Shown here one piece after another: positions 1 through 64,000 of a stretch of 64,000 nt of DNA (its first letter is position 1; every line of letters starts with the position of its first letter). Below the pieces are notes generated by a model. The model searched no databases. It was not told the origin of the DNA and was given only the letters and a program-made list of their open reading frames with translations. This DNA comes from Alteromonadaceae bacterium. Its GTDB lineage: Bacteria; Pseudomonadota; Gammaproteobacteria; Enterobacterales; Alteromonadaceae. Location of the stretch: positions 1-64,000 of the forward strand of contig JABXHM010000038.1 of NCBI GenBank assembly GCA_013373625.1, given 5' to 3'. The position numbers and the translations under genes are program-made.

Positions 1-1479
1 GAAATCGAACTGGAAGACAAGTTCGAGAACATGGGCGCCCAGATGGTAAAAGAAGTGGCGTCTAAAGCGAACGACGAAGCGGGTGACGGTACGACTACTG
101 CAACCGTACTGGCGCAGTCTATCGTAACTGAAGGTTTAAAATCAGTTGCCGCGGGTATGAACCCGATGGATCTGAAGCGTGGTATCGACAAAGCCGTTAT
201 CGCAGCAGTTGAAGAACTGAAAGCGCTGTCTACTGAGTGTGCCGACAGCAAAGCGATTGCTCAGGTAGGTACTATCTCTGCTAACAGCGACGCCGAAGTT
301 GGTGACATCATTGCCCAGGCAATGGAAAAAGTAGGTAAAGAAGGCGTTATTACTGTAGAAGAAGGCCAGGCCCTGCAAAACGAGCTGGACGTGGTTGAAG
401 GTATGCAGTTTGACCGTGGTTACCTGTCTCCTTACTTCATCAACAACCAGGAAAGTGGTTCCGTTGAGCTGGACAGCCCGTACATCCTGTTAGTTGACAA
501 GAAAATCTCTAACATCCGTGAATTGCTGCCAACACTGGAAGCCGTTGCAAAAGACAGCAAGCCACTGTTGATCATTGCTGAAGACGTTGAAGGCGAAGCG
601 CTGGCAACTCTGGTTGTTAACAACATGCGCGGCATCGTTAAAGTAGCTGCTGTTAAAGCACCTGGTTTTGGTGACCGTCGTAAAGCTATGTTGCAAGACA
701 TCGCTATCCTGACCGGCGGTACTGTTATCTCTGAAGAGATTGGTCTGGAACTGGAAAAAGTTCAGCTGGAAGACTTAGGTACAGCGAAGCGTGTTGTTAT
801 CAATAAAGACAACACTACCGTGGTAGACGGCGCGGGTGAAGAAGGCGCAATCGAAGCACGTTGCGACCAAATCCGTGCACAGGTTGCTGACTCAAGCTCT
901 GATTACGACAAAGAAAAACTGCAAGAGCGTCTGGCTAAATTGTCTGGCGGTGTAGCAGTAATCAAAGTCGGTGCCGCTACTGAAGTTGAAATGAAAGAGA
1001 AGAAAGACCGCGTAGAAGATGCGCTGCATGCCACTCGTGCTGCGGTTCAGGAAGGCGTAGTACCTGGTGGTGGTGTAGCACTGGTTCGCGCTGCAGCTAA
1101 ACTTGAAGAAATGACTGGTGACAACGAAGACCAGACTCACGGTATCAAGCTTGCCCTGCGCGCAATGGAATCGCCACTGCGTCAAATCGCGTCTAACGCG
1201 GGCGCAGAAGCCTCTGTAGTTGTAAATGCAGTTAAAGGCGGCACTGGTAACTACGGTTACAACGCTGGCAACGATACTTACGGCGACATGCTGGAAATGG
1301 GTATCCTTGACCCAACTAAAGTAACCCGTTCTGCGCTGCAGTTTGCATCATCTATTGCATCACTGATGATCACCACTGAAGCCATGGTTGCTGAACTGCC
1401 AAAAGATGACGCTGGTGCGCCTGACATGGGCGGCATGGGTGGAATGGGCGGTATGGGTGGCATGGGCGGCATGATGTAA
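1..1479 (+). CDS. groL: GroEL chaperonin, 5' end cut by window edge
   Basis: The reading frame is open from base 1, so the gene begins outside the window. By comparison with E. coli GroEL about 59 N-terminal residues are missing. GroEL forms the cytoplasmic double-ring ATP-dependent folding chamber with GroES. Visible family signatures are the ATP-binding stretch [12 protein letters not shown] near the start, the [12 protein letters not shown] signature in the last third, and the C-terminal GGM-repeat tail ending in MM. The internal ATG at 31 is not a real start because conserved sequence ([10 protein letters not shown]) precedes it in frame. groES should lie just upstream, outside the window. 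A strong terminator follows. Identification is essentially certain. Confidence 0.98.
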
Positions 1480-1507
1480 TGCACCCATAAGCTCTTTGCT
1501 TATAGCC

Positions 1508-1540
1508 AAAAGGCGCTCTTCGGAGCGCCTTTTTTGTTTT
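1508..1540 (+). terminator. Rho-independent terminator of groESL
   Basis: A 7-bp GC-rich stem (GGCGCTC / GAGCGCC) closes a TTCG tetraloop. It is extended by AAAA/TTTT pairs and followed by a T-rich tail. It begins about 30 bases after the groEL stop codon. Confidence 0.93.
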
Positions 1541-1803
1541 GGTGAATGTGTTTATTTGCAGATTGCCCTAAGAAAAAAATGTAGACGGTGGTGTAGCACA
1601 GTAAGGAAGCCAAAAAAAGGTGTTGGGTTAACACTCTGTTCCTATTTAATTTAAATTGTGGCAGTGTTGACAGTCCCCTTAGCAAAACCGCTAAATGTTT
1701 CGTGATAGTTTACTTAACGCTCTCAAACTAACTTATTATTTCGGGCGTATGAACTGAGTTATATACTCAGGCTTTCGGTTGATACACTGTTGGAATTTGT
1801 GGA

Positions 1804-2628
1804 ATGGCAAAATGGAAATTCTTGAATAACATTTTCTACAAACGGACGGTGCAGTCCTGGTTGATGATTTTGTTTGTATGGCCGGCAATCCCTTTTCTGG
1901 TTGTAACGCTGTGTTTTTTTATTTTTTCCTACTTTCCCTGGCCAGTTACTTTCGACATCGATCCCCCGATCCTTGGCGAAAATAAAGAAGAGCTGATTAT
2001 TTTGATTCATGGTAAAGGTGATAACCCTGAATCATGGCCAAACGGTTTTGCCAAGGAGCTGGAAGAAACGATTTTAACCGACACACAGCAGGTAGTAACC
2101 GTCGATTGGAATCCTTACTCCACTAACATTTTTCGTACTGCCAATAATGCCCGGAGAATAGGTCATCAATTAGGTGATGCCCTGGCTGAGAATAAACAGT
2201 TAAAAAAGGTTCACCTGATTGCCCACAGTGCAGGCTCATTTATGGCCTATGGTTTTTGTGAAACTCTAAAGCAATACAGTACGGATCTATTTGTGCACAC
2301 AACTTATCTGGATCCATTAGGACCCTACAGTGGATTTCAGTGGCATTACGGAACACAAAACTTTGGTTCTTGTGCAGACATCAGTGACGCTTACATCGAT
2401 ATCCACGATAACGTGCCTGGTAGCAACGTACCGGTTGAACATACTCATACGTTTGACGTTAGCGCGCTACGAATCTTAAACAAAAAATACCAGGGCACAG
2501 CGCATATGTGGCCAGTTCAGTATTACCGCGATGCTGTGCTCAGCGGTCAGCTGCCCTTTTGGGAGCCTGGTGAGGAAGTGTTAGGGCGTTATCCCCGGCA
2601 ACACCAGACTGTATTCGAAGAACGATGA
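1804..2628 (+). CDS. Membrane-anchored alpha/beta hydrolase (lipase-like)
   Basis: This is a 274-residue protein with one hydrophobic segment at about residues 19-46, probably an N-terminal anchor, followed by an alpha/beta-hydrolase domain. The oxyanion region reads LIHGKGD. The nucleophile is Ser142 in AHSAG. A late His in GTAHMW is a candidate catalytic residue. It resembles triacylglycerol-lipase or cutinase-like hydrolases of unknown substrate. It stands alone between groEL and a convergent gene and shares a bidirectional hairpin with that neighbour. The ribosome-binding site is weak (GGAA). Substrate and role cannot be inferred. Confidence 0.75.
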   Translation: MAKWKFLNNIFYKRTVQSWLMILFVWPAIPFLVVTLCFFIFSYFPWPVTFDIDPPILGENKEELIILIHGKGDNPESWPNGFAKELEETILTDTQQVVTVDWNPYSTNIFRTANNARRIGHQLGDALAENKQLKKVHLIAHSAGSFMAYGFCETLKQYSTDLFVHTTYLDPLGPYSGFQWHYGTQNFGSCADISDAYIDIHDNVPGSNVPVEHTHTFDVSALRILNKKYQGTAHMWPVQYYRDAVLSGQLPFWEPGEEVLGRYPRQHQTVFEER

Positions 2629-2638
2629 AAGAAGCATG

Positions 2639-2676
2639 TTAATGGTCAAAGAAAGCGACGTTTCTCTGACCATTAA
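2639..2676. terminator. Bidirectional terminator hairpin between convergent genes
   Basis: The arms TTAATGGTCA and TGACCATTAA pair perfectly. An inner AGAAA/TTTCT stem follows after one mismatch, around a GCGACG loop. It lies exactly between the stop codons of two convergent genes (2628 and 2683), with A/T-rich flanks on both sides. Confidence 0.8.
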
Positions 2677-2682
2677 AAATAT

Positions 2683-3495
2683 TTAATAGGTGTATGCTGG
2701 TATCGGTTGAACGAACATACCTTTTTGATATTGTTCAGCTTTTTCATCAGTCAGCTTATCTTTGTTTTTCTCTGCATATCTACGAAGCTTTCTGAAATCA
2801 CTGTTGTCTTCGACTTCTTGCAGTACTTGTCTGTAGCGCGCAAAGCCAGTGACGCCAATAGCGTTCGTCAACCATGCCAGAGTGTCAATCTGGGCTTTCG
2901 TTGCAGAAGGGTAATTAAGCAATAATGTTTCAGCTGCAATATCGGTGAGTTCCTGATCAATGGTTCTGGTACTGACAATTTCTTTGGCAGCTCGTTTTAA
3001 CGAAGTGAGATTACCGGCCAGCATCAGCGTTTTTAAACGGGCGACCCGCTCTGCCGGCTGTTCTTTTTCGAAAACACCTTCTGGCAGTTTGTACATGCCT
3101 GCCACATATTGTTCACCTTCAGCACCGGGTAAGTTATCCAGGGCTGTATCAGCATGGCGCTCCAGTTTATCGAACTTTGTGTTGCTGATCACCTCAGACA
3201 GCACACCATAATAGCGGCCATTTTCTGAAGCCCCAATGGCGCGCGCAAGCCATGCCAGAGTATCGACTTCGCTGGTATAGGCATCGGGGTATTTGGTCAG
3301 CAGAATCTCAGCTGCAATATCCAGCAACTCAGGGTTGCGGATTGCTTGTTTAAATATACGCTGTGAGGCTGATTTTAGCTGCGTTAAGTCTCCTGACAGC
3401 AATTGATCTGCTAAATATCTCTGCTCGCCGCTTAATTCGGCCATGGCACCAAAAGAAAGAAATAAGGCCATTATGGCCGCACTTATTCGTCTCAT
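2683..3495 (-). CDS. Periplasmic protein with two internal repeats, unknown function
   Basis: The 270-residue product has an N-terminal signal peptide (residues 1-19, ending AMA). Its mature part is two copies of one helical repeat offset by exactly 126 residues: DIAAE at 59 and 185, and xDTLAWL at 77 and 203. The predicted fold is all-helical, HEAT-like. It follows the APE ketoreductase gene by 56 bases on the same strand and has its own AAGGAG ribosome-binding site, so it may be the last gene of the APE operon or an independent gene. I do not recognise the family. The duplication is visible directly; envelope location is inferred from the signal peptide. Confidence 0.8.
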   Translation of the reverse strand: MRRISAAIMALFLSFGAMAELSGEQRYLADQLLSGDLTQLKSASQRIFKQAIRNPELLDIAAEILLTKYPDAYTSEVDTLAWLARAIGASENGRYYGVLSEVISNTKFDKLERHADTALDNLPGAEGEQYVAGMYKLPEGVFEKEQPAERVARLKTLMLAGNLTSLKRAAKEIVSTRTIDQELTDIAAETLLLNYPSATKAQIDTLAWLTNAIGVTGFARYRQVLQEVEDNSDFRKLRRYAEKNKDKLTDEKAEQYQKGMFVQPIPAYTY

Positions 3496-3551
3496 TGGAA
3501 ACTCCTTTTATTGAGATCGTTAATTGTCGGGTAGGAAGCCGACTAGTCTGA

Positions 3552-4283
3552 TTAGTACATGCCACCATTCACACTGATAACCTGGCGGGTAATGTATTTT
3601 GCCTGATCTGATACTAAAAAGCCTATGGTATTTGCCACATCGTCCACATGACCGAATGTGCCAAGCGGTATCATTTTTTTGGCCTCGTCAGCCACCGCAC
3701 CTTCAATCATGCCTGTTTCGATAACACCGGGTGCCACACAGTTAACCGTGATTTTACGCTTACCAAGTTCAATAGCTAACGCTTTGGTGGCACCAATAAT
3801 GCCTGCTTTTGATGCACTGTAGTTAGTTTGTCCCCGGTTACCCATCAACCCCGAGACAGATGATAAGGTGACAATCCGGCCGCCCTGTCGCAAACGGATC
3901 ATAGGCATAATGGTTGGTTGCAGTACATTATAAAAGCCGTCGAGGTTGGTATGCACCACACCATCCCACTCGTCGCCGGTCATCGCAGGAAACGCCGTAT
4001 CCTTAGTGACACCAGCATTACATACAACACCATAGTAAGCGCCGTTCAATTCAATATCACTTTCGATGGCCGCTTTTGTACCATCGCGATCGGCAATATC
4101 AAACTGAACGGTTACGGCACTACCTCCGCCATCGATAATATCTTTAGCTACCTTTGCAGCTGAGTCTTTACCGTTGCGGTAATGTACTGCAATGGCATAC
4201 CCTTGTTCTGCTAGTTTATAAGCAGTTGCTTTACCAATACCACTACTGGCACCGGTGACCAGAATTCTCTTTTTATCCGCCAT
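3552..4283 (-). CDS. 3-oxoacyl-ACP reductase (FabG-like), APE ketoreductase, ApeQ equivalent
   Basis: This is a 243-residue short-chain dehydrogenase/reductase. The N-terminal cofactor motif TGASSGIG starts at about residue 10, NAG is at about 89-91, and the catalytic Ser/Tyr/Lys set appears as TLSSVSG and YSASKAG. It would reduce 3-ketoacyl-ACP intermediates with NAD(P)H in each polyene elongation cycle. Its ATG overlaps the end of the exporter gene by 11 bases, with AAAGGA as ribosome-binding site, so translation is probably coupled. Length is normal for FabG. Assignment to the aryl polyene pathway rests on the operon. Confidence 0.92.
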   Translation of the reverse strand: MADKKRILVTGASSGIGKATAYKLAEQGYAIAVHYRNGKDSAAKVAKDIIDGGGSAVTVQFDIADRDGTKAAIESDIELNGAYYGVVCNAGVTKDTAFPAMTGDEWDGVVHTNLDGFYNVLQPTIMPMIRLRQGGRIVTLSSVSGLMGNRGQTNYSASKAGIIGATKALAIELGKRKITVNCVAPGVIETGMIEGAVADEAKKMIPLGTFGHVDDVANTIGFLVSDQAKYITRQVISVNGGMY

Positions 4284-6588
4284 AACATCCTTTCTCGTGT
4301 GTATTCTGAGTGTTATTAAACAGGCTTATTGCTGCTATAAAGTTAATTGTATTGCCAATGAGGATAATGCTACCAAATGACTGAACAATTGGCATGGAAC
4401 TAAAGGCGAGTAACCCAAACGATAATAGGCTGGTCACTGCTGAAAGCAATATTGCCTGTTGAGTAGTCTCTGGGTGGCTGGCCATTTCTTTGGCAAAAAT
4501 AATGTAATCCATGCCCAGGCCAAGCACTAAAAATAACGCCATAATATGGAAAACGTTGATTGAATGTCCTGTCGCGCTTACTAGCGCAATGGCAATAAAG
4601 CTGGCTGAAGCAGGGATGAGCAACAACACGACTGTCGACAAGTTGCGATAGTAAACGGCGACTAAAAGGGCTATAAGGCCATACGCCAATAACAACAGCT
4701 TTGTGCCTGTTTCCCGTTGGGCTTTTAACGCGTTGCTCGCGTTGGCCAGTGTATTGACATACTCGACGCTGGTAATGTTCTTGCTGGCTGCTTCGATGGC
4801 TGGCAAATCACTGCCTTTCCTGATCAGGGCGAAGCTGTATATCAGGTTGTCCTGTTCAAACCATAATGGTGGTAAAGATGGCAATTGGTTCTCTAAGTCA
4901 TCAAAGTGCAGCGGCGGAGTTTGAGCGGCGAGTTTAAAGTCACGCTTTACCTGATCGCTAATCCGAGGGGCTAGGCCAATGGCTGCTACAAACCTATCCA
5001 GTGCGCCGCCTTCCTCGTAGAGCTTTTTCTGTAGTGTATAGTTGTTCAATTGTTGATGCGGGGATGGTAAGTAGTCGGCCACACTGCTAATGGCCTGAGG
5101 TGCAACGCCTTCAGCAGTCGTCACTGCGTTTAAAGCAGTGAATATTGCCTCAGGAGTTTCACCCTGAATAAGTAAGTAACGGCCCGGTTCATAAACTTGG
5201 GTTAAATCTGCAATTGCCAGTTCCTGGCTCAGCAAAGCCTCAGATACATGAAAAAATCGCCTTGGGTCATCATTGGTTTTAGTGTTGCCCACCAACATAT
5301 AGCCACCGCAGCCAATTGTGATAAATAAACCTGTTATTACCAGTACCCGAGGGCGCCGGGCAAATATGCGCTGGCACCCATGAATGATGTGCTTTAGCAA
5401 AGACTGACGGGCTTCAATAGGGCGTCGCACCACAAGCGGGCCCAACAGCATCACGCTTAGCCAGGCCATCGCCAGCCCTGAACAGGAAAAAAGCGCGATT
5501 TTTTTTAAAATCAGCAAGTCCGATAGTCCCAGTGCACCGTAACCTACCAGCGACGTAATAACGCTCAACAGCATGGCGCGGAACAAAACGCCTGAGTGAG
5601 CCGGGCCGGAAGCCTGACGATGAGCCAGGTAATGGTAAAAGTAATGTAACGAGTAGTCGACAACAATGCCGATAAGACTGGCGCCAAAAACGATGGTCAG
5701 AACGTGAATGGAGCCAAACACCAGCGTGCTGCTCAATACGCCAAAGCCTACCCCAATTGCAATGGAGCTTATTGACAAGAAAAGCGGCAATAAAGAGCGA
5801 AATACCAGCATCATTAATAGCAATACACCAGCTACAGAGCCAACCGCAATAAGCTGAATGTCGGACTTTGCCGACTGCGCAGAATCGACGGCAAAAAAGA
5901 ACATACCCGAGCGTAACACGGTAACGTTAAATTGTTGGCTCACCTGAGTTTCGGCCGCCTGAATCCGGCTATAGAGAGTCTGTTGTGCAGACATACCCTT
6001 CGGAAAGGTACTAAACATCACGGAAAAAGACGTTGCTTCGCTCTCTGTTCCAGACGGCGAGGTCTGGAAAGGCATAGTCTGGCTGTCCAGGCTTGTCAGT
6101 AGATAATCTGAAAACCATCCGAGTGGATCTTGTTCGAATGGGATAAGTCTGACGCCATCACCTATCTGGTATAGTTTGCGTAAGGCCTGGTCCGCGATTT
6201 GCTGGGGGCTGTTCGATGCGAGTGACTGACGTTGGTCGGCTGATAATAAATAAAACCGATATGCAGATATTATGTTGAGGAAACTATTTTGAACCGCTTC
6301 CTCCGCAATAACATTCAACTCCGGCAGCGCATTGAGTTTCTCCTGCAGCGCAGCTTTGCTAGCCGCAATCGCAGCTTTATCGTCACCTTTTATCACCACA
6401 ACAAATCGCTGGCTGATATCAGTGGTTAACGTATCAATGGCCTTTTTTAAACCCGGTTCATTAATTTGAGTCGGGTTTAAATCATTGAGATTTGTATCTA
6501 TCTGAAGGTGCTGCGCATTCAGTACAAATAACACGGCACTTATGATTACGGCCAGTATAAACGTCAACGGTAACAGCAGGGGTTTCAT
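4273..6588 (-). CDS. MMPL/RND-family exporter of the APE cluster (ApeM equivalent)
   Basis: About 771 residues with the MMPL layout: one N-terminal transmembrane helix, a large periplasmic loop, five to six helices, a second loop and a final helix block. This family moves lipids and pigment-lipid conjugates across the inner membrane. In APE clusters it is thought to export the finished lipid-linked polyene with the LolA-like partner encoded just upstream. The open frame extends upstream to 6720, but that start would overlap the LolA gene by over 100 bases. The Met at 6588, 17 bases after the LolA stop and directly before the first hydrophobic helix, is preferred. No strong Shine-Dalgarno is visible there. 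Confidence 0.88.
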   Translation of the reverse strand: MKPLLLPLTFILAVIISAVLFVLNAQHLQIDTNLNDLNPTQINEPGLKKAIDTLTTDISQRFVVVIKGDDKAAIAASKAALQEKLNALPELNVIAEEAVQNSFLNIISAYRFYLLSADQRQSLASNSPQQIADQALRKLYQIGDGVRLIPFEQDPLGWFSDYLLTSLDSQTMPFQTSPSGTESEATSFSVMFSTFPKGMSAQQTLYSRIQAAETQVSQQFNVTVLRSGMFFFAVDSAQSAKSDIQLIAVGSVAGVLLLMMLVFRSLLPLFLSISSIAIGVGFGVLSSTLVFGSIHVLTIVFGASLIGIVVDYSLHYFYHYLAHRQASGPAHSGVLFRAMLLSVITSLVGYGALGLSDLLILKKIALFSCSGLAMAWLSVMLLGPLVVRRPIEARQSLLKHIIHGCQRIFARRPRVLVITGLFITIGCGGYMLVGNTKTNDDPRRFFHVSEALLSQELAIADLTQVYEPGRYLLIQGETPEAIFTALNAVTTAEGVAPQAISSVADYLPSPHQQLNNYTLQKKLYEEGGALDRFVAAIGLAPRISDQVKRDFKLAAQTPPLHFDDLENQLPSLPPLWFEQDNLIYSFALIRKGSDLPAIEAASKNITSVEYVNTLANASNALKAQRETGTKLLLLAYGLIALLVAVYYRNLSTVVLLLIPASASFIAIALVSATGHSINVFHIMALFLVLGLGMDYIIFAKEMASHPETTQQAILLSAVTSLLSFGLLAFSSMPIVQSFGSIILIGNTINFIAAISLFNNTQNTHEKGCYGG

Positions 6589-6604
6589 TAGTAACGAATA
6601 CCGG

Positions 6605-7297
6605 TTAATAGCGGGAAGGAGAGCGCAATACCTGACACCAGTCAGAGGTGTGTGCATAAAGCGCTTCACATTGTTCGAAGGCCGCTCGTTTGCCACTGAT
6701 AGTATATTGCTGTATGTCACTGATCACTACGTCAGTGTGCTGACCGGTAGCATCGAGAACCTTAATACTCAGTGACGTTCCTTTTGCCTGATCAAGCATT
6801 TTGCTTACCTCAATGATATCGAGACCTTTACGAATATATTCATTTTCGGGGCGTAAGATTACTGCTGTGCTTTGGCTGTCTTCTGAAATGGCAAATTCGT
6901 CAATAAAATAGCGGGTATCACCCTTAAGCAGTCGCACAAAGATATTTGACATTATGTATCGGGTGCTGCCGGTCAATGGCGCAAGTCCACCGTCGGCATC
7001 GGTTCTGAAATTATGGCTACTGTTTACATAAAGAATGGCTTCATTAAAGGGCATTTGAGTATGCCAGACCAAACCAAGATCGCACGAATAATAAAAGTCG
7101 CCGTTTGAAGTCAGTGGTACAGGTACTCCCTGAATGTTCTTCTGTTGCGAAAAGTGCCCCGAAAAATGACAGCCAGAGGGAAATATCTCCGCCAGAAGTG
7201 TGGCTTCATCAGGCAAGCGAGGAGCGGCTTGCAGGTGGAGTGGAGCTAAGCCATACAGCACCATGCAGAGAATAACCGCGAGCCAGAATCTAGTCAT
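6605..7297 (-). CDS. LolA-like periplasmic carrier of the APE cluster (ApeL equivalent)
   Basis: This 230-residue protein has a signal peptide (hydrophobic residues about 5-22, ending LQA). Its domain is related to the LolA outer-membrane lipoprotein carrier, with the typical FSQQKNIQGVPVPLTSNGDFY start of the half-barrel. Members next to MMPL exporters are thought to ferry the lipid-linked aryl polyene through the periplasm to the outer membrane. Its ATG overlaps the thioesterase gene by 8 bases, consistent with one operon. Function is inferred from family and context. Confidence 0.85.
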   Translation of the reverse strand: MTRFWLAVILCMVLYGLAPLHLQAAPRLPDEATLLAEIFPSGCHFSGHFSQQKNIQGVPVPLTSNGDFYYSCDLGLVWHTQMPFNEAILYVNSSHNFRTDADGGLAPLTGSTRYIMSNIFVRLLKGDTRYFIDEFAISEDSQSTAVILRPENEYIRKGLDIIEVSKMLDQAKGTSLSIKVLDATGQHTDVVISDIQQYTISGKRAAFEQCEALYAHTSDWCQVLRSPSRY

Positions 7298-7709
7298 GCT
7301 TATTTAACCAGGCGTTGATCGTGTCAACCAGGAATAGCGGTGATTCAAACTGGGTGATTTGGTCTGGCATTGCAACAGCAAACTGGGTTGTTTTAGCTTT
7401 AGTGTGTATTTCTCCGGTCGCTTTATCTTTAATGAGATAACTGATTTTTAACCGGTTTTCCCACTCTGTTACCCATGACTCGATAACAACCTTTTGCTCA
7501 AATAATAGTGGTTTAACGTATTTAACCTGAATATCTACAATGGGAAAAAAGAATCCATGCTCTTCCATTACACTGTAAGGACAGCCAATCTCTGACAACA
7601 GCGCACAGCGTGACATTTCGATGTACTTTGGGTAATTGCCATGCCATACAACCCGGTACGCGTCGACGTCAAAAAAAGGAATATCTATGTCCAGGCTAAC
7701 TTTTTTCAT
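7290..7709 (-). CDS. Acyl-ACP thioesterase, 4HBT hotdog fold (ApeK equivalent)
   Basis: The 139-residue single hotdog domain carries the 4-hydroxybenzoyl-CoA/YbgC-type signature DVDAYRVVWHGNYPKYIE, including the conserved Asp of the FDVDAYRVVWHGNY block. It probably hydrolyses or edits thioester intermediates on the carrier proteins. It lies 6 bases after the ACP gene and overlaps the LolA-like gene, so it is part of the second APE operon. Substrate is inferred from context. Confidence 0.86.
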   Translation of the reverse strand: MKKVSLDIDIPFFDVDAYRVVWHGNYPKYIEMSRCALLSEIGCPYSVMEEHGFFFPIVDIQVKYVKPLLFEQKVVIESWVTEWENRLKISYLIKDKATGEIHTKAKTTQFAVAMPDQITQFESPLFLVDTINAWLNKHD

Positions 7710-7715
7710 GGCCTG

Positions 7716-7970
7716 CTACGCCTTAACTGAGAGTTTTGCTAAAACGTCAATAACGTCCTGAATAGTGCGAACCTGTTTAAACTGAGCAGGGGTAAGGTTT
7801 ACTTTGGTGGACTTTTTCAGATCAATTAACAAATCTACGGCATCGATACTGTCGATATCTAAATCTTCGTATAGCCTGGCGTCAGGTACTACGTCAGAGG
7901 GCTCAAGATCGAATAGTTCAACCAGGGTTTCACGTACTTGTGTAAGGATATGTTCTTGTTCTGTGTTCAT
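7716..7970 (-). CDS. Acyl carrier protein 2 of the APE cluster
   Basis: A small acidic protein (84 residues from the ATG at 7970) with the phosphopantetheine attachment motif DIDSIDAVDLLIDL. The Ser of DSID carries the prosthetic group. A GTG nine bases upstream (7979), overlapping the preceding stop region, is an alternative start; neither has a strong ribosome-binding site. APE clusters usually encode two ACPs, and the other is at 19482. The phosphopantetheinyl transferase at 19835 is the likely activator. Confidence 0.93.
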   Translation of the reverse strand: MNTEQEHILTQVRETLVELFDLEPSDVVPDARLYEDLDIDSIDAVDLLIDLKKSTKVNLTPAQFKQVRTIQDVIDVLAKLSVKA

Positions 7971-7978
7971 AAAATTCA

Positions 7979-8785
7979 CTAACTCTTATTTTTCAGAGGG
8001 GCTCGTGTATCTGAGTCCGCAATTAGTTGACGCTCGTAATAGCTTTCCAGATAGCTTGTGAGTTGTCTGTATTGTTTCGGCCTGGGTAGGCTTGTGTCAA
8101 TGCAATCTTCAAGCGTAATCAAACTTTTTGAGGTTAATGTGAAGGCCGGGCCACCTGGAGGTATATCGTACCACTTGTCGCCTTTCTTTAGCGCCCTAGG
8201 GTGACACTCAATGACTACCGGCATAATTGCCGCATTAACCGCTACGGCCATATTGGCGGCGCCGCGTTTAAACCGAATAACGTTATTTTCCTTGGTGCGA
8301 GTGCCTTCGGGAAAGATTAAAATATTTTCGCCGGCTTCCAGTTTGGCTGCTGCCATTGGCAACACTTGCTCAGCATTGTTGGGGATATACCCGGCCTGGC
8401 GAACGACTGCGCCGGTAAAAACACTCTCCCACACGGCACTTTTCACAAAGCAACACATCTGTTCGTTTACTGCCAGTAACAATACGACGTCGATGAGAGA
8501 AGGGTGATTGGCAATCACTATATGTCCGGGGCGAGCCTGCTTCATTGACTCAACATCAAAGGTGTATCGGATCAGGCCAAAAAAACGCATGAGTCTGATG
8601 AATGTTAAACACCCTTTATGAACACTCCAGCGGATCATTAGCTGCCTTTTGGCAGCTGGGATAAAAGGTAAAGGGCTCAGCAACCGAAAAAAGATACCCA
8701 CAATCAGGGCACCGAATCCAAACAGAAAATAACACATGGCGGCAGAACTAATTTGCCAAATTTTACGTAAGTGAGTTAGTTGCAT
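7979..8785 (-). CDS. PlsC-like 1-acylglycerol-3-phosphate acyltransferase (ApeD equivalent)
   Basis: The 268-residue acyltransferase has a hydrophobic N-terminal segment (about 12-35). It shows the PlsC motifs NHPSLID (variant of H-x4-D) and FPEGTRTKEN. It probably attaches an acyl or polyene chain to a glycerolipid or related acceptor at the inner membrane. It is 34 bases after the chorismatase gene in the same operon. Family assignment is firm; the acceptor in this pathway is inferred. Confidence 0.88.
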   Translation of the reverse strand: MQLTHLRKIWQISSAAMCYFLFGFGALIVGIFFRLLSPLPFIPAAKRQLMIRWSVHKGCLTFIRLMRFFGLIRYTFDVESMKQARPGHIVIANHPSLIDVVLLLAVNEQMCCFVKSAVWESVFTGAVVRQAGYIPNNAEQVLPMAAAKLEAGENILIFPEGTRTKENNVIRFKRGAANMAVAVNAAIMPVVIECHPRALKKGDKWYDIPPGGPAFTLTSKSLITLEDCIDTSLPRPKQYRQLTSYLESYYERQLIADSDTRAPLKNKS

Positions 8786-8819
8786 AATCAGACTCTGCCG
8801 TTATAGCAATAGCGTATTG

Positions 8820-9758
8820 CTACAGACAAAAGCATTCGATTTCGACCAGCAATTCTTTGCGGCATATGTCTGCAATGGTAAATAACATATCTACACCGGG
8901 ATACCGGGCCTCAAGCCAGTTTTGTGTAAACGCCACATCTTGAGGGTAGCGAATATACACTTTGAAGGTTGATAACGAAAGGTTTTCCGGGTTTGCTGTA
9001 GTGAGCAGATGCTCAATATTGCTCTGGGTTACCTCCAGTTGCTTTTCGAGATCGTTTTCACCCAGTGTCTGATGGCCAATAATACTCGCGGTTCCCGAAA
9101 TGAACAGATAGTTTATGTTGTTCAGGTTAAGAGCGGTCGCACGGGCAAATGACGGACTGCTGATCCCATATTGACGGGGATATTCATACGCGTTTACCTG
9201 GTTATTATTCTTAAAATGCTGTGGTTTCTGGTTACTGGCAAACATATAGATAACGGCGCCATCAGAATGATGTCCCAGTGCTGAAGCCGCAGGGAAATTT
9301 TCAGGTGTCAGGCCAGCGCTTTCAAATGCTTTAAGGCGACCGGTACAAAACTTTTTATACAATTCATCATCGCCAGTCCCCGCATTAATGGCGGGGAGAT
9401 AATTCCAAAAGCGGAAAGGGTACGAAAATCCATGCTCAGTCATTACGGAGAGTACAGCTTTATAGGCTTTTTGCGTGTTTTGCTCAATATTGTAGCAATC
9501 ATCTTTACTCAGCCAGTGGGCTATGCAAATTATATCGCTGTTTTTTGACCAGTATGTGTTGCCGGTCTGCCCGCGGACGGTGGGCTGTGAAACTGTCCAC
9601 AGCTCACTAAGTGAAACGGAGGTGGCGCCCTCCAGGCCAGTCGTGATCATTCCGACTTCAAATGGCTCGCATTGCTCAACCAACGGCACTAAAGCTAAAG
9701 TGTTATCGTCCGCAAGTACTTCTTTTACTGGAGTGGAAATGAACAGTTGTTTCAGCAT
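8820..9758 (-). CDS. Chorismatase, FkbO/Hyg5/XanB2 family (hydroxybenzoate starter supply)
   Basis: This 312-residue protein carries hallmark chorismatase motifs: RFWNYLPAIN, YKKFCTGRLKAF and YPRQYGISSPSFARA. Its fold is the YjgF-like trimer family. XanB2 of Xanthomonas converts chorismate to 3- and 4-hydroxybenzoate, the latter being the xanthomonadin starter. Here the enzyme would supply the aromatic head group of the aryl polyene, activated by the divergent ligase at 10017. It heads the second minus-strand operon. The regiochemistry of the product cannot be read reliably by eye. It is not a UbiC-type chorismate lyase. Confidence 0.88.
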   Translation of the reverse strand: MLKQLFISTPVKEVLADDNTLALVPLVEQCEPFEVGMITTGLEGATSVSLSELWTVSQPTVRGQTGNTYWSKNSDIICIAHWLSKDDCYNIEQNTQKAYKAVLSVMTEHGFSYPFRFWNYLPAINAGTGDDELYKKFCTGRLKAFESAGLTPENFPAASALGHHSDGAVIYMFASNQKPQHFKNNNQVNAYEYPRQYGISSPSFARATALNLNNINYLFISGTASIIGHQTLGENDLEKQLEVTQSNIEHLLTTANPENLSLSTFKVYIRYPQDVAFTQNWLEARYPGVDMLFTIADICRKELLVEIECFCL

Positions 9759-9922
9759 GATAAAATTAAATGTGGTGATACTCTGAAAAAGAGCAGATTT
9801 TCTGCTGGTAAATGTGATGAGCCATCTCGTATTGACGAAGGCTGATTCTGATTCGATGAACGATAATGTTGCAATTAATGGGCAACCATTTCCTGATTCA
9901 ATATTAGTTTTTAATTATACAG

Positions 9923-9934
9923 TAGTTTAAACTA
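9923..9934. promoter_or_regulatory. Palindrome TAGTTTAAACTA, candidate APE operator (site 1)
   Basis: A perfect 12-bp palindrome in the 258-base divergent region between the chorismatase and ligase genes, 83 bases before the ligase start. The identical 12-mer recurs in the other APE divergent promoter region at 19791. A shared dyad in both control regions suggests one regulator for the whole cluster. No regulator gene is present nearby. Confidence 0.6.
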
Positions 9935-10016
9935 GCGAATATCGAAAATAAAGCGAATACGGGCAAGGATGCTAGGCCGGTCGGTATTCAGGAACGCGAT
10001 TTAAATTATAGGTTAC

Positions 10017-11384
10017 ATGCCAAATACATTTCCCCTGGTTACACGCCAGCCAAACGATCACATAGCTTATCTCACTCAACCGATTGCAGCGATAGGACTA
10101 GACCGCGGTATTATTACTACCAATCAGTTTGTTGCCCACGTCAGCCTGGTGGCGAAGAGCCTGCCCACCGGTAAGTATGCGATTAATCTTTGCGAGAATC
10201 GCTATCTCTTTTTAGTGGGCTTCTGCGCGGCAATTATGCGTGGTGATGTTAATTTGCTGCCACCTAATAAAAATACTGCTACGCAACAAGAGCTCAGTGA
10301 AGATTATGCAGAGTGCTATATCGTTCATGATGGCTGCGATACACAGGAGGGTATGCCCGCATTAGATATTCTGAGTATTGCATTAGGATCGGATAATCAT
10401 GGCCAAGAGGTTATTCCGCTGATTGCTGATGCGCAGCTGGCCTGTATAAGCTTTACATCAGGCTCGACAGGCAAATCCAAGCCCAATCTGAAGTATTGGC
10501 ATACCCTGCATCGCAGCAGCGCGATTAATTATGAGTTTATGGTGCCGGACTGTTCCTGTACCGTATATCAACTGGCGACTATGCCTGCACAGCATATGTG
10601 GGGGCTCGAAACGTCGGTATTGCTGGCGATGTTTAGTGATATTTGTATGAGTGATGCCAAACCTCTGTTTCCTCGGGATATTTATAATACGCTTGCGATG
10701 CTGCCTCAGCCACGCATGCTGGTATCAACGCCGGTTCATTTGCGAGCATTGCATGCCAGTGCAGCATCTCCCGAGCCTTTACATTCAGTGTTATGTGCTA
10801 CTTCGCCACTCACTGTTGAACTGGCTAAAGAGATTGAGGAAGCCTTTTCAGCACCGTTGAGAGAAGTGTATGGTTGTAGTGAAGTTGGTTCGATGGCTGT
10901 GCGGCAAACGGCGGTTGAAAATAGCTGGTTGAAGTTCTCAGGGATACATTTTAGTCGACAGGCGAATACAACCACGGCAACCGCAGAACACTTGCCTGAA
11001 GCAACTGAATTACAAGATGTTATTCAGCTTCAGCAAGATAACCGCTTTGTGCTTGCTGGCAGGGCGTCAGATCTGGTGAAAATTGCCGGTAAGCGCGGCT
11101 CGTTATTTACTATCAACCAGACATTGTTGCGTTACAAAGGGTTGGAAGACGGTATTGTCTTTTATCCGCAAGGCGCAAATCAGGTAACGCGATTGGTTGC
11201 CATTGTTGCATTGAAGGACGGGGTGCAAAAGACCGACTTGCTGGCTTTTTTAAAACAACACTTAGACAGCGCATTTGTTCCGCGTCCGGTTTATGTAGTG
11301 GATGCTTTGCCGCGTGAGACGAACGGAAAATTGCTAAGAAAAAGTATCGATGCTTTACATGCTACGCTCAGAAAGCCGCGATAA
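10017..11384 (+). CDS. AMP-forming acyl/aryl-ACP ligase of the APE cluster (ApeH equivalent)
   Basis: The 455-residue adenylating enzyme has the P-loop-like A3 motif SFTSGSTGKSK (about residue 143), an EVYGCSEVG region and a C-terminal NGKLLRK lysine motif. It would activate the aromatic starter (hydroxybenzoate) and load it onto an ACP. It is somewhat shorter than typical acyl-CoA synthetases (about 500-550). It is the only core APE gene transcribed rightward in the middle of the cluster, diverging from the chorismatase and converging with the ketosynthase gene. Confidence 0.88.
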   Translation: MPNTFPLVTRQPNDHIAYLTQPIAAIGLDRGIITTNQFVAHVSLVAKSLPTGKYAINLCENRYLFLVGFCAAIMRGDVNLLPPNKNTATQQELSEDYAECYIVHDGCDTQEGMPALDILSIALGSDNHGQEVIPLIADAQLACISFTSGSTGKSKPNLKYWHTLHRSSAINYEFMVPDCSCTVYQLATMPAQHMWGLETSVLLAMFSDICMSDAKPLFPRDIYNTLAMLPQPRMLVSTPVHLRALHASAASPEPLHSVLCATSPLTVELAKEIEEAFSAPLREVYGCSEVGSMAVRQTAVENSWLKFSGIHFSRQANTTTATAEHLPEATELQDVIQLQQDNRFVLAGRASDLVKIAGKRGSLFTINQTLLRYKGLEDGIVFYPQGANQVTRLVAIVALKDGVQKTDLLAFLKQHLDSAFVPRPVYVVDALPRETNGKLLRKSIDALHATLRKPR

Positions 11385-11394
11385 TTTTAACCGT

Positions 11395-11412
11395 AGGGAG
11401 GCATGCCTCCCT
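11395..11412. terminator. Perfect 18-bp palindrome between convergent genes
   Basis: AGGGAGGCATGCCTCCCT forms a perfect GC-rich dyad between the ligase stop (11384) and the convergent ketosynthase stop (11429). It lacks a long T-tract on either strand, so a bidirectional terminator or transcript-end stabiliser is likely but not certain. Confidence 0.65.
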
Positions 11413-11428
11413 GCAGCAAAAAAGTAAA

Positions 11429-12664
11429 TTATATGCGTTTTATTATGAGTGATGTGTTGATACCACCAAAGGCCAGATTGTTACTCATAAAGAAATCTGT
11501 TTTTAACTCTCTGCACTCGTGCTGAATATAGTCCAGCGGTGCGCATTCCGGATCAATATTATCCAGGTTAAGCGTTGGCGCAAAACACTTGTCCTTCATC
11601 ATATTGATAGTGGCCCATACCTCAAAAGAGCCACAGGCACCCAGAGTGTGGCCGGTAAAGCTTTTAAGAGAACTGACCGGTTTAGCGCCTAAAACCTGAT
11701 AGGTCGCCTGACTTTCAACAATATCACCGTGTTGTGTTGCAGTACCATGGGCAGAAACATAACCAATTTGTTCTGCTGTTACCCTGGCATCTTCCATGGC
11801 TTCGTTCATCACCCTGGTCACGGTTTCCAGGTTAGGTTTCACCAGAAATGTGCCATCGGTGTTGGTGGCATATCCGCTCACCTCGGCCAGAATGTTGGCG
11901 CCTCTGGCTTTGGCATGTTCGTATGATTCAAGGATCAGGGTACAGGCACCTTCGCCCAAAACGAGACCGTCACGGTCTTTGTCATACGGACGTGGCGTTG
12001 CCTCAGGTGTGTCATTTTTGGTACTTGCCGCAAACAGGGTGTCAAAAACGGCTGCTTGTGAAGGGCATAATTCTTCTGCGCCGCCGGCGATCATTACATC
12101 CTGTTTGCCATACTTGATGGCTTCGTAAGCGTAACCTATAGCCTGGCTACCCGCAGTACACGCACTGGATGTTGTATGCATGCGTCCCTGAGTACCGAAG
12201 TACACGCTGATGTTGACTGCAGCCGTATGCGTCATCATCCGTAAATAAGTGCTGCTGTTAATCCGCGAGGTTGACATGTTTTCGAGCATTGGCGCAAATT
12301 CCAGCGCTGCCTGACTGCTACCTGTAGCCGAACCATAGGCAACGCCGGTTGCTTTTGAGCGAATAACCGGATCATCAAGCAGGTTAGCGTCCAAAAGCGC
12401 TCTCTCGGTAGCCAGTACGCCTAACTGAGCAACTCTGCCCATGCTGCGTTTTCTCTTTTTGGTATAGTGTGGTGGCAGCTCGAAATCATGTACAGGCGCG
12501 GCGAGGTAAGTTCCCAGTCCGTCGTATTTTTGCCAGTCTTCCATAAAGCAAACGGCCGACTTGTTTGATTCAATCGTTGCTTTAACTTGTGCCCAGTCAT
12601 CGCCAAGTGCAGAGACAACGCCTGCACCAGTAATTACCACACGCCTGAAATTATTGTTACTCAA
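11429..12664 (-). CDS. Beta-ketoacyl-ACP synthase, FabF-like (ApeR equivalent)
   Basis: The 411-residue ketosynthase has the full Cys-His-His triad: Cys in TTSSACTAGS, His in SAHGTATQHGD and His in FTGHTLGACG. In APE clusters a stand-alone FabF-like synthase of this size (ApeR) works next to the ApeO/ApeC pair and is proposed to act early in chain initiation. It is last in the first minus-strand operon, 13 bases after the hotdog dehydratase gene. The ketosynthase identity is firm; the ApeR role is by context. Confidence 0.92.
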   Translation of the reverse strand: MSNNNFRRVVITGAGVVSALGDDWAQVKATIESNKSAVCFMEDWQKYDGLGTYLAAPVHDFELPPHYTKKRKRSMGRVAQLGVLATERALLDANLLDDPVIRSKATGVAYGSATGSSQAALEFAPMLENMSTSRINSSTYLRMMTHTAAVNISVYFGTQGRMHTTSSACTAGSQAIGYAYEAIKYGKQDVMIAGGAEELCPSQAAVFDTLFAASTKNDTPEATPRPYDKDRDGLVLGEGACTLILESYEHAKARGANILAEVSGYATNTDGTFLVKPNLETVTRVMNEAMEDARVTAEQIGYVSAHGTATQHGDIVESQATYQVLGAKPVSSLKSFTGHTLGACGSFEVWATINMMKDKCFAPTLNLDNIDPECAPLDYIQHECRELKTDFFMSNNLAFGGINTSLIIKRI

Positions 12665-12677
12665 GGTACATCCTTTT

Positions 12678-13130
12678 TTATATCTGACGGCGAAATACCG
12701 ACAAACTGGCTGTCGCCAGACATTTTATTGTTTGTGAAGTTTCGTTGTAATTCTCAATGAAGCAATCAAACGTTGCAAGTCCATCACCTACAACCGCCTT
12801 TTCTTCGCATCGCACGGTGTATTCACCTTTCGTAAAGTAGCTGCATTCAGCTTTGTAAGCGCGAGTGCCTAACAGGAAGCCCAAATGGGGTGATACCAAC
12901 CCTTGTTGTAACTGGTGGCCAGCAATTAATGCGGCGGTCTGACCCATATACTCCAAACCGATCCATGCCGGCACCCCATGTTCTTTTTCAAAAAAGGATG
13001 AAGACTCATCAATCCGAACTAACGAAGAGGATGACCGTTCATCAACGTCTAGCACTTTATTAATAAGCAACATTGGAGGCCGGTGAGGAATGAGATCATA
13101 CAATCGGCTGTCAAAACGCAAATCAGGCAA
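12678..13130 (-). CDS. 3-hydroxyacyl-ACP dehydratase, hotdog fold (ApeP equivalent)
   Basis: This 150-residue FabZ-like protein has the motif LIPHRPPMLLINKV containing the likely catalytic His, and a GLEYMGQTAALIAG helix. It would remove water from 3-hydroxyacyl-ACP and likely pairs with the other APE dehydratase at 14886. It begins with TTG at 13130. This start is supported by the strong AGGAAGGAG ribosome-binding site seven bases upstream, which overlaps the end of the acyltransferase gene. No better ATG precedes the conserved domain. Confidence 0.88.
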   Translation of the reverse strand: MPDLRFDSRLYDLIPHRPPMLLINKVLDVDERSSSSLVRIDESSSFFEKEHGVPAWIGLEYMGQTAALIAGHQLQQGLVSPHLGFLLGTRAYKAECSYFTKGEYTVRCEEKAVVGDGLATFDCFIENYNETSQTIKCLATASLSVFRRQI

Positions 13131-13132
13131 AA

Positions 13133-14143
13133 CTACACTCCTTCCTGTCTGTGACCCGAAAGCTGCAAGTAATCAGAACCTGGTTGCCAGAAGTCATAAA
13201 AATTAAAGAACTGATAAGGCGACTCAAGACAGTGCTCCTCGAGTTTATCGGCAAATTGCTGAGCATAACCCGTGAGGTCCTGCTCGCGTGATTTTCGGTT
13301 AATTATGAGCTTGTCACACAGCTCTGAAACATCGAACAACACTTTATGACTTACCTTTGGGCTGCGGTAGGCAAACATGAGTTTAACCGGGCAGCCCAGT
13401 GCTTTTGCCAGCATATAAGGGCCAATTGGCAGCGGTGCCTTTGCGCCTAAAAAGTTAACATTGACTGTGCGGTTAATACCACTTAGCGGAATTCTGTCAC
13501 CGGCAATAAATACCCACTCGCCAGCATCGACTTTTTCCTTAAGCATCATGATGGTTGTGACATCAAACTCATCAACCTGAAATATATTCATTCGCGATGC
13601 ATCGCTCTGACTTTGCATCATTTTGACAAAGTTGCCTGCATGTTTGTCATAAAGCAGTATGTTGATGATTTTATTGTGGTGATTATAGCGGTGCATAAAA
13701 CCCCGGCAGAACTCCAGGTTGCCAAAGTGTGAGCCAATAATCAGTTGTCCACGTGAATCATTTAATAGTTTTTCCACCGCCGCAGGGGAGGTTAGAGCAA
13801 AGTCACTCTCTTTTATCTCATCCATCCAGCCAAGAATTTTATCCAGGATAACTTCTGCAAAACGATGAAAGTGCACCAGCACATGCCAGTAGTTAGGTTT
13901 TCCCGACCACATTTCAGGACAGCTAAGATAATGCGCTCTTAGATATTTGAGCGATGCCTTACGCTGGTCAGCACGACAGAGTACAAAGTACAGCGCCACC
14001 GGGTACATGATCAGAGTAAATATCCAGCGACCGAACACTCTGTAGAGGAAGTACACAAACCGCATCCCGGCCAGGGTACCCGCCTCATTGGTTTGCGACC
14101 AGTGTTCCTGGCAAATGTCACTTTTATTATTTGCGCTGGTCAT
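13133..14143 (-). CDS. LpxL/HtrB-type acyltransferase of the APE cluster
   Basis: A 336-residue lysophospholipid-acyltransferase-superfamily protein with a membrane segment at about 30-55. The family block GSHFGNLEFCRGFMHRY supplies the H-x4-E/D-like active site, and GDRIPL follows later. Such proteins are constant members of APE clusters and are thought to build the lipid part of the pigment conjugate. Its ATG overlaps the glycosyltransferase stop in an ATGA, so translation is coupled. Exact acyl donor and acceptor are unknown. Confidence 0.85.
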   Translation of the reverse strand: MTSANNKSDICQEHWSQTNEAGTLAGMRFVYFLYRVFGRWIFTLIMYPVALYFVLCRADQRKASLKYLRAHYLSCPEMWSGKPNYWHVLVHFHRFAEVILDKILGWMDEIKESDFALTSPAAVEKLLNDSRGQLIIGSHFGNLEFCRGFMHRYNHHNKIINILLYDKHAGNFVKMMQSQSDASRMNIFQVDEFDVTTIMMLKEKVDAGEWVFIAGDRIPLSGINRTVNVNFLGAKAPLPIGPYMLAKALGCPVKLMFAYRSPKVSHKVLFDVSELCDKLIINRKSREQDLTGYAQQFADKLEEHCLESPYQFFNFYDFWQPGSDYLQLSGHRQEGV

Positions 14144-14889
14144 GACTTACCAAATACTGAGCTCAGGCGAACATAAAGTAACTTGGGTAAGCGAATCAAC
14201 ATGCCAAATATCAGTCTTACATGCAGCCTGATAAGCATCAGATTGTCTTTAAGATAATGAAAATGCGATACGGTATTTTCGTGATAGATGACTTTGGTTG
14301 GAATAAAATGTAAATCAATACCGGCCCAGATCGCCTTGACCAGTAATTCCGGGTCAAAATCCATGCGTGGGCCGAGATAGTAGTTATCAAACACACGCTC
14401 AATTTGCTTTATCGGATACACCCTAAAGCCACATAATCCGTCTTTAATTTTAAACGATAAGGTCTCCAGTGCGACCCAAAAATCAGTAATTTTACGTCCG
14501 TATTTGCGAGCAAATGGTGCCGACTTATCAAAATAAGGTTGTCCGGATATAAACGAGTCGGGATGTTGCTTACTGTAATCGAGCAGCTTTTGTGCATCGT
14601 TTATATTGTGCTGGCCATCGGCATCAAGCTGCAGGACGTGACTAAATCCCATTGCGCTGGCATGGTAGCAACCGGTGATCACCGAAGCCCCTTTACCACG
14701 GTTTGTCTGGTGCCGGATTAAATGAAAGTCGGGGTAATCAGCCAGCAGTTTGTTAACTGTTTCAACACTGTGTTCACCACTGCCATCGTCAACAACGAGG
14801 CAGGGTAAATTCAATGATGCCAATGCCGGAAGAAACTTTTCAAACAGGACTTCGTGTTTGTAATGGGGGACGATAATGCAGTATTTCAT
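14140..14889 (-). CDS. Family 2 glycosyltransferase of the APE cluster
   Basis: The 249-residue GT-A-fold enzyme starts with CIIVPHYKH and has LVVDDGSGEHS, the nucleotide-binding RGKGASVITG stretch, and QLDADGQH, whose DAD is the expected metal-binding DxD. C-terminal hydrophobic stretches suggest membrane association. It probably glycosylates the polyene or its lipid anchor. It overlaps both neighbours by four bases (ATGA). Family assignment is firm; sugar and acceptor are unknown. Confidence 0.88.
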   Translation of the reverse strand: MKYCIIVPHYKHEVLFEKFLPALASLNLPCLVVDDGSGEHSVETVNKLLADYPDFHLIRHQTNRGKGASVITGCYHASAMGFSHVLQLDADGQHNINDAQKLLDYSKQHPDSFISGQPYFDKSAPFARKYGRKITDFWVALETLSFKIKDGLCGFRVYPIKQIERVFDNYYLGPRMDFDPELLVKAIWAGIDLHFIPTKVIYHENTVSHFHYLKDNLMLIRLHVRLIFGMLIRLPKLLYVRLSSVFGKS

Positions 14890-15272
14890 TGTGTCATAAA
14901 CTTAAAACTGCCCATCGAAAATGAGTCAGTATTGTTAAAGTAATTAAATTTAATGCTATGTTTTGCTGCGTTATAACTCAATTCAAGCTGCATGGCGGTA
15001 TCCGGCATCACCATGGTTTTGAATTTAACATTGGAGAGCTGCACAAAGGCATCATGCTTAACAAATAATGACCGGGACAGTTTGCCTGCCCAGTTTACCT
15101 GGACTACCCCCGGCAATATCTTTTGTCCTGGGAAATGACCGTCAAACCAGCTTAATTGGTCGGGGACATGCAGCGCTATCAATATCGTGGAATCCGCCGC
15201 ATCAACGCTAAGGATTTGTGGCCCTTCGGAGGGTTTAAACAAGGCGTTTAAAGCCTGGGCTTGGTTACTCAT
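14886..15272 (-). CDS. Hotdog 3-hydroxyacyl-ACP dehydratase, FabA/FabZ-like (ApeI equivalent)
   Basis: About 128 residues from the preferred ATG at 15272. A longer frame to 15338 would overlap the membrane-protein gene by more than 70 bases. The motif WFDGHFPGQKILPGVVQ contains the FabA/FabZ-type active-site His and the helix start. In characterised APE systems two dehydratases form a heterocomplex; this and the gene at 12678 fit that pair. It overlaps its upstream neighbour by 8 bases. Confidence 0.88.
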   Translation of the reverse strand: MSNQAQALNALFKPSEGPQILSVDAADSTILIALHVPDQLSWFDGHFPGQKILPGVVQVNWAGKLSRSLFVKHDAFVQLSNVKFKTMVMPDTAMQLELSYNAAKHSIKFNYFNNTDSFSMGSFKFMTQ

Positions 15273-15855
15273 CGACAATATTATGCTTCTTTTTATAGTA
15301 ATTTCGGTACACCAGCTCAATGACGACGAATCCGGCAACGAGCAGGTAGGATATCAATCCGTTGTATAAAGTCCAAACCGCGAGGCTGGCAAACCATGCG
15401 GTCCAGGCGGCCACGGCACCATTCAACAGTAACAACACTCCCCAGGCCATGCAGAGCTTTTGCAGGTATCCGCGCGCCTGTTCTGGTGGTTGTTTGCCGC
15501 TGGCACGTGCAAACCGTTCTATAAGGTTGCGTTCGTCCTTAAGAGAAAAGAGAAACACGAACCCCATGCACACACTCATTATAACCGGGTAGCTTTTCAG
15601 TAGAACGTCACTTCCCAGAAAAATAATAAAGCAACTGAATACGGTAATGACAGCGGTGATAAGCCAATCACTGCTTAGCCGCTTTTTGCCTGCAACAACG
15701 AGGCGAAATACGGCCATTATCAGCAACGCAGCGCCAAACCAGTGGGGCTTAATAGAATCAATGTTAAAGTACACAAAGAATGGATAAGCCAGCGTGAGCA
15801 GAAAAACCACTAACGGTAGCAAATCCTTTGGCCCCCGAGCCTCTCTGGTAGTCAT
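15265..15855 (-). CDS. COG4648-type membrane protein of the APE cluster
   Basis: This 196-residue integral membrane protein has about six hydrophobic helices. It has the conserved cytoplasmic stretch FSLKDERNLIERFARASGKQ and the following PPEQARGYLQKLCMAW found in COG4648 proteins. These are near-constant members of APE and xanthomonadin-type clusters; the biochemical role is not established. Its ATG overlaps the flavoprotein stop by one base (TGATG). Confidence 0.87.
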   Translation of the reverse strand: MTTREARGPKDLLPLVVFLLTLAYPFFVYFNIDSIKPHWFGAALLIMAVFRLVVAGKKRLSSDWLITAVITVFSCFIIFLGSDVLLKSYPVIMSVCMGFVFLFSLKDERNLIERFARASGKQPPEQARGYLQKLCMAWGVLLLLNGAVAAWTAWFASLAVWTLYNGLISYLLVAGFVVIELVYRNYYKKKHNIVDE

Positions 15856-17426
15856 CAGGCCAGCACGCTTAACCTGTAATCACCCAAAATTGCGCGTTCT
15901 TCCTCGCTGATCTCTGCTGATGCATCGTCGCTTAACATGTCTTCAAAGTATGGCAGCACCTTTTCCATAATGGCGATATTTTTTTCCAGCGTTTTTGCAA
16001 TATCGACATTCGGCTCTTTCAAAATGTCATTCAGCTCGCCTAAACAAGGTACCAGAAACTGATCCATAAACACGCTTTTGGTTGGCAGTACCAAACGTCT
16101 TTTGGCGCGTTCGCTAAGTAGCCTTTGCATTGTTTGATTAAGCTGCTGCGTTTTCATCAGATCCGGCGTGATTTTGCGCATGGTATCGATATCGCCGATG
16201 GCATCGGTAAAGAACAGTAAGGCAAAAACTCCCCAGTAATAGGTGTAATCCCAAACCAGTTTGACTGACATCATCCTGCGATCGCCGAAGCCACCGTATT
16301 GGTCTTTATAAAGTGAAAGGGTGTTAGTAAAAAAGGCATCATAAAATTTATGGAAAAGAATACTTTCAAAACGGATGTCCTGGCCTTTTAAGTCCCGTTC
16401 GATTAAATGTGTAACAAAGGTGTTGTTAAGAGCAATAAAATCGCTACCAGGCGAATAGAAGGGATCAGAGAAAGCGCCGGCCTCTCCGGTTAGAGCCCAA
16501 CCCTGCTCACTGAACATTTGTTTGCAGCCGTAGGAATAGCCCTGCATTAATTTAAAGTCGAGCAGTTCTGCACCTTCAATTGCCTTGGCACATATCGGAT
16601 GCTCTTTTTCAAGCCATGCCATTGTGTCATCAAAGGATTCAATGCCACTGTCAGCAAGAGCCTGATCATCCAATACAATGCCAAAACTGGTCGCACCGGA
16701 TGCCAGCGGAATTATCCAAATCCAGTAACCCGGCCCCATTAAGTGATTGGTGCTGAGCCAGCGCTTACCAGGTTCACCAACTCTGTTTTGCCACGCTGAG
16801 TCTTCTGACCATTGATCAATCACGACGCGTTTACCAATACGGAAAAATACCGCGTTACCCTGATGACCAGTCGGGCGTTGTAGCTGTAATTTTTTTCTTA
16901 GCAGCGCCTGGCGGCCGGCAGCGTCTACCAGCCATCTGGCAGTAAACGAGTAGCTTTTATTCCCCTGTTTACAATGAATAGTGTGCTGTTTATCACCCAG
17001 TGTAATATCACCCAGCATAGCGCCATCTATAATATTGACGCCTTTGCTAGTGAGTAATTCATACAGGTAGTTTTCCAGGGTGCCACGCTCAATCTGATAG
17101 GCCGGTATGCCAAACAGTTCGCTAACCCCCAGCTCATCGTACTCGCTGAAGTCGCCCTCTACCTTGCCAAAGAACAGGCGCAGACCGTATTTGCGCAGAT
17201 GCTTTTCTTTAAAATGCGCGTCGAGTTCTAATACTTCTGTAAAATAATGGGCGCCGATCTCGACAGTCGATTCGCCCACTTTAGCGGTGGTATCATGGAC
17301 CGGAAAAGTGTGCTTTTCGATAATAGTGATGTTAACCGAAGGAGTACGGTTAAGAATTTGCAGGGCCAGACTCATTCCAGCGAGTCCACCCCCTGCGATA
17401 ACAATATCCTTGCTAATATTTTTCAT
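15855..17426 (-). CDS. FAD-dependent halogenase-like oxidoreductase of the APE cluster
   Basis: The 523-residue flavoprotein has an N-terminal Rossmann motif IAGGGLAGMS, the KVGEST segment typical of phenol/pyrrole-type halogenases, and the flavin-dependent-halogenase signature WIWIIP (WxWxIP). Xanthomonadins are brominated aryl polyenes, so halogenation of the aryl head is an attractive inference. Halogenase-like proteins in pigment clusters can instead be hydroxylases or have no halogenating activity, so the reaction is unproven. The gene lies 7 bases after the chain-length factor and overlaps COG4648, clearly inside the operon. Confidence 0.82.
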   Translation of the reverse strand: MKNISKDIVIAGGGLAGMSLALQILNRTPSVNITIIEKHTFPVHDTTAKVGESTVEIGAHYFTEVLELDAHFKEKHLRKYGLRLFFGKVEGDFSEYDELGVSELFGIPAYQIERGTLENYLYELLTSKGVNIIDGAMLGDITLGDKQHTIHCKQGNKSYSFTARWLVDAAGRQALLRKKLQLQRPTGHQGNAVFFRIGKRVVIDQWSEDSAWQNRVGEPGKRWLSTNHLMGPGYWIWIIPLASGATSFGIVLDDQALADSGIESFDDTMAWLEKEHPICAKAIEGAELLDFKLMQGYSYGCKQMFSEQGWALTGEAGAFSDPFYSPGSDFIALNNTFVTHLIERDLKGQDIRFESILFHKFYDAFFTNTLSLYKDQYGGFGDRRMMSVKLVWDYTYYWGVFALLFFTDAIGDIDTMRKITPDLMKTQQLNQTMQRLLSERAKRRLVLPTKSVFMDQFLVPCLGELNDILKEPNVDIAKTLEKNIAIMEKVLPYFEDMLSDDASAEISEEERAILGDYRLSVLA

Positions 17427-17433
17427 AACTAAC

Positions 17434-18246
17434 CTAAGTGCAGGTAATGGTCATAGTCGAGCCCTTGCTCAACGGCATTACTACGCTTTGCTCGCCGCTG
17501 CTTTTAGCGATGAGTTCTGCCAGACACAACACTTTAGCACTGGGATTATCGCTGTAGAGCCTGCCAATGTATTCACTCTGGCTTTGCAACATTGGCCATG
17601 ACGCATGATCATTCTCAGCCACCTGTGCTTCTACAGTAGTACCGTCAGTCTCACTGTTGTAAGGTAAAATAACCAATGAAAACGCAAAGGTTTCCTGGTT
17701 ATTCAGAATTGGCCTGAGTACCTCTGCCACGGGTGAATCATAAAATGTTATCAGCATTGGTTTATGCTCAGTTGAGCATTGGATCATGGCTTCGAGCAGC
17801 GTTAACGATACCGACTCTTCATAGCCTGCTACTGAGTTGGCCGCACTCATAGTTCCTGTACTGATAGTCCAATAACCCGCTGGAGCGTTGTGTACCGAAT
17901 TGTGGAATTTGGTGGGCGACAACTCCTTGTGCTCGGAGGCCAGCGTTTTACACATGTAATCAGTTAAATCGGTGTCACCCAATCCGGATACAAAAACGCA
18001 CGTAAGCGCACTGGGTTCAATTCCGGCCGACTGGGTTGCCTGCCAGGAACTCTCTACTGCCAATCGCACAGGTAAAGGAGCTCGGCGCCGTTCGTTGGCC
18101 GGAATAATGGTTGGTTTAGGGCCTTTATTTGATGTTTCGGGCAATGGTTCACCACCAAGCAGTTGTTGCAGTGCTTCCCAGCTATCAAAATAGCTACCCC
18201 AGGCGCCAATACCCGCAATTTTACATTTTAGTTCTTTTGCCTGCAT
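17434..18246 (-). CDS. Ketosynthase chain-length factor-like subunit (ApeC equivalent)
   Basis: About 270 residues from the ATG at 18246, one base after the ketosynthase stop. A longer frame to 18297 overlaps the upstream gene by about 50 bases and is not preferred. The protein resembles the N-terminal half of beta-ketoacyl synthases (IAGIGAWG start; STGTMSAANSVAGYEESV where the nucleophile loop is expected). It has no Cys at that position and no C-terminal thiolase half, as expected for a chain-length factor. It likely pairs with the ketosynthase encoded immediately upstream to set polyene length. Confidence 0.85.
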   Translation of the reverse strand: MQAKELKCKIAGIGAWGSYFDSWEALQQLLGGEPLPETSNKGPKPTIIPANERRRAPLPVRLAVESSWQATQSAGIEPSALTCVFVSGLGDTDLTDYMCKTLASEHKELSPTKFHNSVHNAPAGYWTISTGTMSAANSVAGYEESVSLTLLEAMIQCSTEHKPMLITFYDSPVAEVLRPILNNQETFAFSLVILPYNSETDGTTVEAQVAENDHASWPMLQSQSEYIGRLYSDNPSAKVLCLAELIAKSSGEQSVVMPLSKGSTMTITCT

Positions 18247-18247
18247 T

Positions 18248-19426
18248 TTATTCTGACCTGCTAAACAATAGCGTACAATTGTTGCCGCCAAATCCAAAGG
18301 AATTAGTCATGACATGCTGACACACTTTGTGTTCGTCGGAGGCTTTGATAGATAGGGACAAAGCCTCATCAAGCGTATCCAGGTTTTTAGATCCTGGAAT
18401 AATGTTGGTATTCAGGGTATCCATTGCAATAATTGCTTCGGTAATACCAGCCGCCCCAAGGGTATGCCCCATCCAGGCTTTTGTTGACGAACATTGGGTT
18501 GAGGATGGAAATAACTCCGAAATTAACTTACCTTCAATAAGGTCGTTCGCGCGGCTTGAAGTTCCGTGCAGGTTTATATAATCAATTTCAGCGGCGTGCC
18601 GGTTTGCTCGTTCAAGAGCCTGAGTCATTGACAGCCGGGCACCTAAACCATCCGGATGGGGATGTGACATGTGATAGGCATCAGAGCTTTCGCCATAGCC
18701 TGTCAGGCAAATACCGCTGCTGTTAATGTTCTCTCCGGCTCTTTGTAAAATGCTAAAACCTGACGCCTCACCAAGGTTGATACCATCACGATGTTGATCG
18801 AAAGGCTTACATGGGTTAGGAGATAACAATTGCAGAGAGTTAAAGCCATGCAGCACACTTAAACATAACGTATCCACACCACCAACCAGAACAGCATCGA
18901 CAATGCCAGCTTCAAGCCATCGAGCGCCGCTTGCAAACACTTTAGCCGAGGAGGAACAAGCAGTATTGATGGTAAGAGAAGGTCCTGTGATGCCGGTCAA
19001 ATGCGCTACAAACAAACTGGGAGCATGGGGGTTGTGAACCAAGGGCTGCTTAAATTCTTCAGTTAACTGAGCTGCCTGATCCAGTTTAGTGTATGCCGTT
19101 TCTGTGCGGTCGATGCTGGAAGTGCTCGACCCCATTACAAGACCGACCCTGGCCGCACCATATTTTTTAATTAACCCAGTGACTGTCTCGCGTAAACTGC
19201 CTTGCTCATAACCCAACGCGGCCAGCGCATTATTGCGACTTTGCCAGCGTCCCAGGTCATTCACCTCATCAACTTGTTCAACCAGTCCTATCCAGGTATC
19301 GAGGTCTGAGCCTGGCAGGTTATTTTTAATTAGACCGCTGTTGTACTGTTTAAGAGAGTTTCTTAATGCCTTGAGGTTTAAGCCGGCAGCTGAGCAGCTT
19401 TCGTAGTCTATTATATCTATTTTCAT
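18248..19426 (-). CDS. Beta-ketoacyl-ACP synthase (ApeO equivalent)
   Basis: The 392-residue ketosynthase has its nucleophile Cys in INTACSSSAK and the two active-site His residues in NLHGTSSRAND and WMGHTLGAAG. It is adjacent to, and probably complexes with, the chain-length factor gene that follows by one base. This gives the elongating KS/CLF pair of the type II polyketide-like APE machinery. It lies 55 bases downstream of the ACP gene that opens the operon. Confidence 0.93.
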   Translation of the reverse strand: MKIDIIDYESCSAAGLNLKALRNSLKQYNSGLIKNNLPGSDLDTWIGLVEQVDEVNDLGRWQSRNNALAALGYEQGSLRETVTGLIKKYGAARVGLVMGSSTSSIDRTETAYTKLDQAAQLTEEFKQPLVHNPHAPSLFVAHLTGITGPSLTINTACSSSAKVFASGARWLEAGIVDAVLVGGVDTLCLSVLHGFNSLQLLSPNPCKPFDQHRDGINLGEASGFSILQRAGENINSSGICLTGYGESSDAYHMSHPHPDGLGARLSMTQALERANRHAAEIDYINLHGTSSRANDLIEGKLISELFPSSTQCSSTKAWMGHTLGAAGITEAIIAMDTLNTNIIPGSKNLDTLDEALSLSIKASDEHKVCQHVMTNSFGFGGNNCTLLFSRSE

Positions 19427-19481
19427 TTGATTGAGAGCCCCTGCAGTTGGGTTATATAATCTTTACCCGTAGGCCTGTTGC

Positions 19482-19745
19482 TCACTTATTTTTTTCAACA
19501 AAGGCGGTTAAGCTTCTTAATGTGGCAAACGCTTCGCGAGTGCCTTCATCTTCGGCTTTAATTTGAACGCCGTATTCTTTAGATATTGCCAGTGAAATCT
19601 CCAGTGCATCGATAGAGTCGAGTCCAAGCCCGTCACCGAACAACTGCTCTTCCGGATCTATCTCGTTGGCTTCCATATCTTCAAGATTGAGGACTTCCAC
19701 CATAAGATGAGCCATTTTTAATTCAGATTCTGTCTGTGTAGCCAT
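19482..19745 (-). CDS. Acyl carrier protein 1 of the APE cluster
   Basis: An 87-residue acidic carrier with the phosphopantetheine motif GLGLDSIDALEISL; the Ser in DSID is the attachment site. The ATG at 19745 is preceded by AAGGACC at suitable spacing. A TTG two codons upstream is not preferred. It is the first gene of the main APE operon, facing the phosphopantetheinyl transferase gene across an 89-base divergent promoter region. Confidence 0.94.
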   Translation of the reverse strand: MATQTESELKMAHLMVEVLNLEDMEANEIDPEEQLFGDGLGLDSIDALEISLAISKEYGVQIKAEDEGTREAFATLRSLTAFVEKNK

Positions 19746-19790
19746 AGTCAATACGGTCCTTACTATGAACGCTTTAATGTAAAAAGCCGG

Positions 19791-19802
19791 TAGTTTAAAC
19801 TA
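19791..19802. promoter_or_regulatory. Palindrome TAGTTTAAACTA, candidate APE operator (site 2)
   Basis: A perfect 12-bp palindrome identical to the one at 9923. It lies between the divergent ACP (start 19745) and phosphopantetheinyl transferase (start 19835) genes, 32-45 bases from each. The position would overlap both promoters, suggesting repression by a dimeric regulator. Confidence 0.62.
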
Positions 19803-19834
19803 ATGTTACAGCAAAAACTAATTCAACGGATTGT

Positions 19835-20608
19835 ATGTTTCCCGGTTTCATTTACTCTGCTCCTATTGGTACTTTGGGTACCGGTGAAGTTCACCTTTGG
19901 CGGCTTAGCATCGAGGATGTAATGCGCAGCCAATGCCTGGAAACCCTCAGTAAATTGCTCAGTGACGAAGAGAAAAACAGGCTGGCGGCTTATCGATCAG
20001 AAAGTCGCCGACAAATATTCATTATAGGTCGTGCGGCGTTACGAATAATACTAAGTGCTTTCATGTCAGGAATGCCGCCTGAATCTATTGGATTAACAGC
20101 CAGTGCGCATGGCAAACCGATGCTGGAAGATGATGTCAGCCAACTACAATTTAATCTATCACATTCCCGTGATTCCATCGTCATTGCCGTGACCAGGGAG
20201 CGACTCATTGGAGTAGATATTGAGTTTATGAAAGCTCGCCCAACGATGGCAGACATTGCCAGTCATTATTTCCACTCTCATGATATGCAGGCTATCAATT
20301 ATGCACTTCAAAGCGAAGGTTACCCGAGTGCTTTACGTCTGTTTTATAAAATCTGGGCGTTAAAAGAAGCCTTTATAAAAGCCGACGGTAAAGGTATGGC
20401 TATACCCGGAGACTGTTTTTATTTTAAGTATATTGACCAATCCAATCCCTGTATTGAATTTACTGGCTATAGGTCTGATGTGGCAAAAAAATGGCACTTT
20501 GAACACCAGTTTATAGACACGCTTTACAGTGTGGCACTGGCACTGGCACTGGATGTCTCTGAACGTAAAGATCGAATCATAGTCACTCAACGTCAGTTTA
20601 GCTTTTAG
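19835..20608 (+). CDS. 4'-phosphopantetheinyl transferase, Sfp type
   Basis: The 257-residue protein has the Sfp-type motifs GVDIEFMKAR (metal-binding Asp and Glu) and WALKEAFIKADGKGM. An FNLSHSRDSIVIAV segment precedes them. It transfers the phosphopantetheine arm from CoA to the two cluster ACPs. It diverges from the main APE operon and probably shares its control through the palindrome at 19791. Confidence 0.92.
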   Translation: MFPGFIYSAPIGTLGTGEVHLWRLSIEDVMRSQCLETLSKLLSDEEKNRLAAYRSESRRQIFIIGRAALRIILSAFMSGMPPESIGLTASAHGKPMLEDDVSQLQFNLSHSRDSIVIAVTRERLIGVDIEFMKARPTMADIASHYFHSHDMQAINYALQSEGYPSALRLFYKIWALKEAFIKADGKGMAIPGDCFYFKYIDQSNPCIEFTGYRSDVAKKWHFEHQFIDTLYSVALALALDVSERKDRIIVTQRQFSF

Positions 20609-20714
20609 TACACAGGTTTGAGCAGTTAACTATTTATATATCTTTAAATGCTAAATATATGCAAGTAGTATAAATTGAACCTCATATGCAACCGTCGCGC
20701 AAAAGGAGTTTGTG

Positions 20715-21629
20715 GTGAAGAAGGTAATTCAATTAGTCAAAGCGGCGACAAAAAAAGCGGACAAACCGCTACTGGAAAAGTGGTTTAGTGAGCATGAATG
20801 TATGGCGCTGCCTGAGGTGGCAACTACCCGCTACTTTACGTTTGCCGATTACCGCCCCCGGTTACACGCTTTTAACCAACTGCACGACTGGCATAAACAC
20901 TATCTGCATCCTTGCTTTCCACAACTGCTGGGGTTATCACAGCATATTTCGGCTTTATCGCACCCTCATTCACCGTTTTCTTTAATTGGCCTTGTACACG
21001 TTGGAAATGAGATCAGACAGTATCAACCACTTAATAACGATGAGCTGTGTTTACACTGTTATTTTGACAAGATAACGCCGCATCAATACGGTGTTCAGGT
21101 TGATATAACTATTAATGTCAGTCAGGGGGGGCAGCATTGCCAGACTTCGCGCAGCACCTACCTTTACAGACTACCTTCCGTTGACATTCTTAGTAACAGG
21201 GCAACATCAGACCCAGTGCCAAGCAGCGAAAAACTCTTGCCTTTGCCAGAGCACTCACAACTACAGTTTAAACCTGGAATAGGTCGGCAATATGCGCGAA
21301 TAAGTGGCGACTATAACCCTATCCACTTAGCGAAATGGAGTGCCAGATTAGCAGGCTTTAAAGATGTTATGGCGCATGGTATGCACGTACTGGCAATGGC
21401 ATTATCCAGGTTAAACCATAACTGGCAATTACCAATAGAACAGATAGCCATTGCCAGTCAATTCAGCCGTCCGGTTTTACTTCCATCGTCATTAACACTA
21501 AAGAGCTCGGCATTAGCTTCAGATCCACCAACGCCGGTTCACTTTGATTTAACTAACCCTTCCGCTCCACGCCGAAAGCAGTCAGTGATGTCAGGAGAAA
21601 TCAGGAAACTCAGTGTAGCTAAAAGTTAG
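20715..21629 (+). CDS. MaoC-like hotdog dehydratase/hydratase next to the APE cluster
   Basis: About 304 residues. The C-terminal half has the hydratase-2 motif ISGDYNPIHLAKWSARLAG followed by MAHGM, giving the Asp and His active-site pair. The N-terminal half looks like a degenerate second hotdog. It could dehydrate or hydrate 3-hydroxyacyl thioesters. The start is GTG; the second of two adjacent GTGs (20715) has better spacing (6 bases) from AGGAG. It follows the transferase gene by about 100 bases on the same strand, so it may belong to the APE locus, but such proteins are not core APE members. The family is firm, the role is not. Confidence 0.75.
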   Translation: MKKVIQLVKAATKKADKPLLEKWFSEHECMALPEVATTRYFTFADYRPRLHAFNQLHDWHKHYLHPCFPQLLGLSQHISALSHPHSPFSLIGLVHVGNEIRQYQPLNNDELCLHCYFDKITPHQYGVQVDITINVSQGGQHCQTSRSTYLYRLPSVDILSNRATSDPVPSSEKLLPLPEHSQLQFKPGIGRQYARISGDYNPIHLAKWSARLAGFKDVMAHGMHVLAMALSRLNHNWQLPIEQIAIASQFSRPVLLPSSLTLKSSALASDPPTPVHFDLTNPSAPRRKQSVMSGEIRKLSVAKS

Positions 21630-21639
21630 CGGAGGCTAG

Positions 21640-21697
21640 GGCTGTTGATCTTTTTTGGACATTTAGACCCAAACTCATATACCAAACATCAACAGCC
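21640..21697. repeat. Spaced 10-bp inverted repeat (MITE-like or terminator)
   Basis: GGCTGTTGAT (21640-21649) and ATCAACAGCC (21688-21697) are perfect inverted copies separated by 38 bases. They lie between convergent genes (stops at 21629 and 21717). A TTTTTT run follows the left arm. It could be a transcript-end structure or the ends of a decayed miniature element; no flanking duplication was recognised. Confidence 0.4.
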
Positions 21698-21716
21698 ACT
21701 GGGAATGTAGATAGCT

Positions 21717-22172
21717 TTAATTTATTTCATACTCTTGGGCATCTGGGTTAGATAGCATTTGATCAAGGCTCCTGTTGATGATGTCGTCAAAAGTTTTTCC
21801 CATTGCAGCCATTGAGTCTTGTCCGGATTCACCAAAACCAATAAGTTCACTATTTGATTTATCCCTAACTTCAATTCTTAGGTTACTAAGAAACATACGC
21901 ATATCCCAATGCCACCTATCGAGATAGCTCACTATAAATTCTGCGCTTTCCGGTGCTTGACCCTGCTCACCATAAACTGCATCTAGACCTCGATTATTTA
22001 AGATCTGGGAGATATTGACATGCAGGTCGCGTGAGTCTTTTGGTTGATGTTCGACGTAAAACTTCCCTTTATAAGCTGAAGAAGCCAGTTGTCGCCCATC
22101 CAAGGATGTACATCCCCCTAATAAAAGCATAAAAATTAGAGAGAAAGGCATTAATAGTTTGATATTCTTCAT
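21717..22172 (-). CDS. Small lipoprotein, unknown function
   Basis: About 151 residues starting at the ATG at 22172, which has AAGGA five bases upstream. An upstream TTG in frame is not preferred. The signal peptide ends in the lipobox LGGC, so the mature protein is a lipoprotein beginning at Cys. The C-terminal part (about 60-140) is a compact mixed domain like those of small DUF4136-type lipoproteins; that family link is only a resemblance. It is a single gene, convergent with the MaoC-like gene. Confidence 0.72.
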   Translation of the reverse strand: MKNIKLLMPFSLIFMLLLGGCTSLDGRQLASSAYKGKFYVEHQPKDSRDLHVNISQILNNRGLDAVYGEQGQAPESAEFIVSYLDRWHWDMRMFLSNLRIEVRDKSNSELIGFGESGQDSMAAMGKTFDDIINRSLDQMLSNPDAQEYEIN

Positions 22173-22787
22173 TTTCTTCCTTGTTATTGTTGGCAAAATT
22201 GAACGGTATTTATGGGGCGAAAACTATGATGTATGCGCTTAACCACATGTAAAAGTACCAGCTTAAATATGGTCAGTCAAAGTTTGACCTTCGCAGTGCT
22301 TCAGCTATTTTTTCATAGGTTAGGGGGGCGCATAATCAAGCAGGTATGGTGAATATTAAGACTACTGACTGGATTAACTTATTCAGCCCCAAAATAATAG
22401 CAATCGATCAACTGTAAAACCTGTTGTTATCGATTTGTATGCGTCTCCTAACAAAGCCATTGCTAGTCGACTACTGTTTACTGGCTTGCTCCAATCTACT
22501 GTGTATATCTTTCAACATCGTGTACGGCGATATCGATTCACGTTAGGTGCAATAGGGCAAAGTATTCTGAATATTGCTCTTCCTTCACACTAAGAAAAAC
22601 GCAATAGTCATGCATGTTCTGCCGCGAATTTAGCTGTCTCCTATTACCCAGTTAACGCTTGTTTTCGATCTACACGGCGTCCGGCCGCGTAGTAACTGTT
22701 ACGAAATTGTTATAGCAAGAAAATAGCAATGCAAGCCTGGCTTCCGACGCATCAGGCTGAACCGAAAATAAAAAAGGAGCATTAATC
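22173..22787. other. Intergenic region upstream of katG, no gene recognised
   Basis: This 615-base stretch has no convincing gene. A stop-free run ending at about 22593 contains VVIDLYA but has no start codon and no further transposase similarity. The katG promoter should lie in the last 150 bases. No OxyR-type site could be called by eye. Confidence 0.5.
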
Positions 22788-25034
22788 ATGGCTGACAGTT
22801 CGAAATGTCCGTTTGCCGGAGGCCGTGAGGCTATACAGAGTAACCGCATTGGCGGCGCAATGGGCACCCATCCTATGAATGCAGATTGGTGGCCCAACCG
22901 TTTGCCGGTTGAGTTGCTGCACAGCCAGTCGCCTGATGCTAACCCCTATGGTGCCGACTTTGACTACCCGGCCGCGTTCGATTCACTGGATATTGACGCC
23001 GTCAAAAAAGATATTTTTGAAATGTTAACCACCTCACAGGACTTCTGGCCGGCGGATTACGGTAATTATGGCCCGCAGATGATTCGCATGGCCTGGCACG
23101 CCGCCGGCACCTATCGTGTTGCAGATGGCCGCGGCGGTACGGCAGAGGGGTTGATACGTTTCGCGCCGATTAACTCCTGGGAAGATAATGGCAACATCGA
23201 TAAGTCTATTCGGCTGATACAACCAATTAAGCAAAAATACGGGGAAAAGCTTTCCTGGGCCGACTTAATTGTATTAACCGGTAATTGTGCGCTCGAACAA
23301 ATGGGCTTTAAAACCTTTGGTTTCGGCGGTGGGCGCATTGACGCCTGGGAAGCCGACGATGCCTCGTACTGGGGGCCGGAAGAGGAAATGGCCACGCAGG
23401 ACAAGCGCTGGGAAGGCGAGCCGGGCACCGAAGACTATGATTTAGAAAATCCGCTGGCTGCCTCGCGTCAGTCATTGATATATGTGCATCCGGAAGGGCC
23501 ATTTTCCAACATGGATCCGCTCTCTTCAGCCCAGGAAATCCGCATTACCTTTGGCCGCATGGCCATGAACGACGAAGAAACCGTGGCGCTAATTGCCGGT
23601 GGCCATGCCTTTGGTAAAAGCCATGGCGGCTCTAAAAAATCACACGTTGGACCTGAGCCCAATGCTGCGCCCATTGAAGCGCAGGGCCTTGGCTGGTTGA
23701 ACGATAACGCTCATGGCAATGCCGAGTTAACCACGACAAATGGTATTGAGGGGGCCTGGACCTCCAACCCCACCCGTTGGGATAACGAATATTTGGAGAA
23801 CCTGTTCAAATACGAATGGGAGCAAACCACCAGTGAAGCGGGTGGTAAGGCGTGGCGACCCAAAAATGGCGTGGACGCTGACCGGGTGCCGGATGCGCAC
23901 CTTGAAGGTGTATCGCATCCGCCGATGATGATGACCTCTGATATTGCCCTGATTAAAGATCCGGCATACCGTGAAATTTGCGAACGGTTTTTGAATGATC
24001 AATCCCTCCTCGATGACGCCTTTGCCCGTGCCTGGTACAAACTCACGCATCGTGACATGGGGCCGAAAAACCGTTTGTTAGGTAAAGAGGTGCCCGAGGA
24101 AGAACTGGCCTGGCAAGATCCGATCCCTGCCCGTGATCATCCGCTCATTAACGAGTCAGATATTCAAACATTAAAAGCCAGTATTCTGAACAGCGGGCTG
24201 TCAGTCTCGGCGTTAGTGAGTGTGGCCTGGGCCTCCTCCTCAACGTATCGCAAAACCGATTTTCGTGGCGGCGCAGATGGTGCACATATCCGCCTGGCAC
24301 CAATGAAAGACTGGGAAGTGAATAATCCTGCGCAGCTGGCCCTCGTACTGTCTGTATTGGAGGGCATACAAGCTGACTTTAACGGCCAACCCGGCGATAA
24401 AAAAGTGTCGATGGCTGATCTCATTGTGATGGCTGGCGCAGCGGCTATCGAAAAAGCCGCAGAGGCGGCGGGCACGCCTGTAGCGGTGCCTTTTATGCCG
24501 GGTCGAATGGACGCCCTTGCTGCGCAAACCGATGAAGATAACATCGACGTACTCGAACCCATGGTTGATGGCTTTAGAAACTACCGTAAAGGTCAGTATA
24601 AGGTTGAAACAGAACGTATGTTAATTGACCGGGCGTATCTGCTCGATCTGACTGCACCGGAGCTGACCGCGTTGATAGGTGGACTGCGAGTACTGGGCAC
24701 TAATTATGATGGCTCTGCGCACGGCATGTTTACCGACAACCCTGGTGTGCTTAGTAAAGACTTTTTTGTAAATTTACTGGATGTCGAAACCAAGTGGCAG
24801 CCGGTAGATGAACACAATGAAGTGTTCGAGGGCAAACATTATAAAACCGGCGAGGCAAAGTGGAGCGCCACGCGTGCTGATTTAGTGTTTGGTTCTGACC
24901 CGCAACTGCGTCAGGTCGTTACCGCGTTTGGGTCGCAGGGGGGCAATCAGCGTTTTCTGGATACGTTTGTTAAAGCGTGGCACAAGGTGATGATGCTGGA
25001 CCGTTTTGCGCTAAAAAATGCGCTCTACCAGTAA
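22788..25034 (+). CDS. katG: Catalase-peroxidase KatG
   Basis: The 748-residue haem enzyme removes hydrogen peroxide with catalase and peroxidase activities. It has distal Trp103-His104 in MAWHAAGTYR, Tyr232 in SLIYVHPEGP and Met in FGRMAMND, which form the Met-Tyr-Trp cross-link of the family. GGHAFGKSHGGS carries the proximal His. The degenerate C-terminal peroxidase domain is complete to MMLDRFAL. Start ATG follows AAAAAGGAG. It is monocistronic with a long upstream region. Aryl polyenes also protect against oxidative stress, so proximity to that cluster may be meaningful, but this is inference. Confidence 0.98.
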   Translation: MADSSKCPFAGGREAIQSNRIGGAMGTHPMNADWWPNRLPVELLHSQSPDANPYGADFDYPAAFDSLDIDAVKKDIFEMLTTSQDFWPADYGNYGPQMIRMAWHAAGTYRVADGRGGTAEGLIRFAPINSWEDNGNIDKSIRLIQPIKQKYGEKLSWADLIVLTGNCALEQMGFKTFGFGGGRIDAWEADDASYWGPEEEMATQDKRWEGEPGTEDYDLENPLAASRQSLIYVHPEGPFSNMDPLSSAQEIRITFGRMAMNDEETVALIAGGHAFGKSHGGSKKSHVGPEPNAAPIEAQGLGWLNDNAHGNAELTTTNGIEGAWTSNPTRWDNEYLENLFKYEWEQTTSEAGGKAWRPKNGVDADRVPDAHLEGVSHPPMMMTSDIALIKDPAYREICERFLNDQSLLDDAFARAWYKLTHRDMGPKNRLLGKEVPEEELAWQDPIPARDHPLINESDIQTLKASILNSGLSVSALVSVAWASSSTYRKTDFRGGADGAHIRLAPMKDWEVNNPAQLALVLSVLEGIQADFNGQPGDKKVSMADLIVMAGAAAIEKAAEAAGTPVAVPFMPGRMDALAAQTDEDNIDVLEPMVDGFRNYRKGQYKVETERMLIDRAYLLDLTAPELTALIGGLRVLGTNYDGSAHGMFTDNPGVLSKDFFVNLLDVETKWQPVDEHNEVFEGKHYKTGEAKWSATRADLVFGSDPQLRQVVTAFGSQGGNQRFLDTFVKAWHKVMMLDRFALKNALYQ

Positions 25035-25243
25035 GGATCGCACTGGCGGGCTGGTCTGCAGTGCCGCCGCCAGTTAACCTACTCGCCGCATGCCTGCTTA
25101 ATAACGAAGGCAGGGAGGTAACTTTATCTGGCAACGTTGGTGCGACTTATCTAGACTTAATTGTTAACTACAGCTCAAATCAATGAGGCATCAGCATTTG
25201 ACCGCTGTGACATGTCGCCGTAGTAACGTACCGGAGAAGCAGT

Positions 25244-25432
25244 GTGAACATAAATGATAATGAGTTAAGGCTCCTGGAAAAATACCGTTCGCTCGATACG
25301 GGCCATCAGCATATTGTAGAAAAATTTGTTGATAAAATTTTGTCGCAGGACCACGAAGATTACGAAGCCAGCCTGTCTAACGAGGAGCTGGTCAATTATG
25401 CTATCGAATTAGAACGTCAAAGCGACGCCTGA
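25244..25432 (+). CDS. Small acidic hypothetical protein
   Basis: A 62-residue ORF with a GTG start preceded by GGAG about 8 bases upstream. It is charged, helical-looking and Asp/Glu-rich, with no membrane segment or recognised domain. The first half (NELRLLEKYRSLDTGHQHIV) resembles the helical start of small regulator-like proteins, but no DNA-binding motif is clear. It could be a real short gene or a fragment. Confidence 0.4.
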   Translation: MNINDNELRLLEKYRSLDTGHQHIVEKFVDKILSQDHEDYEASLSNEELVNYAIELERQSDA

Positions 25433-25867
25433 CTAATCGTGGCGTTCGCTTTAGTGTCGTGTAGCGCCAGGTGTTGTCAGGCGCCCGTTAACGGTTTGCC
25501 CGTAATTGAATAACTTGCCTGGTCATTTCCGGTTGACGTGAAGCGACCTGTTGCCCCAATCAGGCCAGTTTGCAATGCTCAGTGCTGAAGATACCCATAA
25601 CCATTGAAATGCGCTTTGCCTTAGTTGCTGTATTGCATTTGGTAATGGAACTCGCTGCTGTCTGCGATATCCCCCGTATAGGCCTCGGTGAGGCTAGCAG
25701 TAGCTGTGCTTCACGTTGATTTTTATCGACGTATTTCTAATTAGCGCTTTTTTTGCATTTACTATGAACTCGCTAACGTTAGTTAAATTCTTATTATTGC
25801 GCATACGCTAACACTTCGTTTTGCGGCTAACAACGATTACCTGCGTAATACGCAAATACCATCTGAT

Positions 25868-25881
25868 TTGATATTTATCAT
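25868..25881. promoter_or_regulatory. FNR/CRP-family-like box TTGAT-N4-ATCAT
   Basis: TTGATATTTATCAT matches the FNR consensus TTGAT-N4-ATCAA at 9 of 10 fixed positions. The same pattern occurs at 32347 and 50176, all between genes of the catabolic island. It is about 400 bases before the DUF1838 start, which is far for direct activation. Confidence 0.4.
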
Positions 25882-26229
25882 TTTTGTTGACGCGGATAGG
25901 TGCTGTTATGTACAGACGATACATTGCATGACATTTTTGCTACTTGCCTATGCAGGCTAATAAGTCGGAACTTGTGTGGCCCGGCAGAATCGAAGGTCCA
26001 TTAGTTTCCGACCCCTAAAGTCAATGCAGCTTATGATTGCGTGAACCATGCAAGCTTTGGTTTTAAAAGTAGACCTTATTTATCCGTTAGGGCTTAGAAA
26101 GTCCGCAGAAGATGCCCGTAGGGTGACAGCATCAGAAGTAAGTCAATAAGTTAATCTACTTGCGGGATTATGCATTGATGTCCTCGATTGACGGATGAAT
26201 TTGCCTGACACGCTGAGGCGACTAAATTC

Positions 26230-26257
26230 AAGCTCATACTAATCGTATGTTGAGCTT
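26230..26257. promoter_or_regulatory. Imperfect inverted repeat before the DUF1838 gene
   Basis: AAGCTCATAC and GTATGTTGAGCTT are inverted copies apart from a 3-base insertion in the right arm, with TAATC between. It ends 26 bases before the chosen start, so it could be an operator or a 5'-leader hairpin. Confidence 0.4.
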
Positions 26258-26283
26258 ATTATTATGAAGAAGAGGATATGTTG

Positions 26284-27330
26284 ATGATTTCTTTAACAAA
26301 CCCTAATAAGGGACCTAAAGCAAAGGTAGCGATAGTCGCTACACTGCTCGCTTCGCTTTTCAGCAGTGCTACATTGGCTGCGGAATCTGATGAAAAATCG
26401 CCACAAACGCCGGAATTTCTTACCTCAATAGAATACAAAAACCCGGAATGGAACCGCGATACCTATGCTCGCTTAGATGCTGATTTGGATCCAACGAAAG
26501 AAAAAGTAGGTTGGTTAAAGGGTAAAGTATTTGGCGTACGCCCTAACGAGTCCATCCGAGAACTGTTCATCATGGAAGGTTTTAGCGTTGTACGTACTAA
26601 GCAACTGGAAGATGGCAGTATCCGGCGCATGCTCAGGGAGGTTGTGTTTTATAAAGATATTGAAACCGGTGAAATTTTAAAAACTTGGCACAATCCCTAC
26701 ACCGACGAAGAAGTTCGTGTAGTGCCTATAGCCAACGATCCGTACAATTTTACTATTAGCTCTTACCTCAATGTACCCAATGCTTACGAAGGTACCGAAG
26801 CTGGTAAAAAAGCACCTAAAGTCCCATTCCTTATGGATTGGACTGAGGGGCCTAATGACACGATTATTCTCAATACAGGTATCAACCTGTTTTACCCCAA
26901 TCGCTTACAGCCAGAAAAATGGGTGCGAGAGTCAGCGGGTAAATTCAACCGAGTGTCAGAGCAATTTATCTACGTCTTTAAAAAATCAGACGTTACTGAT
27001 CCGAACAAAACGCATATCCCGGCGGTGGGCTCCTGGTCACGCATTACACCTTGGCTCCCGTGGATGTTAATGGGGAAGGCTGAAGGGCATGTTAGCTACT
27101 TTTCTACCTTTACGACTCTACCCGGTGGTATCGATGAACTACCTGCCGACATTCGTGAAGCCGCCCGAGCAATCGATCCTAAGTTTTTAAGTGCACCAAC
27201 CGAAGACTATGGTCCGAATGTTTCAAGCTTAGAAGCTTATGCAACGGAACAAGAACCGGCGCCTGTACCAGATGGCTGGGAGCCGCCAAAAGCGCCAGAT
27301 GAGCCGGCCTGGCCTCCTAAAAAGCAGTAA
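26284..27330 (+). CDS. DUF1838 family protein, Sec-exported
   Basis: About 348 residues with a Sec signal peptide (hydrophobic residues about 15-32, cleavage near ATLA). The DUF1838 domain has the sequence style shared by the other two copies: an acidic start, GEILKTWHNPYTDEEV, and late SWSRITPWLPWMLMGKAEGHVSY. The C-terminus is a Pro-rich tail (DGWEPPKAPDEPAWPPKK). The ATG at 26284 has a 7-base spacer from AGGA; an ATG at 26278 is too close to it. The gene is monocistronic and closed by a clear terminator. DUF1838 has no established function. This copy diverges from the two Tat-exported copies at 30001 and 39313. Confidence 0.85.
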   Translation: MISLTNPNKGPKAKVAIVATLLASLFSSATLAAESDEKSPQTPEFLTSIEYKNPEWNRDTYARLDADLDPTKEKVGWLKGKVFGVRPNESIRELFIMEGFSVVRTKQLEDGSIRRMLREVVFYKDIETGEILKTWHNPYTDEEVRVVPIANDPYNFTISSYLNVPNAYEGTEAGKKAPKVPFLMDWTEGPNDTIILNTGINLFYPNRLQPEKWVRESAGKFNRVSEQFIYVFKKSDVTDPNKTHIPAVGSWSRITPWLPWMLMGKAEGHVSYFSTFTTLPGGIDELPADIREAARAIDPKFLSAPTEDYGPNVSSLEAYATEQEPAPVPDGWEPPKAPDEPAWPPKKQ

Positions 27331-27341
27331 ACAGTCACCCG

Positions 27342-27371
27342 AAAACACCGCTATCCAGCGGTGTTTTTTTG
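27342..27371 (+). terminator. Rho-independent terminator after the first DUF1838 gene
   Basis: An 8-bp stem, ACACCGCT / AGCGGTGT, around loop ATCC is followed directly by a T-run. It begins about 14 bases after the stop codon. Confidence 0.92.
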
Positions 27372-27625
27372 GCAAAAGTTAATAAAGAAAGAGCGCTAGT
27401 AAGCAGGAGTATTTGGCCGTATTGCAATAGTTGGTCTTTTTCAAATCAAGTCTTGCTATGGCATTAAATGAGTCGCGGTTATCATGAATCACTAACGCTC
27501 ATTAACCGAGTAAACGATTATCTCTGGCCGTATCGGGTATTAAGTGGTCGTATGGCTAACAAGCGAAGTTATAAGCCGTGTAACAGTGTAAAAAGCACTG
27601 TTGTAGTCTGCGATGAAGCGACGGG

Positions 27626-27656
27626 TGTCAGGTAGTTTGTAAGTCTCTACCTGACA
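27626..27656. terminator. Hairpin downstream of minus-strand serine hydrolase
   Basis: The perfect 10-bp arms TGTCAGGTAG and CTACCTGACA are separated by an 11-base loop, 24 bases beyond the stop codon at 27680. There is no T-tract, so factor-dependent termination or RNA protection is possible. Confidence 0.5.
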
Positions 27657-27679
27657 GATTCACCGGTCAAATAGACAGT

Positions 27680-28846
27680 TTATTTTAAGATAAGGTTCGG
27701 TAATGCAGCGTCATCCCAGTCTTGGCTTGGCTGACCTATTCTTACTATTACGGTTTGTTGTGAAGGCACAATATACACCCTTTGCGCACCCGATCCGTCA
27801 AGATAATACACATCATCGGCGTTAAATGGTTGTTTAGCCGGCACGCTAAACGGACTGTTACGGCTATATTTTCGATTAGGATTGTGTGGACTTCCGCGCC
27901 ATATCTGCCATCCATAGTTGGGGTTCAATGCCGAGGGGCTGACCATGTCGCGAATAAACTTTGCGGGAATAATCTGCTTGTCACCAACCCTTCCTTCATT
28001 CATGATAAGTAATCCGATCCGCAACCAGTCTCTGGCTGATGCCTGCAGACAGCAGGAAGTGCGCGCTGAACCTTGTTCATGATCAAGCCACACACGAGCA
28101 TCCGACGCGCCCAAGGGTTGCCACAGACGCTGCGACAGATAGTCGGCGTAACGTAAACCTGTGGCCTGTTCTATCACCCAACTTAAATATTGAGGGTTGG
28201 CATTGGAATAGTGAAATTCAGCGTTTAAACCGTGCTCCATAGGCCAGTGTTGGTAAGCCTGTTTTAAGTCATCACCTAAAAATGTTTGCATGCCAACGCT
28301 GGTTGCTTCGGATGAGAACGCTGGTCCGCCTATACCACTGCTCATTTCCAATAACGATCGTAGTGGCGCATTACCCAAAGCGGTTGGTTTCACGTTCGTT
28401 AAAAAGTCGCTGACAGGTTGCGTTAAACTGGTAATTTTACCGTCCGCCAGGGCAGCGCCAACCAATAACGCTACCACTGTTTTATGCATAGAAGCGGTAT
28501 CGTAGCGAGATTGCTGGCTAAAGCCTGGCCAATAACGTTCATACCGAAGCGCACCATTCTGCCAGATGAGCAAAGCATAACTGTTGTATTGTGCAACCAG
28601 TTTTTCAGCCGCGGTATACTTGTCATTTTCGTTTAGTGCTTCAGGTAAAGGTGCAGGGTTGGTTGCGCCAGGAACCTGTTCCAGCGGGCTGTACCAATCC
28701 ACCGCAGCCACAATATTCTGCCACGGAAAATTTGCCTGACGTTGCTTGACCAACTCTGTTTGTGCTTCACTCGGCCATTTATTTGCTGCTTGCGATGTTA
28801 CAGAAAAACATAATAAAAATATTAGAATTATAAACTTATTTAACAT
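27680..28846 (-). CDS. Exported beta-lactamase-family serine hydrolase (class C/EstB type)
   Basis: About 388 residues from the ATG at 28846, which has AAGGTG upstream; upstream in-frame Mets (to 28888) lack support. A Sec signal peptide ends at about VTSQA. The penicillin-binding fold shows S-x-x-K as SMHK in YDTASMHKTV and Y-x-N as YSN in FHYSNANPQYL. It shares with the enzyme at 30933 an unusual SCC/GCC segment before RDWLRIGLLIMNEG, so they are paralogues. Likely an envelope esterase or amidase rather than an antibiotic-resistance enzyme. It diverges from the hydrolase operon at 29094 across a region with the TGACAATTGTCA dyad. Confidence 0.83.
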   Translation of the reverse strand: MLNKFIILIFLLCFSVTSQAANKWPSEAQTELVKQRQANFPWQNIVAAVDWYSPLEQVPGATNPAPLPEALNENDKYTAAEKLVAQYNSYALLIWQNGALRYERYWPGFSQQSRYDTASMHKTVVALLVGAALADGKITSLTQPVSDFLTNVKPTALGNAPLRSLLEMSSGIGGPAFSSEATSVGMQTFLGDDLKQAYQHWPMEHGLNAEFHYSNANPQYLSWVIEQATGLRYADYLSQRLWQPLGASDARVWLDHEQGSARTSCCLQASARDWLRIGLLIMNEGRVGDKQIIPAKFIRDMVSPSALNPNYGWQIWRGSPHNPNRKYSRNSPFSVPAKQPFNADDVYYLDGSGAQRVYIVPSQQTVIVRIGQPSQDWDDAALPNLILK

Positions 28847-28973
28847 TACACACCTTTGTATCACCATGCACAGAATAATCAATAACACTAAAAGAGCCCG
28901 GTAGACAACTCCTTAACAATTATCAATAATTGCGCCAATGTACAAAAAGTGTCGGACAAGGTATGTCATCAGG

Positions 28974-28990
28974 TTTGACAATTGTCATGG
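28974..28990. promoter_or_regulatory. Operator candidate TTTGACAATTGTCATGG (site 1)
   Basis: The core TGACAATTGTCA is a perfect 12-bp palindrome. The whole 17-mer recurs exactly at 54348, also between divergent genes. It lies 104 bases before the start at 29094 and 128 bases before the opposing start at 28846. A common dimeric regulator is the simplest explanation. Confidence 0.65.
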
Positions 28991-29093
28991 GTTCACCTTC
29001 GGATCTCGTTATGATAATTAATCTGTAAGGTAATTCCCCCTTGTTGAAAACATCGGTTGGTTACTTCAGTAAATTAATAAAAAAGAGTAACTT

Positions 29094-29984
29094 ATGGCAT
29101 TTAAATGTGACAGAAAAAGACGGCGGCTAAGCCTTTGGCCACTGCTCATCTTATTTTTACTGGTAGGTTGTAATCGAGCGTTAGCCAGATCATCGCAAGC
29201 CATTGAGCTATTTGTGGGCCAACGCCCGGTCACCGTTTACCACTGGCAACCAGATTCAAAGGTGAAAGGCACCATTCTTTTTTCACACGGGGCAGGTTCG
29301 TCGCCACTTAAATATGCACCATTGACTGAAAGTTGGGTGCGCCTCGGCTATGAGGTTTACGCGCCGCTCCATGTTGACTCTACGGATCACCCGCAAACCG
29401 ACAACTACAAAGGCCTGGCGTCCTGGACAACTCGTCTGCAGGATATGCAGCTACTCGCTGCTAATTTCGGTAGTGATGGTTACGTTGCGGCAGGCCATAG
29501 CTATGGGGCACTCACCGCGCTGGTTAAAGGCGGGGCTGAAGGACTTGTTCCTCCTGAGATAACCTCACCCTCTTTTGACCCGAAAGTGGAGTTGGTGCTG
29601 GCGTTTTCGCCCCCGCCGGCGATACCAGGATTTATTGAAAAATCAGGCTACAGTCACCTTGCCGTTCCAGCACTTATTCAGACCGGCACAGAAGATATTC
29701 CGATGGGATCAGCGACAACCTGGAAAGGGCATCTGGATGCCTATGATGCGGCTACCGAACGTGGCAATACGTATTCCTTGGTGTTGGATGACGTTGATCA
29801 CTATTTTGGTGGCTTGATTTGCCGTCCCGAGTTGCCGGGACCACATCAAAGCGAACAAATGAACCAAGCTCTGGATATTGCTGCACTCATACTTAATCGT
29901 TATGCACAGCAGAATATGCAGTCCGCTCAAGAACTAACACAGCGCTTAGGCAAGCACGGCAAAGCCTTGTTAAAACGTAAATAA
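29094..29984 (+). CDS. Alpha/beta hydrolase lipoprotein
   Basis: The 296-residue protein has a signal sequence ending in the lipobox LVGC, so it should be membrane-anchored on the periplasmic side. The hydrolase domain has oxyanion segment FSHGAGS, nucleophile Ser in AAGHSYGALTA and a late DDVDHYFGG carrying the probable catalytic His. It resembles dienelactone-hydrolase/platelet-activating-factor-acetylhydrolase-like exported esterases. It is the first gene of a tight operon with DUF1838 (16-base gap) and a serine hydrolase. Substrate unknown. Confidence 0.82.
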   Translation: MAFKCDRKRRRLSLWPLLILFLLVGCNRALARSSQAIELFVGQRPVTVYHWQPDSKVKGTILFSHGAGSSPLKYAPLTESWVRLGYEVYAPLHVDSTDHPQTDNYKGLASWTTRLQDMQLLAANFGSDGYVAAGHSYGALTALVKGGAEGLVPPEITSPSFDPKVELVLAFSPPPAIPGFIEKSGYSHLAVPALIQTGTEDIPMGSATTWKGHLDAYDAATERGNTYSLVLDDVDHYFGGLICRPELPGPHQSEQMNQALDIAALILNRYAQQNMQSAQELTQRLGKHGKALLKRK

Positions 29985-30000
29985 CCGGTAAGGAAAAACT

Positions 30001-30936
30001 ATGAGTCATCATCAATCAAGAAGACAGGCATTAAAACAGCTCGGAAGTTTAGGCGTGTCGGCGCTAGCGTTAGGTTCGGCTTCAACCGCTATGGCAGGGC
30101 CTGCAAATGCCGCAGGATCGCAACAGCAACTTGACTTATCGACACCAGAGAAGCGCTCGGCAATTACAACCAAAATTATGGGTAGTATCGGCAAGGAAGA
30201 AAAGCACACATTTTTACGTTTCCACATCTACGGGTACATGGGGGAGAACGTGGTACCATTTTTCTCCATGAACAACTATGTGGTGCAATACTGGACTCCC
30301 GACTCACGGGCAGGACATTACCAGCTTAAGCATTACGAGGTGGGCTACTACACTGAATTCGATACTGACAAGCCTATTACTCATTGGAAAAACCCGGTAA
30401 CCGGCAAAACTATTGAACTGGAAACCTTCATACTTGGGCCCGTTGGTCGGGTCTATACCCCTAATGGTATTATTGCTCCGGGGATTGCGCCCCAGCCTTT
30501 AAGGGTGAGCGTAATTGGCGATCGTGTTTACGTGCCAACCCAGTCTATCGAAGCTTTCCCAAATATGTTTAAACCCGAAGAGTGGCCCGAATTATCCAGT
30601 GGTGATAAAACTTACTGGGATTCCATGTCGACATACTCTGCCCCGCTTGCAGACGTACTTGATCCGGCATTAAAATCGGTTAAGGCAGAAATTCACATGC
30701 AAAACCTCACTAGCTGGCAACCCTTCCTGCGATTGGGTCAGTTAAAAGGTCGTAGTATGGCCCGAGCGTTCGGTCAAAATATTGCGGGTTTTCATGAGCT
30801 GTCACCAACGGTTCGCGCTGATTTCGAAAAGTATACGCCCGCTATTTTTGATACCAAAAACTGGACCGATATGCGCTTTGATTCCATCGACTTTTACAAC
30901 AAAGCACTGGCGGATAAGGCGAAGGCGAACCAATGA
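30001..30936 (+). CDS. DUF1838 family protein with Tat signal
   Basis: The 311-residue protein has a twin-arginine signal (SRRQALKQLG then a hydrophobic run to AMA at about residue 32), implying folding, perhaps with a cofactor, before export. The domain contains LRFHIYGYMGENVVPFFSMNNY, closely matching the copy at 39313. AAGGA precedes the ATG. It overlaps the next gene by four bases (ATGA), so a DUF1838/serine hydrolase partnership is likely. No catalytic motif can be named because the family is uncharacterised. Confidence 0.87.
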   Translation: MSHHQSRRQALKQLGSLGVSALALGSASTAMAGPANAAGSQQQLDLSTPEKRSAITTKIMGSIGKEEKHTFLRFHIYGYMGENVVPFFSMNNYVVQYWTPDSRAGHYQLKHYEVGYYTEFDTDKPITHWKNPVTGKTIELETFILGPVGRVYTPNGIIAPGIAPQPLRVSVIGDRVYVPTQSIEAFPNMFKPEEWPELSSGDKTYWDSMSTYSAPLADVLDPALKSVKAEIHMQNLTSWQPFLRLGQLKGRSMARAFGQNIAGFHELSPTVRADFEKYTPAIFDTKNWTDMRFDSIDFYNKALADKAKANQ

Positions 30937-32120
30937 AAAAATGTTTAACTATTGCCCTTGCGGGCATGGCGTTGATATCAGCGTGCAGTAATACACCAGA
31001 CTACGATGCTATGTATCTTGAACGGTTTAATACCGTTAAAGAAAATGGCGGAATGATGCCTGGCTATTCACCAATGGAGGTGGTATCCGGTGCCGAAAAT
31101 TATCAGCCGTTACCTCATGCCAACGCAACAGAGCAGCCTATTAGTAAGTCAGCGCTAGATAGCGCACAACGCTATGCAGAAGCCAACAACTCGACAGCTT
31201 TTATCGTCTGGCATGAAGGCAAAGTCCTGCGCGAAAGCTACTTCAATCATGCCAATCGCTCTACGCCAATCGTGTCTAAGTCTTTGTCGAAACCGCTTGG
31301 TGCTATTGCCATTGGCCGGGCTATTCAACTCAATAAAATCGATTCCACAGAGCAGTCAGTAGCGGATTTCATCACAGAATGGAAAGGCACCGCCAAGGAA
31401 AAGATTAAAATTAAACACCTGTTGAACATGACTTCCGGATTGCTGCCTCAGGGATACAGCACTGACCCGATGCACCCCTGGAATACGGCCTATCTTTCCT
31501 ATGAGCACGATAAGATTTTGATTCACGACTACCCGCTTGCCAGTGACCCTGGAAGTGAATACGGCTATAGCAACGCGTCAGCTGAACTGGTAGCAATTAT
31601 TATTGAGCGCGCGACTGGCCAGCGTTACGCTGACTTCATCGGTCAGCAAGTATTGGCCCCGATAGGCGCAGCAGGAGGTGAAATTTGGGTCAACAGAGAG
31701 GGCGGCCTTGCACATTCTGGCTGTTGCATGACATTGCCCGCCGAAAGCTGGTTGCGTCTGGCCATCTTACTGCTCAATGATGGTGTCGTGAAAAACACCC
31801 GTTTGCTCCCCGAACACTATGTTGATGTGATGAAAACGCCATCGAACCAGAATGTACACTATGGGCTAGGTGTATGGCTGGGATCGCCTTATGCTGAGCG
31901 ACGCGGATTCACCGGCACAGGTGGCCCTGGCCCTAAGGTGCTTCATTCTGCGCCGTATATCGACCCGTTGTTATTTTTATTCGACGGTAATTCAAATCAA
32001 GTTGTATATATTTCACCCACCTATAACACGGTAATTTTGCGGGTTGGCAAAACACCACCCAAACAGCCTGAATGGGACAACAGCATTTTGCCAAATATAT
32101 TGCTCAGCGAATATCTGTAA
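30933..32120 (+). CDS. Beta-lactamase-family serine hydrolase lipoprotein
   Basis: The 395-residue lipoprotein (lipobox ISAC) has the penicillin-binding/class C fold. SLSK in VSKSLSKPLGA is the S-x-x-K active site and YSN in YGYSNASAEL is the Y-x-N motif. Like the enzyme at 27680 it has GCCMTLPAESWLRLAILLLND. Its start overlaps the DUF1838 stop in an ATGA. It probably cleaves an ester or amide of the imported substrate in the envelope. Confidence 0.83.
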   Translation: MKKCLTIALAGMALISACSNTPDYDAMYLERFNTVKENGGMMPGYSPMEVVSGAENYQPLPHANATEQPISKSALDSAQRYAEANNSTAFIVWHEGKVLRESYFNHANRSTPIVSKSLSKPLGAIAIGRAIQLNKIDSTEQSVADFITEWKGTAKEKIKIKHLLNMTSGLLPQGYSTDPMHPWNTAYLSYEHDKILIHDYPLASDPGSEYGYSNASAELVAIIIERATGQRYADFIGQQVLAPIGAAGGEIWVNREGGLAHSGCCMTLPAESWLRLAILLLNDGVVKNTRLLPEHYVDVMKTPSNQNVHYGLGVWLGSPYAERRGFTGTGGPGPKVLHSAPYIDPLLFLFDGNSNQVVYISPTYNTVILRVGKTPPKQPEWDNSILPNILLSEYL

Positions 32121-32346
32121 ACCGCCTGAGCTTTCCATGATAATTCGTTGCGGGCCTGACCAAATGGGTTAGGCTCGGATGTTCCTTATCACCCTTTTCG
32201 CCTAGTCAAATATCTACATTTCCTATCCAACCTTTTAATACTAGCGTCAAATTAACGCGCATCGGCCGTCAATATTGAGGCTTGTCAACATAAATTGCAG
32301 TGTTTTTTTTTAAACAAATATTCGACTTTTATAATTTAAGCCGGGT

Positions 32347-32360
32347 TTGATAAAAATCAT
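32347..32360. promoter_or_regulatory. FNR/CRP-family-like box TTGAT-N4-ATCAT
   Basis: TTGATAAAAATCAT matches 9 of 10 fixed positions of the FNR consensus. It lies about 150 bases before the TonB-dependent receptor start in a 384-base intergenic region with no other gene. See also 25868 and 50176. Confidence 0.45.
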
Positions 32361-32504
32361 TTTGCTTGGCGATAAGAGATGCTCATATGGAGAAAATAAC
32401 AAGAATAATTTTTGTTTCATTGCTTTATTCCTGATCAATGCAATTGATACGCGATCGGGTTGGTACCTGAAACTACTTAAGATAGAACAACAAGGTAGGT
32501 AAAA

Positions 32505-34874
32505 ATGCGTCACTCTTATAATGAACACACAATGAAAGTCACCCTCATCGCTGCAATGATAGCTAGTGTCTGCCAGACCGGCTGGGCCCAGGAGGCCACT
32601 GCTGTTAGTGAAAGTAATGATTTGGTCATCGAGAAAATCGAAGTTACGGCTCGCAAACGCTCAGAGAGCCTACAAGAAGTTCCAGTTGCTGTATCTGCAC
32701 TCACCAGTGATGATATTGAAAAGCAAGGTCTGGTGAGTGTGCAGGATTTGTCTGACAGCGCACCGGGTTTGGTTGTGTCCAATAACTTCTCAGGTAAAAC
32801 CGATCGTTCCGTACAGTCTTTTGCGCTGCGTGGATTTTCACCTAGCAGCGGAGCTGAAGCCACCGTTTCCATGTTCATTGACGGCGTTCCTGTCACCTCA
32901 ACAACGGCATTATCATCTATCGGTTCACCGGAACGGATTGAAATACTGCGAGGACCACAAAGTGCTTATTTTGGCCGCAACACCTTTGCCGGTGCTATCA
33001 ATGTCGTCAACAGAAAGCCTAATCAGGAATGGGCTGGCTCAATTAGCGGCACGGCAGGCAATTATGGTTATACTCGCTTACGTGGTGAAGTAGAGGGGAC
33101 ACTGGTTGATGATCAACTATCTTTCCGATTAGCCGGAGAAACCTACGAAAAAGACGGTGCATGGGATAACCACTTCAAGGATGGTGGCCGCCTTGGCGAT
33201 CAGCAAACTGATATGGCGAGTTTGTATATAGAAGCACAACCTACGGATAGCTTCTCTCTAAAAGCCTTTGGTTTTTATTCAAAAGATGAGGATGGCCCTG
33301 CGCCATCAGCCTTTATCTCAGCGGTAGATATCCTTAATTATGAGGATATGTCAGTCCTGGTAGAGGGGCAGTCAAATTGCGTGATCAACGGCAACCCCTA
33401 TTTTTGCTCAGTGCCTACTAAAAGTGATCCGCTATCTTACAACACTGATGCGTCACAAGAGCTAAGGGACTTAATCAAATCACCTACAAATCGCGTCGCT
33501 AGCACTAGTCTGCTTGACAACTACGGAATGGGACGCGAATTTGTGCACGGGCATTTGGTGGCTGATTGGGAGATCACCGATGAGATAACCCTGTCTACTT
33601 TAACGGGCTTTAATAATGAAGAATGGGTACTGTTGAATGATATCGATCATTACGGTAATGATTACTTCAATTACCCCTTTTTAGTTGATTCGAAAAACGA
33701 GGATGTTTCTCAGGAATTGCGTTTAACGTATCAGGGGGATGGTCCACTCTCGGGCACTGTGGGGTTGAGCTATTTGGATGCGGAAAAAAGCGGCACTCAG
33801 ACAACCGCAATATCGTTTAATCCAGTGCCAAGTGAAGCTTCTTCTGCCGGCAGCAACAAATCAACAACGCACGGGCTGTTCTTTGGCCTGAGCTATGAAA
33901 TGACTCAGCAGGCTTCGTTAAGTGTTGAAGGTCGCTTTCAGAAAGATAAAATCGCGGCTTATAACCCAGATGGTAGTTTGGTCGCAGAAGAGACATTCGA
34001 TAACTTTTTACCTCGGGTCATTCTTGATTACAAAGTCAGTGACGACCTAATGGTCTATGGCTCCTACTCAAAAGGCGTTAACCCGTCGGCATTTAATGCC
34101 GGAGTACTTGCGCTGCCTGATAACTTCCGCGAACAGGCAGAAGCAAACGGGTTGTCTCTTACCGTGAAGCCAGAAGAAGTCGTTAACTACGAAGTTGGTA
34201 TGAAAGGTTCATTGCTAAACGGTTCTCTTAATTACGCGCTTGGTGCCTACTATGCACAATGGAATAAACAAATTAACCGTATTAACCTGGTATTTGTTGA
34301 TCCAGAAGATCAAACCCAAACTCAGAGCTTTTCCGGTGTGGCTAATGCCGGTGATGTAGATTTGTGGGGGCTGGAGTTTGAAAGCCACTGGATGCTGACC
34401 AGTAGCTGGCGTCTAAATGTGTCAGCCGCCTATGTAGGCTCGGACATCAATGAATATGTTAATCCTACTCTGACAGCCCTGTCCGGTGTTACTGACTTCA
34501 GCGGCAAAGAGCAGGCGGGCGTGTCCAAACTCTCCGGCAATCTGGGCGTGCAATACACAGGCGTTATTGCCGATGAGTATGATTACTTTTTACGTTCGGA
34601 TTATGTTTATAAGTCAGGCCAGTGGCTCAATGCGGCAAACTTCTTAAAAACAGAGGATATTCATAAAGTTAACCTGCGCGCCGGTGTGTATATCGGTGAT
34701 CTGGAATTACAAGCTTACGTGAAAAACGTATTTGATAATGATGAATACACGTTTGGCTATGACTACTATGCCTTTGACCCTACTTATGCCTACTTCAATA
34801 TTAATTCCGGGCTGGTAATGAGTCTCCAGGAACCACGTACATTTGGTATTCAGGCAAAATATTCGTTTTATTAA
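32505..34874 (+). CDS. TonB-dependent outer-membrane receptor 1
   Basis: The 789-residue receptor has a signal peptide ending at GWAQ, a TonB-box-like IEKIEVTARKRSESLQEVPV segment, a plug domain (about 45-165, with RGFSPSSGAEATVSMFIDGVPV and RGPQSAYFGRNTFAGAI), and a 22-strand barrel ending in the typical aromatic FGIQAKYSFY. The start has AAGGTAGG upstream. It belongs to the large iron-independent receptor group common in marine carbohydrate and aromatic scavenging. It should import the substrate handled by the adjacent esterases and glycosidase. Confidence 0.93.
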   Translation: MRHSYNEHTMKVTLIAAMIASVCQTGWAQEATAVSESNDLVIEKIEVTARKRSESLQEVPVAVSALTSDDIEKQGLVSVQDLSDSAPGLVVSNNFSGKTDRSVQSFALRGFSPSSGAEATVSMFIDGVPVTSTTALSSIGSPERIEILRGPQSAYFGRNTFAGAINVVNRKPNQEWAGSISGTAGNYGYTRLRGEVEGTLVDDQLSFRLAGETYEKDGAWDNHFKDGGRLGDQQTDMASLYIEAQPTDSFSLKAFGFYSKDEDGPAPSAFISAVDILNYEDMSVLVEGQSNCVINGNPYFCSVPTKSDPLSYNTDASQELRDLIKSPTNRVASTSLLDNYGMGREFVHGHLVADWEITDEITLSTLTGFNNEEWVLLNDIDHYGNDYFNYPFLVDSKNEDVSQELRLTYQGDGPLSGTVGLSYLDAEKSGTQTTAISFNPVPSEASSAGSNKSTTHGLFFGLSYEMTQQASLSVEGRFQKDKIAAYNPDGSLVAEETFDNFLPRVILDYKVSDDLMVYGSYSKGVNPSAFNAGVLALPDNFREQAEANGLSLTVKPEEVVNYEVGMKGSLLNGSLNYALGAYYAQWNKQINRINLVFVDPEDQTQTQSFSGVANAGDVDLWGLEFESHWMLTSSWRLNVSAAYVGSDINEYVNPTLTALSGVTDFSGKEQAGVSKLSGNLGVQYTGVIADEYDYFLRSDYVYKSGQWLNAANFLKTEDIHKVNLRAGVYIGDLELQAYVKNVFDNDEYTFGYDYYAFDPTYAYFNINSGLVMSLQEPRTFGIQAKYSFY

Positions 34875-35040
34875 TCGACCCTGTTTAAATTTGTAGGTTC
34901 CTATAAAGCCGGTTAGTCATTAAACGCTAAGCGGCTTTATTCACGTTGGTACTTGTTACTCTGATCTTTGCAGTGAACCGTGCAGTATCGTCGCATCGAT
35001 TACGCCTATTCTCTCTAACAACATATCTAATAAGAAGCTC

Positions 35041-37413
35041 ATGAAAACTATCCATTACTGGCTGTTAATCAGCGCACTTTTTACCTTGGTTGGTTGTTCT
35101 GAAACGCCTGCTGAAGCCAAATCATTTAATGATATGAACCAAAATGGCACACTTGAAACCTATGAAGATACGAGCCTGAGCCCGGCAGTGAGAGCGGCTG
35201 ATTTACTCAGTCGGCTATCCATCGAACAGAAAATCAAGTTAGTTAACGGCACTGGTATGTCGATGGCAGGAGACGGCTCGCAAAAAGTGCCCGGTGCCGC
35301 TGGTTCTACCTATGCGTTGCCAGACTTTGGCATTCCGGCTGTGGTGCTCTCTGATGGTCCTGCTGGCGTTCGAATTAAACCGACCCGCGATAACGATCCT
35401 AATACATACTATGCAACAGCCTTTCCAATTGCCACAGCGATTGCGTCGAGCTGGAATACCGAGCTTGCTGAGCAGATTGGGGCGGCGATGGGAGATGAAG
35501 TGAAAGAGTACGGGATAGACGTGTTTTTAGCGCCGGCGCTAAATATACAGCTTAACCCAAGAGGCGGCCGTAACTTTGAATATTATTCAGAAGACCCTTT
35601 CATTAGCGGTATGATTGCGGCATCTGTCGTCAACGGTGTTGAAAGCAACGGCGTGGGGGCAACTATCAAGCACTTTGTCGCCAATCAGGTAGAAACCAGC
35701 CGTATGGTGCTTAACGCCGAAGTTGATGAACAAGCCATGCGTGAAATTTACTTGAAAGGATTCGAAATTGCAGTAAAACAAAGTCAGCCATGGGCCGTCA
35801 TGAGTTCTTACAACAAATTAAACGGCACTTACACTTCACAAAGTAAAGCACTACTGAGTGACATATTGCGTGATGAGTGGGGCTTTACAGGCGTGGTAAT
35901 GACCGATTGGTTTGCTGGTGACGATAGCGCTGCACAAATGCAAGCAGGTAACGATTTAATTATGCCGGGCACACCGGCAAATCATCGTCAAATTAGCGAG
36001 GCTTTACTTGACGGTAGTCTGTCGGAAGCTGAACTCGATCGAAATATCACCCGTATCATCGCAATGATATTTAAGACGCCAGCAATGCAGCAGTACGCGT
36101 ATTCTGATAAACCGGATTTGACGGCTCATGCGCAGATTGCCCGTCAAGCTGCCGCCGAAGGGGTCGTTTTATTACGTAACAACGATGCGACATTGCCGCT
36201 AAAAGGTCTGACGCGAGTCGCTACCTTTGGTAATACCTCTTATAACTTTATTGCAGGAGGCACTGGCAGTGGTGATGTGAATGAAGCGTACACAGTCTCT
36301 CTGGTAGATGCGCTTGAAGCCAATGGTTTTAAAATTAACTCGCAGCTACAGAAAACCTATGAGCAATATGCGCAAAAAGAGAAAGCCAAGCAGCCCGAAA
36401 AAACCAGTTTTTTTCAGTTCATACCGCCTATTGCGGAAATGCCCGTTAGCGAAACGTATGCACAACAATTGGCCAAACAAGAAGACATCGCAGTTATTAC
36501 ATTAGGACGTAATTCAGGCGAATTCCAGGATCGTAAGGTCGCAGGGGATTTTTATCTGACCGATACTGAGCTGTCACTGATAGCCACGGTCGCTGATGCC
36601 TTCCATGCTGAAGATAAAAAAGTTGTGGTTATTCTCAACATTGGTAATACCATCGAAACGGCCTCTTGGAAAGACAAGGTGGATGCAATTGTATTGCCTT
36701 GGCAAGGCGGCCAGGAAGCTGGCAACGCCGTTGTCGATGTGTTGACTGGCAGTGTGAATCCATCCGGTCATCTGGCAGTTACCTTCCCGATGACTTACGA
36801 GCAAATTCCTTCGGCTAATACCTTTCCGGGTAAAATCGTCGATCCGGAAGTCATTCAAAATCCTTATCTCAATGCTTTGCCCAACGGACAACGCTCAGTA
36901 ATCGCGTACCAAGAGGGTATTTATGTGGGTTATCGCTTTTTTGATAGTTTTAAACAAGAGGTTTCGTACCCCTTTGGCTACGGATTGTCCTATGCAAACT
37001 TTGCGCTCTCTGACCTCAATCTAAGTCAAAACGGGAGTGAGTATCAGGTAAGTGTTACGGTGAAAAACACCAGTCAGGTAGCTGGGAAAGAGGTAGTGCA
37101 GTTATACGTCAGTGCGCCGGAGGGTAAACTGACTAAAGCCGCGCAAACCTTGCAGGGATTTGCCAAGACCCGTTTGCTGGCACCCAATGAAACCCAGACA
37201 CTAACCATTGCCATGGATACTCTTCAGCTGGCTTCATTTGACGCAAACCGCCATCAGTGGATTGCTGAAGCCGGTGACTATCATATAAAAATAGGCCGCT
37301 CGTCTCGTAATATTGTCTGGCAAGACACTATTACTCTACCAGACGAACTCACGCTATCCACAACGCTCACGCCACTGCCGACCAGTATACCTGTTAAAAC
37401 GCTTAAGCATTAA
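35041..37413 (+). CDS. GH3 beta-glycosidase lipoprotein
   Basis: The 790-residue protein has lipobox LVGC and an EF-hand-like NQNGTLETYED linker. The GH3 N-terminal barrel contains KHFVANQVETSR and the nucleophile Asp in GVVMTDWFAGDD. The GH3 C-terminal domain and a fibronectin-III-like domain (VTVKNTSQVAGKEVVQLYVSAP) follow. Family activities include beta-glucosidase and xylosidase; substrate is not predictable here. It follows the receptor gene on the same strand, suggesting that the imported molecule is glycosylated. Confidence 0.93.
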   Translation: MKTIHYWLLISALFTLVGCSETPAEAKSFNDMNQNGTLETYEDTSLSPAVRAADLLSRLSIEQKIKLVNGTGMSMAGDGSQKVPGAAGSTYALPDFGIPAVVLSDGPAGVRIKPTRDNDPNTYYATAFPIATAIASSWNTELAEQIGAAMGDEVKEYGIDVFLAPALNIQLNPRGGRNFEYYSEDPFISGMIAASVVNGVESNGVGATIKHFVANQVETSRMVLNAEVDEQAMREIYLKGFEIAVKQSQPWAVMSSYNKLNGTYTSQSKALLSDILRDEWGFTGVVMTDWFAGDDSAAQMQAGNDLIMPGTPANHRQISEALLDGSLSEAELDRNITRIIAMIFKTPAMQQYAYSDKPDLTAHAQIARQAAAEGVVLLRNNDATLPLKGLTRVATFGNTSYNFIAGGTGSGDVNEAYTVSLVDALEANGFKINSQLQKTYEQYAQKEKAKQPEKTSFFQFIPPIAEMPVSETYAQQLAKQEDIAVITLGRNSGEFQDRKVAGDFYLTDTELSLIATVADAFHAEDKKVVVILNIGNTIETASWKDKVDAIVLPWQGGQEAGNAVVDVLTGSVNPSGHLAVTFPMTYEQIPSANTFPGKIVDPEVIQNPYLNALPNGQRSVIAYQEGIYVGYRFFDSFKQEVSYPFGYGLSYANFALSDLNLSQNGSEYQVSVTVKNTSQVAGKEVVQLYVSAPEGKLTKAAQTLQGFAKTRLLAPNETQTLTIAMDTLQLASFDANRHQWIAEAGDYHIKIGRSSRNIVWQDTITLPDELTLSTTLTPLPTSIPVKTLKH

Positions 37414-37430
37414 TGCAGCGTCTACGGTGT

Positions 37431-37456
37431 TTATCCCTGCCTTAACGCAGGGATAA
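37431..37456 (+). terminator. Terminator-like hairpin after GH3 gene
   Basis: The perfect 10-bp arms TTATCCCTGC and GCAGGGATAA enclose a CTTAAC loop 17 bases after the stop. No T-tract follows, so it is a weak or factor-assisted terminator. Confidence 0.55.
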
Positions 37457-37624
37457 TAACGTGCTGGACAGTTACTAACTTGCTATTTTAATTATGTAAA
37501 TTCAAGCATGATTCACTCGTTACATCTGCGTTTTCTGGTCGACTATCTTCAAGCCAGAAAAACAAAGCGTACTCAGGTACGTTGAGCGTCAGAGCAAAGG
37601 CATTGATAGTGGAACATAAGGCAA

Positions 37625-37650
37625 GAAGCCCTCAGTGCGAGGGCGTTTTA
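37625..37650. terminator. Bidirectional terminator hairpin before the carboxylesterase stop
   Basis: GCCCTC and GAGGGC pair around AGTGC. TTTTA follows on the plus strand. It lies 16 bases beyond the minus-strand carboxylesterase stop (37660) and can also end transcripts from the GH3 side. Confidence 0.6.
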
Positions 37651-37659
37651 TCGGCAAGA

Positions 37660-39249
37660 TTACTGGCGTGTTAATCCGGTCAGCTCATTCAGATAATCGA
37701 GCCTGTCAATCCAACTGTCTGGCCGGGCTTGGCTACCTAATGGTGAGAACTGCATAACAACACCTTCTTTAGCTTGTGGCCATTTGGGTAAGGCAGGCGC
37801 GTTGGGGTGCCCGTTTTTAGCAAAATTGGTCCAGTAGTTTATCATTTGTGAAGCGACTTGCTTTTGCATGGCATCGGGGGCTACCGGATCGGCTTGTTCA
37901 CCCAAAAAATTACCAAATGTATAGGGCACATCACCGGCGTGCAGCGCGCCGTAATTCACTTCACCATTGAGCATTCTGCGTGTTGAATACTTACCTGGCA
38001 TTGAAAAACGGTAGCTATATACAGGCACTTGTTGCTTTGCTAGTGTGTTTACGAGCGCTCGTGCCTGAGAGTGAAACGAGAAATCACTGAGCATAAATAG
38101 GTTACGCGTCGCTTCATCGTCGTAGTAGGGGGTCATTTTCGTCAGCGTATCGTCTGACATATAACCGCGCAACACCTCTAGCTGAGATGTCCCGAAGACT
38201 GACTCAGCGTCAGTGGTCCCCACTATCATCGGTACCTTTATTTGGCGACCCTGAGCGTATATTTGTGCCAGTGTGTCGGTGAACATAGTCCCATCAACTG
38301 CTAACTGAATAAACTGGGTGTAATCTGTTGCACCGATAATGGCCTCTGGCGGAGTGGCTCTTAGTTCTGCAAGTGTTGCTTGGGTATGGTTTAACTGGCG
38401 AGCAATATCAACGCCGATCTGTTCAACGCCGTCAGCAGGGTCCTTGCTCTGACTGGCTAGGGTTTGCATCATTCTCAGTCCATAGCCAGATTGACTGATG
38501 GCGCGATTAAACAAGCCATCTGCCAAAGGTGTTGCCATTAATGCCATCACTGACGCCGCGCCGGCAGATTCTCCAAAAATGGTTACCCGATTCGGATCGC
38601 CACCGAATTGAGCAATGTGCTGCTGAACCCATTTTAGCAAAGCCAACTGATCCATGATGCCGTAGTTGTATAACAAGCCGTCGTCGGGGTTTTGTTCACT
38701 CAATTGTGGATGAGCGAAAAAACCTAACCGACCAAGGCGATAGTTAAAGCTTACAACCAGTACATCCTGATTAGCCAGATTCCCTCCCCAACTTACTGCT
38801 CGTGAGCCTGAGCCTGATGTCAGTCCGCCACCGTGGATCCAAACCATCACCGGGAGCTGGTCTGCTTGAGTATTGGGTCGGTAGATATTTAGATAAAGGC
38901 AATCTTCGCTTTCTGACGTTGCAAAATCTTGCTCTTTTGGCCAACCTTGCATACGGGGCGCCTGATAACACTGGCTGCCATAGGTGTCTGCGACAAAATG
39001 CGCCGGTAAAGCTGGTGCAGGCTGAGGAGCCCGCCAGCGTAGGTCACCCACTGGTGCCGCCGCATAGGGTATGCCCCGGAATTCAATCAGATCGTTTTTT
39101 ACCACGCCGGTAACACTGGCTTGGCGTAGGTTAATTGTAGTGAAGTCGGTATCTGCCTCCGTTGAAGAAGGTGGATTATGGCAGGCAACTAGCATTCCAC
39201 AACTGGCCCAAAATAGTACTTTCAATAATTTAATCATAAGCTTACACAT
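37660..39249 (-). CDS. Type-B carboxylesterase lipoprotein
   Basis: The 529-residue esterase has an N-terminal lipobox LVAC, the family signature SEDCLYLNIY, oxyanion motif HGGG in MVWIHGGGLTSGSG, nucleophile Ser228 in FGESAGAAS and the late His in ALHAGDVPYTFGNF. It is last in a minus-strand operon with TonB receptor and DUF1838 (64-base gap). A second start four codons in (39237) is possible; neither has a good ribosome-binding site. It is a close paralogue of the enzyme at 61630. Confidence 0.9.
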   Translation of the reverse strand: MCKLMIKLLKVLFWASCGMLVACHNPPSSTEADTDFTTINLRQASVTGVVKNDLIEFRGIPYAAAPVGDLRWRAPQPAPALPAHFVADTYGSQCYQAPRMQGWPKEQDFATSESEDCLYLNIYRPNTQADQLPVMVWIHGGGLTSGSGSRAVSWGGNLANQDVLVVSFNYRLGRLGFFAHPQLSEQNPDDGLLYNYGIMDQLALLKWVQQHIAQFGGDPNRVTIFGESAGAASVMALMATPLADGLFNRAISQSGYGLRMMQTLASQSKDPADGVEQIGVDIARQLNHTQATLAELRATPPEAIIGATDYTQFIQLAVDGTMFTDTLAQIYAQGRQIKVPMIVGTTDAESVFGTSQLEVLRGYMSDDTLTKMTPYYDDEATRNLFMLSDFSFHSQARALVNTLAKQQVPVYSYRFSMPGKYSTRRMLNGEVNYGALHAGDVPYTFGNFLGEQADPVAPDAMQKQVASQMINYWTNFAKNGHPNAPALPKWPQAKEGVVMQFSPLGSQARPDSWIDRLDYLNELTGLTRQ

Positions 39250-39312
39250 AATTAGATGAATTAGAATCCATATCTGATATAAACAGGATATGGTGCAACG
39301 ACCGCGACTAGG

Positions 39313-40227
39313 TTATTCAGGAGTGTGAGCGTTCATGTAGTCGAGCATATCTATGCGTGGTGTTTGCCACGACTCGTAGTTAAAGATCTCGGGGGTTTTA
39401 GCCTCAATTCCTTTGAGTACAGACTTGGGCAACTCATCGAGAGAAGCGAGTTTTGTACCATAGGCCCGGCCATAGGTTCGCCCTTCATACCCGCCCATAC
39501 CCAGCCACGGATGCCAACTGCCGAGGTTTTGAAATTGTAAAAAGGCACGTACATTCGTCACGTTAGGATCAGCGACATCTGCCACGTCGGCACTTGCCAC
39601 TAGCAGCGAATCCCAGTAACGGGTTTTTCCTGAAGAGCTTTTTGGCCATTTTTCCGGCGTGAAAGGATTGGGCATAGAAAGGGCAGCTTGGGTTGGCATA
39701 AACAACTTATTACCCAGGATTTCCATGCGAAGCACTTCAGGTTTTAGTTCGGCTGCCCCATCGGTAACGATACCGTCTGGACCAATTTCGGTTACAAGCG
39801 GGCCGCCGATGAATTCCCATACTTTGCGCTTCTCATGCGTAATCGGGTTTTCCCATACATCCAGTACCTCATCGGTATCAAATTTACAATACACCCCGCA
39901 TTCTGCTCCGACGGTCGCGAAGTTTCCATTTTCGAGCGCAGACCAGCGTGTCAGATTTAAATTGTTCATAGTGAAAAAGGGGATTAGATTGCCGTCATTC
40001 ATGTATCCATAGATATGTAAACGATAAAACGTGTAGACCAATTCATTTCTAGTGGAGCCGAGCACTTTAGCCCGGATCTTGGCACGCGATGACGGATCAG
40101 TAAGATTTAACGATGGTGTAGGCGTTGCCTTGGATGCGAAGGCGCGGCTGCCAAGTGCACCGAGCGCAGCAGTCCCTAGTGAGCCTTTCAGAAAACGACG
40201 GCGCTTGGTTCGAATGGTGTTAATCAT
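39313..40227 (-). CDS. DUF1838 family protein with Tat signal (second copy)
   Basis: The 304-residue protein has a twin-arginine signal (KRRRFLKGSLG followed by a hydrophobic run to AFA). It shares with the copy at 30001 the block YRLHIYGYMNDGNLIPFFTMNN, the MPTQAALSMPNPFTPEKWP segment and the C-terminal GRAYGTKLASLDELP. It sits between a TonB receptor and a carboxylesterase in one operon, mirroring the plus-strand module at 29-35 kb. Function unknown. Confidence 0.87.
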   Translation of the reverse strand: MINTIRTKRRRFLKGSLGTAALGALGSRAFASKATPTPSLNLTDPSSRAKIRAKVLGSTRNELVYTFYRLHIYGYMNDGNLIPFFTMNNLNLTRWSALENGNFATVGAECGVYCKFDTDEVLDVWENPITHEKRKVWEFIGGPLVTEIGPDGIVTDGAAELKPEVLRMEILGNKLFMPTQAALSMPNPFTPEKWPKSSSGKTRYWDSLLVASADVADVADPNVTNVRAFLQFQNLGSWHPWLGMGGYEGRTYGRAYGTKLASLDELPKSVLKGIEAKTPEIFNYESWQTPRIDMLDYMNAHTPE

Positions 40228-40297
40228 AGTTCATTCCCTGCAAAAAAGGGGAAGTTTGGCTTCCCCTGGGTAGAGTTGAAATCAAAGACTGGTGTGA

Positions 40298-42679
40298 CTA
40301 AAACCAGTATCTAAAGGTTGCTCCGATTTGGCGCTTGCGAGCCAGTGCAACTTCGACACCGGCAAGTTGGAAAAGGTAAGGGTCGGCTGCACTATCAGCC
40401 TGTGTTCGAGCCCAGGTCGGGGTATCGTCATCAAGCAGGTTTGTTACATAGACAGAAGCAGACCAGTCATCCCGGTTGATTCCGGCGCGTAAATTAATCA
40501 GCGTTCGTGAAGGTAGCCAAGACAAATTTGTAGAGTCAGTGTAACGTCGTCCCTGATACGTCGCATCGATGCGGGTATACCATTCAATATCTCCCAGCAT
40601 GACACCGAAGTACTGGGCGTAGAGCGCACCGCTGAGTTTAGCCACCAAAGGCATATCCTTGCCCTTGGCATCATCTTCACCAAAAGTACTGACATAGTTA
40701 GCATCATAAAGCGCCTTGGTTACCTCGGTATCCGCGTAAGATGCACTCCCACCAATGGTAAAATCTGGTGTCAGTAAATAAGCACCATCTAGCTCGATAC
40801 CTTTAGTATTGCTGTCTCCGGAGACAAAGGGAACGGTGTTAAAGACTTCACCTTCTGGCGCGGGTTCGAGGATGATTGAACCGTCGCCGTCAAGGTCTAC
40901 CTGCAACGAGGTAATGGTTTGACGGTCCTGCCATTCGAGATAATACACGGAGGTATTAAGGTACCAGCGCCCATCATCACTATAGTGTTTCCAGCCTGCT
41001 TCGTAGTTTTTCACGGTCGCCTCTGGTGCCGAGTCGTTGATGCCGTTTTCTTCAGCTACGACTCGCTGTTCTTCGGTTAGCTGAAAATAAATGGAATAAC
41101 CCTGGGTAGGCTGGTTACCTTCGGCATAATTGAGATAAAAGTGATTTTCATCGTCCATTTGCCAGCGCAGCAGTACTCTGGGCAATGTAGCTGGCGTCTC
41201 AATTTCATACTCTGTTGGGGTACCCACGCCGCTGGTGATCTTATCGAACTGACGTCTGGCTTCTATATTCAGCGTCAAATTGTCGGTGATATCATAGCCC
41301 AACGAGCCGAAAATGGAGTTGGTTTGCGTATTATCGGTAGTGACTACAACGGGAGAGAAAGGCCCACCGGCACCATCGCCAAACACGGCACCATACAAAA
41401 AGGCACCACCTGCTGAAAAATCAAAATCCAGTCTAGATGCACCAAGCATCCATGTTAAACGCTGGTCAGCAGGCGACTCTATCCGTAACTCATAACTTTG
41501 CTGAGTTTGCTCATTAACACTATAGGTTTGGTAGCTGTCTGTCGGTGTGCGTTCAAAATCAAACAGTGACATCACTTCGTGATCTTGATCACTGGCGATT
41601 AACGTCGCCGAATAACCATCGAGGAATTCCCATTCCAGGGTAGCAGTAAGCATGCTCTTATCCATCCATAACCCATGTTTATCAACCGGCAGAGCATCAA
41701 GTGTAGACGCTAAATTATCTGTATTGATGCCGATAGGGCCACTCGGCGCTTTAATTTCGCCACAGTAACGCATTGCCGTTTGTTCAAGTGTTAATTCCGG
41801 TGGCAGACCAAACATTGACCGGGGTTGTGGTTCAGTAAACGGGCCACAGTTAAAGTCGGTATACCGACCCGTTAACTGAGTAGCCGCCTCGCTATCATAG
41901 TCATCACTATTGCTGTAACGCAGCTTAAATGAAAGGTTGTCGGTAGGGGTAAAATACAACGCGCCGGAAAAGTATTCCTGGTCGGTTGCGCCAAGATCAC
42001 CGCCAAGACTGTTCTTATAAAATCCGTCAAAGTCACTTTTTTGATAAGCCACACGTGCAGACAACATATCGTCAATCAGTGGGCCTTCAACCATTCCCTG
42101 AAACTTACGCTCACCATATGAACCAACGGTCACGCCGACGTTCCCACCAAACAGGTCGCTGGGATTGCTGGTGACCATGCTAATAGCACCACCAAACGTC
42201 GCACGTCCAAACAACGCTGACTGCGGTCCTTTAATAACTTCAACCCGGGCAAGATCTTCAGTTCCTATAGCGGCTGGTGTCCCTAAAATGGGCACGCCAT
42301 CCAAAAAAACAGTCACTAAGTCGCGGCGGTTGTCACCGGTCGCAGCTGCCTGTGTCATTCCTCGCACAGAAAAATCGCTGTTAGCTCGGGAGGTACCTCC
42401 GTTCATGGTTAAGCCGGGTGTAAAGTCAGTGAGCTCAGAGAGTTCATCAATACCACGAGCCTCTAACTGATCAGCACTAAACGCCTGAATACTTAGCGGA
42501 CTTTCCTGAATGGTTTCTTCGCGCTTACGTGCTGATACAACGATTTTTTCAAGCATTGCAGGAATTTCTTTCTCGTCGGCGTTTGTTTCTTCCTGGGCTA
42601 ACGCGGTGGGTGTAGTGGAAAGTGAACTCACCACCGCAGTGGTCAGTACTGAAAGTTTATACTTCCTGTAAAGCTTCAT
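40298..42679 (-). CDS. TonB-dependent outer-membrane receptor 2
   Basis: About 793 residues from the ATG at 42679, which has GAGGA upstream; a TTG five codons earlier is not preferred. It has a signal peptide ending at ALAQ, an IVVSARKREETIQESPLSI TonB-box region, a plug with RGMTQAAATGDNRRD and KGPQSALFGRATFGGAI, and a barrel ending in IGATFRYWF. It opens the operon with DUF1838 and carboxylesterase. Dyad-like CGCCA/TGGCG elements and a LytTR regulator gene lie just upstream. Confidence 0.93.
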   Translation of the reverse strand: MKLYRKYKLSVLTTAVVSSLSTTPTALAQEETNADEKEIPAMLEKIVVSARKREETIQESPLSIQAFSADQLEARGIDELSELTDFTPGLTMNGGTSRANSDFSVRGMTQAAATGDNRRDLVTVFLDGVPILGTPAAIGTEDLARVEVIKGPQSALFGRATFGGAISMVTSNPSDLFGGNVGVTVGSYGERKFQGMVEGPLIDDMLSARVAYQKSDFDGFYKNSLGGDLGATDQEYFSGALYFTPTDNLSFKLRYSNSDDYDSEAATQLTGRYTDFNCGPFTEPQPRSMFGLPPELTLEQTAMRYCGEIKAPSGPIGINTDNLASTLDALPVDKHGLWMDKSMLTATLEWEFLDGYSATLIASDQDHEVMSLFDFERTPTDSYQTYSVNEQTQQSYELRIESPADQRLTWMLGASRLDFDFSAGGAFLYGAVFGDGAGGPFSPVVVTTDNTQTNSIFGSLGYDITDNLTLNIEARRQFDKITSGVGTPTEYEIETPATLPRVLLRWQMDDENHFYLNYAEGNQPTQGYSIYFQLTEEQRVVAEENGINDSAPEATVKNYEAGWKHYSDDGRWYLNTSVYYLEWQDRQTITSLQVDLDGDGSIILEPAPEGEVFNTVPFVSGDSNTKGIELDGAYLLTPDFTIGGSASYADTEVTKALYDANYVSTFGEDDAKGKDMPLVAKLSGALYAQYFGVMLGDIEWYTRIDATYQGRRYTDSTNLSWLPSRTLINLRAGINRDDWSASVYVTNLLDDDTPTWARTQADSAADPYLFQLAGVEVALARKRQIGATFRYWF

Positions 42680-42817
42680 ACTCAAGGTCCTCAAATAATT
42701 TTTAATATGATCTATTGTTATATTCTTGTCACAAAATTATTTAAGCGAATGCGCCTGATAAAAACGATGCTATTTTCGCCAAAGTGTTGGTTTTATAGCC
42801 TTTAAATAATGGGATTT

Positions 42818-42837
42818 TCGCCAGAACAGGTTGGCGA
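42818..42837. promoter_or_regulatory. Inverted repeat TCGCCA-N8-TGGCGA upstream of TonB receptor 2
   Basis: The two 6-base arms lie about 140-160 bases before the receptor start. A further ATTTTCGCCA copy begins at 42772, exactly 42 bases (about four helical turns) from the copy at 42814. Repeated, phased half-sites suggest a regulator-binding region. Confidence 0.45.
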
Positions 42838-42867
42838 TACGTGAATTTGTCCCGCCAACTTAACGCA

Positions 42868-43692
42868 TCAGTTGAGTTGTTCAAGACACCCAACGTAGGT
42901 TTGGCTAACCGGGAGTATTAAACCTGTTTTGATTGTAACGACGGTCTTTCGTCCTTGTCGTTCGACCTTCTCAATTGCCTCTTTTTTGGCCCAGTGAGAA
43001 CGATGTATTCGTATCCCGTCAATATTTTGCATTTCGCTTAGACAATCGCTAAAACGAAAATGTATTAGGGTAGATTTTTTTTCGGTAATAACGTTTACGT
43101 AATGGTCTTCGGCGCTGATAACCAAAATATCCTGTGGATCTATTTCAGGATTATTCTTTAGAAAGACGGGTTGGATTATACGCGGCTGGTTGCAGCTCGG
43201 AGCCGTTTCTTTTTCAGCGGGTTCTGAGCTTCGTTGAGGTTGATTGTACAAATTGATGCCAAACCAGATAAACAGATAATTAACCGCCATCCATACTGCA
43301 ACCGGGAATGAGGAATAATAAACGAATTCAAGAAGTCGGTCGCCGTTAGTCGGATAGTAGCCGATTTCGCTAGCGTAATAGGAGGGCTCAAAGTATCGCC
43401 TGCGATCAATTATTGCTAACATCAATGGTGTTAACAATCGCAATATCCATACTGATATTTCGATAGCCACGAAAAAACACAATGCGCGGCGTATAGTGGA
43501 AAATTTGCACAACTTTAACAGCAGTTTGCTCAGATAGAAAGCTATCCCCCACAAAGACACCCATACCGATATCCAGTAAATTATCTTTTCAACGGTTCCC
43601 ATTGGGAAGAATGTACCGGCGTCATTAACAAACAAGCCGGTACTGATAAATACAGGAAACAGAAAAAAAACCAACACGGAACGCTGCTGCAT
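42868..43692 (-). CDS. Membrane-bound LytTR-family transcriptional regulator
   Basis: The 274-residue protein has four predicted transmembrane helices in the first 150 residues and a C-terminal LytTR DNA-binding domain (about 180-270: VISAEDHYVNVITEKKSTLIHF ending QTYVGCLEQLN). There is no receiver domain, so it probably senses a membrane or ligand signal directly. AGGAGG precedes the ATG. It lies upstream of the receptor/DUF1838/carboxylesterase operon on the same strand and is the only regulator gene in the island, so it is a candidate controller. Confidence 0.85.
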   Translation of the reverse strand: MQQRSVLVFFLFPVFISTGLFVNDAGTFFPMGTVEKIIYWISVWVSLWGIAFYLSKLLLKLCKFSTIRRALCFFVAIEISVWILRLLTPLMLAIIDRRRYFEPSYYASEIGYYPTNGDRLLEFVYYSSFPVAVWMAVNYLFIWFGINLYNQPQRSSEPAEKETAPSCNQPRIIQPVFLKNNPEIDPQDILVISAEDHYVNVITEKKSTLIHFRFSDCLSEMQNIDGIRIHRSHWAKKEAIEKVERQGRKTVVTIKTGLILPVSQTYVGCLEQLN

Positions 43693-43786
43693 TGTCGCCT
43701 CCTTTTTATTGAAAGTCTAAAAACTGTGATAATGACTGCGAGGTAATCCCAGCCAGTTTTTAATTAGGCTAAATGTCCATTTTTAT

Positions 43787-43814
43787 AAAGTAAGTGATCG
43801 CTTACTTTTGTAAG
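43787..43814. promoter_or_regulatory. Composite palindrome GTAAG/CTTAC triple half-site
   Basis: Outer arms AAAGTAAG and CTTACTTT surround TGATCG, a 22-base dyad with one mismatched pair. The right arm also forms a second dyad, CTTAC-TTTT-GTAAG, with the next five bases. It lies about 95 bases before the LytTR gene start. It looks like a TetR-family operator, but no TetR gene is in the window. Confidence 0.55.
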
Positions 43815-43970
43815 TTATCGAGTGGCTCTTTACTATCTTAGAGCCTGTAATGTGTTGACTACGTTATTATTTAACTATCACGCTCTTATCATTGTTGTTA
43901 GCTGCGTAACAAAGCGCGATAATCCAGCGTATACATGGTGCTGGATTATCCCTTTAGTGTTGTATTTATG

Positions 43971-45497
43971 CTATATAACGGCGCAAACTGTCTTCCACTC
44001 CAGATAGTTATCCAAAGCTTGCTTACCGCTGTCGCGACCATAGCCCGACATTTTAATGCCGCCAATTGGCAGCGCAGCATCGAACATAGAATGACAGTTT
44101 ATCCATACTGTGCCTGCGTCCAGTTGACGGGACAAACGGTGCGTCGCTGATAAGTCCTGAGTCCAGATACTTGCCGCCAGGCCATAATCGCTAGCATTAC
44201 ACCAGGCCAAGGCTTCATCCAAATCATCATAAGGTTCTGCTACTAGCACTGGGCCGAACACTTCTTCGCAATGAATTGGCATATCAGGGGATGTGTTCGT
44301 AACGACCGTTGGGGCAATATATGTGCCGTTCTCGCCCAAGCGAATACCACCACAAAGTACTTTTGCACCCTTGGCTTTGGCTTGTTCGATAAACGCCTCA
44401 ATTTTCTGCGCTTGTTCAATTGAGACAACCGGTCCCATCTGCGTCGCCTGATCCAATCCATGGCCCATTTGCATACTCTCAGCATAAGCGGCAATGCCTT
44501 TGACGACCTTATCAAAGATGGAGCGATGAATATAAGTTCTTGAGTTCGCAACACAAACTTGCCCTGCGTTGAAGAAAATACCGTTGGCAATGCCGGCGAT
44601 AACCAGTTCAAGATCTGCATCAGGCAATACCAATGCCGGCGACTTTCCGCCCAGTTCAAGTGTGACCTTGGTCAGATATTTTTTGCTCGCCTCGACGATA
44701 GCACGGCCAGTGGCGGTTGACCCGGTAAACGCGATTTTATCAATACCCTTGTGGCTGGTGAGTGCACTACCACAACTTGCTCCATCGCCGGTCACCACGT
44801 TAACTACACCCGGTGGTACGCCTGCTTCAGAGATCAGTTCAGCTAAGCGCAGGGCACTCAGTGAAGTCAGTTCTGCCGGTTTGTGAACTACCGTACAACC
44901 AGCAGCTAACGCAGGGGCAATCTTCATCGCAGTCAGTATAAGTGGCGAGTTCCATGGTGTTACAGCTGCTACGACACCAACCGGTTGTCGCAATGTCCAG
45001 GCCTGTACCTGCTTACCCTCTGGCTGATAGTTTATAGATGTGTTCACCGTATTACCGTCAAGGGATAATGCCTGTCCGGCGAAAAAACGAAACTGATTCG
45101 CTGCTGCTGGAATTTCTGCCCAACGCGCCACATAGTAAGGCTTACCCTGTTCTAGTACTTCAAGTTCGCACAACTCATCCATATTGGCGTCGATAAGATC
45201 GGCAATGCGATTAAGTACCTGGCTACGTTGCAATGGTGTCAACGAAGCCCAGGGACCGTGCAATGCTTCGCGGGCAGCGCTAACTGCAGCATCCACGTCG
45301 GCAGCTCCAGCATTAGGAATGCGCGCCAGAACCTGCCCTGTGGCTGGATCAGTGGTTTCCAGGTAGGCGTCACTCACCGGCGTCCGATAGTCTCCATCGA
45401 TGTATAGTTGCTTGTCCTCAACAGAGTCTAATAACGCTCTAGCCACCCGTGTCTGTGGCTTGGGTGTAACACCGTCGTTAACGATTGAATATGTCAT
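43971..45497 (-). CDS. NAD(P)-dependent aldehyde dehydrogenase 1
   Basis: The 508-residue enzyme has the family signatures TPWNSPL, GSTATGRAI, LELGGKSPALV (catalytic Glu) and FNAGQVCVANS (catalytic Cys), plus IWTQDL near the end. It would oxidise an aldehyde to its acid in the catabolic pathway. It is the last of five minus-strand genes starting at 50027, 35 bases after the deacetylase-like gene, and has AAGGAGCAG upstream. It is of the betaine/vanillin/muconic-semialdehyde type, but substrate cannot be set by eye. Confidence 0.93.
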   Translation of the reverse strand: MTYSIVNDGVTPKPQTRVARALLDSVEDKQLYIDGDYRTPVSDAYLETTDPATGQVLARIPNAGAADVDAAVSAAREALHGPWASLTPLQRSQVLNRIADLIDANMDELCELEVLEQGKPYYVARWAEIPAAANQFRFFAGQALSLDGNTVNTSINYQPEGKQVQAWTLRQPVGVVAAVTPWNSPLILTAMKIAPALAAGCTVVHKPAELTSLSALRLAELISEAGVPPGVVNVVTGDGASCGSALTSHKGIDKIAFTGSTATGRAIVEASKKYLTKVTLELGGKSPALVLPDADLELVIAGIANGIFFNAGQVCVANSRTYIHRSIFDKVVKGIAAYAESMQMGHGLDQATQMGPVVSIEQAQKIEAFIEQAKAKGAKVLCGGIRLGENGTYIAPTVVTNTSPDMPIHCEEVFGPVLVAEPYDDLDEALAWCNASDYGLAASIWTQDLSATHRLSRQLDAGTVWINCHSMFDAALPIGGIKMSGYGRDSGKQALDNYLEWKTVCAVI

Positions 45498-45532
45498 AAA
45501 CTGCTCCTTATGAAGGGCCCGCAGACCGTGGC

Positions 45533-46444
45533 TTATATTTGACCAGCAATATGGCTGGCTTGTTGGTTAAGGTACCAGTCGGCAAGTTCTTCGCGAGTAG
45601 GCCACCACACTCCCGGTAATGTCTTCGCGTATTCGACGAATTCACGAATAGCGCGAATACGGTAAGCTCGGCCGGTAACATGTGGGTGTAGGCCCACGTT
45701 CATGATGCGTGCCTGGCTCGCCCCTTCTTTGTATAATACGTCGAGCTCTTCAACCAGAATGTCACGGTATTCGTCGGTAGTATGGCCGCGGCGGGTAATA
45801 ATGGTGAAATCATTGATCTCATTACTGTAGGGAACAGAGACAATGGGGCCACTATCCGTTTTAATCATGTACGGCTGGTCGTCATTCATGATGTCACAGT
45901 AAAATTTATAGCCTTCTTCGGCGAGAATTTTAGGCGTATTTAACGTGCCACGCAGCGATGACGACAACCAGCCTTTGGGACGACGGCCAACATATTTTTC
46001 GAACATTTCGATTGAACGGCTGATCACCTCGCGCTCTTTGGCTTCGTCATGCGCAAAATTAGTCAGTAGTTCACCTTGCTCGTAGTTATGGGTGATCAGT
46101 TCCCAGCCGCGGTCAAGGCAAGCCTTAACCATCGGATTACGGCGCTCAAATGTCACCGCATTGGTGGTACAACTGGCTTTAATTCCCAGTTCATCAAACA
46201 ACTCGTACAAACGCCAAATACCCACCCGCTGACCGTATTCGCGCCAAGTAAAATTAGGATAATCAGGAATGTTGCCTGGTAATGTATCGGGTAATACTGC
46301 GGGGCCGCCTGCATAGTACGGAGCATCGGTGTCCTTGATCAAATCCCAGGTTTCTAGGTTGAAGGTCAGGATCAGTGCCACACGTTTTTCGCCAGGCCAC
46401 TTTAGTTGACCACGCTGGTTAATTGGAACGTAATCATATTGCAT
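45533..46444 (-). CDS. Polysaccharide-deacetylase-fold hydrolase, PuuE/cyclic-imidase-like
   Basis: A 303-residue NodB-fold protein without the usual TFDD. It instead has LTFNLETWD and the ELITHNYEQGE metal/active-site segment seen in the PuuE allantoinase and cyclic imide hydrolase branch. That branch opens C-N rings rather than removing acetyl groups from sugars. It has no signal peptide, so it is cytoplasmic. It begins one base after the stop of the maleate-isomerase-like gene, with GAGGAG upstream. Substrate is inferred only: an imide or amide intermediate. Confidence 0.82.
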   Translation of the reverse strand: MQYDYVPINQRGQLKWPGEKRVALILTFNLETWDLIKDTDAPYYAGGPAVLPDTLPGNIPDYPNFTWREYGQRVGIWRLYELFDELGIKASCTTNAVTFERRNPMVKACLDRGWELITHNYEQGELLTNFAHDEAKEREVISRSIEMFEKYVGRRPKGWLSSSLRGTLNTPKILAEEGYKFYCDIMNDDQPYMIKTDSGPIVSVPYSNEINDFTIITRRGHTTDEYRDILVEELDVLYKEGASQARIMNVGLHPHVTGRAYRIRAIREFVEYAKTLPGVWWPTREELADWYLNQQASHIAGQI

Positions 46445-46445
46445 T

Positions 46446-47192
46446 TTAATACTCCTCTAGCAGTCGGCCGTAGCCGCTAATTTTGTCGCTAATGCCGAAG
46501 CTTCGCAGCGCATGCCAGTATGTTGCGGTGTTGATCGCAATCACTGGTTTTCCCAGTTCAAGTTCCAAAGTGCCTGCTAATTTGGCCATCGACAGGTTAG
46601 TGCCAACCTGTAAAATGGCATCGACACTGTCATTGTCCATTTGCTTAATCACTTCGCGCACTCGGTGATTGCTAATTTCAGCAATCGCAGTCCAGGTTGG
46701 GGCGCGAAAAGGATGATCGGCAACCGATTCAATACCGTAGTCACTCAAAAAGTTGCGTACTTCGGTATTGGCAACAGGATAATAAGGCGATAAAAAAGCT
46801 ACTCTTTTTATCCCACCAATGGTTTTCATCGCTTCAACCACTGACACCGAGCCAATCGATGATTTCACCCCCGATACCTGATTGATATTGTGTTGCCACG
46901 TTTCGGCGCCTTTGGCTCCGCCATAGAAGGTTATCGCTGACATCCCCATTACGAGGTAATCTGGAGCGCAGGTCATTACCCCCTTCACCGCATCAATGGT
47001 CCCCTGGTCAATCAGTTGGGTACCCTTTAAAAAAGTTTCATCCGATAAAGCGTTGGCGTTATCTACAATTATCCGGCTGTAGTGATTCGTCACGCCCGCT
47101 GGGCGCATGGCTTCCATTTCAGGTTGAACGGTCGTATTGGTCGAAGGTCCTAACACGCCAAACTTTGCTCGGTATCCAAGTACATCAGTCAT
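46446..47192 (-). CDS. Maleate isomerase/arylmalonate decarboxylase-family protein lacking catalytic Cys
   Basis: The 248-residue Asp/Glu-racemase-superfamily protein begins FGVLGPSTNTTVQPEME. In maleate isomerase the two catalytic Cys residues lie in a G-C-T/S loop and a C-T-N-L loop. Here these read GMSA (Met84) and VGTNL (Gly197). The only Cys is Cys75, off the usual position. It may therefore have a different chemistry or be a binding protein. AAGGAGA precedes the ATG, and it sits between the flavin monooxygenase and the imidase-like gene. Confidence 0.8.
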   Translation of the reverse strand: MTDVLGYRAKFGVLGPSTNTTVQPEMEAMRPAGVTNHYSRIIVDNANALSDETFLKGTQLIDQGTIDAVKGVMTCAPDYLVMGMSAITFYGGAKGAETWQHNINQVSGVKSSIGSVSVVEAMKTIGGIKRVAFLSPYYPVANTEVRNFLSDYGIESVADHPFRAPTWTAIAEISNHRVREVIKQMDNDSVDAILQVGTNLSMAKLAGTLELELGKPVIAINTATYWHALRSFGISDKISGYGRLLEEY

Positions 47193-47204
47193 TGCGTTGT
47201 CTCC

Positions 47205-48398
47205 TTATTTGACGGCTCGTTCTTGATCTAAACTGGCGTACATCGCCTGGCGACGCAGAAAAGCTTTTCGTTTTACCGGGTCGTCGTGGGTATCGCGCAT
47301 TTCCTGCAGGCGCATGTCATGGTTTTCTTCAGGACTATGCTCAAGCAACTTTTTGTTCTGCATGGTTTGCGCCTGAATAAAGCTGTGCGTAACAGGACGC
47401 CGCTGACGATCGTATAAATCAAAGCGGGCATCATCATGACCGTTGATCAAATTGGCAGAAATCTTGTCACACAGATTCCACGCATCATGGATACCACTGT
47501 TCATACCAAAACCGCCCAGAGGATTATTCATATGACAGGCGTCCCCGACCAGACATACCCGGCCATGGTTAAATTTCTTCGCAACACGTTGATGCACGCG
47601 ATAAATGGTGCGATGTTCGGTTTTAATGTCTTCTCGTCCGATAAGGTCGCGGAATACCTGATTTTTCTTCTCATCAGACAGTAAAAACTCATCGGATTGA
47701 TCCTGTGGGGCAGGTACTAGAATCCGCCATACACTGGGTACCCGTAGCAACACCATCCATTCTTTTGGGTCTGACACATAGTTAACGTATGCAAGATCTG
47801 GAATGTAATCCTTCAGTTCGGTTTTAGTTGATAAGGTGAGAAACTTTTCAGGGTAGGTAAAGCCTTCAAATTCTACGCCTAACCATTTGCGAATAATTGA
47901 ATTACCGCCATCTGCCGCTATAAGATATTTGGCTTTGACTTTTTCAATGGCAAAGGGGCCCTCAAGGGCTACTTCTACGCCATCATCGTTTTGTTCAAAA
48001 TGGATGACTCGGTGACTGAAAAGCACTTGGGCTTTGGGATGCTTGGCCAGTTTTTCGGCTAGCATGCTGGCCAGCACGTGCTGTTCGCACTGCAACCGGT
48101 AGGGAAACTTCTCTTCGCCTTCCAGTTCAGATAAATCAAACTCGACAACTTCACCCGACGCGCGTTCGCGGAAATGATACTTAGGCGCTTTTAAACCTCG
48201 TTCAATCAAGGTTTCAGCGATGCCGATTTCATCGAGCATTTCCAGCGTAGGCGGATGGAACGTCGAGGCGCGAAGATCGATTGCACAGTCAGGGCCTGCT
48301 TCGCAAAGCACGACGTCATAACCCATAGTAGCCAGACGGTAGGCAGCTACCGTCCCTACCGGCCCGGCGCCGGCAACGATGACCTGTGTTGATTTCAT
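47205..48398 (-). CDS. Class-A FAD-dependent monooxygenase (PheA/MhpA-like)
   Basis: The 397-residue flavoprotein has a Rossmann motif VIVAGAGPVGTVAAYRL, the middle YLIAADGGNSIIRKWLG (DG motif) and the FAD-ribityl motif VGDACHMNNPLGGFGMNSG. It resembles aromatic-ring hydroxylases of the UbiH/PHBH family, shorter than MhpA. It is second in the five-gene operon, with AAGGTGA upstream. Likely hydroxylates or oxygenates an aromatic or heteroaromatic intermediate; substrate unknown. Confidence 0.88.
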   Translation of the reverse strand: MKSTQVIVAGAGPVGTVAAYRLATMGYDVVLCEAGPDCAIDLRASTFHPPTLEMLDEIGIAETLIERGLKAPKYHFRERASGEVVEFDLSELEGEEKFPYRLQCEQHVLASMLAEKLAKHPKAQVLFSHRVIHFEQNDDGVEVALEGPFAIEKVKAKYLIAADGGNSIIRKWLGVEFEGFTYPEKFLTLSTKTELKDYIPDLAYVNYVSDPKEWMVLLRVPSVWRILVPAPQDQSDEFLLSDEKKNQVFRDLIGREDIKTEHRTIYRVHQRVAKKFNHGRVCLVGDACHMNNPLGGFGMNSGIHDAWNLCDKISANLINGHDDARFDLYDRQRRPVTHSFIQAQTMQNKKLLEHSPEENHDMRLQEMRDTHDDPVKRKAFLRRQAMYASLDQERAVK

Positions 48399-48503
48399 AG
48401 TATATTCACCTTAGTTTGTAGTACGCATGGACTCCCTTGCGTTTTTCACACCCGCCTTTCTGCGTAAACAATACGCACTGGCTTTTTAGTTATTACTTGG
48501 CTA

Positions 48504-50027
48504 TTACAATCTTGCTGTGACAGCCTTAGTTTCCAGATAGGCATCCAGACCTTCCTGACCAAATTCTCGCCCCCACCCTGACTGACCGTAGCCACCAAAC
48601 GGGATGTTGGTGGCAATAGCACCATGGCAATTTATTGATACCTGTCCAGCGCGAATACGCGCGACCAAGCGGTGAGCGGTTGCCAGGTTTTGCGTCCATA
48701 CACTGCCGGATAATCCGTATTCGGTATTGTTTGCCATGGCTGCAACTGCATCTAAATCAGTTGTGGAAAATCGTTGAACCGTCATCACTGGACCAAATAT
48801 CTCTTCTTTGACAATGGTCATTTCCGGTGAACAGTCTGTAAAAATGGTTGGAGCTAAAAAGTTTCCACGGCCTTCAGGTATCTGCCCACCGGTCACTAAA
48901 GTGGCACCTTCCTCAATGCCCTTTTGAATGTAACTGTAAACTTTGTCTCTATGAGCTTTGGAAATTAGCGGGCCAAAGAACGTTGCAGGGGACAAACCGT
49001 GTCCAAGCGGCAGGTTTTCGGTAAAAGCAACAAGTTGCTGGATACATTCATCGTGAAGACTGTCATGAATAAAAATACGCGTGCCAGCCATGCAGTTCTG
49101 ACCCTGTAAAAAGAAGGTTGCCATGGCAATTCCGGGCACCACCAACGATAAATCGGCATCTGGCATGATGACTACCGGCGACTTTCCGCCGAGCTCTAAA
49201 GACACCTTTTTGAGGTTCCCCATAGCCGCTGCGATCACTTTACGGCCGGTGGCGGTTGAACCGGTGAATGAAATCTTATCGACCAGCGGATGCTCTGCCA
49301 GTCGATGTCCGGCATCATAGCCATAGCCATTGATGATATTGACTACGCCCGGCGGAAAACCAGCTTGAATGGTCAGCTCACCAAGTAGCAGAATTGACAA
49401 TGGGGTTTCTTCGGAAGGTTTAATTACAACGGTACACCCTGCCGCCAGTGCTGGCGCGAGTTTGAGCACTGCGGTGGAAATCGGAACATTCCAAGGCACA
49501 ATCAAACCTGCCACACCCACGGGTTCTTTTATTGTGTATGTAAGGGCTTCAGCTTCGGCAGTAATGTGGTGCGGAGGATTAGTGGTTGTACCTTCTATGC
49601 GCTGCGCAGCACCGGCATAATAGTTAAACATCTCGACAATGTTTTTTATGGTCAATTCGGCAATGAAGCGAGGCATGCCATTGTCAAGAATTTCAAGCTC
49701 AGTAAACGTATCAGCATGATCTTCAATCAAACGCGCCAGGCGAGACAACAAAGTCGCCCGTTCAAAGTGAGTTAACGCCGACCAAGGGCCAACAAAAGCC
49801 GTGGCTGCAGCATTGACCGCTAAATCTACTTCATTTTCATGTCCGATAGCCACCGACGCCAATTTTTCGCCGGTCGCCGGGTCGCAAGTATCCAGAGTGT
49901 CACCCTGTAACCCCGCTACCCATGCACCGTTAATCAGTAATTGATGAGGCTTATTCAGGTAATCGCGGGTAGCCTGGCTGACATGTTCCAATGACGACCA
50001 ACTAGCTTCGATAATATTGCTTGGCAT
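48504..50027 (-). CDS. NAD(P)-dependent aldehyde dehydrogenase 2
   Basis: About 507 residues from the ATG at 50027, preceded by GGAGAG; a TTG four codons earlier is not preferred. Signatures are VPWNVPI, GSTATGRKVI, LELGGKSPVVI and FLQGQNCMAGTR (catalytic Cys). It opens the five-gene minus-strand operon and faces the VOC gene across a region with FNR-like boxes. It is a paralogue of the enzyme at 43971; two dehydrogenases suggest two aldehyde steps or two substrates. Confidence 0.93.
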   Translation of the reverse strand: MPSNIIEASWSSLEHVSQATRDYLNKPHQLLINGAWVAGLQGDTLDTCDPATGEKLASVAIGHENEVDLAVNAAATAFVGPWSALTHFERATLLSRLARLIEDHADTFTELEILDNGMPRFIAELTIKNIVEMFNYYAGAAQRIEGTTTNPPHHITAEAEALTYTIKEPVGVAGLIVPWNVPISTAVLKLAPALAAGCTVVIKPSEETPLSILLLGELTIQAGFPPGVVNIINGYGYDAGHRLAEHPLVDKISFTGSTATGRKVIAAAMGNLKKVSLELGGKSPVVIMPDADLSLVVPGIAMATFFLQGQNCMAGTRIFIHDSLHDECIQQLVAFTENLPLGHGLSPATFFGPLISKAHRDKVYSYIQKGIEEGATLVTGGQIPEGRGNFLAPTIFTDCSPEMTIVKEEIFGPVMTVQRFSTTDLDAVAAMANNTEYGLSGSVWTQNLATAHRLVARIRAGQVSINCHGAIATNIPFGGYGQSGWGREFGQEGLDAYLETKAVTARL

Positions 50028-50112
50028 TCGACTCTCCAACGCTCTGCGCCCGCCATAACAATACAGACGGACATTGATTGAAGAACCATATAAGTATTAA
50101 AGCTATAGCTCT

Positions 50113-50126
50113 ATGATAAAAGTCAA
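50113..50126. promoter_or_regulatory. Weaker FNR-like box ATGAT-N4-GTCAA
   Basis: It matches 8 of 10 fixed positions of TTGAT-N4-ATCAA and is centred exactly 63 bases (six helical turns) from the stronger box at 50176. It lies upstream of aldehyde dehydrogenase 2. Confidence 0.3.
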
Positions 50127-50175
50127 TCGAACAACGGATGAGTTTTATCTGGTCAATATACAAAAACGTGCTCAC

Positions 50176-50189
50176 TTGATTTTTATCAT
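50176..50189. promoter_or_regulatory. FNR/CRP-family-like box TTGAT-N4-ATCAT
   Basis: TTGATTTTTATCAT lies in the divergent region between aldehyde dehydrogenase 2 and the VOC gene. It is a 9 of 10 match to the FNR consensus and is centred about 37 bases before the VOC start. Confidence 0.45.
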
Positions 50190-50219
50190 AGCCGGCAGGA
50201 GCGCTATTCTGAGTAACTA

Positions 50220-50789
50220 ATGAACAATCTTATAGCGGCCCAGAAAGAGTTAACGATGAAAAACAATCAAGCCAACGGCGCAGGTTTGTCAGCGCTGATC
50301 CGCAGTACTTTGTTTGTCCGTAATCGCAAGCGAGCAAAGTTGTTTTACCGCGCGCTTGGCTTTTCACAGTTGTATTTTGAAGGGGTGTTGGAGCATCCAT
50401 CAGCGAGTGCTGTGCTGGGTTTGACAGACGTGATCAGTTACCCGGTATCTATTCTTAAGACCCCAGGGCCTAACGTCGGCATGCTGGGATTATTTGAGTT
50501 ACCGGAAAGCGACAACGCCGTACCGAGCAGAACAGGCCCTGCCGCAGTAGGAGAGTCTGCGCTGGTTTTTTACGTTAGGGACTTTGATTCCGTGCTCCCC
50601 AGGCTCAAAGCTGCCGGAGCTACCTGGTTACCCGCCACGACCACGTTTGAGCTAGGACACTTTAAACACCGTGAAATTTGTTTGCGGGACTGTGATGGCT
50701 TTTTAGTGAACCTTATCGAGCGTCAACCAGAGGATCAGTTTCTTACCGGTCCTGAGCTCGACTTTACGCCGCTGGATAACGAAGTGTAG
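50220..50789 (+). CDS. VOC/glyoxalase-fold protein
   Basis: The 189-residue protein has the vicinal-oxygen-chelate pattern: STLFVRNRKRAKLFYRALGF in the first module and ALVFYVRDFDSVLPRLKAAGA in the second, ending ICLRDCDGFLVNLIE. It could be a dioxygenase, isomerase, or resistance-type protein; no extradiol-specific residue can be assigned. The start is uncertain: ATG 50220 lacks a ribosome-binding site, and ATG 50256 has a weak one and begins the conserved part. Single gene divergent from the dehydrogenase operon. Confidence 0.8.
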   Translation: MNNLIAAQKELTMKNNQANGAGLSALIRSTLFVRNRKRAKLFYRALGFSQLYFEGVLEHPSASAVLGLTDVISYPVSILKTPGPNVGMLGLFELPESDNAVPSRTGPAAVGESALVFYVRDFDSVLPRLKAAGATWLPATTTFELGHFKHREICLRDCDGFLVNLIERQPEDQFLTGPELDFTPLDNEV

Positions 50790-50979
50790 CCACGAAAAAC
50801 GCAAACCAAAGCAGGCGGTATACGTCGGCACTACTGTGGTGATCATGTAGCTTTCTACGCTTTTCCCACGAACACCTTTAGAGTAGTTCCTCACTGCGGC
50901 GGACTTTATGGCGCGGTGTTACAACCCGAGGTGGCAGTTGTACGGTTACAATTCACCTATTGGTATGGACTCATGAGCG

Positions 50980-52596
50980 TCAAAACGCGTAGTCCAGCCA
51001 ACGCCGCAAAGACATATGCAAGTCGCTCGGGTTGGACGGTAAATCAACAATGTGCTGACTAACCAGGTCGTCACCCAAGTCGCTGAAAAAGCTATCGGGT
51101 AGTGCCCTGCTTAATGTCCTGGCCGCTTTATCACTGATCAGCAGATCCAGCATGCGCTGTTGCAACACTGTGGGGGCTGGGGACATGTCCAGAGTTTTAA
51201 ACGTTTGCGGTGAGTGAACATGCCACGGGCTAAAGAGTGCCTGGTCGCGGACCAGATACCAGGCTCTTACTAACTGACTTCCTGCCAGATCCGGGGTGAA
51301 ATCAGGTGGGGATTCGGTTGCCAGATCACCGTTGTTTTCTGCTTGCAGGGCTTGAATATCTAGGTAAGCAAGCCACTGATTAACCTGTTCAGGGTTGCCT
51401 TCAGCCAATAACCGCGCATAAACACAACTCTGTCCAATTGCGATCATTGCGAAGGAGGTGACTGGTTGTTGCGTCATCAACGCACTGAGCGCGGCCGCCA
51501 CGTCGACAGGCTCAGTTGCATATTCATCTGATTGACCGTGGCCAGGCAGATCGATCGCAATCACAAAGTAGCTATCACTTAGGCCTTCTATCAGCGCTGA
51601 GTATTGACGCGAGCTCTGACCAAGATCATGCATAAGCAAGACGACGGGGTGATCAGGCTCCCCTGCGCAGCGGTAATGTATTGTGCCCCTCTCATGTTCA
51701 TACAGTCTTCGTTTCTGAGTGCTGACAGAATAAGGCGACCAGGGCAGCACAGCCGATGTGGGTGAACCGATAAACCGCTTGGCGAACCCGCTGGTTGCCG
51801 CAGGAATGTCACAAAAATCCTCAACAATCCGCACCTCAGTGGTATTGCTCAGTGTTGGGTAGTGTGCAACATACTTCACCAGTGCATCTGTCTTAGCGAC
51901 AACCAGTAGCGCTGGCACTGTCAGTTGGGTTAAATCAGGGCTGATGTCATAATTTAACACCGCGCGGTAGCCCGTTTTATAATGTTCGCCAGCCAGCAAA
52001 ATTTCCATTGCGCTTTCATGCATTGCCTGCAACGTGGCAGGCCAGTGAATTCGGTTTTCCGCTGTGCGTTCGTACCAGGGGTAAAAGCAATGCTGATCAC
52101 GGATCCGAGACCAAACCTTGGGTAAATGTGCACCAGACCAATCAGGCAAGAAGTCGGGGAAGTACTTTGCGACTAATTCTGCGCGCGTTGGCGCGTCATT
52201 AATTAAAATACCGTTAGCGATTAATGCACTGATTTTGTGAGGGTAAAGGGCAGCTAGCCTGACCCCCAAAATCGCGCCGGAGTGACTGCCAAAAATTGCC
52301 GGTTTGGATAACCCGAGAGCCTCTATAAAAGCCACCAAAGCCTCGACAAATTGATCAATACCCGCATCATCTTCTTCTAATGGGTCTGAAAAGCCGTAAC
52401 CCGGGGTGTCCGGAGCTATCACCGTAAACTGATCAGCCAGTTGCGCTATCATCCCTATCAATTCAGCCGAACTTTTCGGCGACTGATGAATCAACAATAG
52501 CGCTGGCCCTTTGCCCGCAATACGATAATGCACTATCCGGTTATCAACCTGTACAACGCGTCTGCTTATTTGTCGCGAGGCGGTTGAGCTGCTCAC
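50980..52596 (-). CDS. Tandem-duplicated alpha/beta hydrolase
   Basis: The 538-residue cytoplasmic protein holds two homologous hydrolase domains (about 10-275 and 295-535). Equivalent residues are offset by exactly 284: Ser106 in GSHSGA versus Ser390 in IGQSCV, and RDQ-x2-F-x-PW at 166 versus 450. Domain 1 shows no obvious His at the usual late position. The start is GTG, overlapping the flavin oxidase stop (GTGA), so translation is coupled. Hydrolases beside flavin monooxygenases often cleave ring-opened products; here the substrate is unknown. Confidence 0.85.
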   Translation of the reverse strand: MSSSTASRQISRRVVQVDNRIVHYRIAGKGPALLLIHQSPKSSAELIGMIAQLADQFTVIAPDTPGYGFSDPLEEDDAGIDQFVEALVAFIEALGLSKPAIFGSHSGAILGVRLAALYPHKISALIANGILINDAPTRAELVAKYFPDFLPDWSGAHLPKVWSRIRDQHCFYPWYERTAENRIHWPATLQAMHESAMEILLAGEHYKTGYRAVLNYDISPDLTQLTVPALLVVAKTDALVKYVAHYPTLSNTTEVRIVEDFCDIPAATSGFAKRFIGSPTSAVLPWSPYSVSTQKRRLYEHERGTIHYRCAGEPDHPVVLLMHDLGQSSRQYSALIEGLSDSYFVIAIDLPGHGQSDEYATEPVDVAAALSALMTQQPVTSFAMIAIGQSCVYARLLAEGNPEQVNQWLAYLDIQALQAENNGDLATESPPDFTPDLAGSQLVRAWYLVRDQALFSPWHVHSPQTFKTLDMSPAPTVLQQRMLDLLISDKAARTLSRALPDSFFSDLGDDLVSQHIVDLPSNPSDLHMSLRRWLDYAF

Positions 52597-54203
52597 TTTT
52601 TGGCAAAGCCGAGATTACCCGGAGAAATGACACCGTTTTCATCCGCGGCGCGCTTAATGCTATTGAGCACATGCTTACCGCTCTCGTCTAAACGCGACAG
52701 GTATGGATAAGCCTTACCTAACTGGAAGTTAATGGCCCCATACTCAATAAACAGAGCTGTCATGTCGTCTTTTAACTGCAAAACATAGTCACGCGCTGCT
52801 TTATTCGCGTCATAACGGGGCAATTTCGCAAGATAATCGGCTGGGATCACTTGCTTGTGATAGTCGGTAATTTCGTCTGGCCAGTAAATAGCAATTTCAT
52901 ATAAAAAACCGCTGGAGCCTACAGTTGCAAACATGCCGCCGTACCACACACCATGTTTTTTCAAATCTGCTGCACGCTTTGCATAAAAGGCTTCGAGCGC
53001 ATTATGAAAGGCTTTTACCTTGGAATGCGCCAGCACACCATGCAACGGCACCCAGCGTTCACCTTGAGGCCCCAGAGCATTATAGAAAGGTGCAAATGGC
53101 ATGCCTCGCACGACAGCCGGTACAGTTGCCGGTATTTCCTGTCCCAGTTTCAGGTTCAGTTCACGAATTCGCTGCAAGCGACTTTTTGCTTCTGCATCAT
53201 TGACGCCCTCGACGATATAGTGGGTCATGTAAGGTGAACTACTGATCACCCGACGGGCCGATACCGCAGAGGTAATTAACTGCTTGATCCCCGACAAAAA
53301 GGATGGAGAGCTCTTTAAAATCGACAAGGCCATTTTAATCGTTTGGCCGGCGTTATCCTGTCGAGCAATCTGGCCTTGTGATAAACCGCCGTCGAGAGCA
53401 AAATGCGTATCTTCAAGGTTCTCTTGAGAAATCAATCTCATAGATTCATGCATGGCGTTAAAATCATTAAACGCAAAGGAAATTGTTTGGTGGGCAGCGC
53501 GCTTTCGTAACAGTGGTAAGGTGATGGAAACTTTGATACCTAGCGCACTGGCATCACCTGTAAAAAGCCCTGTTAAATCGGGCCCGAAAAAACGGCAAAA
53601 AGGTGTGCTGCCCGCTGCGGTAGAACCGGTTTTGAGTAACTCACCGTTACCGAGTACCACGGTTATGGCTTGTACACTTTGCGCTGAGATACCGTAGCTA
53701 CCTGAACCGTGAGAAATGCTGTTTTGAGAAACCGCACCGCCTATGGTCGCGCGTAAGCCGGAGAACGGTCCCCAAAAAGGGGTTCGTAGACCTTTCGCGT
53801 CGAGGGTTTCTTTGAGAGAAGCCCACGTTACACCGGCTTCTACAGTGACATAACCGTCTTCTTCATTAATTTCGATGATCCGGTTAAAGTGACTCATATC
53901 CAGTAATACCTGTCTATCATCAGAAGGCAAATAGCCATCAGTGTATGACGCACCACCGCCCCTAACTGATACTGCGTATCCCGACGCTGAACAGTGCTTT
54001 ACCACTGCCTGAACCTGCGTAACGCTGGTCGGCTGAATCACCGCAACCGGCGCACTAAGCCGACGGTACACATCGGTGTACAAATGCTGTGATTTATCCG
54101 GCGCAAGAATACAATCAACGCCCACTAGTTCCCGCAATGCGTTAAAAAATTCTTCGTTATTTTTATTTCCGTTCGCCTGAGTAACGGCCACATCATTTGT
54201 CAT
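52593..54203 (-). CDS. FAD-linked oxidase, vanillyl-alcohol-oxidase/PCMH type
   Basis: About 536 residues from the ATG at 54203 (a TTG at 54215 is possible). The FAD-binding type-4 domain has PTSVTQVQAVVKHCSASG and VSVRGGGASYTDGYL, then ATIGGAVSQNSISHGSGSYG. A C-terminal cap of the VAO/PCMH kind follows. The family oxidises phenolic or alcohol side chains or amines. It forms an operon with the tandem hydrolase, and diverges from the salicylate-hydroxylase-like gene across a TGACAATTGTCA dyad. Confidence 0.86.
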   Translation of the reverse strand: MTNDVAVTQANGNKNNEEFFNALRELVGVDCILAPDKSQHLYTDVYRRLSAPVAVIQPTSVTQVQAVVKHCSASGYAVSVRGGGASYTDGYLPSDDRQVLLDMSHFNRIIEINEEDGYVTVEAGVTWASLKETLDAKGLRTPFWGPFSGLRATIGGAVSQNSISHGSGSYGISAQSVQAITVVLGNGELLKTGSTAAGSTPFCRFFGPDLTGLFTGDASALGIKVSITLPLLRKRAAHQTISFAFNDFNAMHESMRLISQENLEDTHFALDGGLSQGQIARQDNAGQTIKMALSILKSSPSFLSGIKQLITSAVSARRVISSSPYMTHYIVEGVNDAEAKSRLQRIRELNLKLGQEIPATVPAVVRGMPFAPFYNALGPQGERWVPLHGVLAHSKVKAFHNALEAFYAKRAADLKKHGVWYGGMFATVGSSGFLYEIAIYWPDEITDYHKQVIPADYLAKLPRYDANKAARDYVLQLKDDMTALFIEYGAINFQLGKAYPYLSRLDESGKHVLNSIKRAADENGVISPGNLGFAKK

Positions 54204-54347
54204 AGCAAAATACAACCTATTGTTAGCTTTTTGGCGCTAGTACAACAGCGCAATTCGTGTGAAGTCATAGCAATGTGAGCAAAATGATATACCTGCGTAC
54301 TGACTTCGCGGCATGCGCAAACATACTACTTTGCATCACGCAAAGTC

Positions 54348-54364
54348 TTTGACAATTGTCATGG
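54348..54364. promoter_or_regulatory. Operator candidate TTTGACAATTGTCATGG (site 2)
   Basis: An exact 17-base copy of the site at 28974, again in a divergent promoter region, 82 bases before the monooxygenase start and 145 before the oxidase start. Spacing to both starts is similar to site 1. Confidence 0.65.
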
Positions 54365-54445
54365 CTAGCGGGGCTTAGATATGGAGACTTAACAGTCACA
54401 AGATTCCTGTGTGGCGATGCGCCACTGATCAGAAGGACAGTTAGG

Positions 54446-55609
54446 ATGCAAAAATTAACCATTGCTGTAGTAGGTGCCGGTATTGCGGGCTTAACTGCGG
54501 TTATTGCTTTGGCAAAAGCAGGCCATGACGTACATCTGTTCGAAGCTGCTCCGGCATGGGGGGATGTAGGTGCCGGGATTACGTTAGCACCCAATGCTAT
54601 GCGTGGGCTGGATTATGTTGGTGTAGGAGACGAGGTTGTCCGCACCGGCGTAGAGCCTGCCACACAACACATCAGTCATTGGCAGTCAGGTGAGACCCTG
54701 TTAACCGTAGACCGAACGAAGACACTCCAGCAATACAACGCTGCATATGTCTACATTCATCGCGCTGATTTGCATACAATTCTCGTTAACGCGGCCGAAC
54801 GCAATGGCGCTAAAATATACCTCAACAAATCGCTTGAAACTGTTAACACCGAGACTGATAAAGCGCAGGTGGAGTTTGCCGACGGCACCACCTTCGACGC
54901 CGATCTTGTGATTGGTGCGGACGGCCTGAAATCCAATACTCGTCATTTATTTAAAACTCAGTCTCCTCACTTTACCGGCCATATTGCATACCGCGCCCTG
55001 GCACCGGCCAGTCCAGCGATCCAAGCGCTTATTGACCAACCCGGTATGCATATTGGTCCAGGCAAAATGGTGGTCAGATATCCTTTGCGTAAAGGCGACA
55101 TACTCAACTTAGTGTTCTTTACCCGGCAATCAGGGTGGGAAGAAGATGGCTGGTCTATTCGAGCTGATATCGAAGAGCTAAAGCAGCAATTTGAAGGCTG
55201 GTGCCCTGCTGTCCAGGCACTCCTAAACGAAATAAGACCTGGCTCTGTGTTTAAGTGGGCAATTAATGCCCATAAACCCCTTGAGGGAGGGTGGTCTAAA
55301 GATGCCAAGGTGACTTTGATCGGCGATGCAGCACATGCAATGACCCCCTTTTTAGGTCAGGGAGCCGCGACCGGCATTGAAGATGCGGTAATGTTAAGCC
55401 GCGCGATCAGCGAGGCAGGCACAATGGCGGAGGCATTGCAACGTTACGAAGGGGCCCGCTATGAACGTACCAGCTTTATCCAAAAGGAATCTAATGAAAA
55501 TGCTGATCGTCTTCAGGGAGCTGAGTCAGAAATGTATGGACTGGGCAACCTTCGAAACGAGGAAACCCTTGGATTATTCAGCTATGACTGCGTTACCGAG
55601 CAAGTATAA
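54446..55609 (+). CDS. Class-A FAD monooxygenase, salicylate/6-hydroxynicotinate hydroxylase-like
   Basis: About 387 residues from the ATG at 54446, with AAGGA 8 bases upstream. The longer frame from 54356 runs through the operator and is not preferred. It has AVVGAGIAGLTAVIAL, VIGADGLKSNTR and LIGDAAHAMTPFLGQGAATGIEDA. The domain order matches salicylate hydroxylase, NicC and urate hydroxylase HpxO, so substrates may be aromatic or heteroaromatic acids. It is first in a plus-strand run with transporter, alcohol dehydrogenase, lyase and amidase genes. Confidence 0.88.
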   Translation: MQKLTIAVVGAGIAGLTAVIALAKAGHDVHLFEAAPAWGDVGAGITLAPNAMRGLDYVGVGDEVVRTGVEPATQHISHWQSGETLLTVDRTKTLQQYNAAYVYIHRADLHTILVNAAERNGAKIYLNKSLETVNTETDKAQVEFADGTTFDADLVIGADGLKSNTRHLFKTQSPHFTGHIAYRALAPASPAIQALIDQPGMHIGPGKMVVRYPLRKGDILNLVFFTRQSGWEEDGWSIRADIEELKQQFEGWCPAVQALLNEIRPGSVFKWAINAHKPLEGGWSKDAKVTLIGDAAHAMTPFLGQGAATGIEDAVMLSRAISEAGTMAEALQRYEGARYERTSFIQKESNENADRLQGAESEMYGLGNLRNEETLGLFSYDCVTEQV

Positions 55610-55648
55610 GCGGTTTATTTCGTCACCGTCGCCTAAGAGGATAGCGCA

Positions 55649-57052
55649 ATGACACAAGCAATTGAAAAACCCATAGAGACGGCATCTAGTGCGCAGTCTG
55701 ACAAAGTCCCGCTCAGTACAAAATTACTCTACGGCTCAGGACAGATAGGGGCACAGCTTTTCCGCGATGCCCCGGCTGCACTGTTGCCCTTATTTATGAC
55801 CACCATGTTGGGTGTATCAGCCTGGTTAGCAGGGGTTGTCGTACTCATTCCTAAACTCTGGGTTATCGTTTGCGATCCGGCCATGGGGGTATGGTCAGAC
55901 AAACTCAAACCGCGCCATGCCCGACGTCCGTTTCTTGCTATAGGAGGACTCCTCACTGGCTTAAGCTTTATGGCGCTGTTTAGCTTTAGCAGCTTTTCCT
56001 CACCAACCATGGCGGCTTTTACCATTGGTGTGTTGTTTTTAATTGGTTCCACGGCGTTTAGTGCTTTCTCTGTACCGTATTTAGCTGTGGCCTCTGAGCT
56101 ATCAAGTGATGCACACGAGCGAACAAAAGTGTTGGCCGTACGCATGATATTCGTTGTTATCGGTGTCATTTTAGGTGTTGGCCTGGCGCAACCGTTGGTG
56201 TTTCAATTGGGGGGCGACGCGGCAGCGTGGCAAACGATGGCGATCATCTTTGGCTCGTTATGTATTGTCGCTATGCTGGCGACAGCATTTGGTGTTCCGC
56301 GAGACTTTGGACAAGCTAGAATCGAAGAACCGAGAAAACTGCTAACGCGTTTTGGTTCCGTGCTGGATAACAAACCCTTTGTGGTCCTCACCGCAACTTA
56401 TCTTGTGCAAACCATTGCGCAGGCGTGCGGTTATGCCGTTGTCGGTTTTATATTTTTGTATGCGGTCGGCGATATAGGCCTGCTTTTACCCTTCGTGATT
56501 GTCATGTGCACTGGCTCGATTTTAAGTCAACCAATGTGGGTTAAATTATCGAGTAAATTAGGTAAAGAAAAAGCCTTCTGGATTGCCTGTGTGGGCTGGG
56601 CGATGGTCACAGTGACCTGGATATGGGTTAAACCTGGTAGCGATGTAATGCTTACCCTGCCGTTTTGGGGAGAGATGTCGACTCAACACTTTTGGGTTAT
56701 GTGCCGAGCAATCTTAATTGGCTGTACCAACGCCGGTTTTGCAGTACTGATTTTTTCATTATTGACTGACACCATCGATAAACAACGTCGTCTCAATGAT
56801 ACCGTCGACGAAGGTCTGTTCTCCGGATTCTTTTCGGCGACTGAAAAGCTGGCTTTTGCGTTAGGCCCGGTGTTGGCTGGCGCCATTTTAAGTATGACTG
56901 GTTTTGAGTCGTCAACGGGGGGAGCAGTCGCACAGGATGCCTCTGCCATACGCGGTATGGTTATGGTGTATTCAGTTATTCCCGCCACCATTATGGTCAT
57001 AAGCCTGGTGATTTTCACCCGTTATGCCCGCGCACTACGCAATATGAAATAA
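55649..57052 (+). CDS. MFS transporter, GPH/MFS_2-like, 12 helices
   Basis: The 467-residue permease has about 12 transmembrane helices. The loop after helix 2, DPAMGVWSDKLKPRHARRPF, is the MFS/GPH-type D-x4-G-x-x-S-D signature. It probably takes the pathway substrate or breakdown product across the inner membrane, following outer-membrane uptake and envelope hydrolysis. It starts 39 bases after the monooxygenase gene; GAGGA precedes the ATG. Confidence 0.88.
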   Translation: MTQAIEKPIETASSAQSDKVPLSTKLLYGSGQIGAQLFRDAPAALLPLFMTTMLGVSAWLAGVVVLIPKLWVIVCDPAMGVWSDKLKPRHARRPFLAIGGLLTGLSFMALFSFSSFSSPTMAAFTIGVLFLIGSTAFSAFSVPYLAVASELSSDAHERTKVLAVRMIFVVIGVILGVGLAQPLVFQLGGDAAAWQTMAIIFGSLCIVAMLATAFGVPRDFGQARIEEPRKLLTRFGSVLDNKPFVVLTATYLVQTIAQACGYAVVGFIFLYAVGDIGLLLPFVIVMCTGSILSQPMWVKLSSKLGKEKAFWIACVGWAMVTVTWIWVKPGSDVMLTLPFWGEMSTQHFWVMCRAILIGCTNAGFAVLIFSLLTDTIDKQRRLNDTVDEGLFSGFFSATEKLAFALGPVLAGAILSMTGFESSTGGAVAQDASAIRGMVMVYSVIPATIMVISLVIFTRYARALRNMK

Positions 57053-57070
57053 CCCGGTTAAGGAGTATTA

Positions 57071-58234
57071 ATGCAGAGTTTTGTTTATACCTCAGCAAAC
57101 CAAATTGTGTGCGAAAATGGTGCTGCTACTAAGTTGGCCGAGCACTGTACAAAGCTGGGCATTACTCGTCCGTTGCTAGTGACTGATAAGGGGCTGATTC
57201 AGGCCGGCATTGTGCAGCCGATCATTGATAGTCTGGTGGATAATGGACTGACGCCAGTGATTAACAGTGAGATTATTGCTGACCCACCGCAATCACTGGT
57301 TGAACAGACCGTCATCGGCGCTACACAGCAACAAGTTGATGGCGTAATTGGGCTTGGCGGCGGCAGTAGTATGGATGTTGCAAAACTAATCGCTGTATTG
57401 TGCAGTAGCGATCAGCCGCTATCTGACATGTATGGTATCGACCAGATTACCGGTCCGCGTTTGCCACTAATACTCATTCCGACCACCGCAGGCACCGGCT
57501 CAGAGGTCACGCCAATATCCATAATTACAACCGGAGAAACAACTAAGTCTGGTGTAGTTTCAGCACAATTGTTGCCGGATATCGCCATTCTCGACGCCTC
57601 GTTGACGTTAGGCTTGCCGGCCCATATTACGGCCGCGACGGGTATTGACGCCATGGTGCACGCTATCGAAGCATTTACCAGTAAAATAAAGAAGAATGTG
57701 TATTCTGATATGCTCGCCAAAGAAGCTCTGCGGCTGCTTAGTCAAAATCTTCTGGCCTGTGTTAACGATGGCAGTAATCTTGAGGCACGTAGCAAAGTAC
57801 TACTCGGTGCTATGTTAGCTGGCCAAGCATTTGCCAATGCGCCGGTTGCAGCTGTCCACGCACTGGCCTATCCATTAGGGGGTAACTATCACATCCCTCA
57901 TGGTTTAAGTAACGCGTTGGTGTTGCCATTCGTATTGCGTTTTAACGCGGAAGAGCCTGCAGCTGCATGTTTGTACGCCGAGTTGCTTCCTTGTATTTGC
58001 CATCACGCCCCCAGTGGCGATAGCCAAATTGATAGCCTGACATTTATTGAAACCATCGAAGCGCTATTGCGTGATGTGGAGCTTCCACGCGGTTTGGCCG
58101 CGATGCAGATTGATGAGGCTGAATTACCTAAACTGGCAAATGAAGCTATGCAACAGCAACGTTTACTTATCAACAATCCGCGTCCGGTGAGCGAAGCCGA
58201 CGCACTCTTTATTTATCAAGCGGCATATAGTTAA
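57071..58234 (+). CDS. Iron-dependent (type III) alcohol dehydrogenase
   Basis: The 387-residue enzyme has the nucleotide-binding GLGGGSSMDVAK and GTGSEVT motifs. The metal site spans ATGIDAMVHAIEAF and HALAYPLGGNYHIPHGLSN (Asp and three His). It interconverts alcohols and aldehydes, or reduces maleylacetate-type keto acids, with NAD(P)H. It is 18 bases after the transporter with strong AAGGAG. It is longer than typical maleylacetate reductase (about 350), so an alcohol substrate is more likely. Confidence 0.91.
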   Translation: MQSFVYTSANQIVCENGAATKLAEHCTKLGITRPLLVTDKGLIQAGIVQPIIDSLVDNGLTPVINSEIIADPPQSLVEQTVIGATQQQVDGVIGLGGGSSMDVAKLIAVLCSSDQPLSDMYGIDQITGPRLPLILIPTTAGTGSEVTPISIITTGETTKSGVVSAQLLPDIAILDASLTLGLPAHITAATGIDAMVHAIEAFTSKIKKNVYSDMLAKEALRLLSQNLLACVNDGSNLEARSKVLLGAMLAGQAFANAPVAAVHALAYPLGGNYHIPHGLSNALVLPFVLRFNAEEPAAACLYAELLPCICHHAPSGDSQIDSLTFIETIEALLRDVELPRGLAAMQIDEAELPKLANEAMQQQRLLINNPRPVSEADALFIYQAAYS

Positions 58235-58269
58235 AACTCGCCGCCGATTCATTGATTAGGAAGGATAAA

Positions 58270-59130
58270 ATGTCTAGAAGTATTTTACGTGAAAAAATCA
58301 CCAACGGTGAATTTATATTCGCCCCGGGGATCCAGGATATGATCACTGCCGTGGTTGCGAATAAAGTCGGTTTCGACGTGGTTTATGGCACCGGTTACTG
58401 GCTTACTGCTTCTGGCTACGGCTTACCTGATGCAGGCCTGGTGAGCTATACACAAATGCTTGAACGTGTCGAAACTTTGGTTAAAACCAGTGATGCTGCG
58501 GTGATGGCAGACGCAGATACTGGTTTTGGTGGTTTACTGAATGTTCATCACACTGTAAAGGGCTATCAGGAAGCGGGTGTTGCGGCGATCCAAATTGAAG
58601 ACCAAGAATTTCCGAAGAAATGTGGTCATACACCGGGCCGTCGCGTTATACCGCAAGTTGATATGGTCGAAAAAATTAAAGTAGCCGTTGATGCGCGCAC
58701 CGACGAAGATATGCTGATCATTGCTCGTACCGATGCATTGCATGCCGAAGGGCTTGAAGCGTCAATTGCCCGGTGTAACGCCTACCGCGCGGCGGGTGCT
58801 GATATTATCTTCTTAGAAGCAATGACCAATGAGGAAGAAATGCGCCGCGCCTGTGAAGCTATCGATGCGCCCATGATGGCGAATATGGCCAATGGTGGTT
58901 CTACCCCTATGTTCACCGTTGAGCAAATGCAAGATATTGGATTTCAACTTGCAATAGCACCATCGTTGACCTCTTTGGCGGCAGCAAACGCCGTGGAAAA
59001 AGCGTTAATTGCAATGAAAGCGCAGGGTAGTCCGGAGCCTGAAGGCGTCCCTATTAACAACTTTAAAGAGTTTTGTTCATTGATTGGCTTTGAAGACGTT
59101 TGGGCATTCGAAAAAAAATGGGCACGCTAA
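58270..59130 (+). CDS. Isocitrate lyase/PEP mutase-family C-C lyase
   Basis: 286 residues from the ATG at 58270 with AGGAAGGA upstream; the TTG at 58252 is not preferred. DADTGFGG (81-88) is the metal site and KKCGH (116-120) includes Cys118. The Cys is the general acid in isocitrate, 2-methylisocitrate and dimethylmalate lyases and is absent from PEP mutases, so a retro-aldol lyase is expected. Probably splits a substituted malate or citrate into pyruvate/glyoxylate/succinate-like units. Between alcohol dehydrogenase and amidase genes. Confidence 0.88.
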   Translation: MSRSILREKITNGEFIFAPGIQDMITAVVANKVGFDVVYGTGYWLTASGYGLPDAGLVSYTQMLERVETLVKTSDAAVMADADTGFGGLLNVHHTVKGYQEAGVAAIQIEDQEFPKKCGHTPGRRVIPQVDMVEKIKVAVDARTDEDMLIIARTDALHAEGLEASIARCNAYRAAGADIIFLEAMTNEEEMRRACEAIDAPMMANMANGGSTPMFTVEQMQDIGFQLAIAPSLTSLAAANAVEKALIAMKAQGSPEPEGVPINNFKEFCSLIGFEDVWAFEKKWAR

Positions 59131-59154
59131 GCGACATGGCGGCTGCCCCCTTAA

Positions 59155-59793
59155 ATGAGTACTGCATTAATGAGTGACAATTTAAATTCAAATTATGCCG
59201 GTGTGTATAACAACCGGATTGGATTTGGTAGCAAACCCGCTCTGGTATTAATTGATTTTGTAGAAGCCTACTTCGATCCGGCATGCGATCTGTATGCTGA
59301 TGTAGGGGAGGCTCTCGCCTCGGCTATGCGCCTGGTTGAGGTCGCACGAGCTAAACACATACCTATTATTTACACCAATGTGGTTTACCATCCCTCCGGC
59401 ATTAACGGAGGCCGCTTTTTTGAAAAAGCCAAACCGTTGCGGCACATGGTTGAAGGCTCACCCTATGGTGCTTGGGCGAAAGGTCTGGCACCGCTGGAAA
59501 ATGAACTGGTAGTGTCGAAACAATACCCTAGTGCATTTTTTGGGACATCGCTTTCTTCTACGCTCACCGCTGCGGGGATCGACAGTGTTATTTTGACCGG
59601 TTTAACTACCAGTGGCTGTGTTCGCGCCAGTTGCGTAGATGCCTGTTCATACGGATTCATACCAATTGTTGTGGAAGAAGCCTGTGGAGACCGACATGAT
59701 GCGCCACACCAGGCTAATTTATTCGATATGAACGCTAAATATGCTGATGTTGTTTCTGAGAGCGAAACAATTAGCTACCTGAAGACCTTGTGA
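59155..59793 (+). CDS. Isochorismatase-fold amidase, maleamate/N-carbamoylsarcosine amidase-like
   Basis: The 212-residue protein has the Asp-Lys-Cys triad: Asp34 in LIDFVEAYFD, Lys122 in SKQYPSAFFGT and Cys155 in TTSGCVRASCVDA. The opening VYNNRIGFGSKPALVLIDF is typical of N-carbamoylsarcosine amidase and NicF-like maleamate amidase. It would release ammonia from a small amide acid. It is 24 bases after the lyase gene and probably cotranscribed. The start at 59170 is an alternative. Confidence 0.88.
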   Translation: MSTALMSDNLNSNYAGVYNNRIGFGSKPALVLIDFVEAYFDPACDLYADVGEALASAMRLVEVARAKHIPIIYTNVVYHPSGINGGRFFEKAKPLRHMVEGSPYGAWAKGLAPLENELVVSKQYPSAFFGTSLSSTLTAAGIDSVILTGLTTSGCVRASCVDACSYGFIPIVVEEACGDRHDAPHQANLFDMNAKYADVVSESETISYLKTL

Positions 59794-59847
59794 TTGTGTT
59801 AGTCAGGACTAAAGGTCTCTGGTATACCTTCCCCATGTAAAGATAAC

Positions 59848-59879
59848 CGCTATCATCTTAAGTGCTTAAGATGATAGCG
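59848..59879. terminator. Perfect 15-bp inverted repeat between convergent genes
   Basis: CGCTATCATCTTAAG and its exact complement are separated by only two bases (TG). It lies between the stops at 59793 and 59953. It has no T-tract but the position fits a bidirectional transcript end or a protein-binding dyad. Confidence 0.55.
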
Positions 59880-59952
59880 CTGTAGTCATCAGCAGCCATT
59901 GCTTTAGCTAAGCTGACGTGCTCTATTTCGGGCAAACATTACATTGACTGAC

Positions 59953-60903
59953 TTATGCTTGCGGTGTTGCCATGCTAAAGTCTTTTGGCAGCCCTGCATC
60001 AGGGGTAAAGCCGTAAAGCTCCACTTCACTAGGTAGACTTTCACGTAGTATCTTGCGTGCCTGCATCAGTTTTTCATATTGAATACCGGTTTTAAGGCCC
60101 ATGCCTTCCAATAAAAAGACTAAGTCTTCGGTGACAATGTTACCTGAAGCACCCGGTGCAAAGGGGCAGCCACCGATCCCGGCCATCGACGCATCAATGG
60201 TGGTTAAACCCACGTCCAATGCGGCTATTACATTTGCCAGTCCCTGGCCGCGGGTATTGTGCAAATGAATACCTGTGAGTTTATCCTTGCCGATAGCCGC
60301 CCAAACCCCCTTCGTCATTGAAGTGACCTGATTAGGCGTACCAAAACCAGTGGTGTCAGAAATACCCACTTCATCACAGCCGGCTTTGATAAGTTGTTCA
60401 GCGATACCGATAACCTTGGATTCCGGGATATGGCCTTCTAATGTACAGCCAAACGCTGTAGATAAACCGCCTTCAAAAACCGGGCGCTCATTTGCTGGCA
60501 GGTTGTCGATCAAAGCTCTGATTTTTCGCACTTCTTCAAGCATTTGCGCATGTGTGCGGCGTACATTCTTAAGACTGTGAGTTTCTGAAACGGATAACGG
60601 AATGGTAATTTTATGCGCGCCGGCAGTCACTGCGTTTTCAGCACCTTTAAAATTTGGTACCAGCACAGCCACGTTTAGCCCTTCTATACTGCGGCCGTGA
60701 GCGACTAGCTCTGCCGTATCGGCCAGCTGCGGCAATATTTTGGCGGGCACGAAGGAACCGACCTCTATTTCGGGTAAGCCTGCGGCAGCAAGAGCCGTAA
60801 TCCAACGCTTTTTGTCTGCGGTAGCCATAATAGGCTTAATACTCTGCAATCCGTCGCGTGGTCCAACTTCACTGATTTCAATATCGATCATTACGTTGCT
60901 CAT
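59953..60903 (-). CDS. HMG-CoA lyase-family retro-aldol/Claisen lyase
   Basis: About 316 residues from the ATG at 60903; an AT-rich extension to 60966 is unlikely to be coding. It has SEVGPRDGLQ at the barrel start and the signature GIGGCPFAPGASGNIVTEDL with the conserved Cys of HMG-CoA lyase. It likely cleaves a 3-hydroxy-3-methylacyl-CoA such as HMG-CoA or a citramalyl-CoA analogue to acetyl-CoA plus a keto acid. It stands alone, convergent with the amidase, with a TTGAT/ATCAT dyad just upstream. Confidence 0.88.
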   Translation of the reverse strand: MSNVMIDIEISEVGPRDGLQSIKPIMATADKKRWITALAAAGLPEIEVGSFVPAKILPQLADTAELVAHGRSIEGLNVAVLVPNFKGAENAVTAGAHKITIPLSVSETHSLKNVRRTHAQMLEEVRKIRALIDNLPANERPVFEGGLSTAFGCTLEGHIPESKVIGIAEQLIKAGCDEVGISDTTGFGTPNQVTSMTKGVWAAIGKDKLTGIHLHNTRGQGLANVIAALDVGLTTIDASMAGIGGCPFAPGASGNIVTEDLVFLLEGMGLKTGIQYEKLMQARKILRESLPSEVELYGFTPDAGLPKDFSMATPQA

Positions 60904-60925
60904 TTTTAATCGCACTAAAAATACA

Positions 60926-60945
60926 TTGATATAACAATATATCAT
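60926..60945. promoter_or_regulatory. Inverted repeat TTGAT-N10-ATCAT before the lyase gene
   Basis: It has the same half-sites as the FNR-like boxes but a 10-base spacer, 23 bases before the lyase start. The inner TGATAT/ATATCA arms pair as well. Too wide for FNR; perhaps an operator for another regulator. Confidence 0.3.
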
Positions 60946-61098
60946 ACTATATTTAATTGAAAGCAAAACCTGTTTTTAGGCATACCTTGCCAAAATAGTT
61001 TGATGCAACCCTTGCATGTTAACGTTAAAGATATAACTATAGCTCTTTATTTGCCGCTTATTGATTTAGGTTAAGAATAACAAGGAGGGTTGTTGTTG

Positions 61099-61347
61099 AT
61101 GTCTGGAATGCATGTAAAAGAAGTGGTGTTCGCCAGTGCTTTATTTCACCTTAACCTCACATCGCGGGGCGAGCAGCTCCGCAATGAGTTACAGCATTTC
61201 ACTACCACGACTGATAATGCCTTACTCGCGCTTTGGCACTCCATAACAAAGCTGCTGGAGTTACCACAGGATGCCGACTTGCCTACGCAACTGTTCGGAT
61301 TGGCATTCATGCGTGAATTTAACTGGTTAGCCATGGTTCCGTCATGA
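61099..61347 (+). CDS. Small hypothetical protein
   Basis: An 82-residue ORF with a strong AGGAGG 10 bases before the ATG at 61099. It is helical-looking, with no recognised domain and no signal peptide. It is divergent from the lyase gene and 283 bases before the carboxylesterase. The strong ribosome-binding site argues it is translated; function unknown. Confidence 0.5.
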   Translation: MSGMHVKEVVFASALFHLNLTSRGEQLRNELQHFTTTTDNALLALWHSITKLLELPQDADLPTQLFGLAFMREFNWLAMVPS

Positions 61348-61629
61348 TTTGCGTTTATCAAAGAGGTTGGTTTTTGTACGCTGGTCGGTTGTGTGCCCAC
61401 TTCCGAACCGGTGAAACAGCCAAACAACTAATGGTTAGCATTGTGACAACCTGCAAAATGCTAGAAGTCTGGCAGCGCTCCTCAATGATAGCCGACTTGC
61501 AGCTTCGATGTGGGGAACTGTGATCCTACATGCTATTTAACTTCGCTATCTGAGATGGGGATTGTCGCACTCAATCTGAGTGTCAACATTCATCGTTTCT
61601 ACCCTGTACATTAATAAGGAATCCACGTT

Positions 61630-63192
61630 ATGAAATATCGAAATACCCTGACTACAATCCTGTCAGTAGTCCTGTTAGCCGTATCGTCCCTCGCTTTTGC
61701 GAGAGATTACACGGCCGTTAATACCGCCCAGGGTCGGGTCATTGGCAGCACCTCAGATGACTTAGTTGTGTTTAAGGGCGTACCCTATGCAACTCCCCCC
61801 ATCGGTGATTTGCGTTGGCGTGCTCCACAGCCTCCAGCACGTTTTACAAAGCCACTGGTTGCCGATACGTTTGGTCAAAAATGTATTCAGCGCCCACCGA
61901 ACCCTAATTTTGCTCAAAAGCCAGAACGTTACACTCAGGAGGAGAGTGAAGACTGCTTGTATCTTAATATTTACCGTCCGGATAATGGCGACAGTGATTT
62001 ACCCGTAATGGTGTGGATACCCGGGGGAGGGCTGGTTAGCGGTTCAGGCTCTCGGCCGGTTAATTACGGCGGTAACCTGGCCAAAAGAGATGTCATAGTG
62101 GTGGCAATTAATTATCGTCTGGGTGCTTTTGGTTTTTTTGCACACCCTGATTTGAGCGCTCAAAATGCTGACAATGGCCGGCTATTTAATTACGGGCTGA
62201 TGGATCAAATAGCTGCGCTAGAGTGGGTTCAGCAGAATATTGAGCGCTTTGGTGGTAATCCATCGAATGTCACTATTTTTGGTGAAAGCGCGGGCGCATA
62301 CTCTGTGCAGGCCTTAGTGGCATCCCAGGCAGGCAAGGGACTGTTCCATAAAGCGATTTCACAATCAGGCTATGGTCGTGGAGAACAGCCTAAAGTAGCT
62401 GCTCAGCTAGCAAAGGAAGACGAAAGTATCGAGGCCATGGGTGTGGCGATGGCTGCCAAACTAGGCGATGAAGGTATGAATATAGCCGCGCTGCGTGACT
62501 TGCCGGCCGAGGATATTTTAGGCGCTACCGATTATACTAGTTTTATTGAGTTCGCGGTTGACGGCAAGCTCATCAGGAATGACATAGAAACACTTTTTCA
62601 AACCGGACAACAAGCCAAAGTACCGCTGTTAATTGGCGCTAATGATTTTGAATTCGGTATGGTCCCCCACGCGGCGCAGCGTAATATCATGGCGCCATTA
62701 TTGCCCGAGGGTGCATTAGACAAATTGGCTGAGGTATACGGTGGCGAGCAGTTGCGCGATACCATGTTATACAGTGATTACGTTTTTCATGCGCAGGCAA
62801 GACTAGTCGCTCAGGCTCATGAAAAGCAGGGAAATTCAGTCTATGTCTATCGCTTCGCCATGCCCGTGGTTGGAGCAACGCCTTTTAATTATGCACAGGG
62901 TAAAGTGTGGGGAGCGCCTCATGCCAGTGACCTACCTTACTTGTTTGGTAATTTCACCGGTGATCACGGTGAATCGACAGAGCCTGACGAAACCATGCTG
63001 ATGATATCCGCACAAATGATGCGGTACTGGACTAACTTTGCCAAAAAAGGTAATCCGAATGGCACTGAACTGACCCAGTGGCCACAATATAAAGGTAAAA
63101 AAATCGCCCTTATTTCACCTGACGGGATTGTAGCGAAAACGGATAACTGGTTGTCCCGCTTAAAAGCGGTCAATGCGTATTTTGATCATTAA
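61630..63192 (+). CDS. Exported type-B carboxylesterase
   Basis: The 520-residue esterase has a Sec signal peptide (cleavage near LAFA), SEDCLYLNIY, nucleophile Ser220 in FGESAGAYS and His in GAPHASDLPYLFGNF. The oxyanion motif, normally HGGG, reads PGGG (WIPGGGLVSG), keeping the glycines but losing His. It is a close paralogue of the lipoprotein at 37660, which has HGGG. AAGGAA precedes the ATG. Likely an envelope esterase in the same catabolic system. Confidence 0.9.
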   Translation: MKYRNTLTTILSVVLLAVSSLAFARDYTAVNTAQGRVIGSTSDDLVVFKGVPYATPPIGDLRWRAPQPPARFTKPLVADTFGQKCIQRPPNPNFAQKPERYTQEESEDCLYLNIYRPDNGDSDLPVMVWIPGGGLVSGSGSRPVNYGGNLAKRDVIVVAINYRLGAFGFFAHPDLSAQNADNGRLFNYGLMDQIAALEWVQQNIERFGGNPSNVTIFGESAGAYSVQALVASQAGKGLFHKAISQSGYGRGEQPKVAAQLAKEDESIEAMGVAMAAKLGDEGMNIAALRDLPAEDILGATDYTSFIEFAVDGKLIRNDIETLFQTGQQAKVPLLIGANDFEFGMVPHAAQRNIMAPLLPEGALDKLAEVYGGEQLRDTMLYSDYVFHAQARLVAQAHEKQGNSVYVYRFAMPVVGATPFNYAQGKVWGAPHASDLPYLFGNFTGDHGESTEPDETMLMISAQMMRYWTNFAKKGNPNGTELTQWPQYKGKKIALISPDGIVAKTDNWLSRLKAVNAYFDH

Positions 63193-63246
63193 CCTAACGG
63201 CGCGCAGACCCTCTTATTACCGTTTACTACGAAGGAGTAGTGTGAA

Positions 63247-63276
63247 CAACATCGTGCGGTTATCCGCACGGTGTTG
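63247..63276. terminator. GC-rich hairpin after the carboxylesterase
   Basis: A 13-pair stem (one G-U pair; CGTGCGG / CCGCACG core) closes a TTAT loop. There is no T-tract. It lies 55 bases after the stop codon in a 358-base region without genes. Confidence 0.5.
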
Positions 63277-63454
63277 ATGTGTCAATAATAGCGTGTTGTT
63301 CGATGGGTGTGTCTGTTAGCTTCGGTTATTTATGAAGCGCTCAACTGAGCGAAGGAGTGCAGGGTTTTCTTTCACAGCCTCAATATGCAGCGCAACACGT
63401 CGACCCTTTGAATAGGTTTGAGCGCACTAGTTATTTCCCAACGTTTTAGGGGGC

Positions 63455-63486
63455 AAAAAAAAGGGACTTTACTGATCCCTTTTTTA
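63455..63486. terminator. Bidirectional Rho-independent terminator
   Basis: AAAAAAGGGA and TCCCTTTTTT pair around a 9-base loop, giving a T-run on either strand. It lies between the carboxylesterase (+) and the flavoprotein (-). Confidence 0.8.
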
Positions 63487-63550
63487 ACAGCTTAAAAGAC
63501 GACTGAGTTTTAGTCATCAGTCATCAGTCGTCTGCGCCGTGAATAGCAGA

Positions 63551-64000
63551 TTATTTCGCCGAGTTACTCGCCGCAGCGGCTGCCGATTGGCCAGCCGTTC
63601 TACCTAGCACGACCGCAGTAGCCAGCCCCATGGCGGGTATATAACCCCAATGAGCCGGTCCTGATACGGAACGTGCCGCGCCGCCGCCAGCAAATAAGTT
63701 AGGTAAAGATGTACCATCCTGATGGACAACCTGAGCACGTTCATTGATCTGCAGACCACCTTGAGTATGGTAAATTGCGCCGATGACTTTAAACGCTTTA
63801 AGTTTATTCTCTGGCGGCAAATCATCATGCCATTGACGGTTAAAGGCGTCGGGGGTATGTGATAGTTGCGCAAGGTGCGCTTGTTCTAAGGTTTGCTGTA
63901 AGGCTTCACCTGGTACGTTGATTGCTGCAGCGAGTGTTTGTATATTATCGCCCGACTTGGCGGCATTCAGGGTATTGAGCTGCTTCATTTCAGGGTAATG
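63551..64000 (-). CDS. FAD-binding dehydrogenase, fumarate reductase flavoprotein-like, C-terminal part
   Basis: The frame is open to the window edge (64000), so only about 149 C-terminal residues are seen. The motif IYHTQGGLQINERAQV followed by LPNLFAGGGAARSV and GYIPAMGLATAVVLGRTAG is the C-terminal FAD-binding block of the fumarate reductase/3-ketosteroid dehydrogenase (FAD_binding_2) superfamily. It would add a further redox enzyme to the island. N-terminal features are outside the window. Confidence 0.82.
   Translation of the reverse strand, partial: HYPEMKQLNTLNAAKSGDNIQTLAAAINVPGEALQQTLEQAHLAQLSHTPDAFNRQWHDDLPPENKLKAFKVIGAIYHTQGGLQINERAQVVHQDGTSLPNLFAGGGAARSVSGPAHWGYIPAMGLATAVVLGRTAGQSAAAAASNSAK

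Follow-up and report, generated by a model that had tools for sequence, protein, structure and literature searches.

In TonB-receptor-led utilisation loci, the genes for a receptor, for hydrolases at the surface or in the periplasm, for permeases of the inner membrane and for cytosolic enzymes lie together. The lower pathway of nicotinate and nicotine degradation is built from Nic and Hsp enzymes, including the 2,5-dihydroxypyridine dioxygenase NicX. NicA2 is paired with its cytochrome, and the maleate pathway is not known to need LeuCD pairs or an alkylmalate-type lyase. Among barrel proteins, haem-binding nitrobindin is characterised by a conserved proximal His; nitrobindin, the CpeS/CpcS bilin lyases, BFA1 and OssO are grouped as calycins. 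For DUF1838 (PF08894), a search of openly licensed papers in PubMed Central found none that names a function; the earlier note on this DNA had called the function of the family not established. The one paper found has a table row that gives ArtU of the aurantimycin cluster as DUF1838 (PMC5031334).

The window analysed here is a stretch of 64,000 nucleotides from an Alteromonadaceae bacterium (GCA_013373625.1, contig JABXHM010000038.1, here C10 of genome G000). On balance we favour the view that its DUF1838 genes form the periplasmic entry part of a catabolic island, spread horizontally, whose substrate would be a bulky, esterified N-heterocycle. ORFs and Pfam matches confirm three DUF1838 genes where they had been placed: DUF1838_a (26278..27330, plus strand, 154.9 bits), DUF1838_b (30001..30936, plus strand, 56.5 bits) and DUF1838_c (39313..40227, minus strand, 78.6 bits). 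All three pass the Pfam gathering cut-off of 25 bits, as does a fourth copy, absent from the earlier note, about 64 kb past the third on the same contig (G000:C10:103930-104961, minus strand, 93.6 bits). Copies b and c have the lowest scores in the window and lack an NDPxN-type stretch found in DUF1838_a and most other alignment rows. Judged by eye, the N-termini of b and c look Tat-type (SRRQALKQLG and KRRRFLKGSLG), as the earlier note had it, and the fourth copy is Tat-type as well. DUF1838_a had been described as a lone, Sec-exported gene upstream. Its N-terminus does look Sec-type by eye, but a PF00144 serine hydrolase absent from the earlier gene list (SH_a, 27680..28888, minus strand, 99.1 bits) lies beside it; in this protein the SxxK motif reads SMHK.

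Gene content and export-type N-termini are read directly from the DNA. The genes form two convergent modules, each with a DUF1838 gene, a TonB receptor and an esterase, and ORF calls and Pfam bear out the gene sets and strands of the mirrored arrangement first proposed. The plus-strand module runs from an alpha/beta hydrolase (29094..29984; PF12697, 27.7 bits) through DUF1838_b, a second PF00144 serine hydrolase (SH_b, 30933..32120) and TonB-dependent receptor 1 (32505..34874; PF00593 and PF07715) to an accessory GH3 glycosidase (35041..37413; Pfam). DUF1838_b is separated from the alpha/beta hydrolase by a gap of 16 bp and overlaps SH_b by 4 bp. On the minus strand the order of transcription is TonB-dependent receptor 2 (42694-40298; PF07715, 69.5 bits), DUF1838_c and a carboxylesterase (39249-37660; PF00135, 346.8 bits). 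The N-termini of the alpha/beta hydrolase, SH_b, the GH3 protein and the carboxylesterase, judged by eye, look lipobox-like.

Both module cores are kept in order in Parahaliea maris (Halieaceae), together with all four DUF1838 types. Receptor 2, DUF1838_c and the carboxylesterase recur there as receptor-DUF1838-(DUF1330)-carboxylesterase with 59, 67 and 52% identity, respectively, with the receptor again adjoining DUF1838_c, and the pair of DUF1838_b and SH_b recurs with 66 and 56%. SH_b adjoins DUF1838_b also in a Caulobacterales MAG (44% for SH_b, 50% for DUF1838_b), and Novosphingobium P6W carries DUF1838-DUF1838-TonB receptor with a serine hydrolase alongside. The recurrence of DUF1838 beside TonB receptors and envelope hydrolases is therefore upheld, and its natural reading is that DUF1838 and the partner hydrolases act on the same imported compound. 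Identities for DUF1838_a are 77% in congener G002, 45% in congener G011, 61-64% in three Novosphingobium and 46% in Parahaliea; DUF1838_c reaches 49-52% in Novosphingobium. The alpha/beta hydrolase has 59% (G002), 52% (G011) and 53% (Parahaliea), and receptor 1 has 73% (G002), 59% (Parahaliea) and 39-41% (Novosphingobium). The GH3 gene has a homologue only in G002; G011, G014, Parahaliea and all other sets compared lack a match, which rules it out as a core part.

The modules stand at one end of an island of 87 kb (C10:26278-113201). Of its 68 ORFs, 56 have reciprocal best hits in G002, 44 in G011 and 24 in G014. At least one of these three congeners matches 61 of the 68 island ORFs and none of 37 flanking ORFs, the latter count being partly by design, as the congener stretches were picked around DUF1838 and PuuE hits. 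Parahaliea maris matches 56 of the 68 (48 at 40% identity or more) and none of 10 flanking ORFs; GH3, ETF, ETFQO, LytTR, 4HBT and MmgE have no match in its stretch. Four Novosphingobium sets and one Caulobacterales set match 20-34 of the 68, the Novosphingobium loci being a reduced version of the island, in some cases on plasmids. Horizontal spread of the island would account for this distribution. The earlier note had seen an envelope system. A free-standing one is ruled out, because the DUF1838 modules travel with some 50 other island genes, by family mostly cytosolic enzymes, and the wider island is common to other genomes; the term is too narrow. Direct Pfam scans covered 48 of the 68 ORFs, with assignment through scanned homologues for part of the other 20; Pfam gave no match for island cluster 15 (two copies), cluster 16 and a 248-residue protein at C10:76015.

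The association is not a property of the whole family. In hand counts over 11 whole genomes, with two fragment hits (in G226 and G242) dropped and rows that are not all independent (G303 and G398 are one genus, and there are several genes per genome), a TonB receptor lies within 5 kb of 9 of 26 DUF1838 genes (3.3 expected, P = 0.003) and a PuuE-like gene within 10 kb of 5 (0.46 expected, P = 8e-5). Receptor proximity, which the earlier note had made its touchstone, is above chance, but it is no rule, since 17 of the 26 are without a receptor within 5 kb; 21 are without a PuuE-like gene within 10 kb, and some of these genes sit on short contigs. No PuuE-like gene occurs within 10 kb at the DUF1838 genes of G065, G105, G224, G425 and G685. 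Many members thus lie outside such islands, and the whole family is therefore not tied to the island pathway. Within the genus, the 4 congeners (of 36) that have DUF1838 are also the ones with a tandem pair of PuuE-like (imidase-type) genes; among the 36, Amdase is confined to 3 of these 4. Close homologues of the PuuE-like protein of the window (E ≤ 1e-90) are present in 4 of 369 genomes of the class, 3 of which have DUF1838, our own genome included in both counts. At least three DUF1838 copies are found, by hand count, in 8 of 10 genomes or records, all chosen for having DUF1838. Three copies lie within 16-18 kb in W01, W02, G795 and G797, and Parahaliea has seven within 63 kb; the named loci were fetched with a query from the b/c subfamilies, which are over-represented accordingly.

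These comparisons also bear on the alternative that unrelated catabolic operons have piled up in a plastic region, with DUF1838 and the imide-type genes made neighbours by an insertion hot-spot. Island gene order is reshuffled between congeners, some loci have DUF1838 but no imide-type genes, and G333 has a PuuE homologue without DUF1838, all of which speak for this alternative. Against it, Parahaliea maris has the same extensive set of genes, four DUF1838 types included, and reduced sets occur in Novosphingobium and the Caulobacterales MAG. The common presence pattern in the 36 congeners argues in the same direction, though one shared acquisition could explain it. We regard a hot-spot origin as quite unlikely and keep to a single catabolic island. 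In sequence comparisons DUF1838 and the pathway genes go together not only in the genus but also in Parahaliea, Novosphingobium and the Caulobacterales MAG.

The enzymes next to the modules suggest the breakdown of an N-heterocycle, and the island probably degrades a bulky nitrogen-containing natural compound. A LytTR regulator (42868..43692, minus strand) has no homologue in the islands compared. It is followed on the same strand by an aldehyde dehydrogenase (43971..45497; 89% in G002, 73% in G011, 67% in Parahaliea) and the PuuE-like protein (45533..46444; 82% in Parahaliea, 74% in Novosphingobium). With 151.6 bits in TIGR03212, where the cut-off is 424.6, the latter is rejected as an allantoinase PuuE. 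A separate allantoinase of full score is encoded at G000:C13:58527. According to PMC9304392, PuuE-like proteins include the cyclic imidase HxnM, which opens an imide in nicotinate use, and on this family precedent the protein of the window is a putative cyclic-imide hydrolase. The minus strand continues with an Amdase/maleate-isomerase family protein (46446..47192; PF17645, 64.9 bits), whose PDB relatives are maleate isomerases and arylmalonate decarboxylases, an FAD monooxygenase (47205..48398), with PnpA and HspB as nearest solved relatives, a second aldehyde dehydrogenase (48504..50039; 76% in Parahaliea, 67-68% in Novosphingobium) and an FAD_binding_4 oxidoreductase (52593..54215; 62% in Parahaliea).

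On the plus strand, another FAD monooxygenase (54356..55609; 49-50% in Novosphingobium) has 3-hydroxybenzoate 6-monooxygenase and salicylate 1-monooxygenase as best NCBIfam rows, both below cut-off. Pfam assigns an MFS_2 transporter (55649..57052) and an iron-type alcohol dehydrogenase (57071..58234). The lyase at 58252..59130 (PF13714, 140.6 bits; 70% in Parahaliea, 64-65% in Novosphingobium) belongs to the methylisocitrate/2,3-dimethylmalate lyase superfamily, and its solved relatives include petal death protein and dimethylmalate lyase; methylisocitrate lyase PrpB itself is rejected (TIGR02317, 260.5 bits, cut-off 354.4). An isochorismatase-family amidohydrolase (59155..59793; PF00857, 123.6 bits; 81% in Parahaliea) is nearest in the PDB to N-carbamoylsarcosine amidohydrolase. 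An HMG-CoA-lyase family protein on the minus strand (59953..60966; NF004283, 284.6 bits, cut-off 246) is the only one to pass an NCBIfam cut-off among the matches listed for 20 scanned proteins. The second carboxylesterase (61630..63192, plus strand) shares a homology cluster with the one at 37660 and has 55% identity to the Parahaliea gene that this one also matches. Also part of the island are hydantoinase A/B, two LeuCD pairs, CoA transferase III, and NCS1- and MFS-type permeases.

Part of this set would fit a pyridine- or nicotine-like alkaloid degraded along a modified nicotinate/nicotine lower pathway: the monooxygenase at 47205 has PnpA and HspB as nearest solved relatives, the island includes members of the amidase and maleate-isomerase families, an amine-oxidase family gene adjoins a cytochrome c gene (C10:76837-78639), as with NicA2 and its cytochrome, and HxnM is a precedent for imide opening in nicotinate use (PMC9304392). 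We nevertheless consider this substrate unlikely. The 48 of 68 ORFs scanned with Pfam contain no NicX-type dioxygenase, xanthine-dehydrogenase-type hydroxylase or Rieske protein, the amine oxidase is nearest to monoamine oxidases, with 6-hydroxynicotine oxidases lower (best 60 of 95 matches), and two LeuCD pairs and an alkylmalate-type lyase would be superfluous for maleate.

The DUF1838 proteins themselves are deep paralogues. In a tree of 58 proteins the four copies of our genome fall in four supported subfamilies, which rules out recent tandem duplication; a label test for imide genes nearby was uninformative, with values as low in 500 of 500 shuffles. The 58 proteins are what remained of 63 rows after removal of L055 and L061 (same contigs as L041 and L052), of the partial L070 and L071, and of L053, which diverges too far; for the truncated piece in L031 the full fourth copy was used. 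N131, P132 and G250 are invariant, E113 is Glu in 56 and W239 Trp in 57 sequences, Y117 is Tyr in 48, and no column of the 58 sequences has His, Cys or Asp at 75% or more. H75, kept in 14 of 21 alignment rows of the b/c subfamilies, may serve as a subfamily-specific ligand. By eye and regular expression, Sec and Tat signals differ among relatives even at 61% identity, and some relatives have lipobox-type signals. The earlier note took Tat export as a hint of a cofactor-bearing enzyme; with export signals that vary and family-wide metal ligands absent, that deduction is dropped.

AF2 models of DUF1838_b (pLDDT 95.4, pTM 0.90) and DUF1838_a (pLDDT 90.0), with long strands one after another in DSSP, predict a closed antiparallel beta-barrel with high confidence. 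The earlier note had proposed to look for a pocket or metal site in a predicted structure; no metal site is conserved across the 58 sequences. Among the top soluble fold matches is BFA1 (Z 10.7, 3.0 Å, 140 aligned), and Rv2717c (Z 9.7, 3.4 Å, 144 aligned), nitrobindins (Z 8.5-8.7), the bilin lyase CpeS (Z 8.3, 3.3 Å, 139 aligned), the spirocyclase OssO (Z 8.0) and Ycf58 (Z 7.7) are also found. The term calycin rests on middling Z scores, as outer-membrane barrels (Legionella porin, Z 10.1; OpcA, Z 10.0) score as high as the calycin-type matches (Z 7.0-10.7 overall); Foldseek gives low TM-scores by query length (≤0.35), and absence from the match lists excludes no family. A PDB sequence search with DUF1838_b and DUF1838_a returned nothing up to E = 1. 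From models and conservation, DUF1838 would be a periplasmic ligand-handling protein or a cofactor-free enzyme. The DUF1838 proteins may, as a tentative and somewhat less probable choice, be enzymes and not carriers, that is, cofactor-free isomerases, cyclases or lyases with the conserved Glu and Tyr inside the barrel and one periplasmic intermediate each. E113 and Y117, the match to OssO and several paralogues per island, which would suit several reactions, speak for catalysis; against it, there is no solved relative by sequence, and the remaining near-invariant residues N, P, G and W could be structural.

For the catabolic island that we prefer, we infer its horizontal spread, in which order the steps occur and what the enzymes do, as well as a ligand role for DUF1838 and an N-heterocycle as substrate. 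TonB receptors would import a bulky esterified N-heterocyclic compound, and lipoprotein and secreted esterases would trim it in the envelope. In the periplasm, DUF1838 barrels would bind and hand on successive forms of the compound, or isomerise or cleave them without metal, and this would account for the joint retention of four deep paralogues. Small rings would then cross the inner membrane via NCS1- and MFS-type permeases. In the cytosol, imidase- and hydantoinase-like enzymes may open the rings, the isochorismatase-family amidase may de-amidate them, and LeuCD-like enzymes may hydrate the product for splitting by the alkylmalate-type lyase. For the predicted lower route from imide through maleamate and branched dicarboxylate to pyruvate, no matching aerobic pathway turned up in the openly licensed PubMed Central papers found, which gave no lead to the substrate either. 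A very unlikely specific version is a route for tetrapyrrole use (chlorophyll, haem or bilin breakdown products). Here the receptors would import the pigment, esterases would remove its ester groups, and periplasmic DUF1838 barrels would hold and process it in the way that bilin lyases and nitrobindins hold their ligands; released dialkylmaleimides and lactams would be opened by the imidase- and hydantoinase-like enzymes, and LeuCD-like hydration followed by a 2-ethyl-3-methylmalate-type lyase would give pyruvate and a short acid.

The DUF1838 family thereby gains a definite context, as some subfamilies co-occur with a large pathway shared by Gammaproteobacteria and the alphaproteobacterial genus Novosphingobium, where it is partly plasmid-borne. 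Its function becomes a question of growth and deletion with a short substrate list. If the substrate is a pigment or a vitamin-like ring, the island would show bacterial recycling of a very abundant ring compound.

Compared with the calycin-type barrels (nitrobindin, CpeS/CpcS, BFA1, OssO), DUF1838 is likewise predicted to be closed and antiparallel, but the aligned parts are 4-9% identical, DUF1838 has additional helices at its C-terminus and, unlike in haem-binding nitrobindin, no His for haem is conserved family-wide in the 58 sequences, H75 being kept in part of the b/c subfamilies. With the nicotinate/nicotine lower pathway the island shares an HspB-like monooxygenase, an amidase and maleate-isomerase family proteins, and its putative imide opening is likened to that by HxnM (PMC9304392). 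A NicX-type protein and a molybdenum hydroxylase are not found in the 48 of 68 ORFs scanned, whereas hydantoinase A/B, two LeuCD pairs, CoA transferase III and an alkylmalate-type lyase are added. The island resembles TonB-receptor-led utilisation loci, such as polysaccharide utilisation loci, in joining a receptor to hydrolases of the surface or periplasm, to inner-membrane permeases and to cytosolic enzymes. It differs from them in that its only glycosidase family in the scans made is the non-conserved GH3, and in that its cytosolic genes suggest the chemistry of N-heterocycles and branched dicarboxylates.

The three DUF1838 (PF08894) genes claimed for the window lie where they were reported, at 26278-27330 (+, DUF1838_a), 30001-30936 (+, DUF1838_b) and 39313-40227 (-, DUF1838_c), as seen from ORF calls and Pfam matches. 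These also agree with the gene orders of the earlier note, hydrolase, DUF1838, serine hydrolase, receptor and GH3 on the plus strand and receptor, DUF1838 and carboxylesterase on the minus strand. The alpha/beta hydrolase gene is separated by 16 bp from the start of DUF1838_b, whose end overlaps by 4 bp with the PF00144 serine hydrolase gene SH_b (30933-32120, +), and both modules converge at the gap 37413-37660. A second PF00144 hydrolase (27680-28888, -) was absent from the earlier list. By whole-genome search, a fourth copy, DUF1838_d, is found on the same contig beyond the window (C10:103930-104961, -). The observation is correct, and it exceeds chance across 26 genes from 11 whole genomes. 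Of its interpretation, the link to receptors and esterases holds, while the envelope system does not stand alone: the finding is a conserved catabolic island, fronted by an uncharacterised family of predicted barrels.

Genes were called on the whole contig and compared with the DUF1838-bearing stretches of three congeners, G002, G011 and G014. The island spans C10:26278-113201, and its 68 ORFs have reciprocal best hits in G002 (56), G011 (44) and G014 (24), 61 of them in at least one of the three. None of the 37 ORFs outside the island has such a hit, an edge that is sharp partly by design, because the congener stretches were picked around DUF1838 and PuuE-like hits. The content of the island is kept between genomes and the order of genes is reshuffled. 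A catalase-peroxidase gene (PF00141, 22788-25034) adjoins the outside edge and is without counterpart in the other islands compared. Further upstream, ketosynthase-type genes and a phosphopantetheinyl transferase gene (17434-20608) are perhaps a polyketide or aryl-polyene cluster.

DUF1838 is sporadic. It occurs in the own genome and 3 of 35 other congeners (60-genome sample) and, with the own genome included, in 9 genomes of a class sample of 369 and in 4 of a phylum sample of 398; none of 14 control genomes carries it. Within the genus, a tandem PuuE-like pair is present in exactly the four genomes having DUF1838, and Amdase in three of these and in no other congener sampled; the four could share one acquisition, and we therefore read this as a pattern and not as four independent events. 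No mention of accession PF08894 was found in the openly licensed PubMed Central literature; the family name turned up there in a single paper, PMC5031334, where a table row gives DUF1838 for ArtU of the aurantimycin cluster.

Neighbour association was counted by hand for the 26 DUF1838 genes, with two fragmentary hits left out; the rows are not independent, as several genes come from one genome and G303 and G398 are related. A receptor lies within 5 kb of 9 genes against 3.3 expected (P = 0.003), a PuuE-like gene within 10 kb of 5 against 0.46 (P = 8e-5) and an aconitase-family gene within 10 kb of 4 against 0.8 (P = 0.008). Close homologues of the window PuuE-like protein (45533-46444, -) are found in 4 of 369 class genomes, own included, and three of the four have DUF1838. 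The homologue with 66% identity at G333:C9:272103-272990 belongs to a genome of another family that has no DUF1838 hit in the same sample; its neighbourhood may display the pathway without a DUF1838 front end. Since many DUF1838 members of other genomes lack both partners, the link is strong for the subfamilies of the window, not for the family as a whole.

Two further gene types recur near DUF1838. At two places of the island, both outside the window (C10:105194-106797 and 90047-91635), a methyltransferase-fold protein of roughly 410 residues occurs as a pair with a protein of 120-137 residues that has no Pfam match; genes of this type lie no more than 0.6 kb from DUF1838 in the compared loci L031, L034, L039, L074 and L075, and the partner was not found in L040, L042 and L063. 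Another family, of about 220-230 residues and likewise without a match in Pfam, has two members beyond the window at C10:68869-69561 and 97157-97816; it is again found at less than 10 kb from DUF1838 in L034, L035, L040 and L047.

A tree built from 58 sequences assigns the own proteins to four separate supported subfamilies; they are four paralogues rather than four copies. DUF1838_a groups with G002 and then Novosphingobium plasmids, DUF1838_b with G303 and next with proteins of sphingomonads and Caulobacterales, DUF1838_c with Parahaliea and then Novosphingobium, and DUF1838_d with Novosphingobium profundi. By hit count, at least three copies occur in 8 of the 10 genomes or records behind the loci, all ten selected for having DUF1838. 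The copies cluster: a stretch of 63 kb contains seven in Parahaliea, and four Novosphingobium records each have three inside 16-18 kb; two of the latter are PLSDB plasmids.

Parahaliea maris matches 56 of the 68 island ORFs on a single contig, in a stretch of about 98 kb, and none of 10 flanking ORFs. For 48 of the 56 the identity is at least 40%, and several of the weaker matches are probably to paralogues. It carries all four DUF1838 types (a 46%, b 66%, c 67%, d 75%), a PuuE-like protein at 82% and hydantoinases at 84-85% identity. DUF1838_b is followed by SH_b as in the window, and the TonB receptor gene corresponding to receptor 2 (40298-42694, -) precedes DUF1838_c, a DUF1330 gene and the esterase, in this order. 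Smaller versions with 25 to 34 of the 68 ORFs are found on two Novosphingobium plasmids and in two further Novosphingobium genomes, with identities of 74% (PuuE-like), 64-68% (isochorismatase) and 64-65% (lyase). A Caulobacterales MAG matches 20 of 68 and places DUF1838_b-SH_b ahead of FAD monooxygenase, Amdase, PuuE-like and isochorismatase genes. The island is probably mobile.

AlphaFold2 models, built on alignments of window and fetched proteins, reached pLDDT 95.4 and pTM 0.90 for DUF1838_b and pLDDT 90.0 for DUF1838_a. In the predicted fold, long antiparallel strands follow one another, with helices at the termini. On re-alignment, calycin-type folds are the best soluble matches of both: one model matches BFA1, Rv2717c, nitrobindins and OssO, the other CpeS, BFA1, Rv2717c, Ycf58, DUF3598 and nitrobindins. 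Their Z scores are 7.0 to 10.7, where the background stated for a best match is 7-8 and outer-membrane barrels reach up to 10.1. A tetrapyrrole substrate would account for this likeness to bilin- and haem-binding barrels, together with branched maleimide chemistry, receptors and esterases. We regard it as improbable. A direct Pfam scan of 48 of the 68 island ORFs showed no tetrapyrrole-specific enzyme, and DUF1838 has no family-wide haem ligand. N131, P132 and G250 do not vary across the 58 sequences, of which 56 have Glu at E113, 57 have Trp at W239 and 48 have Tyr at Y117, and no column holds His, Cys or Asp at 75%. In another alignment, 14 of the 21 b/c-subfamily rows retain H75 and the other seven have Asn. 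Export signals, assigned by eye and regular expression, are of Tat, Sec or lipoprotein type and vary even among 61%-identical relatives. With such mixed signals and this residue conservation, the argument from Tat export to a cofactor falls away. Fold, residues and signals favour a barrel that handles ligands in the periplasm, or else an enzyme without cofactor.

The enzymes that accompany these barrels are assigned by family resemblance only in every single case. Family matches and solved relatives identify three PuuE-like proteins, isochorismatase-family amidases, an Amdase/maleate-isomerase relative and a methylisocitrate/dimethylmalate-lyase relative. Family matches also give an NCS1-type permease, CoA-transferase III, amine oxidase, cytochrome c and ETF proteins and, from a scan made on relatives, hydantoinase A/B and two LeuCD pairs; an HMG-CoA-lyase relative scores above its cut-off. 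As judged from these families, the set fits a route in which imide or lactam rings would be opened, ammonia removed, a branched maleate hydrated and the product cleaved to pyruvate and a short acid. The FAD monooxygenase has PnpA and HspB as nearest solved structures, and a pyridine alkaloid as substrate would explain this HspB-like enzyme and the maleamate-type enzymes; it would leave the LeuCD and lyase genes unexplained and is a rather unlikely candidate. A precedent for imide opening is the cyclic imidase HxnM, which PMC9304392 places in the wider PuuE-like family.
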